Below are positions 1 to 64,000 of a DNA stretch of 64,000 bases, in pieces. Numbering within the stretch: position 1 is the first letter of the stretch; each line of letters begins with the position of its first letter. The notes under the pieces are model-generated. The model worked only from the letters and a program-made list of their open reading frames with translations. It was not told the DNA's origin and did not search any database. Both the position numbers and the translations under genes were made by a program. The DNA is from Streptomyces sp. NBC_01264 (lineage in GTDB: Bacteria > Actinomycetota > Actinomycetes > Streptomycetales > Streptomycetaceae): contig NZ_JAPEOX010000001.1 in NCBI RefSeq assembly GCF_026340675.1, positions 4,216,001 through 4,280,000 of the forward strand, given 5' to 3'.

Positions 1-92
1 GGTGAGGGTCGATTGGACACGACTCACCCAAACTGCCGTAGCTTTCGGAACCGTTGGCTCCGTGTTCGGCAGATACGAAGAAAGGCTCAGTA

Positions 93-608
93 GTGAGCGA
101 GAAGAAGAAGGAGAGCGTCCTGGCGGGCTTCAAGGCCTTCCTGATGCGCGGCAACGTGGTGGACCTGGCGGTCGCCGTGGTCATCGGCGCCGCATTCACG
201 AACATCGTGAACTCCGTGGTGAAGGGGATCATCGGCCCCCTGGTCGGCGCCATCGGGACGAAGAACCTGGACGCCTACACCTCGTGCCTGAAGGGTCCTT
301 GCAGCGTCGACGCGAAGGGCGAGCCGGTCGGCGTGAACATCATGTGGGGCTCGGTGCTGAACGCGGCGCTCAGCTTCCTGATCACCGCCGCGGTCGTCTA
401 CTTCCTGATGGTCCTGCCGATGGCGAAGTACCTCGCCAAGGTGGAGCAGCGCCGCAAGGCGAAGGAAGGCGTCCAGGAGACCATGGAGATCACCGAGCTG
501 GTGGTCCTCAAGGAGATCCGCGACGCCCTGGTCGCCCAGCGCGGTGCGAACGGCGGGAACGGCGGGGCCCAGCCCGGCCAGTACGGCGACCCCGGGCCCC
601 GGCTCTAG
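93..608 (+). CDS. mscL: Large-conductance mechanosensitive channel MscL
   Basis: This is a homopentameric inner-membrane channel that opens under membrane tension and releases solutes during hypo-osmotic shock. The 171-residue product has the MscL layout: an amphipathic N-terminus (VLAGFKAFLMRGNVVDLAVAV), a first pore helix ending in the NIVNSVVKGI segment, a periplasmic loop with two cysteines (about residues 66 and 71), a second helix (SFLITAAVVYFLMVLPM) and a charged C-terminal helix. The GTG at 93 is chosen because AAAGG lies 7 bases upstream; an in-frame TTG at 54 would add 13 residues with no family match. The C-terminal tail is Gly/Asn-rich and longer than in E. coli MscL. It is transcribed alone on the plus strand, convergent with the small gene ending at 622. 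Family assignment is secure. Confidence 0.95.
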   Translation: MSEKKKESVLAGFKAFLMRGNVVDLAVAVVIGAAFTNIVNSVVKGIIGPLVGAIGTKNLDAYTSCLKGPCSVDAKGEPVGVNIMWGSVLNAALSFLITAAVVYFLMVLPMAKYLAKVEQRRKAKEGVQETMEITELVVLKEIRDALVAQRGANGGNGGAQPGQYGDPGPRL

Positions 609-621
609 GCGGCACCCCGGG

Positions 622-861
622 TCAGACGTGGTGCGGAGGCTTCTCGTCGAGGAAGCGGGCCAGGTCGGCCGCGCTTCCGCTGGCGGGCGGCCGTTCGCCC
701 CAGCCCCGGTCGGTGTCGTCCGAGGACTGCTGGTCGAGCGGGTCGCCGAAGTCCAGGCGCGGCTTCGGCCGGGACGTCGGCTGCGTCGCGGGCTGGGGCG
801 TGGACGGCGTCGCAGACTGGGCCTTCGGGGCGTGCGGGTCGGTGGCTGGGGCGTCGCTCAT
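622..861 (-). CDS. Small Pro/Ser/Thr-rich conserved hypothetical protein
   Basis: I do not recognise a function. The 79-residue product is hydrophilic with no membrane segment. An N-terminal Pro/Thr/Gln-rich low-complexity half is followed by a more ordered C-terminus (RLDFGDPLDQQSSDD..., then AADLARFLDEKPPHHV), which probably carries the conserved part. GGAGG sits immediately before the ATG at 861. It lies 37 bases downstream of the narK gene on the same strand, so it could be the last cistron of the nar operon or have its own promoter. The coding call rests on the good ribosome site, strong third-position GC and location. Confidence 0.65.
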   Translation of the reverse strand: MSDAPATDPHAPKAQSATPSTPQPATQPTSRPKPRLDFGDPLDQQSSDDTDRGWGERPPASGSAADLARFLDEKPPHHV

Positions 862-898
862 GCCTCCAGGGTACGGCCGTCCCCGCCACCGGCCCCGC

Positions 899-2332
899 TC
901 AGCTGGGGGCCTCGGCGCCCTTGCGGGCGTAGAACCAGTAGCAGACCACCAGGCACGTGGCGTAGAAGCCGATGAAGATCCACAGTGCGTTGGTGACGGC
1001 CATGGCCGCGAACATCGCGGGGATGAAGAAGAAGCCGTAGGCCGCGATGGCCGAGGAGAAGCCGGTGACGGCGCCCGACTCCATCTCCGACTGCTTGAGC
1101 GCCGCGGCCTGTGCCTCGGGGCCCTTGCCCTCGGCCTCCTTCATGTGGTGGTCCCGGAAGATCACCGGGATCTGCCGGAAGGTCGAGCCGTTGCCCAGGC
1201 CGGAGAAGGCGAAAGCCACCAGGAAGCCGATGTAGAAGGGCCAGAAGTCGCCCTCCTTGCCACCGGACGGCAGCGCGAAGATCACCACGACGAGGGCCGC
1301 GGCCATGCCGATGAAGGACAGGATCGTGACCCTGGCTCCGCCGATCTTGTCCGAGAGCCAGCCGCCGCCCCAGCGCGTGAGGGCCCCGATGAACGGACCG
1401 ATCCAGGCGTAGGTGGTGGCCTGGTAGCCCTGCCCCTCGAAATTGTTCTTGATCAGCAGCGGCAGGGCGGCCGCGAAGCCGATGAAGGACCCGAAGGTGC
1501 CGACGTACAGCCAGGTCATCAGCCAGTTGTGCTTGCGCTTGAAGATGATCTTCTGCTGGCTGAAGGGGGCCGCGGCCACCTGGAGGTCGTTCATCAGGAA
1601 CCAGGCGGCCAGCGCCATGATGACCAGCAGCGGCACCCAGAGGAAGGCGCCGTTCTGCAGCCAGATGTCGGTGTTCTTCTTCCCGTCGTACTGGGGTCCG
1701 CCCGCCGGGGCGCCCAAGACGGCCGCGGTGACCACCAGCGGGGCGACCAGCTGGACCACGCTCACGCCGAGGTTGCCGAGGCCGCCGTTGAGGCCGTTGG
1801 CGCTGCCCTTCTCCCGCTTGGGGAAGAAGAAGCCGATGTTCGCCATCGAGGAGGCGAAGTTCGCGCCGCCGATGCCGCAGACGGCCGCGATCAGCGCCAG
1901 CTCCCAGTACGGGGTCCCGGTGTCCTGGAGCGCGAAGCCCAGCCACAGCATCGGCCCGACCAGGATGATCGTGCTGAAGGCGGTGAACTTCCGCTCGCCG
2001 AACATCGGCCCGATGAAGGTGTAGAGGATCCGGAAGGTACCGCCGGTGATACCGGGGATGGCGGTCAGCCAGAACAGCTGCGACTTCGAGAAGCCGAAGC
2101 CGACGTCGTTCAGCCTGACCACGGTCACCGACCAGACCTGCCAGACCACGAAGCCGAGCATCAGGGCCGGGATCGAGACCCAGAGATTGCGCTGGGCGAC
2201 CCGGTGTCCGGTGGACTGCCAGAAGCCCTCGTCCTCGGGCCGCCAGTCGGCGATGGTGGCCCCGGGCTTGTAGCTCTCCGCGCGGTGGCTGTGGGATGCC
2301 GACGAAGTCGGCGTGGGCATCGACATGGTCAT
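899..2332 (-). CDS. narK: NarK-type nitrate/nitrite MFS transporter (copy 1)
   Basis: This is a 12-helix major facilitator that moves nitrate and/or nitrite across the cytoplasmic membrane. The nitrate-porter signatures are visible: the GIGGANFASSMANIGFFFP segment in the middle of the N-terminal half, the GGLGNLGVS segment after it, and GNGSTFRQIP in the C-terminal half. The 477-residue length is normal for the family. The start at 2332 is chosen because its ATG overlaps the upstream stop as ATGA, implying translational coupling; a GTG further upstream would lie inside the previous gene. It is the last clear gene of the molybdo-oxidoreductase operon. A close paralogue lies at 12496-13917; the two share long identical stretches, including the KGAEAPS C-terminus. 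Confidence 0.92.
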   Translation of the reverse strand: MTMSMPTPTSSASHSHRAESYKPGATIADWRPEDEGFWQSTGHRVAQRNLWVSIPALMLGFVVWQVWSVTVVRLNDVGFGFSKSQLFWLTAIPGITGGTFRILYTFIGPMFGERKFTAFSTIILVGPMLWLGFALQDTGTPYWELALIAAVCGIGGANFASSMANIGFFFPKREKGSANGLNGGLGNLGVSVVQLVAPLVVTAAVLGAPAGGPQYDGKKNTDIWLQNGAFLWVPLLVIMALAAWFLMNDLQVAAAPFSQQKIIFKRKHNWLMTWLYVGTFGSFIGFAAALPLLIKNNFEGQGYQATTYAWIGPFIGALTRWGGGWLSDKIGGARVTILSFIGMAAALVVVIFALPSGGKEGDFWPFYIGFLVAFAFSGLGNGSTFRQIPVIFRDHHMKEAEGKGPEAQAAALKQSEMESGAVTGFSSAIAAYGFFFIPAMFAAMAVTNALWIFIGFYATCLVVCYWFYARKGAEAPS

Positions 2333-2697
2333 CGGTCCTTCGGGTCGAGGAGCCACAGTCCGATCACTACGAGGAAGGACAGGATCAGGAACCCCGCTCC
2401 CCACCAGGCCGTGCCGGTGTTTCCCTTCATCCACTCGTTGACGGTCACGGTGAGCGCCCAGAGCTGGCCGATCACGACCGTCAGGGCCAGGACGAGGCGC
2501 GCGTTGAGGCGGGACGAGCGCTCGGGCTCCTGCTCGGTGCCGGCGCCGGGGCCCGGGCCCGTGTGCCGGATCCGGGGGTCCCCGTACCCGCTGGTGGAGC
2601 GGATCTGCGGGTACCGTTCGCGCACCGGCCGGTTGAGCCGTGGCTGGGCACTTCCCGGGTGGTACTCCGGGCGGGGTGGCAGCGGGGCCTCGCTCAT
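2329..2697 (-). CDS. Small two-helix membrane protein of the nar operon (likely DUF6755)
   Basis: The 122-residue protein has a hydrophilic Pro/Arg-rich N-terminal half and two predicted membrane helices in the C-terminal half (LVLALTVVIGQLWALTV and WWGAGFLILSFLVVIGLWLL) that end close to the C-terminus. No catalytic motif is visible. The ATG at 2697 overlaps the Rieske stop (ATGA) and has a strong GGAGG; its own stop overlaps the narK start the same way. This sandwich position suggests a small subunit or assembly partner of the membrane oxidoreductase. The DUF6755 assignment is from memory of Streptomyces proteins found beside Rieske genes and was not searched. Confidence 0.8.
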   Translation of the reverse strand: MSEAPLPPRPEYHPGSAQPRLNRPVRERYPQIRSTSGYGDPRIRHTGPGPGAGTEQEPERSSRLNARLVLALTVVIGQLWALTVTVNEWMKGNTGTAWWGAGFLILSFLVVIGLWLLDPKDR

Positions 2698-3377
2698 GTG
2701 GGCCTCCTCTCGGTGGTACCGGCCCGGGCCGCGCCGGGGCAGCCCAGGCGGGCGGACTCCTCCGGGTGGGAGTCGCCGAACTGCCGGCAGAGCGCGTCCT
2801 TGACCTGCTCTCCCGACCGGGCGGTCGCCACGGCCCAGACGCTGCCGTCGGCCTGCTCGGTCAGGTAGATCCGCGGCAGCGGGCGCGGCGGCGGACCGGC
2901 CGTCACCTCGCCGGTGCGGGCGTCGAAGACACCCTCGTGGCAGGGGCAGTACAGCTCCCCGTCGGGGCCCCGGTCCTCGCGCCACAGCACCCCGCAGGCC
3001 AGGTGCGTGCAGACGGCGGAGTAGCCCACGAGGGAGCCGTCCCCGAGGCGCACGGCCAGAGCCCGGTCGTCCTCGCCCGGGAACCGGAAGGCCACGGACT
3101 GGCCGGGAGGCAGCAGGTCGGCGACCTTCTTCGGATCGGGCAGGCCCTCGTTGTCGCCGTGCCGGTGCAGGATGCCGGCGGCGACGCCGACACCGCCGAT
3201 GGCCAGGCCGCCGGAGACGGTGGCGACGATCCGCAGGTAGTCACGGCGGGTGGTGAGGGAGTCGGCGCTGATCCGGTCGCGCAGCTGCGCGATCGCGGCA
3301 TCGGCGGCCGCTCCGCCGTCCGCGTGGCCGTCACCCTGGTTGCCTGGGTGCGGAGGGGGCTGCTCGGTGACGCTCAT
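2694..3377 (-). CDS. Tat-exported Rieske [2Fe-2S] protein
   Basis: This 227-residue electron carrier has a C-terminal Rieske fold. Cluster ligands are visible as C123-x-H125 and C144-x2-H147, with C128 and C146 placed to form the usual stabilising disulfide. A twin-arginine motif (TTRRDYLRI, about residues 42-50) precedes a hydrophobic segment (about 51-70), so the protein is probably exported by Tat and held by an uncleaved anchor. It could pass electrons between quinol and the molybdo-enzyme complex of this operon or to another acceptor. Both ends overlap neighbours by 4 bp. The C-terminal extension after the Rieske fold contains two more cysteines of unknown role. Rieske proteins are not a standard part of NarGHI or NasA systems, which makes this operon unusual. 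Confidence 0.9.
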   Translation of the reverse strand: MSVTEQPPPHPGNQGDGHADGGAAADAAIAQLRDRISADSLTTRRDYLRIVATVSGGLAIGGVGVAAGILHRHGDNEGLPDPKKVADLLPPGQSVAFRFPGEDDRALAVRLGDGSLVGYSAVCTHLACGVLWREDRGPDGELYCPCHEGVFDARTGEVTAGPPPRPLPRIYLTEQADGSVWAVATARSGEQVKDALCRQFGDSHPEESARLGCPGAARAGTTERRPT

Positions 3378-3973
3378 CGGACATCCCTTCCGTTGATCTC
3401 GACGACGGGCAGGCCGCCGGGGACGGGCCACTGGACCTTGTCGGCGGGGACGACCATGGCCACGCCGGTCTGGACGACGACGTCGCCGAAGACGAAGGAG
3501 TCGGCCACCTGGACCCCGGGGCGCTCCGCCTGGAGCTCTTCGAGGGTTCCGTAGAAGAGGGCTCCGGTCGGGCAGACGGTCGCGCACATCGGGGCGAGCC
3601 CGTAGGCGGTGCGGTCGTAGCAGAGGTTGCACTTCATCTGCAGCTTCGCCTGGAGGTCGATCTTCGGGATGCCGAAGGGGCAGGCGTTGACGCAGTTGGA
3701 GCAGCCGATGCAGCGGGTGGTGTCGGCCTGCTGGACCACCCCGTCGGCGGTCACCAGGATCGCGTCGGCGGGACAGACCTCGGCGCAGGGCGCGACCGGG
3801 TCCTCGCAGTGCATGCAGACGCTCGGGAGGGAGGCGACGGACATGCCGGGTTCGGTGTAGTCCAGGTGGATCATCGACTTCCCGCGGTGCGAATCGCACT
3901 CGCGGCAAGCCGAGACGCACGCCTGGCAGCCGATGCACCGACCCGGGTCGATGAAGATCGTGCGGCCCATCAT
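3374..3973 (-). CDS. Four-cluster [4Fe-4S] ferredoxin subunit (NrfC/HybA-like)
   Basis: This electron-transfer subunit should link a molybdopterin catalytic subunit to a membrane quinol-binding subunit. Four cysteine groups typical of the DmsB/NrfC/PsrB family are visible in 199 residues: RCIGCQACVSAC near the start, CMHC...CAEVCP, RCIGCSNCVNACPFG, and CNLC...CATVCPTG. There is no signal peptide, so it acts on the cytoplasmic side unless co-exported. Two adjacent ATGs start the gene; the first (3973) has GAGGAG about 10 bases upstream. It begins 6 bases after the molybdo-enzyme stop and overlaps the Rieske start by ATGA. The C-terminal 40 residues after the last cluster form a short domain. 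Confidence 0.92.
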   Translation of the reverse strand: MMGRTIFIDPGRCIGCQACVSACRECDSHRGKSMIHLDYTEPGMSVASLPSVCMHCEDPVAPCAEVCPADAILVTADGVVQQADTTRCIGCSNCVNACPFGIPKIDLQAKLQMKCNLCYDRTAYGLAPMCATVCPTGALFYGTLEELQAERPGVQVADSFVFGDVVVQTGVAMVVPADKVQWPVPGGLPVVEINGRDVR

Positions 3974-3979
3974 GGCGGG

Positions 3980-6310
3980 TCAGCTCCTCTCCGCCGTGCC
4001 ACGGCCCTGGGGGGACGTGGGCGGCAGGGGGTCGGTGCGGGAGACCTGGGTCTCCGGATAGGCCTCACGACCCGGTGGGGTGGGCGGGGCGGGCACCTCG
4101 TCGACCCGCTCGGCGGCCTCGATCCGGGCGGCGCAGACCTTGTACTCGGGGATCTTCGAGCGGGGGTCGAGTGCGTCGATGGTCAGGGCGTTCGCGGACG
4201 TCGGGACGGGCCAGTGGTACGGGATGAAGACGGTGTCGGGGCGGATCGCCTCGGTGACCAGGGCCGGGAACACCTCGCTGCCGCGCCGGGTGACCACCCG
4301 TACCGGGTCGCCGTTGCGGAAGCCGTGCGAGGGGTGGACCTCCACCCAGGGGCGGGGGGTCTGCTCGACGAGGGCGCCGAGCCGTCGGGTCTGGTTGCCG
4401 GAGAGGAAATGCGCGACGGTGCGGCCGGTGGTGAGGGAGAGGGGGTACTCCTCGGTGTAGGCGTCCATGGGCGGATGCCATTCCACGACCTGCATGTGGA
4501 TCTTGCCGTCGGGGTGGTAGGTCCGGCCGTCCTCGAACAGCCGGGGAGTGCCCGGGTGCTCGGTGGAGGGGCAGGGCCAGGCGATCCCGCCGGTCTCGTC
4601 GAGGCGGTCGTAGGTGATGCCGTAGTAGTCGTTGACCGTGCCGGCGGAGGCCACGCGCAGCTCCTCGAACACCTCGCGGGAGCCGGGGAAATCGAAGTGC
4701 TTCCCGGCACCGAGCCGCCTGGCGAGCTCGCAGATGACCCAGGTGTCGGTGCGCACCCCGGCGGGGGGCTCCTGGGCCTTGTTGTGCTTGACCACGCGGG
4801 CCTCGGCGTTGGCCATCACGCCCTCGTCCTCGGCCCAGGTGGTGACGGGGAAGACCACGTGGGCGTTGGCCGCGGTCTCGGAGAGGAAGAAGTCGAACTG
4901 GGCGTGGAACTCGGCGGTGTCGTAGCCGTCCTTGACCACCGCGTAGTTGGGGAGGGAGACGAAGGGGTTGTTGCAGATGCCGATGAGGCCGCGGATCTCC
5001 CCCCGTTGCATCTGCCAGACCATCTCCATCATGGAGGTGCCGGCGCCGGGGAGTTCGGACTCCTCGATGCCCCAGATCTGGCAGATCTGCTTGCGGTGCT
5101 CCGGGTTGGTGATGGAGCGGCCGCCGGGAAGGAGATCGGACTTCTGGCCGTGCTCGCGGCCGCCCTGGCCGTTGCCCTGCCCGGTGATGGTGCCGTAGCC
5201 CGCTCCGGGCTTGCCGATGTGGCCGGTGGCCACGCACAGGTTGATCACGGAGAGGCAGTTCTCGACGCCCTGGGAGTGGTGCTCGATGCCCCGGGCGTGC
5301 CAGGCCATGGCCTTGTCCGCGCCGGCGAAGACCCGTGCCACCTGGACGATCTGCGAGGCGGGCACCCCGCAGATCTCCGCGGACCGGGAGGGCGGGTACG
5401 CGGCGACGGTCTTCTTGACCTCTTCCCAGCCCGTGGTGTTCGCGGCGATGTAGGCCTCGTCGGTGAGGCCTTCGGCGATGACCACGTTCAGCACGGCGTT
5501 GAAGAAGGCCGAGTCGGTGCCGGGTTTGATCGCGACGTGGATGTCTGCGGTGCGGGCGATGGCCGTCTCGCGCGGGTCGATCACGATCAGCGAGGCGCCG
5601 CGGTCCCGGGCGCCCCACAGGTACTGGGTCATCACGGGGAAGCACTCCCCCACGTTCGACCCGGCGATGAGCAGGCAGTCGGTGAGGAGGATGTCGGAGA
5701 AGGGGTTGCCGGCCCGGTCGATGCCGAAGGCGAGCTTGTTGGCTCCGGCGGCGCTGACCATGCACAGGCGGCCGTTGTAGTCGACGTGCTTGGACTTCAG
5801 CGCGACCCGGGCGAACTTGCCGACCAGGTAGGTCTTCTCGGAGAACAGGCTGGCTCCGCCGAGCAGGCCGAAGGCGTCGTTGCCGTGGGCCTCCTGGATG
5901 CGCCGGATCTCGGAGACGGTGAAGTCCAGGGCCTCGTCCCAGGAGCACTCCTTGAACTCCTCGTCCCGGGAGCGCCGCATCAGCGGGGCGGTCAGCCGGT
6001 CGGGGTGGTTGACCTGCTGGTAGGCGTTGATGCCCTTGGGGCACAGCCGCATCCGGTTGATGTCGTGGTTGCGGGGCTCCACGCCGAAGACCTTGCCGCC
6101 CTTGTCCACGCGCAGGTACATCCCGCACTGCACCCCGCAGAAGCAGCAGTGGGTGGGGACCAGGGTTTCGCCGTTCTGGTCGGCGTGCCACTGGTCGGCG
6201 GGGATGCCGCCGGCGTCGCGGAAGTTGCGGGTGCCGGGCGGGGCGATGGAGGGGTCGATGGAGACGGGTACGGGCCGGGACGCGGCCTTGGCGGGGTCGG
6301 TCGCGGTCAC
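3980..6310 (-). CDS. Molybdopterin oxidoreductase, NasA/nitrate-reductase-like catalytic subunit
   Basis: This 776-residue bis-MGD enzyme of the DMSO-reductase superfamily carries an N-terminal [4Fe-4S] motif (C55-x2-C58-x3-C62, then C90 in LCPKG). A probable molybdenum-ligating cysteine, C183, sits in NGRLCMVSAAG, which resembles the NSRLCMSSA of assimilatory/periplasmic nitrate reductases rather than Sec/Cys formate dehydrogenases. The C-terminal molydopterin-binding domain includes TTGRTVAHFLSGNQTRR. No Tat signal precedes it, so it is probably cytoplasmic. The GTG at 6310 overlaps the upstream stop (GTGA). Neighbouring narK favours nitrate as substrate; the nearby pfl genes make formate an alternative. 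The partners (membrane, ferredoxin and Rieske subunits) are those of a quinone-linked enzyme, unlike classical NADH- or ferredoxin-dependent NasA. Confidence 0.88.
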   Translation of the reverse strand: MTATDPAKAASRPVPVSIDPSIAPPGTRNFRDAGGIPADQWHADQNGETLVPTHCCFCGVQCGMYLRVDKGGKVFGVEPRNHDINRMRLCPKGINAYQQVNHPDRLTAPLMRRSRDEEFKECSWDEALDFTVSEIRRIQEAHGNDAFGLLGGASLFSEKTYLVGKFARVALKSKHVDYNGRLCMVSAAGANKLAFGIDRAGNPFSDILLTDCLLIAGSNVGECFPVMTQYLWGARDRGASLIVIDPRETAIARTADIHVAIKPGTDSAFFNAVLNVVIAEGLTDEAYIAANTTGWEEVKKTVAAYPPSRSAEICGVPASQIVQVARVFAGADKAMAWHARGIEHHSQGVENCLSVINLCVATGHIGKPGAGYGTITGQGNGQGGREHGQKSDLLPGGRSITNPEHRKQICQIWGIEESELPGAGTSMMEMVWQMQRGEIRGLIGICNNPFVSLPNYAVVKDGYDTAEFHAQFDFFLSETAANAHVVFPVTTWAEDEGVMANAEARVVKHNKAQEPPAGVRTDTWVICELARRLGAGKHFDFPGSREVFEELRVASAGTVNDYYGITYDRLDETGGIAWPCPSTEHPGTPRLFEDGRTYHPDGKIHMQVVEWHPPMDAYTEEYPLSLTTGRTVAHFLSGNQTRRLGALVEQTPRPWVEVHPSHGFRNGDPVRVVTRRGSEVFPALVTEAIRPDTVFIPYHWPVPTSANALTIDALDPRSKIPEYKVCAARIEAAERVDEVPAPPTPPGREAYPETQVSRTDPLPPTSPQGRGTAERS

Positions 6311-7401
6311 TTGAAGCCCTTCTTGACGTGGGTCAGGTAGGCGTTGCCGCGCAGGACCCGCTTGCAGCGCGGGCAGTACTCGGCCCAGGCGTCGAAGTCG
6401 AGCTTCAGGTCCTTCATCGTTCCGCGCAGGTTCTCCACGTAGGGCGCGGTGTCGATGGGCTCCGCGCAGCGCTTGCAGAGGAAGACCTGCTCGTCCTGGC
6501 GGGCCGTGTACTTGAAGAGCTGCATGCCGACGGCGGCCGGGCGCTGGACGATGTGGAAGAACTTCCCGAACGGGATGTAGATGAGGGTGAACACCACCGA
6601 CACCATGTGCAGGATCGCGAGGAACTCGTATCCCCCGCCGTGCAGGAAGATCGAGGAGAAGGTCAGCAGCAGACCGGTCACGGAGATGACGATCAGGCAG
6701 ATCAGCGGCAGCAGGTCGTAGGCGAAGCGCTGGCCCGTCATGGCGCCGCGGTCCTTCATCCGCCGGTACAGGAAGTACGAGGCACCGGGGATGACGAGGA
6801 CGGCGGCGATGTCCAGGCCGTGGAACATCAGCCAGCCCAGCACGCTGAGCGCGTCGAAGCCGAGGACCTTGATGCCCCAGATCCGCATGTCGTAGCCGGG
6901 GCCCGCGCCGCTCTCCGAGGTGAAGGTGAACCAGCCCCAGGTCAGCGGGAAGGTGATGGCCGCGGCGAGCAGGCAGCCCCAGAACATCAGCTGGTGGGCG
7001 ATCCAGCGGGGGCGCGAGCGGGCGCCGAGGAACTTCTGGAAGCCGAGGTACGTGGCGATCATCTTCGGCAGGGCGGTGGGCGCCTTGCGGAAGTTGTCCA
7101 TCGACCAGAAGCTGCTGATGCCCTTTTTGAAGAGGCGCCGCGCGCCGGGGGCCGAGACCCACACGGTGTACCGGTAGGCCACGCCGAAGGCCAGGAAGAC
7201 GGTGGCGACGGCGTACGGCAGCAGGGCCGAGTCGAAGTCACGCAGCAGCCGGCTGCCGAGCACGATCGCGAGGATGAGCAGGAGCGAGACGACGGTGCCG
7301 GCCAGGGTGGCCCGTGCGGTGACGGACCGCCCGGCCGGCGGCGGGGTCTCGGGCGCCGGTGGGGGCGGCGCGGCGTCGATGACATCTGAGGGCTCGGACA
7401 C
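6307..7401 (-). CDS. NarI/HdrE-like membrane quinol-oxidising subunit with C-terminal zinc-ribbon
   Basis: The 364-residue protein has about six membrane helices between residues 33 and 290. Helix-embedded histidines (in AHQLMFW, MFHGLD, ILHMVS and KFFHIV) look like ligands for two b hemes, as in nitrate reductase gamma and heterodisulfide reductase E subunits. It should take electrons from menaquinol and pass them to the ferredoxin and molybdo subunits encoded next. A cytoplasmic tail carries CKRC and CPRC pairs that could bind zinc or a cluster, an addition not found in NarI. The GTG at 7401 is the first gene of the operon; its ribosome site is weak. It overlaps the molybdo-enzyme start (GTGA). 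Pairing with a NasA-type enzyme is inferred from gene order. Confidence 0.82.
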   Translation of the reverse strand: MSEPSDVIDAAPPPPAPETPPPAGRSVTARATLAGTVVSLLLILAIVLGSRLLRDFDSALLPYAVATVFLAFGVAYRYTVWVSAPGARRLFKKGISSFWSMDNFRKAPTALPKMIATYLGFQKFLGARSRPRWIAHQLMFWGCLLAAAITFPLTWGWFTFTSESGAGPGYDMRIWGIKVLGFDALSVLGWLMFHGLDIAAVLVIPGASYFLYRRMKDRGAMTGQRFAYDLLPLICLIVISVTGLLLTFSSIFLHGGGYEFLAILHMVSVVFTLIYIPFGKFFHIVQRPAAVGMQLFKYTARQDEQVFLCKRCAEPIDTAPYVENLRGTMKDLKLDFDAWAEYCPRCKRVLRGNAYLTHVKKGFK

Positions 7402-7505
7402 AGCACCACGCTAGGTGGTATGTACCGATTCGGCCCGTTATATGGAACTTACGGGTGCGCCGTTCGGGTGAGGGCTCGGGAGGGGAACCGAGGGGAACCC
7501 GAGGC

Positions 7506-8348
7506 TCAGACCGCGTTCAGTCCCTGCGCGGCGAAGATCTCCTTCGCCTCGGCGACCTGTGCGGCGGTCGGCGACGGGGTGTCGTGGAGGGTGAACTTCA
7601 TGTCCAGCGCCTCCCACTTGCTCTCGCCGAGCTTGTGGAAGGGCAGTACGTCGACCCGCGAGATGTTGTCGAGGCCGCCGGCGAAGGCGGCCACGCCCTC
7701 GATGTTGTCCCGGGCGTCGGTCAGTCCCGGCACCAGCACGAACCGCAGGTGCACCTCCTTGCCGAGGTCGGCGAGGCGGCGGGCGAAGTCCAGGGTCGGC
7801 TCCAGCGGGCGGCCGGTCACCTGCTTGTACGTCTCCCGGTCCCAGGACTTGATGTCCAGCAGGACCAGGTCCACGTCGCGCAGCAGCGCGTCGGTGGCGC
7901 GGGCCCCGAGGAAGCCGGAGGTGTCCAGGGCGGTGTGCAGCCCGAGGTCGTTCTTCATCCGGTGCAGCAGTTCGCCCGCGAAGACCGGCTGGAGCAGCGG
8001 TTCGCCGCCGGAGATGGTGGCGCCGCCCCCGGAGGCGGAGATGAACTTGGTGTACTTGCGGGCCTCGGCGATGACGTCGTCGGCCGAGGTGCGCTTGCCA
8101 TTGCGCATCCGCATGGTGTCGGGGTTGTGGCAGTACAGGCAGGTCAGCGGGCAGCCGGACAGGAAGGTCACGAACCGGGTCCCGGGGCCGTCGACCCCGG
8201 TGGACAGGTCCCAGGAGTGCACCGTGCCCTCGCTCGGCCGCTGCGTCGCGGCGGCGGCGGGCGTCTGGCCGGCGCTGAGCTGGCCGAGGCCCACGCTGAT
8301 CGCGTTGGCGTGGCCGACGGGAAGGCTCGTACCGAAGAGGACGGTCAT
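7506..8348 (-). CDS. pflA: Pyruvate formate-lyase activating enzyme
   Basis: This radical-SAM enzyme installs the glycyl radical on PflB using S-adenosylmethionine and a reduced [4Fe-4S] cluster. The cluster motif is CPLTCLYCHNP (Cx3Cx2C), followed by the ISGGEPLLQP glycine-rich SAM segment. The 280 residues are slightly longer than E. coli PflA because of an N-terminal extension of about 40 residues before the conserved GTVHSWDLSTGVDGPG start. GGAG is placed 8 bases before the ATG at 8348. It lies 109 bases downstream of pflB on the same strand, the standard pflBA order. The cluster is oxygen-sensitive, so it should be useful only under micro- or anaerobic conditions. Confidence 0.95.
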   Translation of the reverse strand: MTVLFGTSLPVGHANAISVGLGQLSAGQTPAAAATQRPSEGTVHSWDLSTGVDGPGTRFVTFLSGCPLTCLYCHNPDTMRMRNGKRTSADDVIAEARKYTKFISASGGGATISGGEPLLQPVFAGELLHRMKNDLGLHTALDTSGFLGARATDALLRDVDLVLLDIKSWDRETYKQVTGRPLEPTLDFARRLADLGKEVHLRFVLVPGLTDARDNIEGVAAFAGGLDNISRVDVLPFHKLGESKWEALDMKFTLHDTPSPTAAQVAEAKEIFAAQGLNAV

Positions 8349-8457
8349 GGCAGGTGCTCCAGCTTCCAGATTCCGTGGGCTGATCTGGTGACGCGCGGTC
8401 CCGGGGCCGGATGACGGCCGGCCCCGGGCCGCGCGTGCTCGTGGGCTCTCGTAAGGG

Positions 8458-10728
8458 TCAGAGAGAGCCGTGGAAGGTGCGGTTCAGCACGTCGAGCTGC
8501 TGAGCGCGCGTGAGGCGGACGAAGTTCACCGCGTACCCGCTGACGCGGATGGTCAGCTGCGGGTAGTTCTCCGGGTGCTCCATGGCGTCCATGAGCGTGT
8601 CGCGGTTGAGCACGTTCACGTTCATGTGGAAGCCGTCGACCGCCATGTAGCCGTCGAGGACGCCCGCCAGGTTCTTGATCCGCTCCTCGGGGGTGCGGCC
8701 CAGGCCGTCGGGGGTGACGGTGTTGGTCAGCGAGATGCCGTCCTCGGCGTCCCCGTACGGGAGCTTCGCGACCGACAGCGCCGAGGTGACGTAGCCGTGG
8801 GTGTCGCGGCCGTTCATCGGGTTGGCGCCCGGGGAGAAGGGCTCGCCGGCGCGGCGTCCGTCCGGCGTGTTGCCGGTCTTCTTGCCGTAGACCACGTTCG
8901 AGGTGATGGTCAGCACCGACTGGGTGTGCTCGGCCTCGCGGTACGTCGGGTGCTTGCGGATCTTCTTCATGAACTCCTCGACCAGCCAGACGGCGATCGA
9001 GTCGACACGGTCGTCGTTGTTGCCGTACGCCGGGTAGTCGCCCTCGATGGTGTAGTCGGTGGCGAGGCCGGTCTCGTCGCGCACGGCCGTGACCTTGGCG
9101 TACTTGATGGCGGCCAGCGAGTCGGCGGCGACCGAGAGGCCGGCGATGCCGCAGGCCATCGTGCGGCGCACGTCGCGGTCGTGGAGCGCCATCTCGATGC
9201 GCTCGTAGGCGTACTTGTCGTGCATGTAGTGGATGACGTTCAGGGCGTGGACGTAGGTGTCGGCGAGCCATTCCATCTGCTCGTCGAACTTGGCCATGAC
9301 CTGGTCGTAGTCCAGCACCTCGGAGGTGAGGGCGCCGGTGGACGGGCCGACCTGGGCTCCGGACTTCTCGTCGCGGCCGCCGTTGATCGCGTAGAGGAGG
9401 GTCTTGGCGAGGTTCACGCGGGCGCCGAAGAACTGCATCTGCTTGCCGACCGGCATGGCCGAGACGCAGCAGGCGATGGCGGTGTCGTCGCCGAAGCGCG
9501 GGCGCATCAGCTCGTCGGACTCGTACTGCACCGAGGAGGTGTCGATCGAGACCCGGGCGCAGAACTCCTTGAAGCCCTGCGGCAGCTGGGGCGACCAGAA
9601 GACGGTCATGTTCGGCTCGGGGGCCGGGCCGAGGTTGTAGAGGGTGTGGAGGTAGCGGAACGAGGTCTTGGTGACCAGCGGACGGCCGTCCTCACCCATG
9701 CCGGCGATCGACTCGGTGACCCAGGTGGGGTCGCCGGAGAAGAGCTCGTCGTACTCGGGGGTGCGCAGGAAGCGGACGATGCGGAGCTTGATGATGAAGT
9801 CGTCGACCAGCTCCTGGGCCTGCTCCTCGGTGAGGATGCCGGCCTCGATGTCGCGCTGGAGGTAGACGTCGATGAAGGTGGAGGTGCGGCCGAGCGACAT
9901 GGCCGCGCCGTTCTGCTCCTTCACGGCGGCCAGGTACGCGAAGTACAGCCACTGGATGGCCTCGCGGCCGGTGGTGGCCGGGCCGGAGATGTCGCACCCG
10001 TAGGAGGCGGCCATCGCCTTGAGCTCGGCGAGGGCGCGGATCTGCTCGGAGAGCTCCTCGCGCAGGCGGATCGTCTCCTCCAGCGAGCGGTTGCCCGCGG
10101 GGAGGGAGTTGATCTCCTCCTTCTCCTCCTTCTTGACGGCGATGAGGCGGTCGACACCGTAGAGGGACACGCGGCGGTAGTCGCCGATGATGCGGCCGCG
10201 GCCGTACGCGTCCGGCAGGCCGGTCACGATGCCGGCCTTTCGGGCGGCGCGGATGTCGGGGGTGTACGCGTCGAAGACACCGGCGTTGTGGGTCTTGCGG
10301 TACTCCGTGAAGACCTTCTCCAGGTCGTCGGAGACCGGGTAGCCGTAGGTCTCCAGCGCGCCGGCGACCATGCGCCAGCCGCCGTAGGGCATGATCGCGC
10401 GCTTGAGCGGGGCGTCCGTCTGGAGGCCGACGATCAGGTCCTTGTCGCGGTCGATGTAACCGGGGGCATGCGCGGTGATCGACGACGGGATGTCGTAGGC
10501 GACGTCGTAGACGCCCTTCTCGCGCTCCTCCGGGAACTTGTCCGTGATCGCCTTCCACACGGCGGTGGTGCGCTCGGTGGGACCGGCGAGGAAGGTGTCG
10601 TCACCCTCGTACGGCGTGTAGTTCTGCTGGATGAAGTCGCGGACGTCGATGGCGTCGCGCCACAGGCCGCCCTTGAAGCCGTTCCAGGCTTCGCCGTTCT
10701 TCGTGGTTTCCGCAGGGGTGGCAGTCAT
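8458..10728 (-). CDS. pflB: Pyruvate formate-lyase (formate C-acetyltransferase)
   Basis: PflB converts pyruvate and CoA to acetyl-CoA and formate without producing NADH. All catalytic features are present in 756 residues: the adjacent cysteines C420-C421 ([13 protein letters not shown]) and the glycyl-radical loop RVSGYAVNF with G731, close to C418/C419 and G734 of the 760-residue E. coli enzyme. It therefore looks like true PFL rather than a diol dehydratase or choline lyase. The ATG at 10728 is preferred over GTG 10737 because GGAAGG is 8 bases upstream of it. A Rex-type operator lies about 180 bases upstream. PFL is rare in Streptomyces. Formate could feed the neighbouring molybdo-enzyme or be exported. 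Confidence 0.96.
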
Positions 10729-10812
10729 CGCCCGCACCTTCCGATCGCCTCATTGCTTGCATCCATTGCACGCCTTTTGATCGATCATTTGGCGCCGCGT
10801 TGGTCCTGAGCT

Positions 10813-10829
10813 GGGGCCCGAAGGTCCCC
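10813..10829 (-). promoter_or_regulatory. DevR/OsdR-like box in pflB promoter (candidate)
   Basis: Read on the minus strand this is GGGGACCTTCGGGCCCC, an imperfect palindrome close to the GGGAC...GGCCC half-sites bound by DosR/DevR-type hypoxia regulators. It is centred about 93 bases upstream of the pflB start. A related GACCC/GGGG element lies just beside it (about 10838-10854). This is a pattern match only. Confidence 0.35.
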
Positions 10830-10901
10830 TGATCCCCAGCCCCAAGGGTCTCCCATCCCGGCTGACCTGGCACTTTGAGCAGGTCAAAGGTCCATCGTGC
10901 A

Positions 10902-10921
10902 CTTGTGAAAACTTTCACAAG
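10902..10921. promoter_or_regulatory. Rex-type (NADH/NAD redox) operator upstream of pflB
   Basis: The sequence fits TTGTGAA-N4-TTCACAA with no mismatch, the operator described for the Rex repressor of Streptomyces coelicolor. The arms extend to 9 bp each. It lies between the end of the dicarboxylate carrier gene and pflB, about 180 bases upstream of the pflB start. Rex controls pfl genes in several Gram-positive bacteria. The same bases also fit the CRP consensus TGTGA-N6-TCACA, so CRP is an alternative binder. Confidence 0.7.
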
Positions 10922-10955
10922 ATTCTCGAAAAGACGACCCTGGAGGCTTGACCGG

Positions 10956-12269
10956 TCAGATGATCTGAACCAGAGCGAAGCCTGTGGATACCGCGACGCA
11001 CGTGGTGATCAGGCCGGGCAGCATGAAGGAGTGGTTGACGACGAAGCGGCCGACCCGGGTGGTGCCGGTCCTGTCGAAGTTGATCGCCGCGATGAAGGTG
11101 CCGTAGGTGGGGAGGAGGAAGTAGCCGTTCACGGCGGGCCACATCGCGATGAGGAGGGGGGCCGGGATACCGAGGGCGAGCCCGAGGGGCATCAGCGCCT
11201 TGGTGGTCGTGGCCTGGCTGAACAGCAGCGCGGAGAGGAGCAGCAGCATGATCGCGAAGAACCAGGGGTGGTCCTGCGCGACCCCGCCGAGCGCACCGGT
11301 GATCCGGGCCTCGTTGGCGCCGATGAAGGACAGCCCCAGCCAGGACAGTCCGAAGACGCCGATGACGGCGACGAGCCCGGACTTGGCCACGTCCGTGCCG
11401 GGTATGCGCTTGGCGTCGACCTTGCACAGCAGCAGGATCAGGGCGGCCACGGCCATCATGAGGATCTCGATGGTGGCGGGCATCGAGAGCGGGCCCTTGG
11501 CCGTCTCGGGGCGCAGCGCCGGGAAGAGACCGCTGAGGACGACCGCCACGGTCCCGCCGAGGAAGAGGTACGCGGACCAGCGCGCCCGCGGCCGCAGCGG
11601 CGGGGCGGCCTCGGCCGGGGCGGGGGCCTCGATCTCGCCGGCGGCCAGCCGGCGCAGGTACTCGGTGTCCTGCCCGAGCTCCTTGCCGATCCGGGACTGC
11701 ACGGTGGCCGCCACGACCACGCCCAGCAGGGTCGACGGCACGGCGACGGCCATGATCCGGGGCAGGTTCCAGCCGTCCCCGTCGAACATCACGATCATGG
11801 CCGCCATGGCGGCGGAGACGGGTGAGGCAGTGATACCGAAGGTGGCCGCGATGGAGGAGACGGCGATGGGCCGCTCCGGGCGGACGCCTCCCTCGCGGGC
11901 CACGTCGTGGATCACGGGGAGCAGGGGGTAGAAGACGTGCGCCGTGCCGGCGCCCAGGGTGAAGGCCCAGGACACCAGGGGAGCCACGTAGACGACACGG
12001 CTGGGTTTGCGGCGGATCGCCTTCTCTGCGAGCCCGACCAGGTAGTCGATGCCGCCCGCGGCCTCCATCGCGGCGGCCGCCATGATCACCGCGAGGATGA
12101 TCAGCATCACGTCCACGATGCCCGAGGTGTCGGCGGGGGTGACCCCGAAGAACGTCGCGAGCACGAACACCCCGACGGCGCCCCAGAGCCCCATGGCCAC
12201 CCCGCCCTTGCGGGACCCGAGAGCGATGGCCGCCACCATGACGGCGAGTTGCAGGAACATGCCGAGCAC
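10956..12269 (-). CDS. Anaerobic C4-dicarboxylate transporter (DcuA/DcuB family)
   Basis: This integral membrane carrier of 437 residues has about ten or more helices and probably exchanges fumarate, succinate, malate or aspartate. The sequence shows the Dcu family pattern: an N-terminal MLGMFLQLAVMVAAIALGSRKGG segment, the GAGTAHVFYPLLPVI and ASPVSAAMAAM motifs, and a C-terminal half with SQATTTKALMPLG. The GTG at 12269 is preferred because AAAGG is 8 bases upstream; an internal ATG lies at 12260. Dcu carriers serve fumarate respiration or aspartate uptake in facultative anaerobes. Its place between pflB and narK on the same strand supports a role in low-oxygen metabolism. Substrate is not determinable from sequence alone. 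Confidence 0.88.
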   Translation of the reverse strand: MLGMFLQLAVMVAAIALGSRKGGVAMGLWGAVGVFVLATFFGVTPADTSGIVDVMLIILAVIMAAAAMEAAGGIDYLVGLAEKAIRRKPSRVVYVAPLVSWAFTLGAGTAHVFYPLLPVIHDVAREGGVRPERPIAVSSIAATFGITASPVSAAMAAMIVMFDGDGWNLPRIMAVAVPSTLLGVVVAATVQSRIGKELGQDTEYLRRLAAGEIEAPAPAEAAPPLRPRARWSAYLFLGGTVAVVLSGLFPALRPETAKGPLSMPATIEILMMAVAALILLLCKVDAKRIPGTDVAKSGLVAVIGVFGLSWLGLSFIGANEARITGALGGVAQDHPWFFAIMLLLLSALLFSQATTTKALMPLGLALGIPAPLLIAMWPAVNGYFLLPTYGTFIAAINFDRTGTTRVGRFVVNHSFMLPGLITTCVAVSTGFALVQII

Positions 12270-12360
12270 GGGCGCGGCCTTTCAGTGTCGGTGCGGAGGC
12301 GCGGGGATCCGGGGGCCGGCCTGCGGCAACGGCGTGGCGGTCGACCGCGGGCCTGGCCGA

Positions 12361-12424
12361 ATCCAGCCCCGCCGGCGTTTGAGGCGCCGTGTCCGGGGCG
12401 CGGGGTTTGGTGCGGAGCCCCAGG
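12361..12424 (+). repeat. Dispersed GC-rich extragenic repeat, copy A
   Basis: It contains the core ATCCAGCCCCGCCGGCGTTTGAGG followed by a GC-rich tail (core given in pieces: ATCCAGCCCC, GCCGGCG, TTTGAGG). It lies in the 226-bp gap between the second narK and the dicarboxylate carrier. Related copies are at 19045, 31931, 49681 and 54747. Confidence 0.7.
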
Positions 12425-12495
12425 AAGCCCGGGCGCGGTCGGGTTGCCGCTCGCGCAGCGACCCCGCACCCGGGCTGACCAGCCAGGGCTCCCGG

Positions 12496-13917
12496 TTAGC
12501 TGGGCGCCTCCGCGCCCTTGCGGGCGTAGAACCACCAGGCCACGATGACGCAGCTGGCGTAGAAGGCGACGAAGCCCCACATCGCGCTGGTCACGGCGAA
12601 GTTGGCGAACATCGCCGGGATGAAGAAGAAGCCGTAGGCGGCGATGGCCGCGGTGAAACCGGTCACCGCGCCCGACTCGATCTCGGCCTGCTTCAGCCCC
12701 TTCGCGTACTCGGGGGTGCCCTCGGTCAGGCCCGCGAGGTGCTGGCCGCGGAAGATGACCGGGATCTGGCGGAAGGTCGAGCCGTTGCCGATGCCGGAGA
12801 AGAAGAACGCCGACAGGAAGCAGAAGAAGAAGCCGTAGAAGGAGCCCTGGTCGGAGCCCGCCGGAAGGAAGGTGATCACGCCGATGATGGAGGCGCCCAT
12901 GCCCACGAAGGACAGGATCGTCACCCGCGCGCCGCCGAACTTGTCGGCGATCCAGCCGCCGGCCCAGCGGGCCAGCGCGCCGAGCGCCGGGCCCATCCAG
13001 GCGTAGGTGGCCACGGAGTACGCCGGGAAGGTCGTCTTGATCAGCAGCGGGAGGGCCGCCGCGAAGCCGATGAAGGAGCCGAAGGTGCCGACGTAGAGCC
13101 AGGTCATCAGCCAGTTGTGCTTGCGCTTGAAGATGATCTTCTGCTGGCTGAAGGGGGTGGAGGCGACCTTCAGGTCGTTCTGGCCGAACCAGGCGATGGC
13201 AGCGAGGACGATCAGGACCGGCACCCAGACGAAGGCGGCGTTCTGGAGGTAGATCTCCGAGCCGTCGGCCTTCTTCTGGCCCGAGCCGATCGCCAGCACC
13301 GAGGTGGTGATCAGGATCGGGGTGAGCAGCTGGACCACGGAGACGCCCAGGTTGCCCAGGCCTCCGTTGATGCCGGTCGCGTTGCCCTTCTCCTGCTTCG
13401 GGTAGAAGAAGCCGATGTTGGCCAGGGAGGAGGAGAAGTTGGCGCCGCCGATGCCGCAGAGCGCGGCGATGGCGACCAGCGTGGTGTACGAGGTGGTGGG
13501 GTCCTGCACCGCGAAGCCCAGCCACAGCAGCGGCACGATCAGGATGACCGTGGAGACCGCGGTGAAGCGGCGCTGGCCGATCATCGGGCCGATGAAGGTG
13601 TACAGGATGCGGGCGGTGCCGCCCGTGATGCCGGGAACCGCCGTCAGCCAGAACAGCTGCGACTGCGAGAAGCCGAAGCCGACGTCCTTGAGGTTGGTCG
13701 CCGTGATGCTCCAGACCTGCCAGACCACGAAGGCCACCAGCAGGGCGGGCACCGCGATCCACAGGTTGCGGGTGGCGACCTTCTTGCCGGTGGTCTGCCA
13801 GAAGGACGGGTCCTCCGGCGTCCACTCGGTGATGGTGCGACCGGGGCGGTACTGCGCCGGATCGGGCGCCTGCACCCGGGCGGTGGCCGCGCGCGCGTCC
13901 TGCTTGGCGGAACTCAT
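12496..13917 (-). CDS. narK: NarK-type nitrate/nitrite MFS transporter (copy 2)
   Basis: This second 12-helix NarK paralogue (473 residues) is very similar to the product of 899-2332. It carries the same GIGGANFSSSLANIGFFYP and GGLGNLGVSVVQLL nitrate signatures and the same SFRQ/GNGSTFRQIPVIF loop. The ATG at 13917 has only a short AGGA ribosome site. It sits just downstream of nirBD on the same strand, separated by a probable terminator hairpin, so it can be read on its own. The gene pairing (copy 1 with the molybdo-enzyme, copy 2 with nitrite reductase) suggests division of labour, for example nitrate uptake versus nitrite handling. Which substrate each prefers cannot be read from the sequence. 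Confidence 0.92.
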   Translation of the reverse strand: MSSAKQDARAATARVQAPDPAQYRPGRTITEWTPEDPSFWQTTGKKVATRNLWIAVPALLVAFVVWQVWSITATNLKDVGFGFSQSQLFWLTAVPGITGGTARILYTFIGPMIGQRRFTAVSTVILIVPLLWLGFAVQDPTTSYTTLVAIAALCGIGGANFSSSLANIGFFYPKQEKGNATGINGGLGNLGVSVVQLLTPILITTSVLAIGSGQKKADGSEIYLQNAAFVWVPVLIVLAAIAWFGQNDLKVASTPFSQQKIIFKRKHNWLMTWLYVGTFGSFIGFAAALPLLIKTTFPAYSVATYAWMGPALGALARWAGGWIADKFGGARVTILSFVGMGASIIGVITFLPAGSDQGSFYGFFFCFLSAFFFSGIGNGSTFRQIPVIFRGQHLAGLTEGTPEYAKGLKQAEIESGAVTGFTAAIAAYGFFFIPAMFANFAVTSAMWGFVAFYASCVIVAWWFYARKGAEAPS

Positions 13918-13924
13918 GGGATGT

Positions 13925-13954
13925 CCTGAAAGTTCGAAGGGGCCTGAATGTTCG
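13925..13954. repeat. Direct repeat in narK copy 2 leader
   Basis: CCTGAAAGTTCG (13925-13936) and CCTGAATGTTCG (13943-13954) are 12-bp direct repeats with one mismatch and an 18-bp period, just upstream of the narK start at 13917. They could be a regulator site or a leader element. Confidence 0.4.
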
Positions 13955-14037
13955 GAGGGTTGTGAAAATGAAGCTGAAAGCCCTGACCTTCTTAGGGTCC
14001 GCCTACAGGGGCGCCCCACATCAGGGGAGAACGTCGC

Positions 14038-14068
14038 GTGGGCGACAGGACAAGGTCCCATCGCCCAC
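14038..14068 (-). terminator. Hairpin after nirBD (terminator, or regulator site)
   Basis: GTGGGCGA pairs with TCGCCCAC, and an inner GGAC pairs with GTCC across an AAG loop. It starts 29 bases past the nirBD stop. The inner part, read on the minus strand as GGGACCTTGTCC, also resembles a DevR-type box about 130 bases upstream of narK copy 2, so it may do either or both jobs. Confidence 0.6.
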
Positions 14069-14096
14069 AGTGCGTTCGTACGTCGCCCGCGGAGTC

Positions 14097-16883
14097 CTAG
14101 GCCTTGAGCTCCACCAGCGGCAGGGACACCTCGGGGTCGTCCAGGCAGATGCCGGTCCGCAGGTCGAAGACCTGCTTGTGCATCGGCGAGGCCACGACGG
14201 GCACCCCGTCGCGCGAGCCCATGATGCCGTTTGCGATCACGTCGGCGCCCGAGAATGGGTCCCGGTTGGAGACCGCGTAGACCTCGCCCGCACGGTCCTT
14301 GAAGACCGCCGCCTCGGTACCGTCCGGCAGCACCGCGGTCCGGCCGCGGCCCGGCTCCAGCGACTGCGCCGCGCCTTCGGCGCCCTCGGCCGTCCCGAAG
14401 TCCACGGTCCCGAAGCGCTCCAGCGCCGCCGGGTCCTCCAGGACCGCGGACCACTCGTCCTCGTACGCCGACACGTGGCGCTCCATCTGCGCCTCCAGCT
14501 CCGCGCAGATGCCGAGCGAGTCCTCGATCAGGACGGCCTTCAGGTGGTCCAGGCCCGCGCCGCTGCCACCGAGCCGCTCCAGCCAGGCCGACGTCCGTTC
14601 CAGGCGCTCGCCGGTGCGGATGTAGTACATGAGGAACCGGTCGAGCAGCGCGAAGAGTTCGGCGGTGTTCAGGTCCGAGGCCAGCAGGTCGGCGTGGCGC
14701 GGGGTCGCGCCGCCGTTGCCGCTGACGTACAGGTTCCAGCCGTTGGCGGTGGCGATGACGCCGATGTCCTTGCCCCGCGCCTCCGCGCACTCGCGCAGGC
14801 AGCCCGAGACGCCGCCCTTGAACTTGTGCGGGGTGCGCAGACCCCGGTAGCGCAGCTCCAGGTCGATGGCGAGCTGGATGGAGTCGCCCTGGCCGAAGCG
14901 GCAGAAGCGGGCTCCCACGCAGGACTTCACCGCGCGCAGGGACTTCCCGTACGCCTGCCCGGACTCGAACCCGGCGCCGCCCAGGCGCCGCCAGATATCG
15001 GGCAGCTGCTCCTTCCTGACCCCGAAGAGGCCGATGCGCTGGGCTCCGGTGATCTTCGTGTAGAGGCCGTAGTCCCGGGCCACCTCGCCCAGCGCGATGA
15101 CCTGCGCGGCCGTGATCTCGCCGCCGGCGACCCTCGGGATCACCGAGTAGGTGCCGTCCTTCTGGAGGTTGGCGAGGAAGAGATCGTTGGAGTCCTGCAG
15201 GGCCGCCTGCTCGCCCGCGAGGATGTGTCCGATGCCGAGGTCGGGGGCAAGGGTGCCGAGCACGTTCGCGACCACCGGCTTGCAGACGGCGCAGCCCTCG
15301 CCACCCTCGCCGTAGGACTCCAGCAGCTCGCTGAAGCTTCGGATGCGCTCGGTGCGGATCTTCTCGTAGATCTCCGCCCGGGTCAGGGTGAAGTGCTCGC
15401 ACAGCCCGCGCGGCTTCTCGATCCCCGCCGCGGCCAGTTCGGCGTCCAGGACCGCCTGCAGCGTGCCGATGCAGCCGCCGCAGCCCGTGCCGGCCTTGGT
15501 GCACTTCTTGATGCCGCCGATGTCGGTGAGGGACTCCGCGACGACCGCCTCGCGCACCCGCCCCTTGGTGACGTTGTGGCAGCTGCACACGACCGCGTCA
15601 TCGGGCAGCGCGTCCGCGCCGGGCAGCGCCACGCCGTCGGTCGACGGCAGGATGAAGGCCTCCGGCGGGGCCGGGAGCTGCCGGCCGGCGTGCGGCTTCA
15701 GCGAGCCGTACGCCTCCGCGTCGCCGACCAGGATGCCGCCGAGCAGCGCGCCGTCGGGGCCCAGCAGCAGCTTCTTGTAGACGCCCTCGCGGGCGTCGGA
15801 GAAGACCACGGAGACGGCCCCGTCGCGGCCCTCGGGGGCGAAGGGGTCGCCGAAGGAGGCCACGTCGGCGCCCATCAGCTTGAGCTTGGTGGATGTGTCG
15901 GCCCCGGTGAAGGTCAGCTTGCCGGCGCCCGCGAGGGCCTCCGCGACGGTCTCGGCCATCTGGTAGCCCGGCGCGACCAGCCCGTACACCTTGCCGTCGA
16001 CGGTCTGCGCGCACTCGCCGATCGCGTAGACGTACGGGTCGCTGGTGCGGCAGTGGCCGTCCACGACGACCCCGCCGCGGTCGCCCACGGCCAGGCCGCA
16101 CTCGCGGGCGAGGCGGTCGCGCGGCCGCACACCGGCCGAGAAGACGACGACGTCGGAGCCGATCTCCTCGCCGCTGGTCAGCCGGAGCGCCTGGGCCCGC
16201 CCGTCGGGGTGGATCTGCACGCCGGCCGCGCCGACGCCCGTGTGCACGGCGACGCCCATGGATTCGATGGTGGCCCGGAGCGCGGCCGCGCCGCCGTCGT
16301 CCACCTGCAGCGGCATCAGCCGGGGCGCGAACTCCACGACGTGCGTGGCCAGTCCGAGGGTGCGCAGGGCGCCCGCCGCCTCCAGGCCGAGGAGCCCGCC
16401 GCCGATGACGACACCGGTACGGACCCCGGGGTCCGCGGCGTACGCGGTGAGGGCCTCGACGTCGTCGAGCGTGCGGTACGTGAAGCAGCCCTCGGCGTCG
16501 GCGCCGTCGATCGGCGGTACGAAGGGGTAGGAGCCGGTCGCCAGCACGAGCGCGTCGTAGGGGAGCACGTCTCCGGAGCGGGCCGTGACCTTGCGGGCGG
16601 CGGTGTCGATCAGCTCCGCCGGGTCGCCGAGGCGCAGGTCGATGCCGTACTTCTCCAGGAAGCCGGGCTCGACCAGGGACAGCTCCTCGCCGGTGGAGCC
16701 GGTGAAGGCCGCCGACAGGTGGACGCGGTCATAGGCCGGGCGCTCCTCCTCCGCGAGGACGGTGACCTGCCAGCCGCCGCGTTCGGGGCGGGTCGGGTCG
16801 GCGAGCGCGTCACGCTCGGCGAGCACCTCCAGCAGGCGGTGACCCACCATGCCGTGGCCGATGACAACCAGCGTCTGCCCCAT
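14097..16883 (-). CDS. nirB: Fused NAD(P)H nitrite reductase NirB-NirD
   Basis: The enzyme reduces nitrite to ammonium in the cytoplasm using NAD(P)H, FAD, iron-sulfur clusters and siroheme. Domain order in 928 residues: FAD/NAD pyridine-nucleotide oxidoreductase (VVIGHGMVGHRL start, about 1-320), BFD-like [2Fe-2S] region (CSCHNV...GTGCGGC), nitrite/sulfite reductase domains with siroheme/cluster cysteines (CVGARFC and GVSGCLREC), and a C-terminal NirD-like Rieske fold (EVYAVSNRDPFSGA...SPMHKQVFDLRTG) that lacks the Cys/His ligands, as is normal for NirD. E. coli has NirB (847 aa) and NirD as separate proteins; here they are fused. The ATG at 16883 has GGAG 8 bases upstream. A divergent sirohydrochlorin chelatase gene could supply the siroheme. 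Confidence 0.95.
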   Translation of the reverse strand: MGQTLVVIGHGMVGHRLLEVLAERDALADPTRPERGGWQVTVLAEEERPAYDRVHLSAAFTGSTGEELSLVEPGFLEKYGIDLRLGDPAELIDTAARKVTARSGDVLPYDALVLATGSYPFVPPIDGADAEGCFTYRTLDDVEALTAYAADPGVRTGVVIGGGLLGLEAAGALRTLGLATHVVEFAPRLMPLQVDDGGAAALRATIESMGVAVHTGVGAAGVQIHPDGRAQALRLTSGEEIGSDVVVFSAGVRPRDRLARECGLAVGDRGGVVVDGHCRTSDPYVYAIGECAQTVDGKVYGLVAPGYQMAETVAEALAGAGKLTFTGADTSTKLKLMGADVASFGDPFAPEGRDGAVSVVFSDAREGVYKKLLLGPDGALLGGILVGDAEAYGSLKPHAGRQLPAPPEAFILPSTDGVALPGADALPDDAVVCSCHNVTKGRVREAVVAESLTDIGGIKKCTKAGTGCGGCIGTLQAVLDAELAAAGIEKPRGLCEHFTLTRAEIYEKIRTERIRSFSELLESYGEGGEGCAVCKPVVANVLGTLAPDLGIGHILAGEQAALQDSNDLFLANLQKDGTYSVIPRVAGGEITAAQVIALGEVARDYGLYTKITGAQRIGLFGVRKEQLPDIWRRLGGAGFESGQAYGKSLRAVKSCVGARFCRFGQGDSIQLAIDLELRYRGLRTPHKFKGGVSGCLRECAEARGKDIGVIATANGWNLYVSGNGGATPRHADLLASDLNTAELFALLDRFLMYYIRTGERLERTSAWLERLGGSGAGLDHLKAVLIEDSLGICAELEAQMERHVSAYEDEWSAVLEDPAALERFGTVDFGTAEGAEGAAQSLEPGRGRTAVLPDGTEAAVFKDRAGEVYAVSNRDPFSGADVIANGIMGSRDGVPVVASPMHKQVFDLRTGICLDDPEVSLPLVELKA

Positions 16884-17048
16884 GGATCTCACTCCGTGTC
16901 CCTTGCCGCGCGGTCCCGGGGCGGCCAGGGCGGCCGGGCGAGGACATCACGCGTGCATGCGTTCCGACTCTTCGACGGTAGGTCGGCGGCGCGGCCCCGA
17001 ACGCCCGAAAAGGACCCCTGGGGACGGGGAAACGACCCTTTCCACACA

Positions 17049-17083
17049 GGACCTCCGGCCCGCCCCGTGGGCCCTTGGCCAGG
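17049..17083. promoter_or_regulatory. DevR/OsdR-like half-palindromes between nirBD and the chelatase gene
   Basis: The 269-bp divergent region holds GGACCTCCGGCCC (17049-17061) and GGGCCCTTGGCC (from 17069). Both resemble the GGGACC-N3-GGCCC pattern of DosR/DevR-type sites and the element upstream of pflB. No clear -10/-35 pair was found. Candidate only. Confidence 0.35.
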
Positions 17084-17152
17084 CTGCCCCGGGCCCGCAC
17101 CGGGCCTAGCGTGGGAGGGGGACCCACGGGGTGGATCAGGGAGGCAGACCAC

Positions 17153-17875
17153 ATGCTCGTCATCGCCGTCCACGGCAGCGCGGCCCCGGAGGCGTCCGCG
17201 ACCATCGACCGGCTCGTCGCCGCGGTCGAGGCCATCAGCGGGGTGCACGCCCTGGTCGGCCACCTCGACGTGCAGCGCCCCTCCCTCGCCGAGGTCGTAC
17301 GGGAACACCCGCGCTCCGTGGTCGTCCCCCTGCTGCTCGGCGACGGTTTCCACCGCCGCGTGGACATCCCCGCCGTCCTTGAGGGCACCGGCTGCGTGCT
17401 CACCGAGGGCCTCAGCGGCGAGCGCGACGTCACCCGCGCCCTGCACAGCCGGCTCCGCGAGGCCGAGCGGCGCCGCGGCCCGTACACCCGGGCCGACGCG
17501 GTGGTCGTGGCCGGGGCCGGTTCCTCGCGCCCGGGCGGCAACGCCGGTACGGAAGCCTGCGCGGCCCAGCTGTCCGCCCTGCTGGAGTACGACGACGGCG
17601 CCGCGCCCGTCCCCGCGGTCCCCGCCTACCTGACCTCCGCCGGGCCGACCGTCCCCGAAGCCCTGGCCGCCTTCCAGGCCGCCGGGTACCGCCGGATCGC
17701 GGTGACCGCGCACCTGCTGGCCCCGGGCCGCTTCATGCGCGCCCTGAACGCCTCGGCCGCCTGGACGGTCTCGGAGCCGCTGGCCGACCACCCGCGCCTG
17801 GCCCGGCTGGTCCTGGCCCGCTACGAGTCCGCTCGGGGCACACGGGCCCTGAGGGCCGCGCGCCTCGCCTGCTGA
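17153..17875 (+). CDS. Sirohydrochlorin chelatase (CbiX/SirB family)
   Basis: This enzyme inserts iron (or cobalt) into sirohydrochlorin, the last step to siroheme. The 240-residue product has two related halves, each opening with a chelatase-like strand: AVHGS at the N-terminus and TAHLLAPGRF in the C-terminal half, where the histidines are the expected metal/catalytic residues. VVPLLLGDGFH marks the family core. GGGAGG precedes the ATG at 17153. It is divergent from nirBD, whose product needs siroheme, which favours iron insertion and a shared regulatory region. Cobalt chelation for vitamin B12 cannot be excluded. Confidence 0.88.
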   Translation: MLVIAVHGSAAPEASATIDRLVAAVEAISGVHALVGHLDVQRPSLAEVVREHPRSVVVPLLLGDGFHRRVDIPAVLEGTGCVLTEGLSGERDVTRALHSRLREAERRRGPYTRADAVVVAGAGSSRPGGNAGTEACAAQLSALLEYDDGAAPVPAVPAYLTSAGPTVPEALAAFQAAGYRRIAVTAHLLAPGRFMRALNASAAWTVSEPLADHPRLARLVLARYESARGTRALRAARLAC

Positions 17876-17903
17876 GCCCCATAGGACTGCTGTCCTGGGC
17901 GGT

Positions 17904-19067
17904 ATGGCTCTGGCTTACGTACCCATGACCGCCCGCAGCCGGGACGAGGGCCACCGCGCCGCGACCCCGCTGGAGCTGTTCTTCGACCTGTGCTTCGTCG
18001 TGGCCATCGCGCAGGCGGGCGCCCAGCTCGTGCACGCGCTGGCCGAGGGACATCCCGGCACCGGGGTGATCAGCTACGCCTTCGTCTTCTTCGGCGTGTG
18101 GTGGGCGTGGATGAACTTCACGTGGTTCGCCTCCGCCTACGACTGCGACGACGTGCCGTACCGGATCGCGACGCTCGTCCAGATCTCCGGCGTGCTGGTC
18201 TACGCGGCGGGCGTGAGCCGGGCCTTCAACGAGGACGACTGGACGGTGGCCGTCATCGGCTACCTGATCATGCGCGTCGCCCTCACCGCCCAATGGCTGC
18301 GGGCCGCCGCCGGCGAGAGCGGCGAGGCCCGCGCGGCCGCCCTGAAGTACGCGGCCGGGCTCGTCGTCTGCCAGGCCGGCTGGGTGGCGCTGCTGTTCGC
18401 CCCGGACGGGGCCAAGCGCTGGCTGTTCCTGATCCTGGTCGCCGCGGAGCTGCTGGTTCCGGTGGTGGCCGAGCGGGGCCACCAGACTCCGTGGCACGCC
18501 CACCACATCGTGGAGCGCTACGGCCTGTTCACGATCATCGTGCTCGGCGAGACGATCGCGGCGAGCACCGTGGCCGTGAAGTCGGCGCTCGACGAGCACG
18601 AGGCCCTGGGCGAACTGCTGCCGATCGCGGCCGGCGGGCTGCTCATCGTCTTCGCCGCCTGGTGGATCTACTTCGCGGTACCGATGCACGAGCACCTGAC
18701 CTCCAACCGGGAGGCCATCCCGTGGGGGTACGGGCACCTGCTGATCTTCGCCTCGGGCGCGGCGATCGGCACGGGCATCGAGGTGGCGGTCGAGCACGCG
18801 GTCGGCAAGGCCCACATCTCGCAGCTCGCCGCGAACGCGGCCGTCACCGTCCCGACCGCGGTCTTCCTGCTGATGGTCTGGCTGCTGCACTCCCGCCACT
18901 TCAAGCGGGGCCTCGCCCAGCAACTGACCCTCCCGGTCTCCGCCCTCGCGACACTGGCCTGCTCGTGGACGGGCACGTACGCCGTCCTGTACGCGGGCCT
19001 GGTGGCGGTGGCGACGGTGGTGATCGGGATGTCCCTGGCCACCCGATCCGGCCCCGCCGGCGTTTGA
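17904..19067 (+). CDS. LtrA-like (low-temperature requirement) membrane protein
   Basis: This is a polytopic membrane protein of 387 residues with roughly ten or eleven helices. The LtrA family hallmarks are near the start (ATPLELFFDLCFVVAIAQ) and in the middle (WHAHHIVERYGLFTIIVLGETIAAST). The biochemical role of the family is not known; it was named from a cold-sensitive Listeria mutant. Start ATG 17904 is used; 17925 is an alternative, and neither has a strong ribosome site. The gene starts 28 bases after the chelatase stop, so co-transcription is possible. The last residues (SGPAGV and stop TGA) are encoded by a copy of the dispersed extragenic repeat, so the native C-terminus may have been replaced. 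Confidence 0.85.
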   Translation: MALAYVPMTARSRDEGHRAATPLELFFDLCFVVAIAQAGAQLVHALAEGHPGTGVISYAFVFFGVWWAWMNFTWFASAYDCDDVPYRIATLVQISGVLVYAAGVSRAFNEDDWTVAVIGYLIMRVALTAQWLRAAAGESGEARAAALKYAAGLVVCQAGWVALLFAPDGAKRWLFLILVAAELLVPVVAERGHQTPWHAHHIVERYGLFTIIVLGETIAASTVAVKSALDEHEALGELLPIAAGGLLIVFAAWWIYFAVPMHEHLTSNREAIPWGYGHLLIFASGAAIGTGIEVAVEHAVGKAHISQLAANAAVTVPTAVFLLMVWLLHSRHFKRGLAQQLTLPVSALATLACSWTGTYAVLYAGLVAVATVVIGMSLATRSGPAGV

Positions 19068-19101
19068 GGCGCGGGGGTCCGGGGGCAGAGCCCCCGGCAA
19101 C
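19045..19101 (+). repeat. Dispersed extragenic repeat, copy B (supplies a stop codon)
   Basis: The core GATCCGGCCCCGCCGGCG then TTTGAGG is followed by the hairpin GGGGGCAGAGCCCCC. The TGA in GTTTGAGG is the stop codon of the LtrA-like gene. The hairpin can act as its terminator. Confidence 0.7.
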
Positions 19102-19153
19102 GGCGCCGCGCCCGGACCCGTCACCCCCGTGCCCCCGGCACCGTTTTCAGCCC

Positions 19154-20428
19154 ATGACGCTCCCCGCACAACGCCCCGGCCCAGCCCCCGGTCAAGCCCC
19201 CGGCAGGGCTGCTGACTCTGCAGAGCTGGCCGACCCCGCCTTCTGGCAGGCGCCCCCCACCCACCGGCTGGCCGTCTTCGCCCGCCTGCGGGCCCTGGAC
19301 TCCCCCGTGTTCGTCCCCGAAGGCGCCGGGCACTGGGCCCTCGTACGCCACGCCGACGTGCAGGAGGCGAGCCGGCTGCCCAAGGTGTTCGCCAGCGCGC
19401 CCGGGGTGACGACGCCCGAGCCGGCCCGCTGGGTAAGGGCGCTGTTCGGGGACTCGATGGTCAACCTGGACGGTGCCGAGCACGCGCAGCTGCGCAAGAT
19501 CGTGCAACGGGCCTTCACCCCGAGGCTGCTGGCGACGGCCGAGGAGGACATCCACGCGGTGGCGGCACGCATCGTGGACGACGTACTGGACCGGCGGCCG
19601 GACGAGTTCGTCGAGGCGGTGGCCTCGAAGCTGCCCCTGGAGGTCATCTGCAACATGATGGGCATCCCGGAGCGCTACCGCGCCGAGATCGCCGACCGCG
19701 TCAACCACGCCTCCGAGAACATCGGCGTCGAACGGGGCCTGACGGCCCGGCTGCGGATGCCCGGACGCGGACTGCGGGCCCTGGCCCGGATGCAGCGGAT
19801 GGTGGCGGGGATCGGGCGGGAGCGGCGCGAGAATCCGACCGACGACCTGATCTCGGCCCTGGTCTGCGCCAACGTGGACGGCGAGGCGCTCGGCGCCCGT
19901 CAACTCGGCTCCTTCTTCTCCCTGTTGATGGTGGCCGGGGTGGAGACCACCCGCAACGCCATCACCCACGGCCTGACCCTACTGACCGATCACCCGGACC
20001 AACGCGACCTGTTGGTAGGAGACTTCGAGGCGCACGCGGACGGCGCGGTGGACGAGATGATCCGCCACTCCACGCCGATCATTCAGTTCCGCCGCACGGT
20101 CGTCGCCGAACACACCCTGAGCGGACACGCGTTCGTCCCCGGCGACAAGGTGGTGCTGTACTACACCTCCGCCAACCGCGACGAGGCCGTCTTCCCCGAC
20201 CCCGACGCCTTCGACATCACCCGCTCCCCCAACCCGCACCTGGGGTTCGGCGGCGGCGGGCCGCACTTCTGCCTGGGCGCCCACCTGGCGCGGGTGGAGA
20301 TGAAGGCGCTCTTCCGCGAGCTGCTGACCCGCCCGGTCGGACTGCGCGCGGTGGGCCTGCCGGATCTGGCCGGCTCCAGCTTCGACAACCGGGTCCGCTC
20401 CCTGCGCTTCGCCTTCGAACGGCCCTAG
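19154..20428 (+). CDS. Cytochrome P450
   Basis: This is a soluble heme-thiolate monooxygenase of 424 residues. The I-helix oxygen-activating motif is VAGVETTRNA, the ExxR is in DEMIRHSTP, and the heme cysteine lies in FGGGGPHFCLGAHLAR. That loop and the SSFDNRVRSLRFAF C-terminus resemble CYP125/CYP142/CYP124-type lipid or terpene hydroxylases, but substrate cannot be assigned. No dedicated ferredoxin or reductase gene is adjacent, so electrons must come from elsewhere. The ATG at 19154 follows the extragenic repeat; the ribosome site is weak. It is convergent with the gene at 20578-21072. Confidence 0.93.
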   Translation: MTLPAQRPGPAPGQAPGRAADSAELADPAFWQAPPTHRLAVFARLRALDSPVFVPEGAGHWALVRHADVQEASRLPKVFASAPGVTTPEPARWVRALFGDSMVNLDGAEHAQLRKIVQRAFTPRLLATAEEDIHAVAARIVDDVLDRRPDEFVEAVASKLPLEVICNMMGIPERYRAEIADRVNHASENIGVERGLTARLRMPGRGLRALARMQRMVAGIGRERRENPTDDLISALVCANVDGEALGARQLGSFFSLLMVAGVETTRNAITHGLTLLTDHPDQRDLLVGDFEAHADGAVDEMIRHSTPIIQFRRTVVAEHTLSGHAFVPGDKVVLYYTSANRDEAVFPDPDAFDITRSPNPHLGFGGGGPHFCLGAHLARVEMKALFRELLTRPVGLRAVGLPDLAGSSFDNRVRSLRFAFERP

Positions 20429-20444
20429 GCCGGCCCGCGGGACG

Positions 20445-20476
20445 GCACCACCGCACCAGGGCACCACCGCACCAGG
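20445..20476. repeat. 16-bp tandem duplication
   Basis: GCACCACCGCACCAGG occurs twice in perfect tandem directly after the P450 stop codon. No function is evident; replication slippage is the simplest origin. Confidence 0.8.
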
Positions 20477-20507
20477 CGTACCGGCCACCGAGCGGGCTGG
20501 GAGCCCG

Positions 20508-20550
20508 GCGGCCGGAGCGGGGTCCGGCGCGCGGCGCGCCTTCCGGCCGC
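20508..20550. terminator. Terminator between convergent P450 and DUF5949-like genes
   Basis: GCGGCCGGA (20508-20516) pairs with TCCGGCCGC (20542-20550); the intervening bases are also GC-rich and can pair internally. It lies midway between two converging genes, fitting bidirectional termination. Confidence 0.55.
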
Positions 20551-20577
20551 GCCCGCGCGCGCGGAGGCGCGGGATGC

Positions 20578-21072
20578 CTAGCGCTGCAGGCGCCGCACCG
20601 CGAGGACGGCGTGGGCGCTGTGGTTGAGCACCTCGGTGTCGCCCGCGAACGCCTGCAGCGTCTCGGCCTCGACCGGCTGCCCGGGAACCGCCTCGGGCCA
20701 GGCGCGGGTGGCGAAGAGGAAGTACGCCTGCCCGCTGTCGTCCGCCGCCTTGACCCACTCCGGCGGGGCGATGCACTTCGCGTTCATGCCCGGCAGGGTC
20801 AGCGCGATCTGGTTGCCCTCCAGGAGGATCTGCACCGGGAAGGAGGCCGGGTTGCGGACTCCGTCCATCACCACGTCGCCGATGGGCAGGCCGATCTCCT
20901 CCAGCAGCCCGCGGGCGGCCGCCTCGCTCGCCGCCGGACCGTCGGGACCGTCCCCGAGGATGTAGGCGAGGAGATAGGGAATGTCGTGGGCCTCTTCGGG
21001 GTCGCCGATCCACGCGAGCACCGAAAGGGTGCCGAGCTTGGAGCGGTCGAGTTCGGCCTGGGTAGAAGTCAT
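20578..21072 (-). CDS. Conserved Streptomyces protein (likely DUF5949)
   Basis: The 164-residue soluble protein has no signal peptide or membrane segment. An N-terminal LGTLSVLAWIGDP strand precedes an acidic helical stretch, and the remainder is mixed alpha/beta with ALTLPGMNAKCIAPPEW and YFLFATRAWPEAVPG segments. I recall this pattern as DUF5949, a family of unknown function in Streptomyces; this was not searched. The ATG at 21072 (MTSTQAELDRSK) is chosen over an upstream in-frame start that adds a basic, unconserved leader. No operon partner is evident. Confidence 0.75.
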   Translation of the reverse strand: MTSTQAELDRSKLGTLSVLAWIGDPEEAHDIPYLLAYILGDGPDGPAASEAAARGLLEEIGLPIGDVVMDGVRNPASFPVQILLEGNQIALTLPGMNAKCIAPPEWVKAADDSGQAYFLFATRAWPEAVPGQPVEAETLQAFAGDTEVLNHSAHAVLAVRRLQR

Positions 21073-21129
21073 GCGCCGCACCTTAGTGGTCGACGGCCCG
21101 GCCCTTTGACGCCGTTTCACCCGGGCGGG

Positions 21130-21735
21130 CTAGACCGCCCAGAATCCACCTCCGGAATTCGCCACCATGTTCGCGTCCTGGTACTGGAGCCGCACGATGC
21201 GCGCGGTTTCCGGAATTTCGAACACCACCCACCCTTCGGCCCGCTCACCGACCGAGAGCGAATCGAAGACGAGTGGTTTGCCGGTCGTGAGCTCGCCCGT
21301 GGGCACCACCGGGTGCCGCTGCCCCGCGCCGTCGAGCGCCCACATGCGCCCGAGAGCCCCGTACGAGGCTCCGCCGACGTTGACGAAGGACATCGAGGCG
21401 GCCACCCAGCGCTTGCCCGCCGCCGGGGCGAAGTTCTTCTCGACGCTGACCGCCGGATCGACGTAGGCGCCGAGGACCACCTGAAGGTGGCGGCCGACCT
21501 CCCGGCCCCTGACCCGTACGGAGTCACCCACATGGGCGTCCTTCGAGGCCGCCCGCGCCACTCCGTCCCGCTCGGCGGCGGGATCGTCCCCGACACCCGG
21601 CGCACCGTCGTCCACGGGCACGGCGGGTACCGCGGCCGGGGCGAGCGCGGCCCCTTCCGGGGCGCCGGAGCAGGCCGTGGCACCGAAGAGCAGGAGCGGG
21701 AGGAGGGCGGCCGTGGCAAGAGCGGACTGACGCAT
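21130..21735 (-). CDS. Exported lipoprotein, DUF4352-like
   Basis: The 201-residue product begins with a lipoprotein signal (MRQSALATAALLPLLLFGATAC) and a lipobox cysteine at about residue 22. The mature part has a low-complexity Ala/Pro/Asp linker, then a beta-sandwich-like domain (RVRGREVGRHLQVVLGAY...EGWVVFEIPETARIVRLQYQ). Domains like this (DUF4352/telomeric-repeat-binding-like) often occur in Gram-positive surface lipoproteins. Function is unknown. It is divergent from the secreted protein at 21910; the gap holds a long inverted repeat that could control both. Confidence 0.8.
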   Translation of the reverse strand: MRQSALATAALLPLLLFGATACSGAPEGAALAPAAVPAVPVDDGAPGVGDDPAAERDGVARAASKDAHVGDSVRVRGREVGRHLQVVLGAYVDPAVSVEKNFAPAAGKRWVAASMSFVNVGGASYGALGRMWALDGAGQRHPVVPTGELTTGKPLVFDSLSVGERAEGWVVFEIPETARIVRLQYQDANMVANSGGGFWAV

Positions 21736-21822
21736 GCGGGATCCCTTCGGGGATCTTCGGGAACGTATTCCGGTCAGTCTCACGCGCCCGAGCGGGCAAT
21801 TGCACACACCGACACGATCCCG

Positions 21823-21863
21823 CGGAACGCATTGACCTCCATATGCCAGCACAATGCGTTCCG
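21823..21863. promoter_or_regulatory. 12-bp-arm inverted repeat in divergent promoter region
   Basis: CGGAACGCATTG (21823-21834) and CAATGCGTTCCG (21852-21863) are perfect inverted arms separated by 17 bases. A further 12-bp palindrome, GCGGAATTCCGC, follows at 21864-21875. The position between two divergent exported-protein genes suggests an operator. Confidence 0.5.
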
Positions 21864-21909
21864 GCGGAATTCCGCAACCCCTTGCACACCTCGTCCAACA
21901 GGAGGAACG

Positions 21910-22371
21910 ATGGCCACGACCGGCCCCCGCATGGCCTTGGCCGCACTCGCCGCATTGGGCGCCACGGCGGTATTCACCGCCCCGGCGAATGCCGCGACCC
22001 CCGGCGGCGGCATTCACGGAAATGACATTTACGTATCTTCGGAAGCGCACATCGCCCCCGACGGCACGATCCACCTTTTCGGTGAGTACCACTGCACCGC
22101 CCCGTCACCCTCGGGGACGGTTCAGATCAAGGCGACCGTCGAGCAGGACGACGTCCGGCTCAGCATCGGCGGCGGCGACGCCCAGTGCGACGGCGAGGTG
22201 CACGACTGGTCGGCCCACGGCACGCTCCGGCTCACCCCGGGCGTGCACGAGGGCCAGGCGCTGGCTAGGGCCGAGCTGCAGGAGATCCGCTTCGGCGGCG
22301 GCCTGCTGCCCCGGTCGATCGACACGGTCGCGCAGGACGTCCACCCGGTCCGGGTGATCGACCACCGGTAG
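21910..22371 (+). CDS. Small secreted protein (likely DUF6299)
   Basis: The 153-residue product has a Sec signal peptide (about residues 1-29, ending PANAATPG) and a compact mature domain of about 120 residues. It shows the alternating pattern AHIAPDGTIHLFGEYHC...VRLSIGGGDAQCDGEVHDW, with two cysteines likely forming a disulfide. I recall this as DUF6299, a secreted beta-rich family of unknown function in actinomycetes (not searched). GGAGGA is 4 bases before the ATG at 21910. It is transcribed alone. Confidence 0.8.
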   Translation: MATTGPRMALAALAALGATAVFTAPANAATPGGGIHGNDIYVSSEAHIAPDGTIHLFGEYHCTAPSPSGTVQIKATVEQDDVRLSIGGGDAQCDGEVHDWSAHGTLRLTPGVHEGQALARAELQEIRFGGGLLPRSIDTVAQDVHPVRVIDHR

Positions 22372-22486
22372 TCACCGCCCCGCTGGTCACCGCCCGCTGG
22401 CCACGGCCCGCCGGTCACCGCCCGCGGTGCGCGCGTACGCCCCTCCGGTAGCCGCCGCTACCGGAGCCCGGGCGCGAGCGCCCCCG

Positions 22487-22666
22487 TCACCGGCACGCGG
22501 GCGCCTCGCCCGTCATCGACATGAAGGCCACCGTCTGGCACCCGGGGTCCGTGTCCGGACGCCCGGTCGACCAGTCCACCGCCGTCGCCGCCCCGGCCGC
22601 GCACAGCAGCAGCGCCAGGACTCCCGTCACCGCGCGCTTGCTCAGCCGGCGCACGGCAGGTTCCAC
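22487..22666 (-). CDS. Short exported peptide with two cysteines
   Basis: This reading frame of 59 residues begins with GTG at 22666 (or 22654, giving 55 residues). A basic start (AVRRLSKRAV) is followed by a hydrophobic segment (TGVLALLLCAAGAATAV) and a short mature part DWSTGRPDTDPGCQTVAFMSMTGEAPACR split by two cysteines. The organisation is that of a secreted small peptide. No family is recognised and the ribosome site is weak. It lies downstream of the phosphatase gene on the same strand. Confidence 0.5.
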   Translation of the reverse strand: MEPAVRRLSKRAVTGVLALLLCAAGAATAVDWSTGRPDTDPGCQTVAFMSMTGEAPACR

Positions 22667-22744
22667 AGAAACCGTTCCATGGCGGCATCATCACCCCGTC
22701 CCCGTCGGCCCACAACTCGACGTGAAGGCGCGGTCACGGCGCGT

Positions 22745-24865
22745 TCACGGCGCGTTCCGCACCGCGCTGCCCGCCGCGGAGAACTCGCACCACACCGCCT
22801 TGCCGTCGCCCCGGGACTCCACGCCCCAGTGCGTGGCCAGCGCGTCCACCAGCAGCAGCCCGCGCCCCGTGGTCGCCGACTCCCCCGGCGTGCGCCGCCG
22901 CGGCCATACGCTGGAGCGGTCCTTGACCCACAGCCGGATCCGCCGGACCGGCTCGGGCAGCACCTCCATCGTCAGCACCGCTCCGCCGTCGGTGTGCAGC
23001 AGGGCGTTGACCAGCAGCTCTCCCGCCGCCAGCTCCACGTCGTCGGCGAGCTCCGGCATGCCCCAGTCGCGCAGCGCCTGCCGCAGGGCGTAGCGGGCCT
23101 CCGAGAGCCCCTCCGGGTCCGCCTGGTGGACGTACTGGTGGATCCGCGGCGCCCGGTGCGTGCCCGGGTCGGGCGCCCGGCGCAGCACCAGCAGGGCCAC
23201 GTCGTCGCCGGAGCCCCAGCGCTCCCACAGCCGGTCCGAGAGGTGGTCGGCGAGTGCGCCGGCCTCCTGCGGGCCGCTGCGGACCGCGTGGGCCAGGGCG
23301 TCCATTCCCTGGGTGATGGCGGTGCCGGGTTCCTCGACGAGCCCGTCGGTGCACAGCACCAGCGTCTCCCCGGGGACCAGGTCGAGCCGGGTCTCGGGGA
23401 ACTCCTCCTGCTCGAAGACGGTGGCCAGCCCCAGCGGCAGGCCGCCGCGCACGTTGGGCCAGCCCGTTCGCCCGTCCGTGTGCCGGATCAGCGGTCCGAG
23501 GTGGCCCGCGCGGACCGCCCGTACGCCTCCGGTCTCCAGGTCCACCTGCGCGTACATGCAGGTCGCGAAGCGTTCCGTGTCCAGCTCGGCCAGGAAGCGG
23601 GAGGCGCGCGCCAGCACGGTGGAGGGCGGATGGCCCTCGCCCGCGTAGGCCCGCAGCGCGATGCGCAGCTGGCCCATGATGGCGGCGGCGTGCGTGTCGT
23701 GGCCCTGTACGTCGCCCACGACGATGCCGACGCGGTCGCGGGGCAGGGCGATGACGTCGTACCAGTCCCCGCCGACCTCGCGGCCGCTCCAGGCCGAGTG
23801 GTAGCGCACCGCGATCTCCCCGCCGGTGATCTCGGGGATCCGCCGCGGCAGCATGGCGGCCTGGAGCATGGTGGCGAACTCCCGCTCCTGGTCGAAGAGG
23901 AGCGCCCGCTGGAGCGACTGGGCGACGATGCCCGCCAGGCCCAGGCAGAGGTTCTGCTCCTCGGGGCTGAATTCCGTGCGCCGCCGGTAGAAGAGCACCA
24001 GCCCGCCGATGGCCTCGGCCTGGGCGATGAGCGGGAGGTAGGCGGCCGCGTCGTACTGGATGCGGTTCAGGTAGTCGGCGAGCAGCGGGAACTCGACCGC
24101 GAGCTCCGTCAGCGAGGTGGCGAAACGTGCCTTCCTGCTGAGCACCGCCTGCGCCAGCGGCAGCGAGCCGTCCAGCCGGGTGAACTTGCGCTCGCTGAGG
24201 ATCTCCAGGGACTCCCCGCTGAGCGCGATGATCTTGATGTGGCCGCCCTCGACCAGCCCCAGCGCCATCCCGTCGACGCCGAGCCGTTCCAGCGCCCCGG
24301 CGCCCGTCAGCATGGCCGTCACGTCATCGACGGTCACCGCCCGCGACAGGGCCTCCGTGGTCCGCTGCACGATGGTCGCCTGCTGGGCGCGGGCCGACTC
24401 GAGCTTGCGCAGCACCGTGAGGTGGGTGAGCTCGGCCGTCGCGTCCCGGACGATGCCGACGATGCGCACCGGGTGCCCCTGCGCGTCCCGCAGGACCCGG
24501 CCCTGGGTGTGCGTCCACTGGTCGCGGCCGTCGCGCCGCTGCACCGTGAAGTACTGGCCGTACGTCTCCTCCCCGCCGTCCAGGACGCCCTGGACGGTGT
24601 CCCGCAGCCGCGCGGAGTCGTCGATCGGGATCCGCAGCCCCAGGCTGTCGGGGGTGTGGTCGAAGTCCTCCGGGTCCAGGTCGAAGACCGCCCTACCGGC
24701 CTCGTCCATGTCCAGGGTCCCCGCACCGAGGTCCCACTCGAAGCTGCCCATGCCGTTGAGCGCGAGCCGCTCGCCCGGGCCGATGAGGGGACTCCCGGCG
24801 GCCCCCGTGCTCCCGGGGACCTCCGGTCTCTTGTCGCGTCGCTCCGCCGCTGCCACGAGACTCAC
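22745..24865 (-). CDS. PAS-GAF-SpoIIE phosphatase with C-terminal ATPase (anti-sigma kinase) domain
   Basis: This is a multidomain signalling protein of 706 residues. Order: PAS/PAC sensor (about 40-150, FEWDLGAGTLDMDEAG...), GAF domain (about 170-330), PP2C-type SpoIIE phosphatase (about 340-560, with GREVGGDWYDV and VVGDVQGHDTHAAAIM metal-binding segments and GDDVALLVLRR), and an HATPase_c/RsbW-like domain (ELAAGELLVNALLHT...GRGLLLVDALATHWG). Proteins of this kind control anti-sigma antagonists in stress and development; many exist in each Streptomyces. The GTG at 24865 follows AGGTGG closely and begins 5 bases after the upstream gene's stop, so the two are probably co-translated. Target sigma factor is unknown. 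Confidence 0.9.
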   Translation of the reverse strand: MSLVAAAERRDKRPEVPGSTGAAGSPLIGPGERLALNGMGSFEWDLGAGTLDMDEAGRAVFDLDPEDFDHTPDSLGLRIPIDDSARLRDTVQGVLDGGEETYGQYFTVQRRDGRDQWTHTQGRVLRDAQGHPVRIVGIVRDATAELTHLTVLRKLESARAQQATIVQRTTEALSRAVTVDDVTAMLTGAGALERLGVDGMALGLVEGGHIKIIALSGESLEILSERKFTRLDGSLPLAQAVLSRKARFATSLTELAVEFPLLADYLNRIQYDAAAYLPLIAQAEAIGGLVLFYRRRTEFSPEEQNLCLGLAGIVAQSLQRALLFDQEREFATMLQAAMLPRRIPEITGGEIAVRYHSAWSGREVGGDWYDVIALPRDRVGIVVGDVQGHDTHAAAIMGQLRIALRAYAGEGHPPSTVLARASRFLAELDTERFATCMYAQVDLETGGVRAVRAGHLGPLIRHTDGRTGWPNVRGGLPLGLATVFEQEEFPETRLDLVPGETLVLCTDGLVEEPGTAITQGMDALAHAVRSGPQEAGALADHLSDRLWERWGSGDDVALLVLRRAPDPGTHRAPRIHQYVHQADPEGLSEARYALRQALRDWGMPELADDVELAAGELLVNALLHTDGGAVLTMEVLPEPVRRIRLWVKDRSSVWPRRRTPGESATTGRGLLLVDALATHWGVESRGDGKAVWCEFSAAGSAVRNAP

Positions 24866-24870
24866 ACCAC

Positions 24871-25212
24871 CTAACGGCCGGGCCAGCACGGCTGGGAAAT
24901 GAGCCGCTCCCACTCCTCGTCAGGATGCCCCGGAAGGGTGCGTCCGGCCTCCTGCCAGCGCTTGACGAGGGAGAGGTAGATCATCGAGGGGTCGTACGGG
25001 GCCTGCGCGTACGGGGCCTGAGCATGCTGCCCGCGCGGGTGCTGGAGATGCGCGTACGGGTCCTGCGGGTACGGGCCCTGCGGTGCGGAGTCCCGCGCGT
25101 ACGGCGACGGCCCGTAGGGCTGCGCGGGCGCCGCCCTCGTCGTGCCGGGCTGCTCCGCACGGCTGGCCGGAATCCTCACCCAGCCCCGGCCCTGTGCGCG
25201 CTCCTCGCTCAT
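24871..25212 (-). CDS. Pro/Tyr/Gln-rich conserved hypothetical protein
   Basis: No family is recognised. The 113-residue product has a low-complexity middle rich in Pro, Tyr, Ala and Gln (repeating YGPSPYA, GPYPQDPYAH, QAPYAQAPY) and an ordered C-terminus (MIYLSLVKRWQEAGRTLPGHPDEEWERLISQP) that looks like a short helical domain. GAGAGG lies 7 bases before the ATG at 25212. It is immediately upstream of the phosphatase/kinase gene and probably co-transcribed, so it could be its partner or an adaptor. Confidence 0.7.
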   Translation of the reverse strand: MSEERAQGRGWVRIPASRAEQPGTTRAAPAQPYGPSPYARDSAPQGPYPQDPYAHLQHPRGQHAQAPYAQAPYDPSMIYLSLVKRWQEAGRTLPGHPDEEWERLISQPCWPGR

Positions 25213-25243
25213 CGCGACACCTCTCACGTCGTGTGACCGGCTC

Positions 25244-26518
25244 TCACGCTCTATGCCCGGCAGCCGGAGCCCGGTCGTTCCGGGGCGTGCCGGTGGATCC
25301 CGTCAGCGGGCTCCGGGCCCCCAGACGCTTGCGGACTCCTGACACCAGTCTCCCCGCCGTGAAGCCGGCACCGTGCACGAATCGCATGGAAGGGCCGAAT
25401 GAGGGAGCGGTCAGCAGCCCCGCGAAGAACAGTCCGGGCCACGAGGACTCGAAACCGGGACTCAGCTCCGGCGTCCCGCTCTCCCCTACGGTGGCCAGCG
25501 CGGCCCGCAGCCCCGCGTCGAGCAGCTCCAGCCGGGCCAGGTCCGGGGTGAAGCCGGTCGCCGCGATCACGTGCGAGGTGTCCAGGACGACGGACTCCCC
25601 GGCGGGGCCGGCCAGCCCGAGCCGGGTCCGCCCGCCCGCCGGGACGGCCCGCCGCAGCCGGTGCCCGAGCAGGACCGGGACCCGCCGCTCGAAGCGCTCC
25701 CGCAGCCACCAGGCTCCGGCCGGGCCCAGCGCGGTCGCCGCGATCCGCTCCCGGGTGGGCGCGGGCAGCCGGCGCACCGCCCAGGGCAGCTCCGACCAGG
25801 CCCAGCTGCGCCAGCCGGTGCCCAGGCCGCTGTGCGGATCGCGCAGGGCGCGCAGCGGGGGCCGCCGCAGCGGCTGCGGGACGGTGTTCCAGTTCAGCCG
25901 GGGGCGCCGGGCCACGAGGCACGGCCGGGCCCCGCTCTCCGCGAGCAGGGCCGCGGTCTCCAGGGCCGCCTGCCCGGCGCCGAGCACGGCGACCTCGCGG
26001 CCGGCGAAGCGGGTCAGGTCGCGGTGGTCGCTGCTGTGCGAGTAGTGCGCCGCGGGCAGCCCCCGCAGCGCCTCGGGGTACCGGACGAAGGGCATCACGC
26101 CCACGGCCAGCGCGACCGTCCGCGCGAGCAGCGGCGGCCCCTCGGCCGTGCGGATCAGGAAACCCCCGCCCTGCGGGGTGACTTCGGTGACGGTCGCCTC
26201 CTCCACCGGGGGTGCTGCGTGCCGGGCGAACCAGAGCCCGTACGCGCTGAACGTCCCGATGGGCAGCGGAGTTCCGTGCTCGGCGGCGATCCCGCGGCCC
26301 GCGCAGTACTCGGCCAGCGTGTAACGCCCCCCGGGCGCCGAGAGGTTGGAGGACCACGGCTCCGACTTGAGGTACATGCCCTCGGGCATGTGGTCCCGCC
26401 AGGAGGCCATGGGCCGCCCGAGGATCCGCACCCCGAGCCCCGCACCGGCCGCGTGCGCCGCGATCGACAGCCCGTAGGGCCCCGCCCCGACCACCACGAG
26501 GTCATCCATCCGTGTCAC
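25244..26518 (-). CDS. FAD-dependent oxidoreductase (flavin monooxygenase-like)
   Basis: This 424-residue flavoprotein has an N-terminal dinucleotide-binding motif (LVVVGAGPYGLSIAAHA) and a second Rossmann motif for NAD(P)H (VAVLGAGQAALETAALL), plus VIAATGFTPD near the C-terminal third. These features match class B flavin monooxygenases and related SidA/lysine hydroxylase-like enzymes; substrate is not evident. The GTG at 26518 has GGAGG at a suitable distance. It follows the ATP-grasp gene on the same strand after a 194-bp gap that contains an 8-bp tandem repeat, so co-transcription is likely but uncertain. Confidence 0.82.
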   Translation of the reverse strand: MTRMDDLVVVGAGPYGLSIAAHAAGAGLGVRILGRPMASWRDHMPEGMYLKSEPWSSNLSAPGGRYTLAEYCAGRGIAAEHGTPLPIGTFSAYGLWFARHAAPPVEEATVTEVTPQGGGFLIRTAEGPPLLARTVALAVGVMPFVRYPEALRGLPAAHYSHSSDHRDLTRFAGREVAVLGAGQAALETAALLAESGARPCLVARRPRLNWNTVPQPLRRPPLRALRDPHSGLGTGWRSWAWSELPWAVRRLPAPTRERIAATALGPAGAWWLRERFERRVPVLLGHRLRRAVPAGGRTRLGLAGPAGESVVLDTSHVIAATGFTPDLARLELLDAGLRAALATVGESGTPELSPGFESSWPGLFFAGLLTAPSFGPSMRFVHGAGFTAGRLVSGVRKRLGARSPLTGSTGTPRNDRAPAAGHRA

Positions 26519-26650
26519 CGCAGTCCCTCCACCCTCATGCTTCGTCCCCTGTCACCCGCGCCGCGCGACGCCCTGCGTGCTGCGCCCTCTGCTCCTGCGC
26601 CCCGTACCCCTGCGCCCCATCGGGTCACCGGTTCACCGCGCCGCCGGTTC

Positions 26651-26725
26651 ACCGCGTCACCGCGTCACCGCGTCACCGCGTCACCGCGTCACCGCGTCAC
26701 CGCGTCACCGCGTCACCGCGTCACC
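26651..26725. repeat. 8-bp tandem repeat at the end of the ATP-grasp gene
   Basis: The unit ACCGCGTC is repeated about nine times in perfect tandem, running from the 3' end of the ATP-grasp reading frame into the intergenic gap. On the coding (minus) strand each unit carries GTGACGCG. The TGA stop of the ATP-grasp gene (26713) is made by the repeat itself. Unit number could vary by slippage. Confidence 0.9.
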
Positions 26726-28134
26726 AGCTCGTCCGGCTCCGCCGGGGCCTCCGGCGGGGCGGACCGGGGGCCGGGCCCCGCGGCGGCCGGGGGCACCTCC
26801 CGGCCCCGCTGGCGCGGGGCGCGGACCACCGCCCGGGCCGTCCGGCGGCCCTGCTCGGGGACCCCGCGCAGCATCCGCAGGCCCTTGAAGGCGCCCCGCC
26901 CCAGGAAGGCGGCGAGCATCGCCAGGAAGGGCAGCGGGTCGTCGGCCGCGAACCACGCCGCCTCCACCTCGCTGCGCTCCCGGCTCCGCCGCGCGGGGGC
27001 CGTCGCGGCTCCCGCCGCGGCGGGCGGAGCCGGGGGGCGGCGCGGGAGCGAGCGGCCCCGTACCGCCGCGAGCAGCGCGTAGTTCTCCGCCACGAAGACC
27101 CGGCCCGGTCCGCCGGACGGCTCCGGGACCCGCTGGCCCGTCAGGTCCAGGTACATCGCCTGGACCACGTCCAGGCCGCCCGCGTCCGTGAAGAGCCGGA
27201 ACTGCGCCCCGGGACGCGGGTTGAAGTCCACCAGGCGGAAGACGCCCTGCTCGTCCCGGCGGAAGTCCAGGTCCAGGATCCCCTGGTAGCCGAGCCGCTC
27301 GGCGAGCCGCAGCCCCGCCTCCTCCACCGCCGGATCCGGCAGCCACCGCCCGACCGCCGTCAGTCCCGTACGCACCGGCCAGGACATCTCCTTGCGCCCG
27401 GACCCGGTGATCAGCGGCCGCCCGCCCCGGCCGAACGCGCCGTGGAAGAACCAGTCGGTGTCCGGCCCGGCCGGCAGGTACCGCTGGAGCAGCAGCCGGC
27501 TCCCCGCCTCCTCCGCCCGCTCGTACAGCCGCCGTGCCTCGGCGGCCGCGTGGAGCAGGGTGGTGCTGCGCAGGCCGGTGCCCTGGGGCAGCAGCCACGG
27601 CCGGCTCCACTTGGCGATCACCGGGAGCCCCAGCCGCCACGCGGCCTCCGCCGCCTCCGCCGCGCTCGCCGGGATCACGGTCTCCGGGTGCGGTACGTCC
27701 CACCGGGCGCAGAGCCGCGACAGCTCCGCCTTGTCCGCCACCCGCGCCGGCAGGTCGTCGGGCTGATGGGGGATCCGGAAACGGTCCGTCAGCATCGGTG
27801 CGACCCGCGACACCGCGATCGCGCTGAGGTCGTCCATGGCGATGAGCACCGCCGGACGGCCGATCACCTCGGAGACCCCGGTCAGGCACTCCAGCAACGC
27901 CTCGGGCGCCTCGGGGTCGAGCCCGCCGGAGGGTCCGGGATGCACGGCACGCAGGTAGCGCGAACGCCCCATGGGACCTCCCCCAGCCTCGACGACGGCA
28001 TGGACCTGCACACCCGCGCGCCCAAGGGATCTGACGGCGCCGAGGGTTCCGTGGTGGAACGGATTCCGATCGAGTCTGAGCAGAACTGCGGGCACTTGGC
28101 TGGGATGCGCGTGCATGGGAACGGTGTCTTTCAC
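26713..28134 (-). CDS. ATP-grasp carboxylate-amine ligase-like protein
   Basis: The 473-residue product belongs to the ATP-grasp superfamily (carbamoyl-phosphate synthase / D-Ala-D-Ala ligase-like), which joins a carboxylate to an amine or thiol through an acylphosphate. Visible parts: a pre-ATP-grasp domain (VPAVLLRLDRNPFHHGTLGAVRSLGRAGV), a central lysine/ATP segment (LGLPVIAKWSRPW), and a metal-binding DFNPRPGAQFRLF with LDLDFRRD. A long Pro/Arg-rich tail follows residue about 370. It adjoins the exopolysaccharide locus, so it could add an amino acid to a sugar or precursor, but this is inference. The GTG at 28134 has no good ribosome site; ATG 28116 is an alternative. Confidence 0.78.
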   Translation of the reverse strand: MKDTVPMHAHPSQVPAVLLRLDRNPFHHGTLGAVRSLGRAGVQVHAVVEAGGGPMGRSRYLRAVHPGPSGGLDPEAPEALLECLTGVSEVIGRPAVLIAMDDLSAIAVSRVAPMLTDRFRIPHQPDDLPARVADKAELSRLCARWDVPHPETVIPASAAEAAEAAWRLGLPVIAKWSRPWLLPQGTGLRSTTLLHAAAEARRLYERAEEAGSRLLLQRYLPAGPDTDWFFHGAFGRGGRPLITGSGRKEMSWPVRTGLTAVGRWLPDPAVEEAGLRLAERLGYQGILDLDFRRDEQGVFRLVDFNPRPGAQFRLFTDAGGLDVVQAMYLDLTGQRVPEPSGGPGRVFVAENYALLAAVRGRSLPRRPPAPPAAAGAATAPARRSRERSEVEAAWFAADDPLPFLAMLAAFLGRGAFKGLRMLRGVPEQGRRTARAVVRAPRQRGREVPPAAAGPGPRSAPPEAPAEPDELVTR

Positions 28135-28167
28135 CTAGTCGGACCAAGCTGGGAGGGTGCGCAGGTG

Positions 28168-28205
28168 CGAATGGCCTAGGCGGACGTCACCGGACAGGCC
28201 ATTCG
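28168..28205. promoter_or_regulatory. Inverted repeat between ATP-grasp and GH26 genes
   Basis: CGAATGGCCT (28168-28177) and AGGCCATTCG (28196-28205) are perfect 10-bp arms separated by 18 bases. They lie in a 132-bp divergent promoter region and could bind a regulator of both the ligase and the glycosidase. Confidence 0.5.
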
Positions 28206-28266
28206 TCAGATGTGATGCCTAACGTCTTTGGTAAGCACACCGATTCAGGAAAGCTCGGGAGACGCC

Positions 28267-29931
28267 ATGCCCAGACCACGCCGCCGACTGGCGAGCACCT
28301 GCATCGGAACGGTGACGGCCGGGCTGCTCGCCACCGGGGCCGCCCTCGCGGCCCCCGAGGAGCAGAGCACCGGTTCCGACATCGCCATGGGCGCCTACCT
28401 CGACTACGGGCCTCCCGGAGTGGCCCGCATCCCGTTCCTGTCGAACTGGCTGGGCGGCAAGGAGATCCGGGTCGGGCACACCTATCTGCCCGGTGACCAG
28501 TGGGCCGGCATCGAGGGCAACGTCAGCTTCCTCGACGACTGGGCGCAGTGGCGGCGCCAGCGGGACGACCGGATGTTCGTCCTCAACGTGCCCATGCAGG
28601 AGCGGAACGAGGCCCGGGTCCCCGACTACCAGGTGACCCAGCTGATCCGGGCGGGCGCCGACGGCCAGTACGACCGGCACTTCAAGAAGCTCGCCGAACG
28701 GCTGGTGGCGCTGGGCGTCCCGGACACGGTGATCGTGCTCGGCTGGGAGATGAACGGCACCACGTACACCCACCGCTGCGGACCCGACCCGGAGAACTGG
28801 AAGGCGTACTGGAAGCGCGTGGTCAACACGATGCGCTCCGTGCCCGGCCAGAAGTTCAAGTTCGATTTCACCCCGAACCGCGGCACGGACGCGATCGGCT
28901 GGACCAAGTGCTACCCGGGCGACGACGTGGTCGACATCGTCGGGATGGATTCGTACGACCAGGCTCCCGGCCGGACCTTCGACGACCAGATCAGCCAGCC
29001 GTACGGGCTCCAGCAGCACGTGGACTTCGCCCGCGCACACGGCAAAGAGATCTCGTACCCGGAGTGGGGGCTGTTCCGCAACGGGGACAACCCGGAGTAC
29101 GTGCGGCGCATGCTGCAGTGGATCGAGAAGCAGAAGCCGCTCTACCACACCATCACCGACTACTGCCCGCACGGCGTCTGGCAGTGCAAGCAGAACCCGG
29201 CCTCGACGAAGGTCTTCCGCGAGGCGCTGACCCCGCAGCGGCCCGATCCGGTCATCCCGACCCCGGTCGTCCCCACCCCCGTGGTGCCCACGCCGGTCAT
29301 CCCGACCCCGCAGGTCCCCACGCCCGAGATCCCGACACCGGTGGTCACCCCGCCGGTCGTGCTCCCCAGCCCGGAGGTCCCGAGCCCGGTCGCCCCGAGC
29401 CCGGTCGAGCCCAGCCCGGTCGAGCCCAGCCCGGCGGAGCCCAGCCCGGTCGCCCCGAGCCCGGTGGAGCCGAGCCCGGCCGTCCCGAGTCCCGCCGTCC
29501 CGAGCCCGGTCGTCCCCAGCCCGGTCGAGCCCAGCCCGGTCGAGCCCAGCCCGGTCGAGCCCAGCCCGGTCGAGCCCAGCCCGGTCGTCCCGACGCCCTC
29601 GCCCGTGGTCCCGAGCCCCCAGGTCCCGGTCGAGCCGAGCCCGGCCGTCCCCAGCCCGGTGGAGCCCAGCCCCGTCGAGCCCAGCCCGGTCGTCCCGGCG
29701 AGCCCGAGCCCCAGCCCGGTCGTACCCAAGCCGAGCCCCGAGGTCCCGTCCCCGGTGCCCTCGCCCGAGCCGTCCCAGCCGCCCAAGCCGACGACCCCGA
29801 CCCCGCCCGTCAACAGCACGGAGTGGTGCGTGCCGATCAACTTCGGCGAGTGGCTCTCCAAGCTGGTCGGCAAGCAGTCGGTCTGCGTCAAGGTCGACTG
29901 GGGCAAGGAGTCCGGCTTCTGGCCCTTCTAG
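28267..29931 (+). CDS. Secreted GH26-type glycosidase with long PSPVE repeat
   Basis: This is a 554-residue exported enzyme. A Sec signal (about 1-29) is followed by a TIM-barrel-like domain (about 35-320) with the probable acid/base E161 in LGWEMNGTTY and nucleophile E266 in SYPEWGLF, matching family 26 glycosidases (mannanase or related beta-glycanase). Residues about 325-515 are an extended linker built from repeats such as PTPVV, PSPVE and PSPVA. The last 40 residues (STEWCVPINFGEW...QSVCVKVDWGKESGFWPF) form a small two-cysteine domain, perhaps for attachment. It converges on the exopolysaccharide operon, so it may trim or release that polymer; other glycans are possible. Confidence 0.85.
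   Translation: MPRPRRRLASTCIGTVTAGLLATGAALAAPEEQSTGSDIAMGAYLDYGPPGVARIPFLSNWLGGKEIRVGHTYLPGDQWAGIEGNVSFLDDWAQWRRQRDDRMFVLNVPMQERNEARVPDYQVTQLIRAGADGQYDRHFKKLAERLVALGVPDTVIVLGWEMNGTTYTHRCGPDPENWKAYWKRVVNTMRSVPGQKFKFDFTPNRGTDAIGWTKCYPGDDVVDIVGMDSYDQAPGRTFDDQISQPYGLQQHVDFARAHGKEISYPEWGLFRNGDNPEYVRRMLQWIEKQKPLYHTITDYCPHGVWQCKQNPASTKVFREALTPQRPDPVIPTPVVPTPVVPTPVIPTPQVPTPEIPTPVVTPPVVLPSPEVPSPVAPSPVEPSPVEPSPAEPSPVAPSPVEPSPAVPSPAVPSPVVPSPVEPSPVEPSPVEPSPVEPSPVVPTPSPVVPSPQVPVEPSPAVPSPVEPSPVEPSPVVPASPSPSPVVPKPSPEVPSPVPSPEPSQPPKPTTPTPPVNSTEWCVPINFGEWLSKLVGKQSVCVKVDWGKESGFWPF
29251..29812 (+). repeat. Degenerate 15-bp coding repeat (PSPVE/PTPVV)
   Basis: The DNA encoding the linker of the GH26-type protein is made of 15-bp units close to CCCAGCCCGGTCGAG, many identical. 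This favours slippage and recombination, and the translated linker is expected to vary in length between strains. Confidence 0.85.
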
Positions 29932-29945
29932 GCGGAACGACCGGG

Positions 29946-31088
29946 TCATCGGACCCGCAGTTCGTTGAGCCGCGCCCGCCAGTCCCTGGCGGCCGGCAAC
30001 GCCTCCCGCAGGACGTCCACCGCCCGCTCGCGCCCCGTCACCTGCGACTCGTGCAGTCGCAGCAGGGGCGCGAGCGCGGCCGTGGCCAGCAGGAAGCGCT
30101 GGTTGACCACCGTCCGCGGCCGCCAGTGGTTCTTGTACGGCTCGTTGCCCCGCAGGAAGCTCACCACCGGGCGTCCCTCGGCGAGCGCGCGGGTGGCCTC
30201 GTAGCGCAGGAGCAGCGTGGCCACGTCCACCTTCCGGTCCCGCAGATCGGGATCGGCGCCGTAGAGGTAGCCGCCGCTGAGCGCGCCCGAGAGCAGGGTG
30301 AGGTTGGCGGCCACCACCTTGCCGTCGAGCCGGAACTCGGCCAGCCGGCCCTCCCCGGCGCGCACCATCCGCCGCGTGGCCCGGGTCAGGTGTTCGGCGA
30401 AGCGGGGCTTGAGGTGTTCGGGGGTCACCCCGCGGCCGCGCCACTGCTTCTCGTGCAGCCGCAGCAGGGTCCGTACCGCTCGCGGCACTTCCTGCTCGGT
30501 GACCTCGTGCTCCTCGATCCCGGCCGCGTCGGTCTTGCGGAGCTTGGCCCGCACCCGCTGGGCGCCGGAGGCCGGCATCCGCTTGACCAGCTCGTCGAAG
30601 GGCATGGCCGGCAGCTCCATGCAGGTGGAATCGGTGAGCTTGCTGGCGATCCCCGGCCAGGCCGCGTACACGGCTTCGGCGGCGGCACCCGGCCGCACCT
30701 CGCGCAGGTCGACGACCGCGCCCCGGGCGGCCCGGTGCAGACCGTTGGCCAGGGCCGGGACGACCTGGTCGGCGTACCGCGCGGCGACGAGCACGTCGAA
30801 GTAGTCGGTGATGCCCCCGCCGAGGGGCACCAGCAGCGGCATCGGCCGGTGTACGAGCATCAGCGCGGCCGCGCCGACCAGTTCCTCCCCGCGCCGCACC
30901 AGGACGATGCGGAGCCGGCCGTCCTTGCCGTAGGACAGCCACCAGGAGTGCAGCCAGGCGTGGCTCTGGAAGGGAGTGGCGGTGGGACAGCCGCGGACGA
31001 GCCGGTTCCACGGCTCCTCCAGCGCGGCGAACTGCCGGGGATCGCGGCACAGCGTCACCGACAGGGCCCCGGCGGAGCCGGAGGTCAT
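29946..31088 (-). CDS. FemAB/BioF2-like (GNAT) acyltransferase
   Basis: The 380-residue soluble protein fits the CelD/BcsL-type GNAT family found in polysaccharide clusters, which transfers acyl or aminoacyl groups to sugar intermediates. Visible segments are WNRLVRGCPTATPFQSHAWLHSWW at the start and the core strand/helix region around RLAEFRLDGKVVAANLTLL...GGYLYGADPDLRDRKVDVATLLLRYEA. The ATG at 31088 overlaps the Wzz-like gene stop (ATGA). It is the last gene of the exopolysaccharide operon, ending 14 bases from the converging GH26 gene. Confidence 0.82.
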   Translation of the reverse strand: MTSGSAGALSVTLCRDPRQFAALEEPWNRLVRGCPTATPFQSHAWLHSWWLSYGKDGRLRIVLVRRGEELVGAAALMLVHRPMPLLVPLGGGITDYFDVLVAARYADQVVPALANGLHRAARGAVVDLREVRPGAAAEAVYAAWPGIASKLTDSTCMELPAMPFDELVKRMPASGAQRVRAKLRKTDAAGIEEHEVTEQEVPRAVRTLLRLHEKQWRGRGVTPEHLKPRFAEHLTRATRRMVRAGEGRLAEFRLDGKVVAANLTLLSGALSGGYLYGADPDLRDRKVDVATLLLRYEATRALAEGRPVVSFLRGNEPYKNHWRPRTVVNQRFLLATAALAPLLRLHESQVTGRERAVDVLREALPAARDWRARLNELRVR

Positions 31089-31798
31089 CGCACCGACTCC
31101 TTCTCCTTGGCCGCGGCCGGCTCGCCCTGCGCGGGCAGCGAGGCGTACTCCTCGACGCTCTCCACGGGCGACTCCGTCAGCCCCTCCTCGACGGAGCCCT
31201 CGCCGCGCCGCCGGGCGGCCGTCGGCCGGGCCAGCAGCCACAGCCCGCCCAGCAGCCCGCCCGCACACAGCCCGACCGCCCCGCTCAGGGCGGGGGACGC
31301 GGTCGCGGGGTCGCTGGGCGCGACGGCCTGGTTGAAGAGGAGCAGCTGCACGCCGGTGTTCTTGGCGGCCTGGTTGCTGCTCAGCGACAGGGCGTCGGCC
31401 ACGGCATTGGCGATGTCGGCCGCCTCGCCGGCGCTCTTCGCGGTCCCGGTGATGGCGATCATCGGGGACTCGGGGGAGGTCTCGGCACGGACCTGGGTCC
31501 GCAGCTGCGCCACGCCGATGCCCGCGCGGGGCTGGGCGTACGCGAGGGTCGAACTGCTGGTGGCGATGCGGGCGTAGGCCTGGGCGAAGCCGAGGGCGGT
31601 GGCCGGCTCGGTGGTGTCGTCGGGGACCGCGACGACGTAACTGGTGGCGGCGTACTCGGGCGCCTTGAGCACCCCGTACGCCCCGCCCGCGGCGAGCCCC
31701 AGCAGCGCGGCGGCGGGCAGCGGCCACCACGCGGGCGGCGACAGCAGCCGAACCCGGCGCCGGTGGGTGGACTTCTTCTGGTCGGCGGTGTCCGCCAT
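31085..31798 (-). CDS. Wzz-like chain-length determinant / polysaccharide co-polymerase
   Basis: The 237-residue membrane protein has two helices: one near the N-terminus (PPAWWPLPAAALLGLAAGGAYGVL) and one near residue 190 (ALSGAVGLCAGGLLGGLWLLA). Between them is an extracytoplasmic domain of about 130 residues, and a short charged tail follows. This is the Wzz/CapA layout that sets polymer length with a polymerase. No kinase (BY-kinase) domain is attached. AGAGG is 7 bases before the ATG at 31798. It lies 69 bases after the glycosyltransferase stop in the same operon. Confidence 0.83.
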   Translation of the reverse strand: MADTADQKKSTHRRRVRLLSPPAWWPLPAAALLGLAAGGAYGVLKAPEYAATSYVVAVPDDTTEPATALGFAQAYARIATSSSTLAYAQPRAGIGVAQLRTQVRAETSPESPMIAITGTAKSAGEAADIANAVADALSLSSNQAAKNTGVQLLLFNQAVAPSDPATASPALSGAVGLCAGGLLGGLWLLARPTAARRRGEGSVEEGLTESPVESVEEYASLPAQGEPAAAKEKESVR

Positions 31799-31867
31799 GT
31801 GCGTACCTCTTTCCTTGACGGGTGGTGCGGTTCGGGTCCTTCTCCGCGGACCCCTACGGATGACGGA

Positions 31868-33244
31868 TCAGCCGGCCTCTCCACCCAGGGCGGCCCGTGG
31901 CAGCGACGCCGCACCTTCCGGACGGCCCGAGCCCGAATCCAGCCCTTCCGGCGAATCCGGGCCCTCCGGCAAATCCGGGCCCTCCGGCATTTGAGGAGCA
32001 GGGGTCCGGGGACGGGTCCCCGGCAACGGCACCGCACTCTCCGGACCCGCCGGGTCAGCACCCCGGGGCCCCCGGCCGGGACCGGGCAGCGCCACCGCCC
32101 TCCGGGCCCCGGCCGCCGAGGCGGCCATCGCGTGGTCGTACACGTGGAGCAGCTGCGCCGCCGACCGCCCGATGTCGTACCGCCGCACCACCCCCGGCGG
32201 CGGCAGCCGCATCGCGCCGGCCTCCATGTGCCCCCGCAGCGCGGCGACGAGTTCCTCCGTGCCGGTGCCGATCCGCCGCGCCCCGGGCGCCTGCGCCGCG
32301 GGCAGGTCGTCGATCGCCGGGCAGGTGACGTGCAGCACCGGCAGCCCCGCCGCCAGCGCCTCGATCACCGCCAGCCCGAAGGCCTCCTCCCGCGAGGCGG
32401 ACACGAACACGTCCATCGCGGCGAGCAGCGCCGGGATCCCCGGGGTCCGCCCGTCGGCGGAATCGCCCAGCGGATCCCGCTCCCCCAGCAGGTGGATCCG
32501 GCTCTGCGCCCCCAGCTCGGCGGCGAGCCGGCGCAGGGCCGCCCGCTCCGGCCCGTCCCCGGCGAGCAGCAGGTGCGCGCCGGGCAGCGCCGCCACCGCC
32601 CGGACCAGGACGTCGAACCGCTTGCCCGGCACCAGCCGGCCGACGCCGCCGACGACGAAGGCCCGCTCGGGCAGCCCGGTCCGGGTCCGGGTGGCCCGCC
32701 GTACGCCCTCGTCGAAGCGGAACCGCACGGCTTCGATCCCGTTCGGCACTACGTGCACCCGTCCGGCCGGCACTCCCCAGGCCTCCAGGCGGGCCGCGAC
32801 CGTGTCCGACACGGCCACGGTCGCGGCTCCCAGCCGCTCGCTCGCCAGGTACAGGGCGCGGACCCCGCCCGAGAGCGGCCGGCCCTCGATCTCGCCCGCC
32901 CCGAGGGAGTGTTCGGTCGCCACGCTCACCCGTACGCCCGCGAGCCGGGCCGCGAGGCGCCCGTACACGCAGGCCCGGTACAGGTGCGTGTGGACCAGGT
33001 CGTAACGGCCCCGCCGGATGAACCTGACCAGCTTGGGCATCGCCCCCAGGTCGCGGTTGCCGCGCATCCCGAGGTGGACGACCCGGACCCCGTCGGCGCG
33101 CAGCCCCTCCGCGACCGGGCCGGGGTTGGTCAGCGTCAGGACGTCGCAGTGCATCGGCATGTGCCGCAGCAGTAGCCGCAGTTGCTGCTCGGCGCCGCCG
33201 ACACCGAGTCCGGTGATGACGTGCAGCACCTTCCCGGGGGTCAC
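31868..33244 (-). CDS. GT4-family glycosyltransferase with repeat-encoded tail
   Basis: This 458-residue sugar-nucleotide-dependent glycosyltransferase has the GT-B fold: N-terminal VLHVITGLGVGGAEQQL, central VGRLVPGKRFDVLVRA, and the GT4 EX7E-type motif SASREEAFGLAVIEALA. The GTG at 33244 overlaps the deacetylase stop (GTGA). The catalytic domain seems to end near residue 385. The last 70 or so residues are Pro/Gly/Ser/Glu-rich, and part of this tail (MPEGPDLPEGPDSPEGLDSG) is the translation of a dispersed extragenic repeat, so the original 3' end was probably altered by repeat insertion. Confidence 0.87.
   Translation of the reverse strand: MTPGKVLHVITGLGVGGAEQQLRLLLRHMPMHCDVLTLTNPGPVAEGLRADGVRVVHLGMRGNRDLGAMPKLVRFIRRGRYDLVHTHLYRACVYGRLAARLAGVRVSVATEHSLGAGEIEGRPLSGGVRALYLASERLGAATVAVSDTVAARLEAWGVPAGRVHVVPNGIEAVRFRFDEGVRRATRTRTGLPERAFVVGGVGRLVPGKRFDVLVRAVAALPGAHLLLAGDGPERAALRRLAAELGAQSRIHLLGERDPLGDSADGRTPGIPALLAAMDVFVSASREEAFGLAVIEALAAGLPVLHVTCPAIDDLPAAQAPGARRIGTGTEELVAALRGHMEAGAMRLPPPGVVRRYDIGRSAAQLLHVYDHAMAASAAGARRAVALPGPGRGPRGADPAGPESAVPLPGTRPRTPAPQMPEGPDLPEGPDSPEGLDSGSGRPEGAASLPRAALGGEAG
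31931..32029 (+). repeat. Dispersed extragenic repeat, copy C, with internal triplication
   Basis: It contains three adjacent versions of an AATCC(A/G)G(C/G)CC(C/T)TCCGGC unit, then ATTTGAGGAGCAGGGG and a hairpin GGGGACGGGTCCCC. It lies inside the 3' end of the glycosyltransferase gene and is read in frame on the minus strand. Confidence 0.75.
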
Positions 33245-34017
33245 AGGTGCACCGCCCGGCGCAGTTCCCGCACCTGGTGGCGCACCTGCTTGATCCGCAG
33301 CCGCGGTCCGCCGTCGGCCTGGCTGATGTGCGTACGGGGCATCGCGTGGGGTCCGGCGAGGCGGCCCGGGTCGATGGCGCAGGCGTAGCCGTAGCCGGCG
33401 GCCCGGGTCGCGGCGACGACCCGGGCGTCGAGGTGCCCGTACGGGTAGCAGAATCCGGCGGGCAGCGTCCCGGTCAGCTCCCGGATCAGCTCGCGGCTGC
33501 CGCGCAGTTCCTGCTGCAGTACGTCGTCGGGGGCCGCGGTGAGGTCCTGGTGGAGCAGCCCGTGCGAGCCGATCTCCTGTCCGGCGGCGGCGACTTCGCG
33601 GATGCCCTCGGCGGTGAGCAGGGGCTTGCGGGGGCCCAGCGGGTCCCAGACGTTGTCCACGCCGAGCCGCCCGGGCAGGACGAAGAGGGTGGCGGTGCAG
33701 TCGTAGCGGCGCAGCAGCGGCAGCGCGCGGGTCAGGAAGTCGGTGTACCCGTCGTCGAAGGTCAGCCCGACCAGTCCGGCGTCCCTCCCGGCGACGCGGG
33801 CCCGCAGCAGCTCTCCGACGGACACCCCGCGCAGCCCGCGGGAGCGCAGCCACAGCAGCTGGGCCTCCAGCGCGTGTGGGGTGACGGTGATGCCGTACGG
33901 GTCCTCCGCGGGATCGGTGAACTCGGCGACGGAGTGGTACATCAGGACCCACGGCGAGCCGGTGCGGCGGGCGGGGGCCGCGGCGGCGGGGCGCGCCGTG
34001 TCGGTGTCAGCGGACAT
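33241..34017 (-). CDS. Polysaccharide deacetylase (NodB/CE4 domain)
   Basis: The 258-residue protein has the NodB motifs: TFDDGY (D88/D89, catalytic base and metal ligand) and SHGLLH (Hx3H metal ligands), followed by CYPYGH. It should remove N- or O-acetyl groups from a sugar polymer. No obvious signal peptide is present, so it may act in the cytoplasm on lipid-linked intermediates, or be exported by another route. The gene overlaps the MurJ-like gene by 11 bp and the next glycosyltransferase by 4 bp. Confidence 0.9.
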   Translation of the reverse strand: MSADTDTARPAAAAPARRTGSPWVLMYHSVAEFTDPAEDPYGITVTPHALEAQLLWLRSRGLRGVSVGELLRARVAGRDAGLVGLTFDDGYTDFLTRALPLLRRYDCTATLFVLPGRLGVDNVWDPLGPRKPLLTAEGIREVAAAGQEIGSHGLLHQDLTAAPDDVLQQELRGSRELIRELTGTLPAGFCYPYGHLDARVVAATRAAGYGYACAIDPGRLAGPHAMPRTHISQADGGPRLRIKQVRHQVRELRRAVHL

Positions 34018-36079
34018 TGCGGAACCTCTGGGTGAGCTGGGAGGTGAGGTGAGCGGTGAGCTGGGCGAGCTGGCCCGGCAGGGCGGTGACCTCCAGGGCC
34101 CGTATGGCCATGCCGGTGGCGCCGAACATGGCCGGGACCAGCAGGCAGCCGAGGGCGGCGCTGACCAGCGGATCGGGGATCATCGGTCCGGCGATCCAGC
34201 CGGTGGCGCAGGCGGCGAGGGCCGCGACGGAGAGCCGGCCGATGCTGATGGCGACGCGGCGGACCTGGATGGCGATGATCCGCGAGCCGAGTCCGGTGAG
34301 CAGCAGGACGGCGGTGGTGGAGATGCCGGCGGCGTTGGCGGCGGCGATCCCGTAGGTGCCCCACCAGCCGACGGCGAAGGCTCCGGCGACGATGTTGACG
34401 AGGAGTCCGGAGCCCATGGCGAGGGCCGGGAACCAGGTGGGCCGGTCGGTGGAGAAGAAGGGCCGCGAGAGCGCCCCGACGAGGCAGTGGCCGAGCAGGC
34501 CGAGGCCGTAGACCCGCATGACGGAGGCGGTGGCCTCGGTGTCGGCGTGGGTGAACGCCCCGCGTTCGAAGAGGACCTGGATGATCTGGGGGGCGTACCC
34601 GATGACGAGCGCGGTGCCCATGAGGACGGCGAGCGAGGCGAGCGCGAGGTCCCGCTCGACCCGCCTGCGGGCCTTGTCCCGTTCCCCGCCGGCCATGGCC
34701 TGGGCGACGACGGGGAAGGTGACGGTGCAGATCATCAGGGAGAGCACCATCGGCATCTGCGCGACTTTTTGCGCGTAGTTGAGGTGTGAGATGGCGCCGG
34801 ACGGCAGCGAGGCGGCGAGGAACCGCTCGACGAGGACCTGGGACTGCCGGAAGACGGCGAAGAAGATGACCGGGGCGATCACCCCGAAGGCGATCAGGGT
34901 GGGCCGGTCGCGGTCGCGCTGGCAGCGGGGGGCACCCTTGGCACGGGGCGGTCCGAAGCCGACGTTCCGGATGAAGGCGGGGAGTTGGACCAGGGCCATC
35001 AGCATCCCGCCGACGGCGACCCCGGCAGCGGCCGCGCGCACCCCCCACAGGGCGTGCAGGGCGACCATGGTCCCGATGATGCCGACGTTGTACGACACGT
35101 AGATGGCGGCGGGCGGCACGAAGGAGCGGTGCGCCCTGAGGGCGGCGCTGAAGTAGCCGGCGATCCCGAAGGACAGCACGGTCAGGGCGGTCATCCGGGT
35201 GCATTCGACGGCGAGCCCGGGGTCGGGCAGCCCCGGCGCGAGCACGCCCACGACGAGCGGCGCGGCGACGATGAGCACGGAGGCCACGGCGGCCAGGAGC
35301 ACCAGCAGCCGGGGCAGCGTGGCCCCCACGAGCAGCCGTACGGGATCCTGCGCGCGGGCCTCCTGCCGGGTGAGCCCGGCCCTGCTGGCGGCCCGGCGGG
35401 CCAGGGCGTGGCTGAAGGCGGGCACCATCAGCAGGGCCATGGCGTCCTCGATGAGCAGCGTCGAGGCCATCTCGGGGACGGTCCAGGCGATGAGGAAGGC
35501 GTCGCTGTCGTGCCCGGCTCCGAAGAGGTGCGCGATGGTCTGGTCGCGGACCAGCCCGAACACCGCCCCGGCGGCGGTCAGCCCGGCGGTCACGGCGGCC
35601 GCCTTGGCGAGCGCCCCGCCGATCCCCGTACGGGGCTCGTCGCCCGTCACCCCGGGGCCACCCGGCGTCCGGCGCAGGCCGCCCCGCCGCGGCTCGGCGC
35701 CCGGATCCCGGCCCGTCGCGGCGCCCAGTACGGACCTGCGCGCTCCCTTCGCGGTGCCCGGCGAGGCGGTCCCGACGGCCCCGGACCCGGCAGGCCCCGT
35801 ACCGGCGGCGGCAGCGTCCCGGTCGCGTCCCGGGCCCGGCCGGCCGGTGGCCACCACCCGGCCCGCCGCGGCGTCGCCGGCGGGGACGGGGATGCCCACG
35901 TGCGCGGCGCCGCGTCCGGCGGACAGCGGTCCGCCCGAGGCGGCCACGCGGCTCGCGTTCTCGGCCGGACCCGTGGTCGGCGCGGCCGGGGGCACCGGCG
36001 GGCGCGGCGGACGGCCCGCAGCCGCGGCGACCTCGGTCGCCGCGGCTGCGGGCCGCCGCCAGGGCGTCGTATCCGTCAC
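34007..36079 (-). CDS. MurJ-family (MVF) lipid-linked sugar flippase with N-terminal extension
   Basis: This is a 690-residue membrane protein of the MOP exporter superfamily. Residues 1 to about 150 are a disordered Pro/Ala/Gly/Arg-rich extension. The remainder has about 14 helices with MurJ-like segments (GALAKAAAVTAGLTAAGAVFGLVRDQTIAHLFG, FLIAWTVPEMASTLLIEDAM, and a charged loop in the middle). In this operon it should flip the undecaprenyl-linked repeat unit across the membrane, the job done by Wzx elsewhere. It is probably not the essential murein flippase. ATGA overlap with the upstream O-antigen ligase gene. Confidence 0.86.
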   Translation of the reverse strand: MTDTTPWRRPAAAATEVAAAAGRPPRPPVPPAAPTTGPAENASRVAASGGPLSAGRGAAHVGIPVPAGDAAAGRVVATGRPGPGRDRDAAAAGTGPAGSGAVGTASPGTAKGARRSVLGAATGRDPGAEPRRGGLRRTPGGPGVTGDEPRTGIGGALAKAAAVTAGLTAAGAVFGLVRDQTIAHLFGAGHDSDAFLIAWTVPEMASTLLIEDAMALLMVPAFSHALARRAASRAGLTRQEARAQDPVRLLVGATLPRLLVLLAAVASVLIVAAPLVVGVLAPGLPDPGLAVECTRMTALTVLSFGIAGYFSAALRAHRSFVPPAAIYVSYNVGIIGTMVALHALWGVRAAAAGVAVGGMLMALVQLPAFIRNVGFGPPRAKGAPRCQRDRDRPTLIAFGVIAPVIFFAVFRQSQVLVERFLAASLPSGAISHLNYAQKVAQMPMVLSLMICTVTFPVVAQAMAGGERDKARRRVERDLALASLAVLMGTALVIGYAPQIIQVLFERGAFTHADTEATASVMRVYGLGLLGHCLVGALSRPFFSTDRPTWFPALAMGSGLLVNIVAGAFAVGWWGTYGIAAANAAGISTTAVLLLTGLGSRIIAIQVRRVAISIGRLSVAALAACATGWIAGPMIPDPLVSAALGCLLVPAMFGATGMAIRALEVTALPGQLAQLTAHLTSQLTQRFRNVR

Positions 36080-37551
36080 CGGCCGGCCGCACCCTCAGGG
36101 GCCGGGGCCCCGCCGACCGCGATCGGCCCGCGCCCGGAGGCGGCGCCACGGCCGCGTGCACCGGAGGCGGCCCGAACGGCCGGGATCCGCAGTCCCGCCG
36201 GGCCGGAGGGGGCGAGCGCACCCGCACCTCCCCCGGAGGGCAGCGCCCACCAGGCCGCCAGGCCGATGATCACTCCTGTCAGGACGGTCGACGGGCCGCC
36301 GATGTCCGCGTAGAGGAAGTCGGTGAGCTGCCAGACGAGCAGGCCGATCGCGACCAGTCCGCAGTCCCGCACTGCGGACGGCCCCGCCAGGCACCGCCGC
36401 AGGCCCGCCACCAGGAGGGCCAGCCAGCCGCCCGCCAGGGCGATCAGCCCGATCAGTCCCTGCTCGCTGAGCACCAGCAGGTACATGTTGTGCGGGGAGA
36501 GCAGCGGCTGGCGGATGTACCCCTGGCCCGCGCCCGCGGTGTCGCTGCCCGAGGACAGCGCCAGCCCGGAGTGGGAGTCCCGGTTGGCCGGGAAGCCCTT
36601 CAGCCCGACGCCCACCGCGGGCCGCTCGCGCCACATCGACCCGGCCGCCTCCCACATCGTGTAGCGGTCGGTCACCGACTGGTCGGGGGCGTCGGAGACC
36701 TGCGTGATCGAGGTCAGCCGCTCCGCGACCATCGCGGAGCCGACCCCGAACCCGCCGACGAGCACGACCCCGGCGGCGGCCAGCGCGAGCAGCACCTTCA
36801 GGGCCCGCCGGATCCCGGCCAGGGCCATCACCAGCCCGGCCGCGGCGAAGGTGGCGATCCAGGCGCCCCGGCTGAAGGAGAGCACCAGCGGGAGCACCAG
36901 GACCAGCGCCGCCGCGCCCGAGGCCCGCCGGACCCGGGCGGGCAGCCCCGGTGCGAGGGCGCCGGCCGTCGCGACGACCAGGCCGTAGGCCACGACGGTG
37001 GCCATGCCCATGACGTCCCCGGGTCCGAAGGTGCCGACGGCGCGGATGTCCTCGCCCTGGTACGAGGCCCCGGTACGGGTGGCGAACTGCACCACGCCCA
37101 CCGCCCCCTGGACCAGCGCCAGCACCACGAAGCACCCCGCGGCCAGCCGGAACTCCGAGGCGTCCCGCACCAGCAGCACGATCGCCGCCGGGACCAGTAC
37201 GAACACCTGGAGGTAGCGCACGAACCCGGGCAGGGCCGCGTACGGGTCCCCCGCGGTCACCGTCGCGACGGCGAGCCCGAGGGCCGGGAGGCCGAGGACG
37301 AGCACCCCCAGCGGGCTCAGCGGCCGGACCCGGCCCCGCAGGGCCTGGATCCCGCAGACGAACACGAGCAGCAGTGAGGCGGCGTCGGCCGGACCGACCT
37401 TCCCCGAGGCGCTCGCGTCACCCGCCGGGACGGGGATCAGGAGGGCCAGTACGGTCGCGGCGAGCGGCAGCAGCGGCCAGTGCCGACGCAGTAGTTCGGC
37501 GGGGTGCGGGCAGGACCACGACGTCGGTGACGTCGGTGCGGCAAGGCTCAT
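36076..37551 (-). CDS. O-antigen ligase/polymerase-like membrane protein
   Basis: The 491-residue polytopic protein has about ten to twelve helices and a large extracytoplasmic loop (SITQVSDAPDQSVTDRYTMWEAAGSMWRERPAVGVGLKGFP...SPHNMYLLVLSEQG). That loop carries the R/H residues typical of the Wzy/WaaL family, which polymerises or transfers lipid-linked glycans. It starts 3 bases after the sugar transferase stop (TAA). The C-terminus (about 430-491) is a low-complexity Gly/Ala/Arg-rich tail. Confidence 0.85.
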   Translation of the reverse strand: MSLAAPTSPTSWSCPHPAELLRRHWPLLPLAATVLALLIPVPAGDASASGKVGPADAASLLLVFVCGIQALRGRVRPLSPLGVLVLGLPALGLAVATVTAGDPYAALPGFVRYLQVFVLVPAAIVLLVRDASEFRLAAGCFVVLALVQGAVGVVQFATRTGASYQGEDIRAVGTFGPGDVMGMATVVAYGLVVATAGALAPGLPARVRRASGAAALVLVLPLVLSFSRGAWIATFAAAGLVMALAGIRRALKVLLALAAAGVVLVGGFGVGSAMVAERLTSITQVSDAPDQSVTDRYTMWEAAGSMWRERPAVGVGLKGFPANRDSHSGLALSSGSDTAGAGQGYIRQPLLSPHNMYLLVLSEQGLIGLIALAGGWLALLVAGLRRCLAGPSAVRDCGLVAIGLLVWQLTDFLYADIGGPSTVLTGVIIGLAAWWALPSGGGAGALAPSGPAGLRIPAVRAASGARGRGAASGRGPIAVGGAPAPEGAAGR

Positions 37552-37554
37552 GCT

Positions 37555-39129
37555 TTAGCTGCCCCCCAGCCGGAAGCGGAAGAAGGAGGCCGCGGTGCGG
37601 GCCAGGATCCACAGGTCCTGCCACAGCGACCAGGTGTCGATGTAGTGGTTGTCGAAGCGGGCCCGGTCCTCGATGGAGGTGTCACCGCGCAGCCCGTTGA
37701 TCTGGGCGAGCCCGGTGATGCCGACCGGCATCCGGTGCCGTGCCTCGTACCCGGGGTGCACACTGCTGAACTTGGCCACGAAGAAAGGCCGTTCGGGACG
37801 GGGACCGACCAGGCTCATGTCACCCCGGACCACGTTCCACAGCTGCGGCAGCTCGTCCAGCGAGGACTTGCGCAGGAAGGAGCCGACCGGGCTCATCCGG
37901 CAGTCGCCGGCCACCGTCCAGCGGGTGGCGGACTCGTGCGCGTCGGCGCGCAGGGTGCGGAACTTCAGCAGGGTGAAGGGGCGTCCGTACAGGCCGACCC
38001 GCTCCTGACGGAAGATCACCCCGGGCCCGTCGGAGACCCGTACGGCCAGCGCGCAGGCCCCCATCACCGGGGCGGCGAAGAGCAGCGTGATCGCGGCGAG
38101 CGAGGAGTCGATGACCCGCTTCGCGTACCGCTCGACGGGCCGGGCCGGACGCGGCAGCAGCGGCTGGACGGCGTACCCCCACAGCTGGTCGGCGGGCTGC
38201 GCGACGCGCATCCCGGTGACCTTGGCGGTGCCCGCCGGGTCGGCGAGCCAGAGCCGGCACCCGTGGTCGTGGAAGAGGCGCACCAGGGAGGCGGTGCGTT
38301 CGTCGGCCTCGGGCGGGCGGGTGAAGACGGCGTGCCGGACGGAGTTCTGGATGACGGCCCGCCGGATGTCCTCGTGGGTGGCGAGTACGGGCACTCCCGC
38401 GGTCCCCTCCTCGGCGGGCCCGGTGTCCGCGAGCCCCACGGGGCGCAGCCCGTACTCGGGGCGCCCGTGCAGGGCGGCGGCGACCGCGCTCGCTCCGGCG
38501 CCGGGTCCGACGACCAGGGCGGAGGCGGGGCGGCGGGCGCGGGTGCGGCGGCGGAGCTGGTTGACGAGGCCGCGTCCCGCGCAGGCCAGTACGACCTGGA
38601 CGCAGACGGCGCCGAGCAGCGCGCTCCAGCCCAGGGCCTCGCCCGGGGCGGTGGCGGCCAGCACGGCGGCGGCCCCGCACCACAGCGCGGCGGACCGCCC
38701 GGCGAGCGCGGGCAGTTCGAGGAGCGCGGAGGGGGCGAGCCGCGGCCGGTACAGCCCGGCCTGCGCGTGCAGGGCGACCAGGGCCAGGGCGAGGGGGGCG
38801 GCCGCCCCGAGGGGCAGCTCCGTTCCGGGCAGCGCCGCCACCGTCGCCGTGGCGGCGAACGCGTCGGCGGCCAGCAGCGGGGCGATCCCGTCCCGGCGGC
38901 GCGCCCTGCTCGGCCGTACGGTGGCCCGGGCGCGGTCGGCCTTGGGGCCGCGCGGGGGGTGGATGGCGGTCACGGAACGGCGCACGGCGGCGGTACCGGT
39001 GGCCGTGCCGGACGCCGTGCTGGTCGTGCCGGCTCCGCCGGTGGTAGTGCTGGTGGTGCCGGTGATGCCGCCGGCGGGCCCCGTACCGCCCTGCCCGGTG
39101 TGCCGGGCGGGTGCGCTGTCCATCGTCAT
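37555..39129 (-). CDS. Polyprenyl glycosylphosphotransferase (priming sugar transferase)
   Basis: The 524-residue enzyme starts polymer synthesis by moving a sugar-1-phosphate onto undecaprenyl phosphate. The N-terminal 85 residues are Thr/Gly-rich and disordered. Four or so helices and a Rossmann-like CoA-binding region (SALVVGPGAGASAVA) follow. The bacterial sugar transferase domain (about 315-515) has KRVIDSSLAAITLL, RQERVGLYGRPFTLLKFRTL, SLDELPQLWNVVRGDMSLVGPRP and GITGLAQINGLRG. The ATG at 39129 overlaps the glycosyltransferase stop (ATGA). Confidence 0.92.
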   Translation of the reverse strand: MTMDSAPARHTGQGGTGPAGGITGTTSTTTGGAGTTSTASGTATGTAAVRRSVTAIHPPRGPKADRARATVRPSRARRRDGIAPLLAADAFAATATVAALPGTELPLGAAAPLALALVALHAQAGLYRPRLAPSALLELPALAGRSAALWCGAAAVLAATAPGEALGWSALLGAVCVQVVLACAGRGLVNQLRRRTRARRPASALVVGPGAGASAVAAALHGRPEYGLRPVGLADTGPAEEGTAGVPVLATHEDIRRAVIQNSVRHAVFTRPPEADERTASLVRLFHDHGCRLWLADPAGTAKVTGMRVAQPADQLWGYAVQPLLPRPARPVERYAKRVIDSSLAAITLLFAAPVMGACALAVRVSDGPGVIFRQERVGLYGRPFTLLKFRTLRADAHESATRWTVAGDCRMSPVGSFLRKSSLDELPQLWNVVRGDMSLVGPRPERPFFVAKFSSVHPGYEARHRMPVGITGLAQINGLRGDTSIEDRARFDNHYIDTWSLWQDLWILARTAASFFRFRLGGS

Positions 39130-40319
39130 CGGCTGATGCGCTCCTGGTTCAAGGGCCGGGGCCTGCCCAGCAGTTCGTGATACAGACCGGTGACCGCGTC
39201 CGTGGTGCGCCGCACGTCGAATTCCATCCGCGCGTGCCGCTCGGCCTGCTCCCCGAGTGCGGCGAGCAGCCGCGGCTCGGCGAGCAGCCCGCCCAGGGCC
39301 TTGGCCAGCGCCGTCGGGTCCTCCGGTTCCACCAGGCACAGCCGCCCCTGGCCGGGCGGGAGGCTCTCGCGGGCACCGCTGACGTCGGAGACCAGGACCG
39401 GGCGGCCACAGGCCATGGCTTCGAGCGGGGCGAGCGCCATGCCTTCCCACCGCGACGGAAGTACAACGAGATCGGCGGCCCGAAGCCACGGCCGGATGTC
39501 GAAGGCGGACCCCGCGAAGTGGACCGAGGGCGGGGCGCCGCGGCGCAGCCGTTCCATGTCGGGGCCGTCCCCGACGAGCACGAGCCGGGCCCCGGGAACG
39601 GCTCCGAGCAGCTCCGGCCAGGCACGCAGCAGGACGTCCTGGCCCTTCTGCTGGCAGAGCCGGCCGACGCAGACGGCGAGCGGCCCGTCGCCCTGGAAGG
39701 CGGCGGGCAGCGGGAGTTCGGCCCGCGCCCGGGCCTTGTCCTGGACGGGGTCCGGGCCGCCGGGGCGGAAGTGGCCGAGGTCGACGCCGTTGCGGATCAC
39801 CGACCAGCGGGCGGTGATCCCCTCGGACTCGCCGGTGCGGCGTTCGGCTTCGCTGACGCAGAGCACCCGGTCGGCCCAACGGGCCCCGAAGCGCTCCCAG
39901 CGCAGCGCGAGCGCGGCGGTGGCCCCGCCCACGGCGTCGAAGGACCAGGCGTGCGGCTGGAAGACGGTCGGGACGGCCCCGCGCACGGCGAGCCGCCCGG
40001 CGAGCCCCGCCTTGGCGCTGTGGGCGTGCAGGAGGTCGGGCCGGACCCGCCCGATGAGGCGGCGCGCGCCGAGGACTTCGGCGGCCAGGCCGGGGCCGGG
40101 AGCCCGCCCGGCACGCCAGGTGAGCACCTCGGCCCCGGCCTCGCGGGCGGCGTCGGCAAGTTGTCCGCCGCGCGGGCAGCCGACGTAGGTCCGCAGGCCG
40201 GCCGCGGACTGGGCGCGTACGAGGTCCACGACAACGCGGGCGACCCCGCCCTCGACCGGCTGGACGAGGTGGAGGACGGCCGGAGGCCGGGAGGGGGATG
40301 GAGAGGGAGAGGAAGGCAC
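39126..40319 (-). CDS. GT4-family glycosyltransferase, first gene of exopolysaccharide operon
   Basis: This 397-residue GT-B glycosyltransferase has VLHLVQPVEGGVARVVVDL at the start, VCVGRLCQQKGQDVLLRA in the middle, and the EX7E-like motif PSRWEGMALAPLEAMA. The GTG at 40319 is chosen because GGAGA is 9 bases upstream; a longer frame starting at 40397 would overlap the upstream gene. Seven genes follow on the same strand with mostly 4-bp overlaps, so this gene probably carries the operon promoter, which may lie inside the AT-rich 3' end of the upstream secreted-protein gene. Confidence 0.9.
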   Translation of the reverse strand: MPSSPSPSPSRPPAVLHLVQPVEGGVARVVVDLVRAQSAAGLRTYVGCPRGGQLADAAREAGAEVLTWRAGRAPGPGLAAEVLGARRLIGRVRPDLLHAHSAKAGLAGRLAVRGAVPTVFQPHAWSFDAVGGATAALALRWERFGARWADRVLCVSEAERRTGESEGITARWSVIRNGVDLGHFRPGGPDPVQDKARARAELPLPAAFQGDGPLAVCVGRLCQQKGQDVLLRAWPELLGAVPGARLVLVGDGPDMERLRRGAPPSVHFAGSAFDIRPWLRAADLVVLPSRWEGMALAPLEAMACGRPVLVSDVSGARESLPPGQGRLCLVEPEDPTALAKALGGLLAEPRLLAALGEQAERHARMEFDVRRTTDAVTGLYHELLGRPRPLNQERISR

Positions 40320-40338
40320 GTGGAGTGGTCTCCTACGT

Positions 40339-41460
40339 TCAGCGGCGCGCGTCTGTCTGAACGAAGAGCACACCGAGGAAATGACCCTGGTTTTCACCCG
40401 TGAACCCGAAGGTCAGGCTGCGGGCACCACCGGACAGGGCGGGGCTCAGATCGAACACGTCCGCGTCATATCCGAGGTTATTCATATGTTCGGGCTGTCG
40501 CACGAACGAGTGATCGCCGAATTCCGTGATTGTGGAATTCATAACATCATTAAAAGGATTTTCTCCGTCGCTGAGACTGATCCGGCGCCCACTGTCGGCG
40601 GTCACCGTGAGTGAGTCCCCGAGCGTTCCGCGGTCCCCGTCGTACGCGACCACCCCGGCCCGCCCCTGAGCCCCGGGCGCCGCGTCCAGGCCGGTGAGCT
40701 CCACCGTCTCGCCCGCCGCCTCGCCGGCCCCCGCGGCCAGCCCTTCGAAGCCGTCCCAGATCGAGACCCTGCGCACCGGCTCCTGCGGGTGCTCGTAGGC
40801 CACCACCAGCGTCCAGCCGCCCCAGGCGCCCATGTCCGAGTGCCCCATGGCGATGTTCAGCTGGGCCACCGTCCACATCCCGGCGCCGCCCTTGCGGACC
40901 AGCGGGGTCACGTCGGCGGAGGCCTGGTAGGCATCGCCGGCCGCGTCGCTGCGGTGCCCGACGGCCGTGTCGGCCAGCACTTCCTTGTACGAGCCGCCCG
41001 GCTCGGCGACGAGCACCCGGCCGTTGTCCTCCGGCGGCTTCTGCTCGCCGACCCGCAGGTTCCCGCCCCAGTACAGCCGGGCGTACGAGACCTTCGCGCC
41101 CGCCGGGACCTTGAGCTCGGCCCGGGTGGAGTTGTAGGTGTCCGGGTCCTTGTCGACCTCGTCGTAGAACATCTCGTAGTCGCCGTTGGTCCCGGCAGCG
41201 CCCTTGTTGACCTCGGCACACGGCTCGGCCTGCGCGGACTCCTCCTTGCGGCAGCCGATGGAGGAGTTCGAGGCCCGGACCAGGCCCCCGTGCTGCACGG
41301 CCTGGTAACGCTGGGTGAAGGGAACCCGGGGCGCCTCCTTGACCAGCGGCCCCCGGGCGCCCGGCGGGGCGGCGGCGGCCCCGGATGCGGGGACGTTCAC
41401 CGAAAGTGCGAGGCAGGACAGCAGACCGAGCGTGCCGAGGATTCTGCGGGAGGAACCCAT
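40339..41460 (-). CDS. Secreted protein of unknown function upstream of exopolysaccharide operon
   Basis: The 373-residue product has a Sec signal peptide (MGSSRRILGTLGLLSCLALSV..., about 1-30) and a beta-rich mature part with YARLYWGGNLRV, NGDYEMFYDEVDKD and GWTLVVAYEHP segments. I recall similar secreted actinobacterial proteins (DUF3344-like) but did not search. The ATG at 41460 has GGAGACAG upstream. The last 100 codons (about 40440-40575) are AT-rich with codons (AAT, GTT, ATT, ACA, CAT) rarely used elsewhere in the window. The gene ends 19 bases before the first glycosyltransferase gene and is divergent from a chaplin gene. Confidence 0.82.
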   Translation of the reverse strand: MGSSRRILGTLGLLSCLALSVNVPASGAAAAPPGARGPLVKEAPRVPFTQRYQAVQHGGLVRASNSSIGCRKEESAQAEPCAEVNKGAAGTNGDYEMFYDEVDKDPDTYNSTRAELKVPAGAKVSYARLYWGGNLRVGEQKPPEDNGRVLVAEPGGSYKEVLADTAVGHRSDAAGDAYQASADVTPLVRKGGAGMWTVAQLNIAMGHSDMGAWGGWTLVVAYEHPQEPVRRVSIWDGFEGLAAGAGEAAGETVELTGLDAAPGAQGRAGVVAYDGDRGTLGDSLTVTADSGRRISLSDGENPFNDVMNSTITEFGDHSFVRQPEHMNNLGYDADVFDLSPALSGGARSLTFGFTGENQGHFLGVLFVQTDARR

Positions 41461-41634
41461 GACCCTGTCTCCATTTTCGATCAAGGGGACAAAACAGGAG
41501 TGAACTTTGTCAGAAGTCCGGAGGGAAATCACGCCGGACTCGCTCATACGGCCTTTTGGGCGATAACACGCACCCTGGAGACGGGCGGGTCGTTATGGGC
41601 TGCACCATTGTTCGAACCGAAAGGAAAAGCCGAG

Positions 41635-41889
41635 ACGAAGAAGAGGCTGGTACGCGGCACCACCCTGGCGGTCGCGAGCACCGCGCTGCCGATGGGCGCC
41701 GCGGGCCTCGCCTCCGCGCACGGCGGCGACGGCGCGACGGCGAACGGCTTCACCGGTGAGTCCCCCGGCGTCCTGAGCGGCAACCTGCTCCAGGTCCCGG
41801 TCCACGTCCCCGTGAACGTCTGCGGCAACACCGTGAACGTGATCGCCCTGCTGAGCCCCTCGTTCGGCAACACCTGCGTCAACGCCTGA
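41635..41889 (+). CDS. Short chaplin with apparent ACG start codon
   Basis: Chaplins are secreted amyloid-forming surfactant proteins that coat aerial hyphae and spores. The 84-residue product has a signal peptide (about 1-29, TKKRLVRGTTLAVASTALPM...ASAHGG) and one chaplin domain (GESPGVLSGNLLQVPVHVPVN...GNTCVNA) with the two conserved cysteines. The expected start falls on ACG (41635), 9 bases after AAAGGAAAAG; no ATG/GTG/TTG is correctly placed. The nearest alternatives are TTG 41608 (no ribosome site) and CTG 41647. Either a rare start is used, the gene is silenced, or the base is a sequencing error. The 3' half is almost identical in DNA to the chaplin at 42647. Confidence 0.8.
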   Translation, partial: TKKRLVRGTTLAVASTALPMGAAGLASAHGGDGATANGFTGESPGVLSGNLLQVPVHVPVNVCGNTVNVIALLSPSFGNTCVNA

Positions 41890-41932
41890 CGTCAACCGTG
41901 CCGCCCGAAACTTCGGCATCCGAGTGAAGAGA

Positions 41933-41961
41933 CGCAACCCGAACCGCGGTTGCGCCGTTGA
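41933..41961 (+). promoter_or_regulatory. BldN-like promoter of first rodlin gene
   Basis: CGCAAC (41933-41938) and CGTTGA (41956-41961) are separated by 17 bases, close to the developmental sigma factor BldN consensus CGTAAC-N16-CGTTGA. It is 46 bases upstream of the rodlin start. Rodlin and chaplin genes of S. coelicolor are BldN targets. Confidence 0.55.
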
Positions 41962-42006
41962 TCCGGGTGCTTGAGTACCGCGCAATCCTGCAAAAAAGGG
42001 ACCATC

Positions 42007-42417
42007 ATGATCAAGAAGTTTGCGGCCGGCGCAGCGGTTGCCGCCTCGTTCGTCGGCCTGGGTGCCGCCATGGCCCCGCAGGCCATGGCCATCGGCAACG
42101 ACCACGGCATCAACACCGTGAACGGCAACGGGGCCTCGCAGATCTACGGCAACCAGGCCACCTACGGCAACATGAGCCCGCAGATGGCGCTCATCCAGGG
42201 CTCGTTCAACAAGCCCTGCCTCGCCCTGCCCGCCAAGGCCAACGTCCAGTCCGTGCTGGCTCTGGTCAACGTCGGCGTCCAGGACATCCCCGTCCTGTCC
42301 AGCCCGCAGAACCAGCAGTGCACCGAGAACTCCACCCAGGCCAAGGGCGACGAGGCTCTCTCGCACATCCTCAGCAACATCCCGGTCCTGTCCGGCAACG
42401 GCTCCGCCGGCAGCTGA
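42007..42417 (+). CDS. Rodlin (RdlA/RdlB family)
   Basis: Rodlins are secreted proteins that organise chaplin fibrils into the paired-rodlet layer of aerial hyphae and spores. The 136-residue product has a signal peptide (about 1-30, ending PQAMAIG) and the conserved mature part IGNDHGINTVNGNGASQIYGNQATYGNMSPQMALIQGSFNKPCL...NPQNQQCTENSTQAKGDEALSHIL, with two cysteines. AGGG is 6 bases before the ATG at 42007. A second, non-identical rodlin is at 45946. A BldN-like promoter precedes it, and a terminator hairpin follows. Confidence 0.95.
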   Translation: MIKKFAAGAAVAASFVGLGAAMAPQAMAIGNDHGINTVNGNGASQIYGNQATYGNMSPQMALIQGSFNKPCLALPAKANVQSVLALVNVGVQDIPVLSSPQNQQCTENSTQAKGDEALSHILSNIPVLSGNGSAGS

Positions 42418-42432
42418 CAGCACCGCGCCAGT

Positions 42433-42465
42433 GGGGCCGTCGCACCTTCGGGTCGCGGCGGCCCC
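42433..42465 (+). terminator. Terminator after first rodlin
   Basis: GGGGCCGTCGC (42433-42443) pairs with GCGGCGGCCCC (42455-42465) with one G-U pair around a CC-TTCG-GG tip. It lies 16 bases after the stop codon. Confidence 0.75.
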
Positions 42466-42646
42466 GCCGCATGTCGGGACCAGAATAAGGACTCCGAAGC
42501 GGCCAGAAATCCGGCCACAATTCAGGACGCACCCGCATCTGAGTGAATAAGCTGGAGTCGCGCGAAAATCCCCGGTTTCTTTTCCCCGGCCCACTCGTTG
42601 TTATTTTTGCAGCGGATAGACCCCTGCGGGAAGGAAACGAAAACAA

Positions 42647-42880
42647 ATGACGTACAAGAAGGCAGTGGTGCTGGCCGCCGGCGTTCTGATGGCCGCCGGT
42701 GCCGCCTCCCCCGCCATGGCCGACTCGGATGCGGACGGCACGGCCGTCGGCTCCCCGGGCGTCCTCTCCGGCAACGTGATCCAGGTCCCGGTGCACGCCC
42801 CGCTCAACGTCTGCGGCAACACCGTCAACGTGATCGCCCTGCTGAACCCCTCGTTCGGCAACACCTGCGTCAACGCCTGA
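42647..42880 (+). CDS. Short chaplin
   Basis: The 77-residue product has a signal peptide (about 1-26, ASPAMAD) and a single chaplin domain (AVGSPGVLSGNVIQVPVHAPLNVCGNTVNVIALLNPSFGNTCVNA) with the two conserved cysteines that form a disulfide in this subgroup. AAGGAAA lies about 9 bases before the ATG. It is secreted and should assemble on hyphal surfaces. The DNA from NVCGNTV to the stop differs from the chaplin at 41635 at only a few positions, pointing to recent duplication or conversion. Confidence 0.95.
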   Translation: MTYKKAVVLAAGVLMAAGAASPAMADSDADGTAVGSPGVLSGNVIQVPVHAPLNVCGNTVNVIALLNPSFGNTCVNA

Positions 42881-42916
42881 CGAAGCGCCTGCGCCCGCAA
42901 GGGCAGACCTCCTCGG

Positions 42917-42956
42917 GGTGGCCTCGGAGTGCACGGCGGTGCACTCCGAGGCCACC
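42917..42956 (+). terminator. Perfect 18-bp hairpin after second chaplin
   Basis: GGTGGCCTCGGAGTGCAC pairs perfectly with its complement across a GGCG loop. It is 36 bases after the chaplin stop and 46 bases before the long chaplin start, so it can insulate the two genes. There is no U-run, as is common in Streptomyces. Confidence 0.8.
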
Positions 42957-43001
42957 TTCGATTCAGCACCGGCCGCAGCGCCGGTAGACAGGGAAGGACC
43001 C

Positions 43002-44129
43002 ATGCGACAGGTACTGAGCCGACAGGTACTGGGCAAGGGGGTGCTCACCGCGGCCGCCGCGTCCAGTCTGCTGTCGATCGCGACCGGCGCGGCCTACGCA
43101 CAACCCGGGGCGATGGCCGAGGCCTCCCAGTCACCGGGCGTGCTGGCCGGCAACAGCGTCTCGGTACCGATCACCTTCACGCCGAACGTGTGCGGCAACA
43201 CCGTGGACGCCGGAGCGGGCCTCAACCCCGCCATGGGCAACAACTGCGCCACCACGACCGGCTCCGACGCCGGGTACGACTACGAGCGCTACCTGAGCCC
43301 GCAGCAGGCCGAGCAGGTACGGCACTACGTCAACCAGAACGACCAGGGCGACGACCGGCACGAGGAGCGCGAGGACCGGCACGAGCAGGGCGGCTACGGA
43401 GAGCGCGGACCCGAGCAGCGGGGCGGCCACGAGGACCACGGGCCGGGCCCGCAGGGCGGCTACGGGGACTCCGGAGAGGAGGAGTGCGACGACCACCCCG
43501 CCCCGGAACGGCCCGAGCCCCGGCCGCAGCACGAGCCGCAGCCGCACGCCGAGCAGCCCCCGCCGCCGGCCCCGCACCACGCGCCGCCCGCGCCGCGGCC
43601 GCTGCCCGTGCCCGAGGCGGAGCACCCGGCGCCCGCGCCCGCACCTGCTCCCGTAGAGCAGGCACCCGCGCCGCAGCCCGAGCCCGTACCGGCACCGGCC
43701 CCGGTCGAGGAGGCCCCGCAGCCGCTTCCGGCGCCGGCCCCCGCGCCCGTAGTGGAGGAGGCTCCGCACACGCTGCCCGCTCCGGCTCCCGTCGCGGAGG
43801 AGGCTCCCGCGCCGATGCCCCCGCACGGCAGCCAGGTCGTGGAGCACCCCGCGCCGGTAGTGCCCCCGGCCGACCAGCCGCCGGCGGCCCCCGCCGGTGA
43901 CCTGCCGGTCCCGCTCCCGCCGGCACCGCTGCCCGCCCCGGCACCCGCCCCGGTTCCGGCGCCCGCGCCCGGTCCCGAAGCCGTTCCCGTCGTGGCGCCC
44001 CCCTCGGCACCCACGCACCAGGAGCTCGCCGCGACCGGTGCCGGAGAGCCCAGCGCCGCGGCGGCCCTGGCCACGGCCCTGATCCTGGGCGGCGCCCTTC
44101 TGTACCGCAGGTCCCGCAACGCCGCCTGA
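43002..44129 (+). CDS. Long chaplin with LAATG sortase anchor and Pro-rich stalk
   Basis: The 375-residue surface protein has a signal peptide (about 1-33), one chaplin domain (about 42-84, SPGVLAGNSVSVPITFTPNVCGNTVDAGAGLNPAMGNNCA), an acidic His/Gly-rich region (about 90-160), and a long Pro/Ala/Glu stalk (PAPVEEAPQPLPAPAPAPVVEEAP). It ends in a sortase signal: LAATG (about 342-346), a hydrophobic helix (AALATALILGGALLY) and RRSRN. It should be linked to peptidoglycan by a class E sortase (LAXTG specificity). Unlike ChpA-C of S. coelicolor, which carry two chaplin domains, only one is seen here; the stalk may replace the second. Confidence 0.92.
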   Translation: MRQVLSRQVLGKGVLTAAAASSLLSIATGAAYAQPGAMAEASQSPGVLAGNSVSVPITFTPNVCGNTVDAGAGLNPAMGNNCATTTGSDAGYDYERYLSPQQAEQVRHYVNQNDQGDDRHEEREDRHEQGGYGERGPEQRGGHEDHGPGPQGGYGDSGEEECDDHPAPERPEPRPQHEPQPHAEQPPPPAPHHAPPAPRPLPVPEAEHPAPAPAPAPVEQAPAPQPEPVPAPAPVEEAPQPLPAPAPAPVVEEAPHTLPAPAPVAEEAPAPMPPHGSQVVEHPAPVVPPADQPPAAPAGDLPVPLPPAPLPAPAPAPVPAPAPGPEAVPVVAPPSAPTHQELAATGAGEPSAAAALATALILGGALLYRRSRNAA

Positions 44130-44157
44130 CGGCAATACCGGTAATCAGAAGAAATAT

Positions 44158-44190
44158 CGGCCGGAGAATCCTTGTCGGATTCTCCGGCCG
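44158..44190 (+). terminator. Terminator after long chaplin
   Basis: CGGCCGGAGAATCC pairs perfectly with GGATTCTCCGGCCG across a 5-base loop, 28 bases past the stop codon; TTGCCGTGTT follows. Confidence 0.8.
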
Positions 44191-44294
44191 TTGCCGTGTT
44201 CGGTTCCGCGTTTCCGTGGCGCCGGGGAATCGTTAACCAGGTCGAAAGTGGCGCGACGGTCGCCACTGGCCACCATTGGAAAAGGATTTCGAAC

Positions 44295-44645
44295 ATGAAG
44301 CTCTCGAAGGTCGCCGCAGTCGTCGTCGGATCCGTCGCCGCCCTCGGCGCCGCCTCCCCCGCCTTCGCCGCCACCGAGGCACCCGCCGTCCCCATGAGCC
44401 TGACGAGCGGGCTGACGGCCGTCACCGACTCGGTGAACCCGGTGTCGGCGGCGCTTCCCCAGACCGTGGGCAACGGGCTGGCCGAGCAGGGCGAGAGCGT
44501 CCAGAAGGTCGTGACCACCGTCCAGAAGGTCAACGAGGTCCGCAACGACGCTCCGGCCGAGGTGATGCACCTCGCCAACGGGGCCACCCAGGCCTCCCCG
44601 CTGCTGGGCGGAGTGAAGCTCAACGGCGGCGGCTCCAAGCACTGA
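44295..44645 (+). CDS. Small secreted protein in chaplin/rodlin locus
   Basis: No family is recognised. The 116-residue product has a clear signal peptide (about 1-26, KLSKVAAVVVGSVAALGAASPAFAA) and a mature part of about 90 residues with no cysteine. It is moderately polar and probably helical (SLTSGLTAVTDSVNPVSAALPQTVGNGLAEQGESVQKVVTTVQKVNEVRND). AAGGA is 8 bases before the ATG at 44295. Location among chaplins and rodlins suggests a further part of the aerial-hypha surface, though this is inference from position only. Confidence 0.85.
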   Translation: MKLSKVAAVVVGSVAALGAASPAFAATEAPAVPMSLTSGLTAVTDSVNPVSAALPQTVGNGLAEQGESVQKVVTTVQKVNEVRNDAPAEVMHLANGATQASPLLGGVKLNGGGSKH

Positions 44646-44669
44646 CGGGCCCGTCCCGTTCCGCCGCCG

Positions 44670-44718
44670 ACATGACTGTGGGCGCCCCCGGCCTCGCCGG
44701 GGGCGCCCACAGTCATGT
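44670..44718. terminator. Perfect 23-bp bidirectional terminator
   Basis: The 23-bp arms (44670-44692 and 44696-44718) are perfectly complementary around a CTC loop. It lies between the converging genes that end at 44645 and 44732 and should stop transcription from both sides. Confidence 0.9.
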
Positions 44719-44731
44719 GGTGCGTCGAACG

Positions 44732-44971
44732 TCAGTCGTTGACGCAGACGTTGCCGAACGCCGGGTTCAGCGCGCCGATGACGTTCACGGAGTTGCCGCA
44801 GACGTTCCCCTGAAGGTGGATCGGGACCTGGACCAGGTTGCCCGAGAGGACACCGGGGGAACCCACGGCCGCGCCCTCGGCCGACGAGTCGGCCATTGCG
44901 GAGCCGGCGGCACCGGCCGCAGCGAGACCAGCGGTGGCCAGGACCAGGGCGGCCTTCTTGGCAGTGTTCAT
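44732..44971 (-). CDS. Short chaplin (minus strand)
   Basis: The 79-residue product has a signal peptide (about 1-28, ending GSAMADSS) and one chaplin domain (AVGSPGVLSGNLVQVPIHLQGNVCGNSVNVIGALNPAFGNVCVND) with both cysteines. The VQVPIH...GNSVNVIG pattern is closest to the ChpD-H type. GAAGG lies 10 bases before the ATG at 44971. The 5' leader contains a strong hairpin (44992-45022) just upstream of the ribosome site, and could limit translation. Confidence 0.94.
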   Translation of the reverse strand: MNTAKKAALVLATAGLAAAGAAGSAMADSSAEGAAVGSPGVLSGNLVQVPIHLQGNVCGNSVNVIGALNPAFGNVCVND

Positions 44972-44991
44972 GGGAAGTGCACCTTCTCTTC

Positions 44992-45022
44992 GATGTTCTG
45001 CCCCGATTCCGGGGCTCACATC
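44992..45022 (-). promoter_or_regulatory. Leader hairpin upstream of minus-strand chaplin
   Basis: On the minus strand GATGT...ACATC and the inner GCCCCG...CGGGGC pair around a GAAT loop. It ends about 4 bases upstream of the AGAAGG ribosome site. It may stabilise the message or modulate translation. Confidence 0.4.
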
Positions 45023-45127
45023 GAGCGAAACGGTCCACCTTCCCAGACGACACGGTTCCGCACGCGATCAGACCTGTTCAGCCCAATAGTCGTAACCGCG
45101 TGCGGGTCCGCGTACGGGTCCCGGTGC

Positions 45128-45667
45128 CTACGGAAGGAACTCCGCGAACGACGGGATCTTCGGGACGAGGCCCGCCGCCGTCCCCGGCACCGCCGGCACG
45201 GCGGGCACCGCGGCCGCGGGCGGGGCGGCGGGTTCGGAGACCGGCAGCGCCGGTACCTCCGGGATCGGGACGTCCGGGATCGGGACGTCGGGAATGGGGA
45301 TGTCGGGGATCTCCGGAACCGCCGGGATCGCCGGGATCGGCAGGTCGGGGAGGGCGGGGATCGCGGGGATCTGCGGCAGGGACGGGAGCGTGGGCAGTTT
45401 GATCTCGGGGATCTTGATCCCCGGCAGCAGGGTGCCCAGGCTCTTCGTCAGGTTCGCCAGGATCTCGGAGACGGCGGCGAGGGCGTCCTCGACGGGACCC
45501 GCCTTCGCCACCCTCTCGTTGATCTCCTCCTGTGCGGCCGCCACCCGGTTCGCGGCGGCACCGGCACCCTCTGCGGCGCCCGCGGGAGCTGCCGCGCCGG
45601 CGAGTATGACGACCGCCAGGGCCGACGGGACAAGGACGCGGATGCGGGAGGCTTTGGTGCGGTGCAT
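45128..45667 (-). CDS. Secreted Ile/Pro/Asp repeat protein
   Basis: No family is recognised. The 179-residue product has a signal peptide (about 1-32, ending PAGAAEG), a helical stretch (NRVAAAQEEINERVAKAGPVEDALAAVSEILANL), and then a repetitive region built from I-P-x units (IKIPEIKLPTLPSLPQIPAIPALP, PIPDVPIPDVPIPEVPALP), followed by Ala/Pro-rich sequence. The alternating hydrophobic-proline pattern suggests an extended or surface-active structure. AGAAGG precedes the ATG at 45667. It is divergent from the second rodlin and shares a 278-bp promoter region with it. Confidence 0.82.
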   Translation of the reverse strand: MHRTKASRIRVLVPSALAVVILAGAAAPAGAAEGAGAAANRVAAAQEEINERVAKAGPVEDALAAVSEILANLTKSLGTLLPGIKIPEIKLPTLPSLPQIPAIPALPDLPIPAIPAVPEIPDIPIPDVPIPDVPIPEVPALPVSEPAAPPAAAVPAVPAVPGTAAGLVPKIPSFAEFLP

Positions 45668-45872
45668 GGATGTTCCTTCTGGTGGTCGCTCAGAAGCGGA
45701 CCCGAGCGATCCGCTTCCTTACCCACCGTGCGAAGGGGTTGCACGGACCGCAACACGAGCGCGGCGCCTCCGCGCCGCTGCGGGGTGCGTACGGGCTTCG
45801 CGCAGGCGTCCGGGGACGGCTCACCCCACCCGGGGAAAACCTGCCCGTGGACAGGCCGTTTGAGTGAAGCAG

Positions 45873-45900
45873 CGGAACCAACCACCAAAAGAGCAGTTGA
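45873..45900 (+). promoter_or_regulatory. BldN-like promoter of second rodlin gene
   Basis: CGGAAC (45873-45878), a 16-base spacer and AGTTGA (45895-45900) match 10 of 12 positions of CGTAAC-N16-CGTTGA. It ends 46 bases upstream of the rodlin start at 45946, the same distance as for the first rodlin. The rest of the 278-bp gap holds nothing else I can name. Confidence 0.55.
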
Positions 45901-45945
45901 TCAGGGCGCTCCACTAGCGGGCACTCGTGCGACAAAAGGATCAAG

Positions 45946-46356
45946 ATGCTCAAGAAGATCATGACTGCTGCCGCGGTCACCGCCGCCGCCGTCGGCGCGG
46001 GCGCTGCTGCTGCCGCCCCCGCCATGGCGATCGGCAACGACAATGGGATCAACACCGTCAACGGGAACGGTGCCGTGCAGGCCTACGGCAACCAGAAGAC
46101 CCACGGTGACATGAGCCCGCAGCTCGGCGTCGTCCAGGGCACCCTGAACAAGCCCTGCATCGGTCTGCCGGCCAAGGTCAACGCCCAGTCCCTGGTGGCA
46201 CTGCTCAACATCGGTGTCCAGGACGTCAACGTCCTGTCCAACCCGCAGAACCAGCAGTGCGCCGAGAACTCCACCCAGGCCAAGGGCGACGAGCCGCTCT
46301 CGCACATCCTGGACAACATCCCGCTCCTCTCGGGCAACGTCTCCGCCAACAGCTGA
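45946..46356 (+). CDS. Rodlin (RdlA/RdlB family), second copy
   Basis: The 136-residue product is the same length as the rodlin at 42007 and shares IGND(N/H)GINTVNGNGA, GNMSPQ/GDMSPQ, NPQNQQCAENSTQAKGDEPLSHIL and the same two cysteines. It has a signal peptide (about 1-30, APAMAIG). AAAGGA lies 7 bases before the ATG at 45946. It is in the same orientation as the first rodlin but 3.9 kb away, unlike the divergent rdlA/rdlB pair known from S. coelicolor. Secreted, it should organise chaplin rodlets. Confidence 0.95.
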   Translation: MLKKIMTAAAVTAAAVGAGAAAAAPAMAIGNDNGINTVNGNGAVQAYGNQKTHGDMSPQLGVVQGTLNKPCIGLPAKVNAQSLVALLNIGVQDVNVLSNPQNQQCAENSTQAKGDEPLSHILDNIPLLSGNVSANS

Positions 46357-46453
46357 TCTCCGCTCCCGATCGACGGTCCGGGACCCCTTGGTCCACAGAA
46401 CCGGCGCCCGTGGAGCGACGCGTTCGAAGAAGCGGCGTGACGTCGTGAAGTGA

Positions 46454-46490
46454 CGAGGGCCCCGGCAGCGTCCAGCTGCCGGGGCCCTCG
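46454..46490. terminator. Perfect 16-bp terminator between rodlin and VKOR genes
   Basis: CGAGGGCCCCGGCAGC pairs with GCTGCCGGGGCCCTCG around a 5-base loop. It lies between the converging rodlin and VKOR genes. Confidence 0.85.
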
Positions 46491-46516
46491 CATGCCGTCG
46501 ACCGGTCCGGGGAGGA

Positions 46517-47158
46517 TCAGCCGGTCCAGAAATCCCACCACCGGGTCAGGATCAGCATCCCGATCACGCCGGTGTGCAGGACGGGCGGGGCCCAGCCGAA
46601 GTCGGCGAAGAAGTTCCGTACCGGTGCGGGCGCGGGGAGGATCCCCGCGCGCACGGTGTGCGCGGTGACCGCCCAGAACATCACCAGGGTGGCCGCCCAG
46701 GTCAGGCAGCACCACAGGCAGAGCGCGTTGATCTCGTAGAGCGACTGGACCATGAGCCAGGTGCAGAATCCGACGCCGAAGAGCATTCCGGCGTCGAGTC
46801 CCAGCCAGAACCAGCCGCGGTGGCGGGCCCCGGCCAGCAGGCCGGCGCCGACGCACACGACCGCCCCGTAGGCGACCAGCCCCAGCATCGGGTTCGGGAA
46901 GCCGAAGGCCGCCGCCTGGTCGCTCTTCATCACGCTGCCGCAGGAGACCACCGGGTTGAGGCTGCACGCGGGCTTGAAGTCCGGGTTCTCCAGCAGCAGG
47001 AACTTGTCCAGGGTGATGACCCAGGCGGCCAGCACTCCGGCGGCCCCGGTGATCAGCAGCAGCCAGGCCAGCGCACGGGGGGCCGCGATCGGTTCCGCGT
47101 CCTTGCGGTTGTGGGGACGGCCCTGCTGGCGGGGGACGCCCACGGTATTTGTTGCCAT
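46517..47158 (-). CDS. Vitamin K epoxide reductase (VKOR) family membrane protein
   Basis: The 213-residue protein has four to five helices. The redox CLWC motif (ALCLWCCLTW) in a helix near residue 150 and a cysteine loop after the first helix (DFKPACSLNPVVSCGSV) are the two VKOR cysteine pairs. It should recycle menaquinone while oxidising a partner thiol-disulfide protein in the extracytoplasmic space, supporting disulfide formation. The nearby chaplins and rodlins, with disulfides, are plausible clients, although that is inference. No partner DsbA-like domain is fused. Confidence 0.92.
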   Translation of the reverse strand: MATNTVGVPRQQGRPHNRKDAEPIAAPRALAWLLLITGAAGVLAAWVITLDKFLLLENPDFKPACSLNPVVSCGSVMKSDQAAAFGFPNPMLGLVAYGAVVCVGAGLLAGARHRGWFWLGLDAGMLFGVGFCTWLMVQSLYEINALCLWCCLTWAATLVMFWAVTAHTVRAGILPAPAPVRNFFADFGWAPPVLHTGVIGMLILTRWWDFWTG

Positions 47159-47350
47159 ACGGTCATGCTCCCGCCCTTGTGCCCGCTATCCGGCCCAACC
47201 ATGCTCATCGACATGGAGGTTGACCTGAAGGGGTGGCTGGAACCCCTGGCGCTTCCCGGACGTTTTACCGAACCCCGGACGTGATGTCAGACCCAGGGGT
47301 TACGTTGAGCTTCCGCGAAGTGACGAGCTGCGACGGCCTGGAGACCCACC

Positions 47351-48121
47351 TTGAGCGATCCGCACGAGACAACCGAGGCGCACCTCGGCCGACTCCTGGG
47401 CCGCGCCCTCAACTCCTTCGATCTGCCGGACGAATTGGTCGAGCGGCTGGGCACCGCGCTCGCCCACAGGACCTCGCTCCACACCACCCGCCGCAGCCCC
47501 TCGGCGGGACCGTGGCGGGAGATACACCGGCACGCCTACCTGCTGTCCGACGGTGACTCCGTGGTCCTGTGGGAGCTGGCGCACCGTCAGGATCCCGACC
47601 TCTCCATACGGTACGAGGTCTTCGCCGGCAAGGCGGAGACCTGCCTCGCGGCGGCCCGGCTCTTCGGCGAGGTCCCCTCGCAGGTGGCGCGGGACCTCGT
47701 GGAGGTCACGGCCGAGGAGGAGCCGGAGAGCGACATCGCCGTGCTGAGCGCGCTGTTCACCGATCCGACCCCGGCCCCGCGGCACCGCGAGTACGAGGTG
47801 GAGGAGTCCGCGGACCACGCCCGCCGGGTACTGCGCCGCGCGGAGAACCCGGACCGGCCGGGCGAGCAGGTGGCCCTGCTGCTGCGGTCGGCCTACGCGC
47901 ACCAGATCACGCAGGTGTTCGGCACCCGGCAGTGCCTGGCGGACGGGCGGGACGCCGGCTTCAGCCTGTACGAGCACTCCTTCGTCCTGCTGGACGGGAG
48001 CGAGTTCAGCCTGTGGGAGGTCGAGCACACGGTGACGCCGGACGGGCGGCACATGTGCGAGGTCTACGAGACCGAAACGGCCGCGCGCGGAGCCATGGAG
48101 CTCCGCGCGCGGGTGAGGTGA
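47351..48121 (+). CDS. Conserved Streptomyces protein (likely DUF6227)
   Basis: This 256-residue soluble protein starts with TTG at 47351, which has GGAG at a proper distance; SDPHETTEAHLGRLLGRALNSFDLPDELVERL follows. It has two related beta-rich stretches (HRHAYLLSDGDSVVLWELAH and YEHSFVLLDGSEFSLWEVEHT), suggesting an internal duplication. I recall it as DUF6227, which is Streptomyces-restricted and of unknown function (not searched). It is transcribed alone, convergent with the fructose operon. Confidence 0.82.
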   Translation: MSDPHETTEAHLGRLLGRALNSFDLPDELVERLGTALAHRTSLHTTRRSPSAGPWREIHRHAYLLSDGDSVVLWELAHRQDPDLSIRYEVFAGKAETCLAAARLFGEVPSQVARDLVEVTAEEEPESDIAVLSALFTDPTPAPRHREYEVEESADHARRVLRRAENPDRPGEQVALLLRSAYAHQITQVFGTRQCLADGRDAGFSLYEHSFVLLDGSEFSLWEVEHTVTPDGRHMCEVYETETAARGAMELRARVR

Positions 48122-48161
48122 CCTGGGCGGGTCGAGTCGGGTCAGGCCAGGTCGGGTCGGG

Positions 48162-50204
48162 TCAGGCCGCGACGGTGACCTTCGCCGGTTCCGGAGGGGG
48201 CGTCGCTTCGGCGGGCGCGGCCTGCTTGCGCATCCCCTTCAGGAGGATGACCAGGCCGGCGCTGGTGGCCGTACCGGCGGCGATGGCGATCAGGTAGAGC
48301 AGCGGGTTGCCGATCAGCGGGATCACGAAGATGCCGCCGTGCGGGGCCCGCAGGGTGCACTCGAAGGCCATCGAGAGCGCTCCGGTGACCGCGCCGCCGA
48401 CCATGGAGGCCGGGATCACGCGCAGCGGGTCGGCCGCGGCGAACGGGATGGCGCCCTCGCTGATGAAGGAGGCGCCGAGGAACCAGGCGGCCTTGCCGTT
48501 CTCGCGCTCGGTCTTGGAGAAGAGCCGGCCGCGGACCGTGGTGGCCAGTGCCATCGCCAGCGGCGGCACCATGCCGGCGGCCATCACGGCGGCCATGACC
48601 TTGAGGCTGCCCTCGTTGGGGGTGGCGAGGCCGCCGATGGCGAAGGCGTAGGCCACCTTGTTGAGCGGGCCGCCGAGGTCGAAGCACATCATCAGGCCGA
48701 GGATGACGCCGAGGATGATCGCGTTGGCGCCGGAGAGGCCCGCCAGCCAGTCGGTGAGGGCCCGCTGGAGCGAGGCCACGGGCTTGCCGACGACCAGGAA
48801 CATCAGGAACGCGGTGACGGCGGAGCCGATCAGCGGCAGGACGACCACCGGCATGATCCCGCGCAGGGCGGTGGGGATCTTCAGCTTCTGGACGGCGAGT
48901 ACGGTGCCGCCCGCGATGAGACCGGCGATCAGGCCGCCGAGGAATCCGGCGTCGATCGTGAGGGCCACGGCGCCGCCGACGAAGCCGGGGACGAGACCGG
49001 GCCGGTCGGCCATGCCGTAGGCGATGTAGCCGGCGAGTACGGGGACCAGGAAGCCGAAGGCGAGGCCGCCGGTCTGGAAGAGCAGCGCGGCCCAGCTGGC
49101 GGCCTCGGTCCAGACGAAGTGCTCGGCGACCGAGGGGGCGTTGTTGATCTCGTAGCCGCCGATGGCGAAGGCGAGGGCGATGAGGAGGCCGCCGGCGGCG
49201 ACGAAGGGGACCATGTAGCTGACGCCGGACATCAGCCAGGTACGGAGCTTCGCGCCGTAGCCGTCCTGCTCCTCGCCGGCCTCTTCCACCGGGGTGGGGG
49301 CGGTGGTGGTCTCGCCGCGTGCCGCCTTGTCGCGGGCCTCCTGGAGGAGTTCCGCGGGGCGGTTGATGCCCGCCTTGACGCCTACGTCGACGGTGGGCTT
49401 GCCGGCGAAGCGGGCCCTGTCCCTGACCGGGACGTCATGGGCGAAGACGGCCGCGTCGGCTGCGGCGATGGTTTCGGGGGTGAGCTTGGTGAAGCCGGCC
49501 GAGCCCTGGGTTTCGACCTGGAGGTCGATTCCTGCCTCGGCGGCGGCCTGTTGGAGGGACTCCGCGGCCATGTAGGTGTGCGCGATCCCGGTGGGACAGG
49601 ACGTGACGGCCACCACTCGGAACGGCTGCCCTGCGAGGCTCTCCCCCACCCCGCCCCTTCCCGAAACCGGGCTCCGCCCGGCCCCTTCGGGGGCTCCGCC
49701 CCCGGACCCCCGCTCCTCAAACGCCGGAGGGGCTGGAGTGGGTGCTGGAGGGGCTGGGCTTTCGGGCTCGCCCGCGACCAGGGCTGCCGCCTCCTCCGGG
49801 GTCGCTGCCGCGCGGAGGGTGGCCACGAAGTCGGGCCGCATCAGGCGGCGGGCCAGGGTGGAGAGGATGGAGAGGTGGGCGTCGTCCGCGCCGGCGGGGG
49901 CCGCTATCAGGAAGATCAGGTCCGCCGGGCCGTCCGGGGCGCCGAAGTCGATGCCCGACGGGGAGCGGCCGAAGGCCAGGGTGGGGGTCGTCACGTGGGT
50001 GGAGCGGCAGTGGGGGATGCCTATGCCGCCCTCCAGACCGGTCGGCATCTGGGCCTCGCGGGCCGCCACGTCGGCCAGGAAGCCGTCCAGGTCGGTGACC
50101 CGGCCCAGCTCCACCATCCGTTCGGCGAGGGCACGTGCCGCCCCCTCCTTGGACTCTGCGGACAGGTCGAGGTCGACCAGTTCGGGGAGGATCATCTCGC
50201 TCAT
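48162..50204 (-). CDS. fruA: Fructose PTS permease, fused IIA-IIB-IIC
   Basis: The 680-residue protein imports fructose as fructose-1-phosphate using PEP. Domain order: IIA-Fru (about 1-150, phosphorylated His in GIPHCRS), a linker, IIB-Fru (about 195-300, phospho-Cys in AVTSCPTGIAHTYMA), and IIC-Fru membrane domain (about 320-655). The ATG at 50204 overlaps the fruK stop (ATGA). The linker (about 150-190) includes PAPPAFEERGSGGGAPEGAG, which is the translation of the dispersed extragenic repeat at 49681, inserted in frame. Regulation by the DeoR protein encoded first in the operon is expected. Confidence 0.95.
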   Translation of the reverse strand: MSEMILPELVDLDLSAESKEGAARALAERMVELGRVTDLDGFLADVAAREAQMPTGLEGGIGIPHCRSTHVTTPTLAFGRSPSGIDFGAPDGPADLIFLIAAPAGADDAHLSILSTLARRLMRPDFVATLRAAATPEEAAALVAGEPESPAPPAPTPAPPAFEERGSGGGAPEGAGRSPVSGRGGVGESLAGQPFRVVAVTSCPTGIAHTYMAAESLQQAAAEAGIDLQVETQGSAGFTKLTPETIAAADAAVFAHDVPVRDRARFAGKPTVDVGVKAGINRPAELLQEARDKAARGETTTAPTPVEEAGEEQDGYGAKLRTWLMSGVSYMVPFVAAGGLLIALAFAIGGYEINNAPSVAEHFVWTEAASWAALLFQTGGLAFGFLVPVLAGYIAYGMADRPGLVPGFVGGAVALTIDAGFLGGLIAGLIAGGTVLAVQKLKIPTALRGIMPVVVLPLIGSAVTAFLMFLVVGKPVASLQRALTDWLAGLSGANAIILGVILGLMMCFDLGGPLNKVAYAFAIGGLATPNEGSLKVMAAVMAAGMVPPLAMALATTVRGRLFSKTERENGKAAWFLGASFISEGAIPFAAADPLRVIPASMVGGAVTGALSMAFECTLRAPHGGIFVIPLIGNPLLYLIAIAAGTATSAGLVILLKGMRKQAAPAEATPPPEPAKVTVAA
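49681..49742 (-). repeat. Dispersed extragenic repeat, copy D, in frame inside fruA
   Basis: On the minus strand it reads CCAGCCCCTCCGGCG then TTTGAGGAGCGGGGGTCCG and a GGGGGC/GCCCCC hairpin. The gene stays open through it because the reading frame avoids the usual TGA, giving a Pro/Glu/Gly-rich linker between the IIA and IIB domains. Confidence 0.75.
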
Positions 50205-51154
50205 CGCTCGTCGCTCACTTCGGACAGAGGGAGGTCCAGGGGCAGGTCCTGGGTGATGTGGACCGCGTCGGGGCGCAGGTCGCAGGGGGCCGGCATGGCG
50301 CTGCCGGGAAGCTGGACCGCGGCCGCGCCGTGGGCCAGGGCGGCGGCCAGGGCCGCAGGGCCCGTACCCCCCGCGATCAGGAAGCCGGCGAGGGACGCGT
50401 CGCCCGCGCCGACGTTGCTGCGGACCGAGGAGACGGCCGCCGTGCCGTAGTACGTGCCCTCCTCGGAGACCAGGAGCTGACCGTCCGCGCCGAGGGAGGC
50501 CAGGACCGCGCCCGCGCCCAGCGAGCGCAGCTCCTCCGCGGCCTTGAGCACGTCGCCGAGGGTGGCCAGGGGCCGTCCCACGGCCGCCGCGAGCTCCGAG
50601 GCGTTCGGCTTGATCACGTCCGGGCGGGCCGGCAGCGCCGCGAGCAGCGCGGGGCCGGAGGTGTCCAGGGCGATGCGGGCGCCCGCGGCGTGGGCCCGGG
50701 TCACGATGTCGGCGTACCACTCGGGGGCGAGGCCCCTCGGGAGGCTGCCGCAGCAGGCGATCCAGGCGGCGCCGCCCGAGCAGGTGCGGACCGTCTCCAG
50801 GAGGAGCGCCGATTCCTCGGCGGTCAGCGTCGGGCCGACGGCGTTGATCTTGGTGAGGGTGCCGTCGGGTTCGGCGAGGGAGATGTTGGAGCGGGTCTGG
50901 CCGGCGATGGAGACCGCCGTGACGTCCACGCCCTGGGCGCCGAGGAGTTCGGCGATCATCGTGCCCGGTGCGCCGCCGAGCGGCAGGACCGCCGTCGTAC
51001 GGACGCCCGCGGCGGCCACCGCGCGGGAGACGTTCACGCCCTTGCCCCCGGGGTCCACCCGGTCGCCGGTGGCGCGCAGTACCTCACCGCGGTCCAGCGA
51101 GGGGACTTCGTAGGTCCGGTCGAGGGACGGATTGGGGGTGACGGTGAGGATCAT
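50201..51154 (-). CDS. fruK: 1-Phosphofructokinase
   Basis: FruK phosphorylates fructose-1-phosphate to fructose-1,6-bisphosphate. The 317-residue PfkB-family kinase begins with ILTVTPNPSLDRTYEV and contains the substrate motif DPGGKGVNVSRA, the ATP/anion-hole motif SNVGAGDASLAGFL with the catalytic Asp, and KPNASELAAAVG. The ATG at 51154 overlaps the regulator gene stop, and its stop overlaps fruA, both as ATGA, so the three genes are tightly coupled. Confidence 0.95.
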   Translation of the reverse strand: MILTVTPNPSLDRTYEVPSLDRGEVLRATGDRVDPGGKGVNVSRAVAAAGVRTTAVLPLGGAPGTMIAELLGAQGVDVTAVSIAGQTRSNISLAEPDGTLTKINAVGPTLTAEESALLLETVRTCSGGAAWIACCGSLPRGLAPEWYADIVTRAHAAGARIALDTSGPALLAALPARPDVIKPNASELAAAVGRPLATLGDVLKAAEELRSLGAGAVLASLGADGQLLVSEEGTYYGTAAVSSVRSNVGAGDASLAGFLIAGGTGPAALAAALAHGAAAVQLPGSAMPAPCDLRPDAVHITQDLPLDLPLSEVSDER

Positions 51155-51912
51155 ACGAGCACAACTTCCGTACCGGCGGCCTCGATCGCCGCCTTGTGGG
51201 CGGGGCTGAGCCCCTGGTCCGTAATGAGGAGGTCGACGTCGGCGAAGGTGCCGAAGCACGCGAAGTGCTCCTGGCCCGCCTTCGCGGAGTCGGCGAGCAG
51301 GACGACGCGGCGGGCTGCCGCCATCGCGGCCCGCTTGACGGCGGCCTCGGCGAGATCGGGGGTGGTCAGACCGCCCTCGGCCGTGAAGCCGTTCGTGGCG
51401 AGGAAGAGGACGTCCGCGCGGATCTCGGCGTAGGCGCGCAGGGCCCAAGCGTCGACCGCGGCGCGGGTGCGGTGGCGGACGCGGCCTCCGACGAGGTGGA
51501 GGTCGATGCCGGTGTGGTCGGCGAGCCGGGCGGCGACGGGCAGCGCGTGGGTGACCACGGTGAGCGCGGTGTCGACCGGAATGGCGGCCGCGAGACGGGC
51601 CACCGTACTGCCCGCGTCGAGGACGACGCTGCCGCCGTGGGGGAGTTCGGCGAGGGCCGCGGCCGCGATGCGGTCCTTCTCGTCGGCCGCGGTGGACTCG
51701 CGCTCGGTGAGGTCCGGCTCGAAGTCGAGGCGGCCGGCCGGTATGGCGCCGCCGTGCACCCGGCGCACGAGCCCGGCCCGGTCCAGGGCCTTGAGGTCGC
51801 GGCGCACGGTCTCCGCCGTGACCTGGAACTGGTCGGCCAGGGACAGGACGTCGACCCGGCCCGCCTCGCGGGCGAGGCGGAGGATCTCCTGCTGGCGCTC
51901 CGGTGCGTACAT
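51151..51912 (-). CDS. fruR: DeoR-family regulator of the fructose operon
   Basis: The 253-residue regulator has an N-terminal DeoR helix-turn-helix (RQQEILRLAREAGRVDVLSLADQFQVTAETVRRDLKALDRAGLVRRVHGGAI) and a C-terminal sugar-phosphate sensor domain (DRIAAAALAELPHGGSVVLDAGSTVARLA...VLLADSAKAG). As the first gene of the fruR-fruK-fruA operon it should repress the operon and be released by fructose-1-phosphate; this is inferred from gene order. A candidate operator lies in the leader upstream. Confidence 0.9.
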   Translation of the reverse strand: MYAPERQQEILRLAREAGRVDVLSLADQFQVTAETVRRDLKALDRAGLVRRVHGGAIPAGRLDFEPDLTERESTAADEKDRIAAAALAELPHGGSVVLDAGSTVARLAAAIPVDTALTVVTHALPVAARLADHTGIDLHLVGGRVRHRTRAAVDAWALRAYAEIRADVLFLATNGFTAEGGLTTPDLAEAAVKRAAMAAARRVVLLADSAKAGQEHFACFGTFADVDLLITDQGLSPAHKAAIEAAGTEVVLV

Positions 51913-51964
51913 GTGGCTTCAGATCCGTTCGATGCCCGACTCTGTGGATTCCTTCGTAGAGTAC

Positions 51965-51997
51965 GCCCGTTTACGACTGAAAACAAAACAAACGGGC
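51965..51997. promoter_or_regulatory. Candidate fructose-operon operator
   Basis: Inverted arms GCCCGTTT (51965-51972) and AAACGGGC (51990-51997) flank an A-rich stretch (GAAAACAAAAC). The region is 52 to 85 bases upstream of fruR and partly shares bases with the neighbouring terminator. T-rich direct repeats are typical of DeoR-type sites. Weak evidence. Confidence 0.35.
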
Positions 51998-52027
51998 ATG
52001 TCCGCCAACAGAAGCGGACATGCCCGT
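51992..52027 (-). terminator. Terminator of DHA2 exporter gene
   Basis: ACGGGCATGTCCGC (51992-52005) pairs perfectly with GCGGACATGCCCGT (52014-52027) around an 8-base loop, 26 bases past the exporter stop codon on the minus strand. Confidence 0.8.
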
Positions 52028-52052
52028 GAGGAGGGGTGCGGAGGCGTGCGGA

Positions 52053-53642
52053 CTAGCCCGCGTACTCCGTGCCGCCCTCGCGCTCGGCCATGGGGACGGC
52101 CTTGCGCGGCAGCATGAACATCACCGAGAAGATCACGACCATGACGGCCACGACCCACCACATGGCGTGGTGGAACGCGTCGACGTAGGGCGGTCCGAAC
52201 ATCCGGTCGTCCTCGATGAACCCGAAGTACACGACGGAGGTGAGGCCCAGGCCCAGCGCGTTGCCCATCTGGCCGGTGGTGTTGATCAGCCCGGACGCCG
52301 AGCCGGCGTGCTCGCGCGGCACCTCGGAGAGCACGGTGTCGGTCAGCGGCGCGACGATCAGGCCCATGCCGATGCCCATGACGATCAGCGGGGCGGCCAT
52401 CTGCCAGGAGCTGATGGTCATGCCGTACCGGTCCGACTCCCAGATGTAGATGAGCACGCCCGCGGCCATGGTCAGCGCGCCGGCCTGGAGCACCTTGCGG
52501 CCGAAGCGCGGTACGAGCTTCTGCACGGACACGCCCGCGGCGGCCGAGACGGCGATCGAGAACGGGATGCCGGTGGAGCCTGCCTTCAGGGCGCTCCAGC
52601 CGAGGCCCATCTGCATGTAGAGCGTCCAGACCAGGAAGAAGATGCCGGTCGCGAGGCCGAAGGTCAGCTGGACGGCGATACCGCCCGCGAAGCTCTTGAC
52701 CTTGAAGAGGGAGAGCTCGACGAGCGGGGAGCCGTCCTTGCGGATCTTGTACTTCTCGTAGGCGATGAAGGCGCCGAAGACCAGCGGCGAGGCGATCATG
52801 CAGACGAAGCCCCACACCGGCCAGTCGTTCTCACGGCCGTGGGTGAGCGGGAAGATCAGCATGACCAGGGCGAGGGTGGCGAGCACGACGCCCACCAGGT
52901 CCAGGCGCAGCGCCTTGGGGGCCTTGGACTCGGAGATGAACTTGCGGCCCAGGATCACGCCGGCGATGCCGACGGGCAGGTTGATCAGGAAGATCGGGCG
53001 CCATTCGAGACCGGCGATGTTCCACTCGGTGAGCAGGGCGCCGAGCATCGGGCCCGAGACGGCGCCGAGGCCGATGATCGCACCGAACAGGCCGAAGACC
53101 TTGCCGCGCTCGTGCGGCGGGAAGGTGACGTGGATGATCGCGAGCACCTGCGGGACCATCATGGCCGCCATGCCGCCCTGGAGGATGCGGGAGGCGACGA
53201 GCACGTCGGGGTTGGGCGAGAGGCCGCAGAGCAGCGAAGCCGCGGTGAAGCCGGATATGCCGATGAGGAAAAGGCGCTTGCGGCCGTAGATGTCACCGAG
53301 ACGGCCGCCCGTGATCAGTCCGGCGGCGAAGGCGAGCGCGTAGCCCGCGGTGATCCACTGGATGGCGCTGGTGGAGGCGCCGAGGTCCTCGCGCATCCGG
53401 GGTATCGCGATGTTGACGATCGTGACGTCGACCAGGTCCATGAAGGCGGCGGTCATCACGATGGCGAGCGCGATCCAGCGACGGCGGTCGGCGGGGGCCG
53501 CGGGCTCGTCGCCGGTCGCGCGCGTGTCTCCGGCGTCGCCGGCCTTGCTGATCGAGGTGGTCTCTGCGGGAGGGTCGGTCCGCTCTTCTTGTACGGGCCC
53601 GTTCTTTCCTTCGGGCGATGACTGGGTCGTCTCGGTGCTCAT
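52053..53642 (-). CDS. DHA2-type MFS drug exporter
   Basis: The 529-residue protein has 14 predicted helices. It has the DHA2/EmrB pattern: motif A GGRLGDIYGRKRLFLIG, motif D1 MTAAFMDLVDVTIVNIAIPRM near the N-terminus, and motif C GAIIGLGAVSGPMLGALL. It should export a hydrophobic compound by proton antiport. An N-terminal tail of about 50 residues is hydrophilic. The ATG at 53642 lacks a clear ribosome site; an in-frame ATG 21 bases upstream is possible. It is divergent from a WYL-domain regulator across 62 bp, which suggests local control. Confidence 0.92.
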   Translation of the reverse strand: MSTETTQSSPEGKNGPVQEERTDPPAETTSISKAGDAGDTRATGDEPAAPADRRRWIALAIVMTAAFMDLVDVTIVNIAIPRMREDLGASTSAIQWITAGYALAFAAGLITGGRLGDIYGRKRLFLIGISGFTAASLLCGLSPNPDVLVASRILQGGMAAMMVPQVLAIIHVTFPPHERGKVFGLFGAIIGLGAVSGPMLGALLTEWNIAGLEWRPIFLINLPVGIAGVILGRKFISESKAPKALRLDLVGVVLATLALVMLIFPLTHGRENDWPVWGFVCMIASPLVFGAFIAYEKYKIRKDGSPLVELSLFKVKSFAGGIAVQLTFGLATGIFFLVWTLYMQMGLGWSALKAGSTGIPFSIAVSAAAGVSVQKLVPRFGRKVLQAGALTMAAGVLIYIWESDRYGMTISSWQMAAPLIVMGIGMGLIVAPLTDTVLSEVPREHAGSASGLINTTGQMGNALGLGLTSVVYFGFIEDDRMFGPPYVDAFHHAMWWVVAVMVVIFSVMFMLPRKAVPMAEREGGTEYAG

Positions 53643-53704
53643 GAGGAGAAACCTAGACGGCATGTAGGTCAGGTGGTGTCCTATTTGGCTGGCACCTTTG
53701 AACC

Positions 53705-54664
53705 ATGACGGATACCCCGGCCCGCCTCCTCTCCCTGCTCTCCCTGCTCCAGACCCCGCGCGAGTGGCCCGGCAGCGAGCTGGCCGAGCGCCTGCGGGTG
53801 AGCGCCCGCACGATCCGGCGGGACATCGACCGGCTGCGGGAGCTGGGATACCCGGTGGAGGCCACGCTCGGCGCGGAGGGCGGCTACCGGCTCGTGGCGG
53901 GCGCCGCGATGCCGCCGCTCGTCCTGGACGACGAGGAGGCCGTCGCGATCGCGGTGGGGCTGCGGGCAGGGGCCGGGCATGCGATCGAGGGCGTGGAGGA
54001 GGCCTCCGTACGGGCCCTCGCGAAGCTGGAACAGGTCCTGCCGGGGCGGCTGCGGCGGCGGGTGGGCGCACTGCAGTCGGCGACGGTCGCGGTGGCGCGG
54101 GGCGACGGGGCGAGCGTGGATCCGCGGACGCTGACGGCGATCGCCTCGGCGGTGGCGGGGCCGGAGCGGCTGCGGTTCGCCTACCGGGCGCGGGACGGGG
54201 TGGACTCGCGGCGGCTCGTGGAGCCGTACCGGCTGGTCAGCACCGGGAGCCGGTGGTACCTCGTGGCCTACGACATGGAGCGCGAGGACTGGCGGACCTT
54301 CCGGGTGGACCGGGTGAGCGAGCCGGGCGCCACGGGGGTGCGGTTCGCTCCGCGGGGGTTGCCGATGGATGCGGAGGAGTTCGTGCGGCGGGGGCTGCGG
54401 GGTGGGGAGTCCGCGTATCCGGTCGAAGTCACGTTCTCGGTGGCCTCGGGGCTGCCCGAGTGGGTGGCGGAACATGTGGTGGGTGGGGCCGGGGGCGCGG
54501 ACGGCGCCGCCGTGCGGGTGCGGTTCGAGTCGGCGGATTCGCCGGAGTGGCTGGTGGCGCGGTTGGCGCTGGTGGGGGTGCCGTTCGTCGTGCACGGGCC
54601 GGAGGTGCTTGTCGAGGCGGCTCGGGCGCTCGGTGCGCGGCTCGCGGAGGCGGCGGGGGCGTAG
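53705..54664 (+). CDS. HTH/WYL-domain transcriptional regulator
   Basis: The 319-residue regulator has an N-terminal HTH_11-type winged helix (ARLLSLLSLLQTPREWPGSELAERLRVSARTIRRDIDRLRELGYPVEA) and a C-terminal WYL ligand-sensing domain (LRFAYRARDGVDSRRLVEPYRLVSTGSRWYLVAYDMEREDWRTFRVDR) followed by a WCX extension. It is divergent from the DHA2 exporter, with which it shares a 62-bp promoter region; control of the exporter is likely but unproven. The ligand is unknown. Confidence 0.9.
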   Translation: MTDTPARLLSLLSLLQTPREWPGSELAERLRVSARTIRRDIDRLRELGYPVEATLGAEGGYRLVAGAAMPPLVLDDEEAVAIAVGLRAGAGHAIEGVEEASVRALAKLEQVLPGRLRRRVGALQSATVAVARGDGASVDPRTLTAIASAVAGPERLRFAYRARDGVDSRRLVEPYRLVSTGSRWYLVAYDMEREDWRTFRVDRVSEPGATGVRFAPRGLPMDAEEFVRRGLRGGESAYPVEVTFSVASGLPEWVAEHVVGGAGGADGAAVRVRFESADSPEWLVARLALVGVPFVVHGPEVLVEAARALGARLAEAAGA

Positions 54665-54746
54665 CGGGCCCTGCGGGGCCGTCCCCTACCCGCCCTTCCA
54701 CCGTTCCCAGGGCTCCGCCCTGACCCGTCAGGGCCCGGGCTGCGCC

Positions 54747-54804
54747 CGAGGCCCTGGGGCTCCGCCCCAGACCCCGCTCCTCAAACGCCGGAGGGGCTGG
54801 AATG
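54747..54804 (-). repeat. Dispersed extragenic repeat, copy E
   Basis: On the minus strand it reads CCAGCCCCTCCGGCG then TTTGAGGAGCGGGGTCTGGGGC with a GGGGC/GCCCC hairpin. It is intergenic between the WYL regulator and hrdD. Confidence 0.75.
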
Positions 54805-54808
54805 GGGG

Positions 54809-54847
54809 GAGCCCCCGGCGCCTGGGGGGGATAGGCGCCGGGGGCTC
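54809..54847. terminator. Bidirectional terminator between WYL regulator and hrdD
   Basis: GAGCCCCCGGCGCCT (54809-54823) pairs perfectly with AGGCGCCGGGGGCTC (54833-54847). It lies between two converging genes. Confidence 0.85.
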
Positions 54848-54874
54848 GTATGGGGGGCTTCTTCTCGGGGCCGG

Positions 54875-55852
54875 TCAGGCCACCGCGTCGAAGCCGGTGT
54901 CGCGGGCCATCTTCTTCAGTTCGAGCAGCGCGTGCTTCTCGATCTGACGGATCCGCTCGCGGGTCAGGCCGTGCTGCTTGCCCACTTCCGTCAGCGTACG
55001 CTCCCGACCGTCATCAATGCCGTAACGCATCTTGATAATCGACGCGGTTCGCTGATCCAGCTTGCCCAGCAGGTCCTCCAGCTCCTCGCTGCGCAGCAGG
55101 GAGAGGACGGACTGCTCGGGGGAGATGGCCGAAGTGTCTTCGAGCAGGTCGCCGAACTGCGTGTCGCCGTCCTCGTCCACGCCCATGTTCAGGCTGACCG
55201 GGTCGCGCGCCCAGTCCAGGACGTCGCCGACGCGCTTCTCCGTGGTGTCCAGCTCGGCGGCGATCTCCGCGTGCTCCGGGTCCCGGCCGTTCTCGCGGTT
55301 GAACTCGCGCTGGACCCGGCGGATCCGGCCGAGCTCCTCCACCAGGTGGACGGGGAGCCGGATGGTGCGGGACTGGTCGGCGATGGAACGGGTGATCGCC
55401 TGGCGGATCCACCACGTGGCGTACGTGGAGAACTTGAAGCCCTTGGCGTAGTCGAACTTCTCCACGGCGCGGACCAGGCCGGCGTTGCCCTCCTGGATGA
55501 GGTCGAGGAGCGGCAGTCCGCTGCGCGGGTAGCGGCGGGCCACGGCGACGACCAGGCGGAGGTTGGAGCGGATGAAGACTTCCTTGGCGCGCTCGCCCTC
55601 GGCGGCCAGGACTTCGAGCTCCTCCTGGGAGGGCTGCTTGCCCTTGCGCTCTATCGCACCGTCGAGGATCTGCTGGGCGTACACGCCCGCCTCGATGATC
55701 TGCGAGAGCTCCACTTCCTTGGCGGCGTCGAGCAGCGGGGTCCGGGCGATCTCGTCCAGGTACATGCCGACCAGGTCGCGGTCTGCGATCTCCCCGCCCA
55801 CAGAGCGAGCGCTGCTCGTGGACTGACGACGGGCGACGGCGCGGGTTGCCAT
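54875..55852 (-). CDS. hrdD: RNA polymerase sigma factor HrdD (group 2 sigma-70)
   Basis: This 325-residue primary-like sigma factor has the full set of regions: region 1.2 (DRDLVGMYLDEIARTPLL), 2.1-2.4 (SNLRLVVAVARRYPRSGLPLLDLIQEGNAGLVRAVEKFDYAKGFKFSTYATWWIRQAITRSIADQSRTIRLP), 3 (HLVEELGRIRRVQREF), and 4.1-4.2 (MRYGIDDGRERTLTEVGKQHGLTRERIRQIEKHALLELKKM). The MATRAVARRQS N-terminus matches HrdD rather than HrdA/HrdC as I recall them. HrdD is dispensable and stress-inducible in S. coelicolor. A perfect SigR-type promoter lies about 100 bases upstream. No ribosome site problem at 55852. Confidence 0.93.
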   Translation of the reverse strand: MATRAVARRQSTSSARSVGGEIADRDLVGMYLDEIARTPLLDAAKEVELSQIIEAGVYAQQILDGAIERKGKQPSQEELEVLAAEGERAKEVFIRSNLRLVVAVARRYPRSGLPLLDLIQEGNAGLVRAVEKFDYAKGFKFSTYATWWIRQAITRSIADQSRTIRLPVHLVEELGRIRRVQREFNRENGRDPEHAEIAAELDTTEKRVGDVLDWARDPVSLNMGVDEDGDTQFGDLLEDTSAISPEQSVLSLLRSEELEDLLGKLDQRTASIIKMRYGIDDGRERTLTEVGKQHGLTRERIRQIEKHALLELKKMARDTGFDAVA

Positions 55853-56377
55853 GCGTGCTCCCTTGCGATGAGTTCGGTCGCGGTGGTGCGGTGGTTCGGC
55901 TGCACTGGTGCGGCTGCCCGGACACTCTCCCGAGTGCCCGCTTCCGAAGGAAACAACGACTGGAATCGGGACAGAATTCCCACGTTGCTCCCTGTTTTTC
56001 GAGATCTTGCAGTATCCTGCCCCGCCATCCCTCGATCCGAGGGGACCGGCGATGCCGTCGCACTCGAAGAGGTGCAGGTCAGGGCGGTAATTACGGCCGA
56101 CCTCGGAGGGCCGACGGGCCGCGCGAGCGGGGCGTCGATGAGACCACCGTCACACTTGACAGGGCCGTTTTCACCCCGTCGCAGTGCTCGCCACCGGCTG
56201 CACTCCTACCCCAAGAGACGAACCTCAGCGGCTTCTGGTTGCCTCGGCTTGCGATGGCCTACCCGTCCGAGTGAACGTGAGGCATATTCCTTCGGCATGA
56301 GCGGCCGGTCTCCGAGTGTCGGAGGGTCGCTTGTGCCGTCCGGCTTGCGACGCCCACACTCAGAGGAGGTGCTGCAC
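55853..56377. other. Intergenic region between hrdD and the Uma2-like gene
   Basis: This 525-bp gap is less GC-rich than its surroundings. It holds the hrdD SigR-type promoter (55954-55981) and the leader of the plus-strand Uma2-like gene. I find no convincing open reading frame, tRNA or repeat in the remainder. Confidence 0.7.
55954..55981 (-). promoter_or_regulatory. SigR-type promoter of hrdD
   Basis: On the minus strand GGGAAT (55981-55976) and GTTG (55957-55954) are separated by exactly 18 bases, the consensus for the thiol-oxidative-stress sigma factor SigR. It is about 100 bases upstream of the hrdD start. hrdD is a known SigR target in S. coelicolor. Confidence 0.8.
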
Positions 56378-57034
56378 ATGACCGCTCTCGCCCACGAGAC
56401 GCTGGAGGCCGCAATGCCGAAGGTCGCGACTCCCCCGTCGGACCTTGACGACGCCCTGTGGCAGGCATGGAAAGCAATCGAACTCCCCGAGGGCTACCAC
56501 GCCGAGATCATCGAGGGGCTCATCGAGGTGTCACCCACGGGTCGCTTGTCGCACAGCCAGATCGCCAACCGCCTTCGCCGCGCCCTGGACAAGTTCCTGG
56601 ACCGGAGCGAGTTCGCGGCCTTCCAGGACACCCATGTCATTCAGGCACGGAAGGCCTGGATCCCCGACGTCCTGGTGGCACCCGAGGACGTGGAAGAACA
56701 CGGCAGCGAGGACGGGATCGGCATCAAGGCCTCCGCCGTCCAATTGATCGTCGAAGTCGTCTCCCCCGGCAGCGACAGCGTGACACGCGACCGCACCCGC
56801 AAGCGGCGTGAATACGCGCGGGCGGGCATTCCCGTCTACGTCCTCATCGACGACCACGACGACCACGACGAGCACGGCATCGTGACCGTGCTGACCGCCC
56901 CCGATCCCGACCAGGCCATCTACGGCGACGAGGTCCGGGTGGGCTACGGCGCCACGGCCACCATCCCGACCGGCCCCGCCAAGGGGTTCGCCATCGGGGA
57001 GGACGTCACCGGTCCGGCCCGGAGCGGCGGGTAG
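56378..57034 (+). CDS. Uma2-family (DUF820) putative endonuclease
   Basis: The 218-residue protein belongs to the Uma2/DUF820 family with a PD-(D/E)XK nuclease-like fold. The central signature is YHAEIIEGLIEVSPTGRLSHSQIANRLRRAL, then AWIPDVLVA and LIVEVVSPGSDSVTRDRTRKRREYARAGIPVYVLID, which together supply the D...E-x-V core. The role of these proteins is not established; they are common in multi-copy sets in actinomycetes and cyanobacteria. GAGGAGG precedes the ATG at 56378. The 3' end overlaps the converging gene at 57006 by 29 bp. Confidence 0.88.
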   Translation: MTALAHETLEAAMPKVATPPSDLDDALWQAWKAIELPEGYHAEIIEGLIEVSPTGRLSHSQIANRLRRALDKFLDRSEFAAFQDTHVIQARKAWIPDVLVAPEDVEEHGSEDGIGIKASAVQLIVEVVSPGSDSVTRDRTRKRREYARAGIPVYVLIDDHDDHDEHGIVTVLTAPDPDQAIYGDEVRVGYGATATIPTGPAKGFAIGEDVTGPARSGG

Positions 57035-57395
57035 CGACCTCCGGACAGGCCTGGCAGGCCGGTGGGCCCGACTGGGTCCACCATTTGCAGCGGGGGCGGA
57101 GGTGGCAGGGCGGGAGCGCTTGCTCGGAGCCGGACCGGGAGGTCGCCGTCAGGCGGGTGGCCAGGGTGCAGGTGTCGGCCTCGCGGTTGAGGCAGTGCGG
57201 GACGCAGTGCGAGGCCAGGCGGAGCAGGCGGCGCGGTTCCACCCCGGCGGGTAGTCCGGCCAGGGCTTCTGCCGCCGGGCGGGGGGCCGGGAGGTAGGCC
57301 GGGGGGCCGTCCAGGCCGTCGCGGACCGCGAGGACCAGCGACTCCGGCGCGTACGCCGAGCCGCTGGGGCACCAGAGCTGCTCGCGGTCAGCCAA
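57006..57395 (-). CDS. Small Cys-rich protein of uncertain function
   Basis: The 129-residue product starts with TTG at 57395, overlapping the end of the dioxygenase gene. It contains eight cysteines, including a middle pair (HCVPHCLNREADTCTL) and a C-terminal cluster (PPCHLRPRCKWWTQSGPPACQACPEV) that resembles a family sometimes called nitrogen fixation protein in cyanobacteria; that name is from memory and has no demonstrated function. It is probably a metal- or cluster-binding protein. The start is uncertain because the ribosome site is weak. It overlaps the Uma2-like gene tail to tail. Confidence 0.65.
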   Translation of the reverse strand: MADREQLWCPSGSAYAPESLVLAVRDGLDGPPAYLPAPRPAAEALAGLPAGVEPRRLLRLASHCVPHCLNREADTCTLATRLTATSRSGSEQALPPCHLRPRCKWWTQSGPPACQACPEVATRRSGPDR

Positions 57396-58182
57396 ATTGC
57401 AGGGAGCGCTTCGAGAGGCCCATCCAGAACCCCGAGACGGGGGTGGAGGCGGTGGTGAGGTCCGACTCCGCGGCGCCCAGGGTGACGAAGAGGGGGGCGA
57501 AGTGTTCCGTACGGGGGTGGGCCAGGCGGCCGGCCGGGGACTTGGCTTCGAAGTCCAGCAGGGCGTCGATGTCGGAGGCGGCCAGTGCCTCGTGGCCCCA
57601 GGCGTCGAACTCGGCGGACCATGACGGGACGCCCGGGCCGGTGTGGCGCAGGGCGGCCAGGTTGTGGGTGAAGAAGCCGCTGCCCACGATGAGGACGCCT
57701 TCGTCGCGCAGCGGGGCCAGCTTGCGGCCGATCTCCATCAGGCGGCGCGGATCGAGGGTCGGCATCGATATCTGGAGCACCGGTATGTCGGCCCCGGGGA
57801 ACATCTCCACCAGCGGGACGTACGCGCCGTGGTCCAGGCCGCGGTCGGGGATGTCCTGGACGGGGGTGCCCGGGGCCTTGAGGAGCTTGCGGACCGACGC
57901 GGCCAGCTCGGGGGCGCCCGGAGCGTCGTAGCGGACCTGGTAGTAGTGCTCGGGGAACCCCCAGAAGTCGTAGACGAGCGGGACCTGCTCGGTGGCGCCG
58001 AGGGCGAGCGGGGCCTCTTCCCAGTGGGCGGAGACCATCAGGATCGCGCGGGGGCGGGGCAGGTCCGCGGACCAGGCGGCCAGTTCGCCGGGCCAGACCG
58101 GGTCGTCCGCGAGGGGCGGGGCCCCGTGGCTCAGGTACAGCGCCGGCATCCGGGTGGGGGCGAGGGCTTCGGGCGTCGGCAT
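57388..58182 (-). CDS. LigB-type extradiol dioxygenase (4,5-DOPA dioxygenase-like)
   Basis: The 264-residue enzyme belongs to the class III extradiol dioxygenases (YgiD/DODA). The non-heme metal ligands are visible as YLSHGAPPLADDP (His near the N-terminus), VSAHWE and RGLDHGAYVPL. It should open a catechol ring, though the true substrate is unknown. The ATG at 58182 is chosen because GGAG is 6 bases upstream; an in-frame frame from 58284 reads through the operator palindrome. A near-perfect palindrome 48 bases upstream suggests control by a MarR/TetR-type repressor. Confidence 0.9.
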   Translation of the reverse strand: MPTPEALAPTRMPALYLSHGAPPLADDPVWPGELAAWSADLPRPRAILMVSAHWEEAPLALGATEQVPLVYDFWGFPEHYYQVRYDAPGAPELAASVRKLLKAPGTPVQDIPDRGLDHGAYVPLVEMFPGADIPVLQISMPTLDPRRLMEIGRKLAPLRDEGVLIVGSGFFTHNLAALRHTGPGVPSWSAEFDAWGHEALAASDIDALLDFEAKSPAGRLAHPRTEHFAPLFVTLGAAESDLTTASTPVSGFWMGLSKRSLQFG

Positions 58183-58229
58183 CGGGAGCTCCAGGAATCG
58201 TCGCGGCGGGGCGCCACGGACAAGACTAA

Positions 58230-58261
58230 CCCCACATCGTTCAAATTTGAACGATGCGGGG
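58230..58261. promoter_or_regulatory. Palindromic operator upstream of the dioxygenase gene
   Basis: The central 22 bp (58235-58256) form a perfect palindrome around TTCAAATTTGAA, extended by CCCC/GGGG arms with one mismatched pair. MarR-family repressors bind sites of this type. No MarR gene is adjacent. Confidence 0.65.
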
Positions 58262-58306
58262 TCATCAGTCATTCCCGTACCCACCCCGGAGCGGGGTCCG
58301 CCCGGG

Positions 58307-59836
58307 TCAGTGGGCGATCACCGGGATCTTCATGTCGGCTTCCTCGCCCTCGGCGACCGGGTCACCCGCACCCGGCTTGCCGGTGGTGATGAGGGTCAGG
58401 GCGATGAGCGAGCTGGCGACCAGGATGCCGACCGCCCACCAGATCGCGGAGGAGTAGCCCTCCACCATGGCCTTGGCCTGGATCAGCTGCGCCGCCGGGC
58501 CGCCCGCCGCGGCCTCGGCCGCGTGGTCGGTCAGGTACGCGGTCGTCGCGGAGGCGGCGATCGTGTTCAGCAGGGCGGTGCCGATCGCGCCGCCCACCTG
58601 CTGCGAGGTGTTGACCATCGCGGAGGCGACACCGGCGTCGGCCGGGTTCACCCCGTACGTGGCCAGGGACATGGCGGGCATGAAGGCCGTACCCATGCCG
58701 AGGCCCAGCAGCAGCTGCGCCGGCAGGATCAGCGCCGGGTAGGAGGAGCCGACCTCGAGCTGCGTCAGCAGCAGCATGCCGCTGGCGGCGACCATGAAGC
58801 CGGGGCCCATCAGCAGGCGCGGGGGGACCCGCGTCATGAGGCGGGCGCCGATCTGCGTGGAACCGGCGATCATGCCCACGATCATCGGGAGGAAGGCGAA
58901 GCCGGTCGTGACGGGCGAGAAGCCCTTGACGACCTGCAGGTAGTAGGTGAGGAAGAGGAACAGGCCGAACATCGCGATGACGGCGAGGCCCAGCGAGAGG
59001 TAGACGCCGCCGCGGTTGCGCTCCAGCAGGACGCGCAGCGGGAGCAGCGGGTTCTTCGTACGGGACTCGACGAGGACGAACGCGGCGAGCAGCACGGCGG
59101 AGGAGATGAACATGCCCACGGTGAGGCCGTCCGACCAGCCGGCCGACTCGGCGCGGGTGAACCCGTAGACGAGGGCGACGAGACCGGTCGTGGACAGCAG
59201 GACGCCGGGGATGTCGAGCGGGGCGCGGTTACGGCCGCCGGCCGGCTCGCGGATGATCATCCAGGCGCCGACGGCGGCGACGATCGCGAACGGGATGTTG
59301 ACGAAGAAGGTCCAGCGCCAGTTCAGGTACTCGGTGAGGACGCCGCCGAGGATCAGGCCCACCGCGCCACCGCCACCGGCGATCGCACCGTAGATGCCGA
59401 AGGCCTTGGCGCGCTCCTTGGCGTCGGTGAACATGACGGCCAGCAGCGAGAGCGCGGCGGGCGCGAGCAGTGCGCCGAAGGCACCCTGGAGGGCGCGGGC
59501 GCCCAGCATCATGGCCTCACCCTGTGCGGCGCCGCCCAGCGCGGAGGCCAGGGCGAAGCCGATCAGGCCGACGATGAAGGCGTTCTTGCGCCCCCACTTG
59601 TCGGCTATGCGGCCACCGAAGAGGAGCAGTCCTCCAAAGGCCAGCGCGTACGCGGTGATGACCCACTGGCGGTTGCCGTCCGAGATGCCGAGGTCGGTCT
59701 GGGCGGACGGCAGGGCGATGTTCACGATGGTCGCGTCGAGGACGACCATCAGCTGCGCCAGCGCGATGAAGACCAGGGCCTTCCAGCGACTGGGATCGGC
59801 GCCGGTCAGCTGCGGGTTCGCGGCTGTTTTTGACAT
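58307..59836 (-). CDS. DHA2-type MFS exporter (TetR-linked)
   Basis: The 509-residue protein has 14 helices with DHA2 motifs: LAQLMVVLDATIVNIALPSAQ, FGGRIADKWGRKNAFIVG and GAIAGGGGAVGLILGGVLTEYLNWRW. It should export a drug or metabolite by proton antiport. The ATG at 59836 has GGAG 11 bases upstream; a GTG at 59848 is an alternative. It is downstream of a TetR-family gene on the same strand (86-bp gap), the usual layout for a repressor with its exporter. Confidence 0.92.
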   Translation of the reverse strand: MSKTAANPQLTGADPSRWKALVFIALAQLMVVLDATIVNIALPSAQTDLGISDGNRQWVITAYALAFGGLLLFGGRIADKWGRKNAFIVGLIGFALASALGGAAQGEAMMLGARALQGAFGALLAPAALSLLAVMFTDAKERAKAFGIYGAIAGGGGAVGLILGGVLTEYLNWRWTFFVNIPFAIVAAVGAWMIIREPAGGRNRAPLDIPGVLLSTTGLVALVYGFTRAESAGWSDGLTVGMFISSAVLLAAFVLVESRTKNPLLPLRVLLERNRGGVYLSLGLAVIAMFGLFLFLTYYLQVVKGFSPVTTGFAFLPMIVGMIAGSTQIGARLMTRVPPRLLMGPGFMVAASGMLLLTQLEVGSSYPALILPAQLLLGLGMGTAFMPAMSLATYGVNPADAGVASAMVNTSQQVGGAIGTALLNTIAASATTAYLTDHAAEAAAGGPAAQLIQAKAMVEGYSSAIWWAVGILVASSLIALTLITTGKPGAGDPVAEGEEADMKIPVIAH

Positions 59837-59922
59837 GGGGGTACCCACTCCATGGTGCGAGATGACTGATATGAGGTGATTCGGGCTGCTTTTACGACGC
59901 TAGAGGGTGCGACCCGGGGGCG

Positions 59923-60759
59923 TCACATGGTTTTCCGCCTCAGGTCCGCCAGGGTGATCGCCGAGCCCGGCAGTTCGGAGCGGGCCGGGGCCATCAACCC
60001 GTCGAGGAACAGCTGGAGATGGCGGTGGACGAAGACGTCCGCGTCGAAGCAGGCGGTGCCCGGGAGGGGGCGGCTGAGCTGCGACAGCGCGATCATCAGG
60101 TCGCCGACGCCGACGTCGGGGCGCAGGAGTCCGGACGTGCGACCGGCGGCCAGCAGGGCCTCGATCGACTCCTCCAACGCCTCGCGGGAGGCGACCAGTT
60201 CGGGGTGGTCGTGGTCGAACTCGCTGGAGAGGACGGGGCACAGGGCGCCGATCCGCTCGTCCGCCGCCGCGTGCGTGAACCGGCGCAGTGCGGCGAAGGC
60301 GTCCGGTTCCTCGGCGAGCGAGTCGACGGCCAGTGCGGTCACCCGGTCCAGGCCGAACAGCACGACGTGGTGGATCAGGGCCGGGCGGTCCGGGAAGTGC
60401 CGGTAGAGCGTGGCGTTGCCCACTCCGGCCCGGCGGGCGATCTCGTCGAGGGCGGCGGCGGGGCCGAACTCCACGAGCACGTCCCGGGCGGCTGCCAGGA
60501 TGCGCTCGCGGTTGCGGACGGCGTCGGCGCGCGGGCGCGGGACCCCGTCCACGGAGGTACGGGCACGCGTGCCGGCCGCCCTGACCTTGCCCGCGGCCGC
60601 GCCCACGACCGCACACGCGCCGGCGCCCGGAGCGCCCGCGGCCGAAGCACCCGAAGCGCCCGCGGCACCCGCGGCCGAAGCCGGAGCCGTGAGGTCGAGG
60701 TCGACCTCCGGGCCCGGTACGGGCAGGGCCGCCGGATCGGTGGTTGCGGGGCTCTTCAT
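59923..60759 (-). CDS. TetR-family regulator with long Ala-rich N-terminus
   Basis: The 278-residue protein has an unusual N-terminal extension of about 85 residues rich in Ala, Gly, Pro (ASAAGAAGASGASAAGAPGAGA...). A TetR helix-turn-helix follows (RERILAAARDVLVEFGPAAALDEIARRAGVGNATLYRHFPDRPALIHHVV), then a ligand-binding domain. GGGAGCC precedes the ATG at 60759. It is likely to repress the downstream MFS gene and itself; a pair of matching inverted repeats lies just upstream. Confidence 0.9.
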   Translation of the reverse strand: MKSPATTDPAALPVPGPEVDLDLTAPASAAGAAGASGASAAGAPGAGACAVVGAAAGKVRAAGTRARTSVDGVPRPRADAVRNRERILAAARDVLVEFGPAAALDEIARRAGVGNATLYRHFPDRPALIHHVVLFGLDRVTALAVDSLAEEPDAFAALRRFTHAAADERIGALCPVLSSEFDHDHPELVASREALEESIEALLAAGRTSGLLRPDVGVGDLMIALSQLSRPLPGTACFDADVFVHRHLQLFLDGLMAPARSELPGSAITLADLRRKTM

Positions 60760-60820
60760 GGACGGCTCCCTGGCAGGTGACGCGTACATCGGGCGGGTCG
60801 CTCGTTCGTTCTTCGTTCCG

Positions 60821-60883
60821 AAACGGGGAGCGGCTCCCCGGTTCGCAGGGACTCTGGTTCAAACGGGGAGAGGGTCCCCGCTT
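60821..60883. promoter_or_regulatory. Paired operator-like inverted repeats upstream of tetR gene
   Basis: Two sites, 60821-60843 and 60861-60883, each start with AAACGGGGAG and continue with CTCCCCG or TCCCCG to form imperfect palindromes. Their starts are exactly 40 bp apart (about four helical turns), so two repressor dimers could bind on the same face. They are 62 to 124 bases upstream of the TetR start. Confidence 0.6.
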
Positions 60884-60895
60884 ATTTCACTCTCC

Positions 60896-60915
60896 CGTGT
60901 GACCTGGGTCACACG
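60896..60915. promoter_or_regulatory. CRP-type site upstream of M6-like protease
   Basis: CGTGTGACC and GGTCACACG form a perfect 9-bp-arm palindrome around TG, containing TGTGA-N6-TCACA. It is about 125 bases upstream of the protease start. It also fits Streptomyces CRP sites (GTG-N6-CAC). Confidence 0.5.
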
Positions 60916-61040
60916 ACCTCAGGGCCTTCGTTCCCGTTTGGCCTCGCCCGACGCGCGAGCCCGCTCCAGCCGTCGGAGGGTGAGCCCACAGAGCGCAGTC
61001 CGGACCCGGCCGGCTGCCGCGGACCCGAAGGCCGATCTCC

Positions 61041-62321
61041 ATGTCGCAGACGCGCCACCGGATACGCAAGCCAAGCCGAACCAGCGTGTACGTGGGCATC
61101 ACCGCGCTGGCCCTCGGCATCACGGCTACGGCGAGCGCGGGCATATCCAGCCGCAGCCATTCGGCGGCCGGGCCGGTGGGCGCGACCAGCGCCGAATCGA
61201 TGCTCGCGCCCTGCCGGATCGCCGGCGCGATGGGCGTGCAGATGTCCGAGGGGCTGCCGACGGCACCGGGGTACTCGCGCTCGACCGGCGAGGTCCGGGC
61301 GCTGAACCTGATGATCGACTTCCCTGACGCCAAGGGCGAGGGCACGGCGGCCGACCGGATGGCGGAGTTCTTCCCGCAGACGTCCGACTGGTTTCGCATC
61401 AGCTCGTACGGGCGGCTGACCTACCGGGCCGAGGCGCCCATAAAGAACTGGCTGCGGATGCCGATGCCGTTCGCGGCGTACGGGATCGAGCGGGGTTCCG
61501 CGTACGAGCCCGGCTACCGCCAGCTCGTCGAACACATCATCAAGGCCTCCGACGCCGAGGTCGATTTCTCCCGGTACGACCTGATAAACATCCTCGTCAC
61601 CCCGAACGCCGGCCCCTCCGCGCTCGACACCGTCCTCTCCGTCACCTTCTCCGGCAACGGCGAGGCCCCGATGGCCGACGGCGTCCCGCTCGCCAACACG
61701 TCCTTCGTCTACAGCCGCCAGGACGACGGCTCCGGCTCCTACCGGGAGACCGGCTACCGCGTGCTCCCCCACGAGAACGGGCACGTCTTCGGCCTGCCCG
61801 ACCTCTACACCGCCGACGGCGGCGGCACGGTGGGGCACTGGGACATCATGAGCGAGGACTGGGGCGCCAACAACGACCTGCTGGGCTGGCACAAGTGGAA
61901 GCTGGGCTGGCTCGACAGCAACCAGATCAGCTGCGCCGGGAAGTCCGGGGTCAGCGACCACGTGCTGACCCCGCTGGCCGTGGAGGGCGGCACCAAGCTG
62001 GCCTTCGTCCCCGTCTCCGAGAGCGCCGGGTACGCCGTGGAGGTGCGCACCCGCGCCGGGAACGACGAGGCCGTCTGCAAGCCCGGCGTCCTCATCTACA
62101 AGGTGGACTCCGACGTCGACACCGGCCGCGGGCCCGTCACCGTCTCCGACAGCTCCGGCGCGAGCGGCGGCTGCACCCGGCGCTCCAACGTGCACGCGGA
62201 GCTCTCGGACGCACCGTTCCGCCCGGGCGAGACCTTCACCGACGAGAAGTCCGGCATCAGCGTCTCGGTCGTGGGCGAGCTGCGCAACGGCAGCTACCAG
62301 GTCCGGGTCACCCGACCTTGA
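61041..62321 (+). CDS. Secreted M6-type metalloprotease
   Basis: The 426-residue exported protease has a signal peptide (about 1-34) and the zinc motif HENGHVFGLPDLY (H244, E245, H248, D254), the HExxHxxGxxD form of the M6/immune-inhibitor A family. A conserved Met-turn-like WDIMSEDWG follows. A C-terminal beta-rich region carries cysteines that probably pair. It may degrade proteins outside the cell during development or nutrient scavenging. The ATG at 61041 has GAAGG 9 bases upstream. It is monocistronic, with a perfect GC-rich terminator at 62404-62429. Confidence 0.88.
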   Translation: MSQTRHRIRKPSRTSVYVGITALALGITATASAGISSRSHSAAGPVGATSAESMLAPCRIAGAMGVQMSEGLPTAPGYSRSTGEVRALNLMIDFPDAKGEGTAADRMAEFFPQTSDWFRISSYGRLTYRAEAPIKNWLRMPMPFAAYGIERGSAYEPGYRQLVEHIIKASDAEVDFSRYDLINILVTPNAGPSALDTVLSVTFSGNGEAPMADGVPLANTSFVYSRQDDGSGSYRETGYRVLPHENGHVFGLPDLYTADGGGTVGHWDIMSEDWGANNDLLGWHKWKLGWLDSNQISCAGKSGVSDHVLTPLAVEGGTKLAFVPVSESAGYAVEVRTRAGNDEAVCKPGVLIYKVDSDVDTGRGPVTVSDSSGASGGCTRRSNVHAELSDAPFRPGETFTDEKSGISVSVVGELRNGSYQVRVTRP

Positions 62322-62403
62322 GCTCCGCAGGTGGAACGGGGCGGGGCGGGCACGGCCGTACGGGCACGGCCGTACGGGCAGGCGCCCCGGCCCCGGCCCC
62401 GAA

Positions 62404-62429
62404 CCGGCCCGGGCCCGAACCCGGGCCGG
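62404..62429 (+). terminator. Hairpin after M6-type protease gene
   Basis: CCGGCCCGGG pairs perfectly with CCCGGGCCGG across a 6-base loop, about 80 bases past the stop codon. A 14-bp direct repeat (ACGGCCGTACGGGC twice, about 62351-62378) precedes it; the rest of this 245-bp gap has nothing else I can identify. Confidence 0.6.
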
Positions 62430-62566
62430 ACGGCCGGAACGGGCCGAGCGGCCGAAGCAAGTGCTGACGGTCGGCCCGCCATGTTCCGACCTACGGCCCC
62501 CCGCCGGGCCGGACCCGTACCCGCATGGTTGGGAACTAGCCGTGTAACGCCGAGTTAAGGAAACCC

Positions 62567-63487
62567 GTGAAGGCCTTCGCGCTGCGCCGTACCGGCGAGC
62601 CGCCCGCCGTGCTGGAACGACCCGTCCCCCACCCCGGGGCGGGCCAGGTCCTCGTACGCACCACGGCAGCGCTCATCTGCGCCTGGGACGGGCACACCGC
62701 CGCCGGGGCCCCCACCGGGCTCGGGCACGAGGCCGTCGGCGTCGTCGAGGACGTCGGCCCCGGGGTCTGCCCCTCCTACGTCGGCCGGCGCGTCGGCGTC
62801 GAGGGCCACGGGCGGCTCGCCGAGTTCTTCCGCGCCCCCGCGGCCGGGGCCGGGCTGGTCGCACTCCCCGACACCATCTCCGACCACCAGGCCCTCTACG
62901 CGGCGGGCGCGCTCCCGACCGGCTTCGCCGCCGCCGAGGAGTCCGGGCCGCCCCCGGGCGGGAGCGTCGTCGTATTCGGCCAGGGCGCCGTCGGGCTCAG
63001 CGCGACCATCGCGGCCGGCCGGCTGCGCGGGGCCCGGGTCATCGCCGTGGAGCCGGAGATGAAGCGCCAGCGCCTCGCCCTGCGGTTCGGGGCCGACGTG
63101 GTGATCGACCCGGCCTACGAGGACACCGCCGAGCGGATCCTGGAACTGACCGGCGGCGCCGGCGCCGACCGCGCGATCATGGCGACGGCCGCGCCCGCCG
63201 CCGCGAGGGCCGCCCGCGAAGGGCTCTCGGGGAGCGGGAAGATCACGTACGCCCGCTGCCGGCCGCCGCAGAGCAGCGGGGCGCGGCTCGCGAGGGCGCT
63301 GCACCTGATCGGGGACGGGCTGGTGGACCCGACGGTGATCACCACGCACGAGTTCCCGTTCGACCGTGTCGGGGAGGCCTTCGGGCGGCTCGCCGCCAAG
63401 GAGCCCGGCATGATCAAGCCGGTCATCCTTTTTCCCCGACCGCACGCCTCCTCCCCCGCCGGCGACCACAAGGAGATCCGCCCGTGA
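62567..63487 (+). CDS. Zinc-type alcohol dehydrogenase-like oxidoreductase (MDR)
   Basis: This 306-residue medium-chain dehydrogenase/reductase starts with GTG at 62567, which has AAGGAAA upstream. Family features: a GroES-like N-terminal domain with LGHEAVGVVEDVGPGVCP, and a Rossmann motif VVVFGQGAVGLSATIAAGRLRGARVIAVEP. The protein is shorter than classical alcohol dehydrogenases, and the structural-zinc cysteine loop is missing, so it probably lacks structural zinc. Catalytic zinc ligands (ICAWD, GHE) appear to be kept. It overlaps the RidA gene by GTGA. Confidence 0.85.
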   Translation: MKAFALRRTGEPPAVLERPVPHPGAGQVLVRTTAALICAWDGHTAAGAPTGLGHEAVGVVEDVGPGVCPSYVGRRVGVEGHGRLAEFFRAPAAGAGLVALPDTISDHQALYAAGALPTGFAAAEESGPPPGGSVVVFGQGAVGLSATIAAGRLRGARVIAVEPEMKRQRLALRFGADVVIDPAYEDTAERILELTGGAGADRAIMATAAPAAARAAREGLSGSGKITYARCRPPQSSGARLARALHLIGDGLVDPTVITTHEFPFDRVGEAFGRLAAKEPGMIKPVILFPRPHASSPAGDHKEIRP

Positions 63488-63963
63488 CCAGCACCCCCGA
63501 AGAGCGCCTCGCCGCCGCCGGACTGAAGCTCCCGCCGACGCCCTCGCCGGTCGCCGTCTACGTCCCCGCCGTACAGAGCGGGCACTACGTGTACTCCTCC
63601 GGCCAGCTCCCGATGGTCGACGGCGCGCTCCCCCTCACCGGGAAGGTCGGCGCCGAGGTCACCCCGGAGCAGGCCAAGGAACTGGCGCAGCAGTGCGCGC
63701 TGAACGCACTGGCCGCCATCATCTCCGTCGCCGGGGACCTGTCCGCCGTCAAGCGCGTGGTCAAGGTGGTCGGCTTCGTGGCCAGCGACCCGCACTTCAC
63801 GGGACAGCCCGGCGTGCTCAACGGCGCGAGCGAGCTGCTGGGCACCGCCTTCGGTGACGCGGGCATCCACGCCCGCAGCGCGGTCGGGGTGAGCGTGCTG
63901 CCGCTGGACTCCCCCGTCGAGGTGGAGATCCTCGTCGAACTGCACGCTCCGATGGGCCTCTAG
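63484..63963 (+). CDS. RidA-family (YjgF/YER057c) enamine/imine deaminase-like protein
   Basis: The 159-residue trimeric-fold protein has VYSSGQLPMVDGALPLTGKVGAEVTPEQAKELAQQCALNALA and the LVELHAPM end typical of the Rid family. The conserved catalytic Arg of true RidA is not obvious in the usual place, where ESD/GVSVLPLDSPVEVEILVE appears, so it may belong to the Rid1-7 subgroups with other substrates. The GTG at 63484 overlaps the dehydrogenase stop. It probably removes reactive imine by-products. The window ends 37 bases after its stop codon. Confidence 0.88.
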   Translation: MTSTPEERLAAAGLKLPPTPSPVAVYVPAVQSGHYVYSSGQLPMVDGALPLTGKVGAEVTPEQAKELAQQCALNALAAIISVAGDLSAVKRVVKVVGFVASDPHFTGQPGVLNGASELLGTAFGDAGIHARSAVGVSVLPLDSPVEVEILVELHAPMGL

Positions 63964-64000
63964 GGCTTCGCTTCCGTCGGGGCCGATCGGCGCCAGCTGG

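Follow-up and report, generated by a model that had tools for sequence, protein, structure and literature searches.

The window, a stretch of 64,000 nucleotides from Streptomyces sp. NBC_01264, carries near its start the genes for pyruvate formate-lyase (PFL) and its activase, a six-gene operon for a probable nitrate reductase, a C4-dicarboxylate carrier, a second NarK transporter and a fused nitrite reductase (Table 1). The genes of this block lie on the minus strand, and the CbiX gene and mscL on the plus strand. Profile searches and motif reading bore out the gene content given in a preliminary description: all named genes were present where it had placed them, their reading frames look intact, and the catalytic motifs of PFL, its activase and the molybdo-subunit are retained. 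Likewise, the gene set fits the proposed setting of oxygen limitation, i.e., pyruvate cleavage together with nitrate and nitrite reduction. The claims that PFL is rare in Streptomyces and that the block is an island inherited as a unit did not hold, and disposal of formate by the local molybdo-enzyme is unlikely, as detailed below. Four more genes of the block (encoding the membrane subunit, the 4Fe-4S protein, the Rieske protein and the DUF6755-like protein), as well as the perfect Rex operator, were absent from that description.

Table 1. Genes and regulatory elements of the locus, with positions in the window
Feature	Position	Strand	Basis
mscL, locus-marking neighbor	54..608	+	PF01741
NarK1, nitrate/nitrite MFS transporter, last gene of nitrate reductase operon	899..2332	-	TIGR00886 over cut-off
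Small DUF6755-like protein, two hydrophobic regions	2329..2697	-	PF20540, weak
Rieske [2Fe-2S] protein, Tat-like N-terminus (by eye)	2694..3377	-	PF00355
4Fe-4S dicluster electron-transfer subunit, 17 Cys	3374..3973	-	PF13247 and others
NasC-type molybdo catalytic subunit, probable nitrate reductase	3980..6310	-	NF047855 below cut-off; Cys-Met motif
Membrane subunit, read as b-type cytochrome, C-terminal four-Cys ribbon	6307..7401	-	invariant His/Cys
Promoter-like element, conserved, nitrate reductase operon	7402..7445	-	AACGGG and TAGCGT
pflA, PFL-activating radical SAM enzyme	7506..8348	-	TIGR02493 over cut-off; CPLTCLYC
pflB, pyruvate formate-lyase	8458..10737	-	TIGR01255; start 10737 GTG or 10728 ATG
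Second OsdR/DevR-like box, GGGGACCTTCGGGCCCC	10813..10829	-	7/8 fixed positions
First OsdR/DevR-like box, 25 bases past Rex operator	10881..10894	-	6/8 fixed positions
Predicted Rex operator, perfect 18-mer TTGTGAAAGTTTTCACAA (minus strand)	10903..10920	.	pattern match
DcuA/B-type C4-dicarboxylate carrier	10956..12260	-	PF03605; PRK09412 over cut-off
NarK2	12496..13917	-	PRK15034; TIGR00886 just below cut-off
NirBD fusion, NADH-siroheme nitrite reductase	14097..16883	-	TIGR02374; Pfam domains
CbiX-type chelatase	17075..17875	+	PF01903

PflB scored 1193 bits against TIGR01255 (cut-off, 994) and keeps the motifs IACCVSAM and RVSGYAVNF; the paired cysteines and the C-terminal glycine, both present here, we take to be the active-site pair and the glycyl-radical residue, respectively. 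The dedicated activase that adjoins it reached 287 bits against TIGR02493 (cut-off, 232). Within Streptomyces, PFL cannot be called rare: it exceeds the family cut-off in 104 of 295 genomes. In four of five examples, PFL genes elsewhere lie near USP- or DevR-like genes (names assigned by eye). The host genome also encodes AckA, formate dehydrogenase (FDH) and NarG, each over cut-off.

The Rex operator pattern TTGTGAANNNNTTCACAA is matched perfectly upstream of pflB, and an identical 18-mer lies upstream of adhE, 1.7 Mb away in the same genome. More specifically, the host genome (10.67 Mb) holds six operators at no more than one mismatch, three of them perfect, versus none for the reversed pattern; they lie at pflB, adhE, rex-hemA, cydA, an NDH-2-like gene and one unclear place. 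The gene behind the fifth operator, assigned by family search to the pyridine nucleotide-disulfide oxidoreductases at a score below cut-off, we read as NDH-2. The rex gene sits behind its own operator, and the 18-mers at rex and cydA are those footprinted in S. avermitilis (PMC5355995, in excerpt). Across the 295 genomes we found 62 perfect operators, with the reversed-pattern control at 0 in every row; 40 of these stand 96 to 240 bp ahead of a match start, in 20 cases that of pflB and in 20 that of adhE (one adhE being broken), and the remaining 22, one of them in the host genome, precede neither gene. In a survey of 80 PFL promoters besides that of the window (one duplicate stretch excluded), a Rex site at no more than one mismatch was present in 21 of 34 core-locus promoters, absent from the other 13, and found in 0 of 46 promoters read outside the core locus, counts that, like the Fisher value given below, overstate the evidence because orthologous promoters are not independent. 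At adhE, for which we analyzed 30 loci out of 77 places over cut-off and set promoter orientation by tblastn, 20 loci carry the site and 10 do not. Promoters that lack the site, and perfect operators away from both genes, weigh against the reading favored below. PFL is over cut-off in 71 of the 73 adhE-carrying Streptomyces genomes.

An OsdR/DevR-like box accompanies the operator. In the window's own pfl promoter the first box is weak, with only 6 of 8 fixed positions matched, and a candidate second box matches 7 of 8. Among 42 operator-bearing promoters, a box lies at +25 from the Rex operator in 34, by a fixed-position pattern (four-base spacer) that was chosen after inspection of the promoters. 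Independently of that post hoc choice, with a model built only from six published OsdR sites, the adjacent box outscored 95% of its own shuffles in 37 of the 42. The host genome encodes four regulators that are 70 to 77% identical to the DevR-like regulator from a PFL cluster. A DevR pattern with a five-base spacer gave 8 matches versus 10.4 by chance and was rejected as wrongly spaced.

The second transcription unit, the nitrate reductase operon, is conserved in two Deinococcus records. Its first gene, that of the membrane subunit, directly precedes the molybdo-subunit gene in 24/24 loci. The protein matched no Pfam family and is labeled "MFS transporter" in the databases; its invariant residues (H136, H265 and H283, and C309, C312, C343 and C346) and several hydrophobic stretches lead us to read it as a b-type cytochrome. 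The Rieske protein scored 35.4 bits against PF00355, over cut-off, and has one hydrophobic stretch; it keeps the motifs CTHLAC and CPCHEG, which recur in 62/64 and 62/63 relatives, respectively, and RRDYLR is present in 62/64 relatives. The DUF6755-like protein matched PF20540 at E = 6e-5 and 23.6 bits (cut-off, 27), and DUF6755 is annotated at the same operon place in both Deinococcus records; our literature search found no publication on this family. NarK1, whose start was chosen from its overlap with the preceding gene, scored 320.6 bits against TIGR00886 (cut-off, 311.7). Upstream of the GTG start of the operon stand AACGGG and TAGCGT; the corresponding arrangement, AACRGG plus a TA-type hexamer, is found again in 49 of the 56 relatives, versus a shuffle mean of 0.015, by a pattern written after the sequences had been viewed, and a half-site RGGNCCRA occurs at the tested place in 15/56 (shuffles mean, 0.4). 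The molybdo-genes look like an uncharacterized nitrate reductase that is linked to quinol and expressed from a promoter of its own. The OsdR model detected no box upstream of this operon (0/35), which gives no support for joint control of the nitrate reductase and pflBA modules.

Among the remaining genes, the Dcu carrier scored 457 to 498 bits, over three cut-offs, and NarK2 scored 416.5 bits against PRK15034 and 310.1 bits against TIGR00886, just under the cut-off of 311.7. NirBD forms a single frame of 928 to 931 aa with NirB, NIR_SIR and Rieske_2 domains (957 bits against TIGR02374). The CbiX domain (PF01903, 74.8 bits; NCBIfam chelatase models below cut-off) suggests a chelatase that may supply siroheme. 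We also screened the window for other regulatory patterns. Of the Crp-type sites (8 versus 9.3 by chance), just two were perfect, one coinciding with the Rex site and the other at 60898; terminators numbered 5 versus 4.8 by chance, and no sigma-70-type promoter was found. Six FNR-type matches, each with two mismatches, compare with 2.3 expected, and 0/100 shuffles reached six; four fall inside the genes for NarK1, the molybdo-subunit, PflA and Dcu. We set FNR-type control aside, as none of the matches is perfect and none lies in any upstream region within the block, and the excess is left without explanation.

We consider it likely, at a probability of about 0.7, that this is a chromosomal, mostly mscL-anchored and modular oxygen-limitation locus, in which pflBA, part of one Rex/OsdR-type regulon with the remote adhE, stands next to a quinol-linked NasC-type module. 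The assignment of pflB and adhE to one regulon follows from the promoter plan that adhE shares with pflB. In the first module, pflBA would be expressed from a composite promoter in which predicted binding of Rex to the operator is lifted when NADH/NAD+ rises, and the OsdR/DevR-type box 25 bases on would answer a two-component system for hypoxia or NO. Once induced, PFL would cleave pyruvate to acetyl-CoA and formate, and AdhE would reduce acetyl-CoA to ethanol with the reoxidation of two NADH; alternatively, acetyl-CoA could yield acetate and ATP via acetate kinase. We infer from these elements a regulon for formate/ethanol fermentation, gated by NADH and hypoxia, in bacteria that are supposed to be obligate aerobes. 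The second module, cyb-nas-fes-rieske-duf6755-narK, would provide from its own promoter a membrane-anchored nitrate reductase that oxidizes quinol, and the third, narK2-nirBD, would reduce nitrite to ammonium with NADH. The presumed benefit is redox balance for survival, perhaps for growth. A much wider reading strikes us as rather doubtful, namely, that roughly one in four Streptomyces species is a cryptic facultative fermenter that keeps its redox balance without oxygen by forming formate, ethanol and acetate through Rex-/OsdR-gated pflB and adhE, and that part of the genus adds a quinol-linked nitrate reductase of an as yet unnamed NasC-Rieske-cytochrome b class, in common with Deinococcus.

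The molybdo-enzyme could instead be a formate dehydrogenase that passes electrons from PFL-made formate to the quinone pool. Its operon adjoins pflBA, its best solved relatives are FDHs, and it scores 570 bits against the Fdh-alpha model TIGR01591, but this score is under the cut-off of 666 and lower than that against the assimilatory NasC model NF047855 (772 bits, itself below the cut-off of 1100). Moreover, 87 of 88 relatives of the subunit carry a Cys-Met active-site motif in place of the Cys or Sec followed by His that we found in the five FDH chains compared, a NarK-like gene follows in part of the Streptomyces loci and, after DUF6755, in both Deinococcus operons read, and 35 of 64 genomes with the molybdo-complex have no PFL over cut-off. 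Because of the Cys-Met site and of a separate FDH-alpha over cut-off elsewhere in the host genome, the formate disposal suggested in the preliminary description is unlikely to run through this enzyme, and we hold the FDH assignment to be very improbable. The gene is not among the five NarG (TIGR01580) matches of the genome, and NarG is over cut-off elsewhere (C1:6315740). An ordinary assimilatory nitrate reductase, the reading to which NasC family membership and the nearby NirBD point, is unlikely as well, given that membrane, Rieske and 4Fe-4S subunits share the operon and that the genome holds other NasC/Fdh-like enzymes.

As for the locus as a whole, one laterally moving anaerobic-respiration island of 17 kb, gained and regulated together, would account for the genes lying on one strand, for the distribution of membrane-subunit relatives, which in a phylum sample are confined to Streptomyces and to bacteria outside its class, and, weakly, for a GC content of 68 to 71% in 1 to 14 kb versus 69 to 78% in the remainder of the window. 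The place, however, is largely fixed, with mscL beside 50 of 63 molybdo-loci, and the modules come and go singly and have different upstream elements; in the synteny sample (these 63 loci plus 57 further PFL stretches, with PFL places outside it excluded from the counts), the complete set, Dcu included, was found in the window and four of the stretches examined. Two soil strains, S. xanthophaeus NRRL B-5414 and S. violascens JCM 4424, carry pflBA and the Rex operator together with the molybdo-operon. Molybdo-complex and PFL barely co-occur: PFL is over cut-off in 29 of 64 Streptomyces genomes with the complex versus 75 of 231 without it (Fisher, P = 0.08; 295 genomes). Among plasmid records, the membrane subunit had four matches, all from Deinococcus, and no Streptomyces was among the best 25 of 102 matches of PflB. 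A single moving island is thus largely refuted, and we give it hardly any credence. A far closer contender, at not quite even odds, is that the enzymes serve only dormancy or survival within the OsdR program, without anaerobic growth, Rex merely fine-tuning their expression. It is favored by published work on OsdR and by the "anaerobic paradox" (PMC5069765, in excerpt), and also by S. lividans, in which PFL SCO0206 is co-expressed with OsdR and the activase fragment of this OsdR-group PFL is described as a pseudogene (PMC6302529, in excerpt). Against it stand the reading frames of pflB and adhE, which are open across many species, and the Rex operator on both genes, as is the case in facultative anaerobes, S. 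aureus among them (PMC2883068, in excerpt). A report that streptomycetes do not grow anaerobically (PMC5069765, in excerpt) counts against the fermentation reading.

The fermentative regulon favored here has its nearest counterpart in the Rex regulon of S. aureus (pflBA, adhE, narG and nirR), which has the same operator consensus and in which Rex likewise governs pflB and adhE; these genes have a further, menadione-dependent control there, possibly via SrrAB, which resembles the dual promoter described above (PMC2883068, in excerpt). Unlike in S. aureus, the host here is a high-GC streptomycete, and an OsdR/DevR-type box stands at a fixed distance from the operator; among the matches listed in our literature search, none described such targets in Streptomyces. 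The Rex regulon of S. avermitilis has rex and cydA operators identical to those of this genome, and the targets named in the accessible part of that report cover respiration, heme, ATP synthase and developmental genes, with pflB and adhE not named there (PMC5355995); the aerobic and developmental nature of these targets counts against a role in fermentation. The Streptomyces OsdR/DevR regulon with SCO0206 ties PFL to the hypoxia and dormancy response through the same form of box (PMC5069765 and PMC6302529, in excerpt), but the PFL studied here, unlike that of the dormancy cluster, lies at another locus and has an added Rex operator. The anaerobic paradox, the open question of why streptomycetes retain genes for anaerobic life although they cannot grow in the absence of oxygen (PMC5069765, in excerpt), becomes directly testable through a common switch that ties both pflB and adhE to NADH and, probably, to hypoxia. 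The nitrate reductase operon, for its part, would encode an uncharacterized electron-transfer complex that is at present annotated piecemeal. Of the NasC/NasA and NapA nitrate reductases, the NasC family fits its catalytic subunit best, and the Cys ligand is alike (PMC7331816, in excerpt). Members of the NasC/AioA/NapA/FDH clade are described in the same source as lacking canonical 4Fe-4S and membrane-anchor subunits, in contrast to the enzyme of this locus, which is placed by profile score and shares its operon with 4Fe-4S, membrane, Rieske and DUF6755 proteins.

Frame statistics, together with NCBIfam and Pfam searches, were used to call the genes of the block and confirmed those named at 899-17875, which the preliminary description had read as an anaerobic metabolism island (see table). 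From the membrane subunit through NarK1, neighbouring genes overlap or lie a few bases apart; gaps of 104, 109, and 218 bases separate pflA from the membrane subunit, pflB from pflA, and Dcu from pflB, respectively. The six FNR-like matches outnumber those in any of 100 shuffles, and four fall within block genes.

Genes and sequence features in the window
Feature	Position	Strand	Remark
CbiX-type chelatase, then LtrA gene		plus	beyond NirBD
NirBD	16883-14097	minus	transcribed first in block
NarK2	13917-12496	minus	
Dcu	12260-10956	minus	
Rex operator, palindrome TTGTGAAAGTTTTCACAA	10903-10920		between Dcu and pflB
PflB	10737-8458	minus	
PflA	8348-7506	minus	
AACRGG and TA-type hexamer	7402-7460		
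Membrane subunit	7401-6307	minus	
NasC-type molybdo-subunit	6310-3980	minus	
4Fe-4S protein	3973-3374	minus	
Rieske protein	3377-2694	minus	
DUF6755-like protein	2697-2329	minus	
NarK1	2332-899	minus	end of transcription order
mscL			flank opposite the CbiX-type chelatase
FNR-like matches	1443, 5577, 7849, 12097, 31449, 56714		two mismatches each
MurJ-like flippase, O-antigen-ligase-like protein, glycosyltransferase	34007-40397		apparent polysaccharide cluster
Sigma-70-type factor	54875-55852		

Movement of the block as a unit was not borne out. Among 63 molybdo-loci besides the window, 50 contain mscL, and across these and 57 further PFL stretches, PFL, Dcu, NarK, and NirBD are each present or absent independently of the others. 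Among the loci read, the full set including Dcu was found in the window and four stretches (L061, L062, L064, L069), and PFL lies near mscL with the molybdo-subunit absent in ten (L128, L129, L130, L131, L133, L136, L138, L155, L161, L170). The locus is central in large contigs (e.g., at 5.06 of 8.7 Mb or 3.47 of 7.9 Mb). Thus, it is a site of modular turnover, mostly fixed in place, and not a moving island. PFL is matched in 113 of the 295 genomes of the genus (104 above the family cut-off), and 64, the window's genome counted, have a molybdo-subunit closely related to the window's (≥85% identity, one partial, plus one at 70%, with a gap below down to other NasC-like enzymes at 47%). PFL exceeds the cut-off in 29/64 genomes with the molybdo-complex versus 75/231 without it (odds ratio 1.7, p = 0.075, uncorrected for kinship). 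At the core locus, PflB is of two types occupying the same place (89-99% and 72-77% identity; L086, L095, L129-L138, and others), and PflA is mostly near 80%, a pattern that would fit a recombinational exchange of pflB. One genome (G254) carries a PFL + AdhE pair close to each end of the chromosome (C1:196835-204860 and C1:11335972-11343998); the two pairs score equally and perhaps lie inside terminal repeats.

As two palindromes like that before pflB arise by chance in 4 of 100 window shuffles (two mismatches allowed), the window alone is modest evidence for a Rex operator; the whole genome is stronger. In its 10.67 Mb (10 contigs, with the window at C1:4216001-4280000) there are six sites with at most one mismatch, of which three are perfect; the reversed pattern has no match. 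Five of the sites neighbour pflB, adhE, rex-hemA, cydA, and a gene taken here to encode NDH-2; the remaining one has no clear target. The pflB and adhE operators, 1.7 Mb apart, share an identical 18-mer, and this adhE encodes a whole-length bifunctional acetaldehyde-CoA/alcohol dehydrogenase (1369 bits; cut-off, 951). The rex and cydA sites are identical, letter for letter, to operators footprinted in S. avermitilis (PMC5355995). The third perfect operator, that without clear target (TTGTGAATGCATTCACAA, C2:1280801-1280818), recurs at G074 C1:1131044 and G257 C18:32269.

Across the genus, 45/295 genomes contain 62 perfect operators, and the reversed pattern gave zero in every one of the 295. 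For 40 of these operators, the match start of pflB (20) or adhE (20, including one broken gene) follows at a distance of 96-240 bp; 22 precede neither, the neighbours having been read only for the one in the window's genome. AdhE exceeds its cut-off in 73 genomes, 71 of which have PFL above cut-off (Fisher 1e-39, uncorrected for kinship), and in the other two PFL is in pieces. Among 80 PFL promoters besides the window, the operator (at most one mismatch) occurs in 21/34 at the core locus, defined by mscL or the molybdo-gene in the stretch, and in 0/46 outside it; a second collection of 80 named loci, some of them shared with the first, gave 17/32. It accompanies both core-locus PflB types and once a PflB at 83%. 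No operator precedes the core-locus pflB of L073-L085 (PflB 90-93%), a group in which G015, G076, G162, G185, and G238 carry one before adhE.

Downstream of the operator lies a palindrome, GGGNC(N)4GNCCC, of the same form as published OsdR sites, such as that of narG2, AGGGACCTTCGGCCCC (PMC5069765). We scored it, with a model built from six published OsdR sites only, in 42 promoters (22 pfl, window included, and 20 of 30 adhE loci examined). The box begins 25 bases past the operator in 34/42, retains seven or all of the 8 fixed bases in 31/42 (6/8 in the window's own first box), and exceeds the 95% point of its own shuffles in 37/42, related promoters not being independent; the mean score was 6.4 versus -3.9. 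The best further match, a candidate box, falls at +91 or +92 in 15 of the 22 pfl promoters. Half-sites co-vary (GGTCCAAAGTCCC, GGTCTTTGGTCCC, GGACCTTCGGCCC), which argues for function of the candidate box. In four adhE promoters (L302, L306, L310, L311), GGGACTTCC-type arms enclose or flank the Rex operator, and OsdR-like boxes thus touch it. Five non-core PFL stretches were checked gene by gene: four (L141, L142, L146, L154) lie near universal-stress-, alcohol-dehydrogenase-, GapA-, or DevR-like genes (named by eye), and L124 has none of these nearby. Such neighbours fit the co-expression of PFL with OsdR in S. lividans, where the activase has a pseudogene fragment (PMC6302529).

The window's genome also encodes AckA, FDH, and NarG above cut-off, as well as Rex and four DevR-like regulators. 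PFL forms acetyl-CoA and formate with no NADH, AdhE reoxidises two NADH per acetyl-CoA, AckA yields ATP, and Rex comes off DNA as NADH rises. From sequence features, conservation, and co-occurrence, we infer that these behaviours would carry over to this streptomycete, that OsdR may act at the second box, beside the Rex operator, and that cells would benefit from the pflB/adhE programme. In S. aureus, binding is strongest at Rex sites that show no deviation, and the targets of Rex include pflB and adhE (PMC2883068). PFL, AdhE, Rex, and OsdR are individually already known; among the papers listed by our searches of open-licence literature, none was seen to join Rex to pflB or adhE in Streptomyces, none to place Rex and OsdR at one promoter, and none to treat DUF6755.

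The catalytic subunit of the molybdo-complex scored highest as NasC (772 bits), followed by Fdh-alpha (570 bits), both below cut-off. Met follows its ligand Cys in 87/88 relatives, the common arrangement among Nas and Nap enzymes; in five FDH chains, His follows the ligand Cys/Sec. The membrane subunit matched no Pfam family, and its several hydrophobic stretches, together with invariant residues (three His and, close to the end, four Cys), suggest a b-type cytochrome. It was found in 23/396 genomes of a phylum sample (20 not Streptomyces, all outside its class), immediately before the molybdo-gene in 24/24 loci. The best 80 of 475 named matches include S. griseus, S. globisporus, Streptacidiphilus, and Kitasatospora, and two Deinococcus plasmids keep the order cyb-nas-fes-rieske-DUF6755-NarK (36-57% identity where measured). 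Most of 120 entries listed, and the Deinococcus records, label this subunit "MFS transporter", so the operon is hidden in annotation. In the window and relatives, a conserved AACRGG and then a TA-type hexamer stand shortly before the GTG start, which suggests a leaderless transcript. This promoter-like element was present in 49/56 located operon promoters (PFL-bearing, 22/24; PFL-free, 27/32), and no OsdR-model site preceded the operon (0/35). We therefore hold that the complex is probably a quinol-linked nitrate reductase whose regulation is separate from that of pfl. A survey describes the NasC/AioA/NapA/FDH clade as being without canonical 4Fe-4S and membrane-anchor partners (PMC7331816), both of which accompany the present enzyme; by that description, its subunit set would be unusual.
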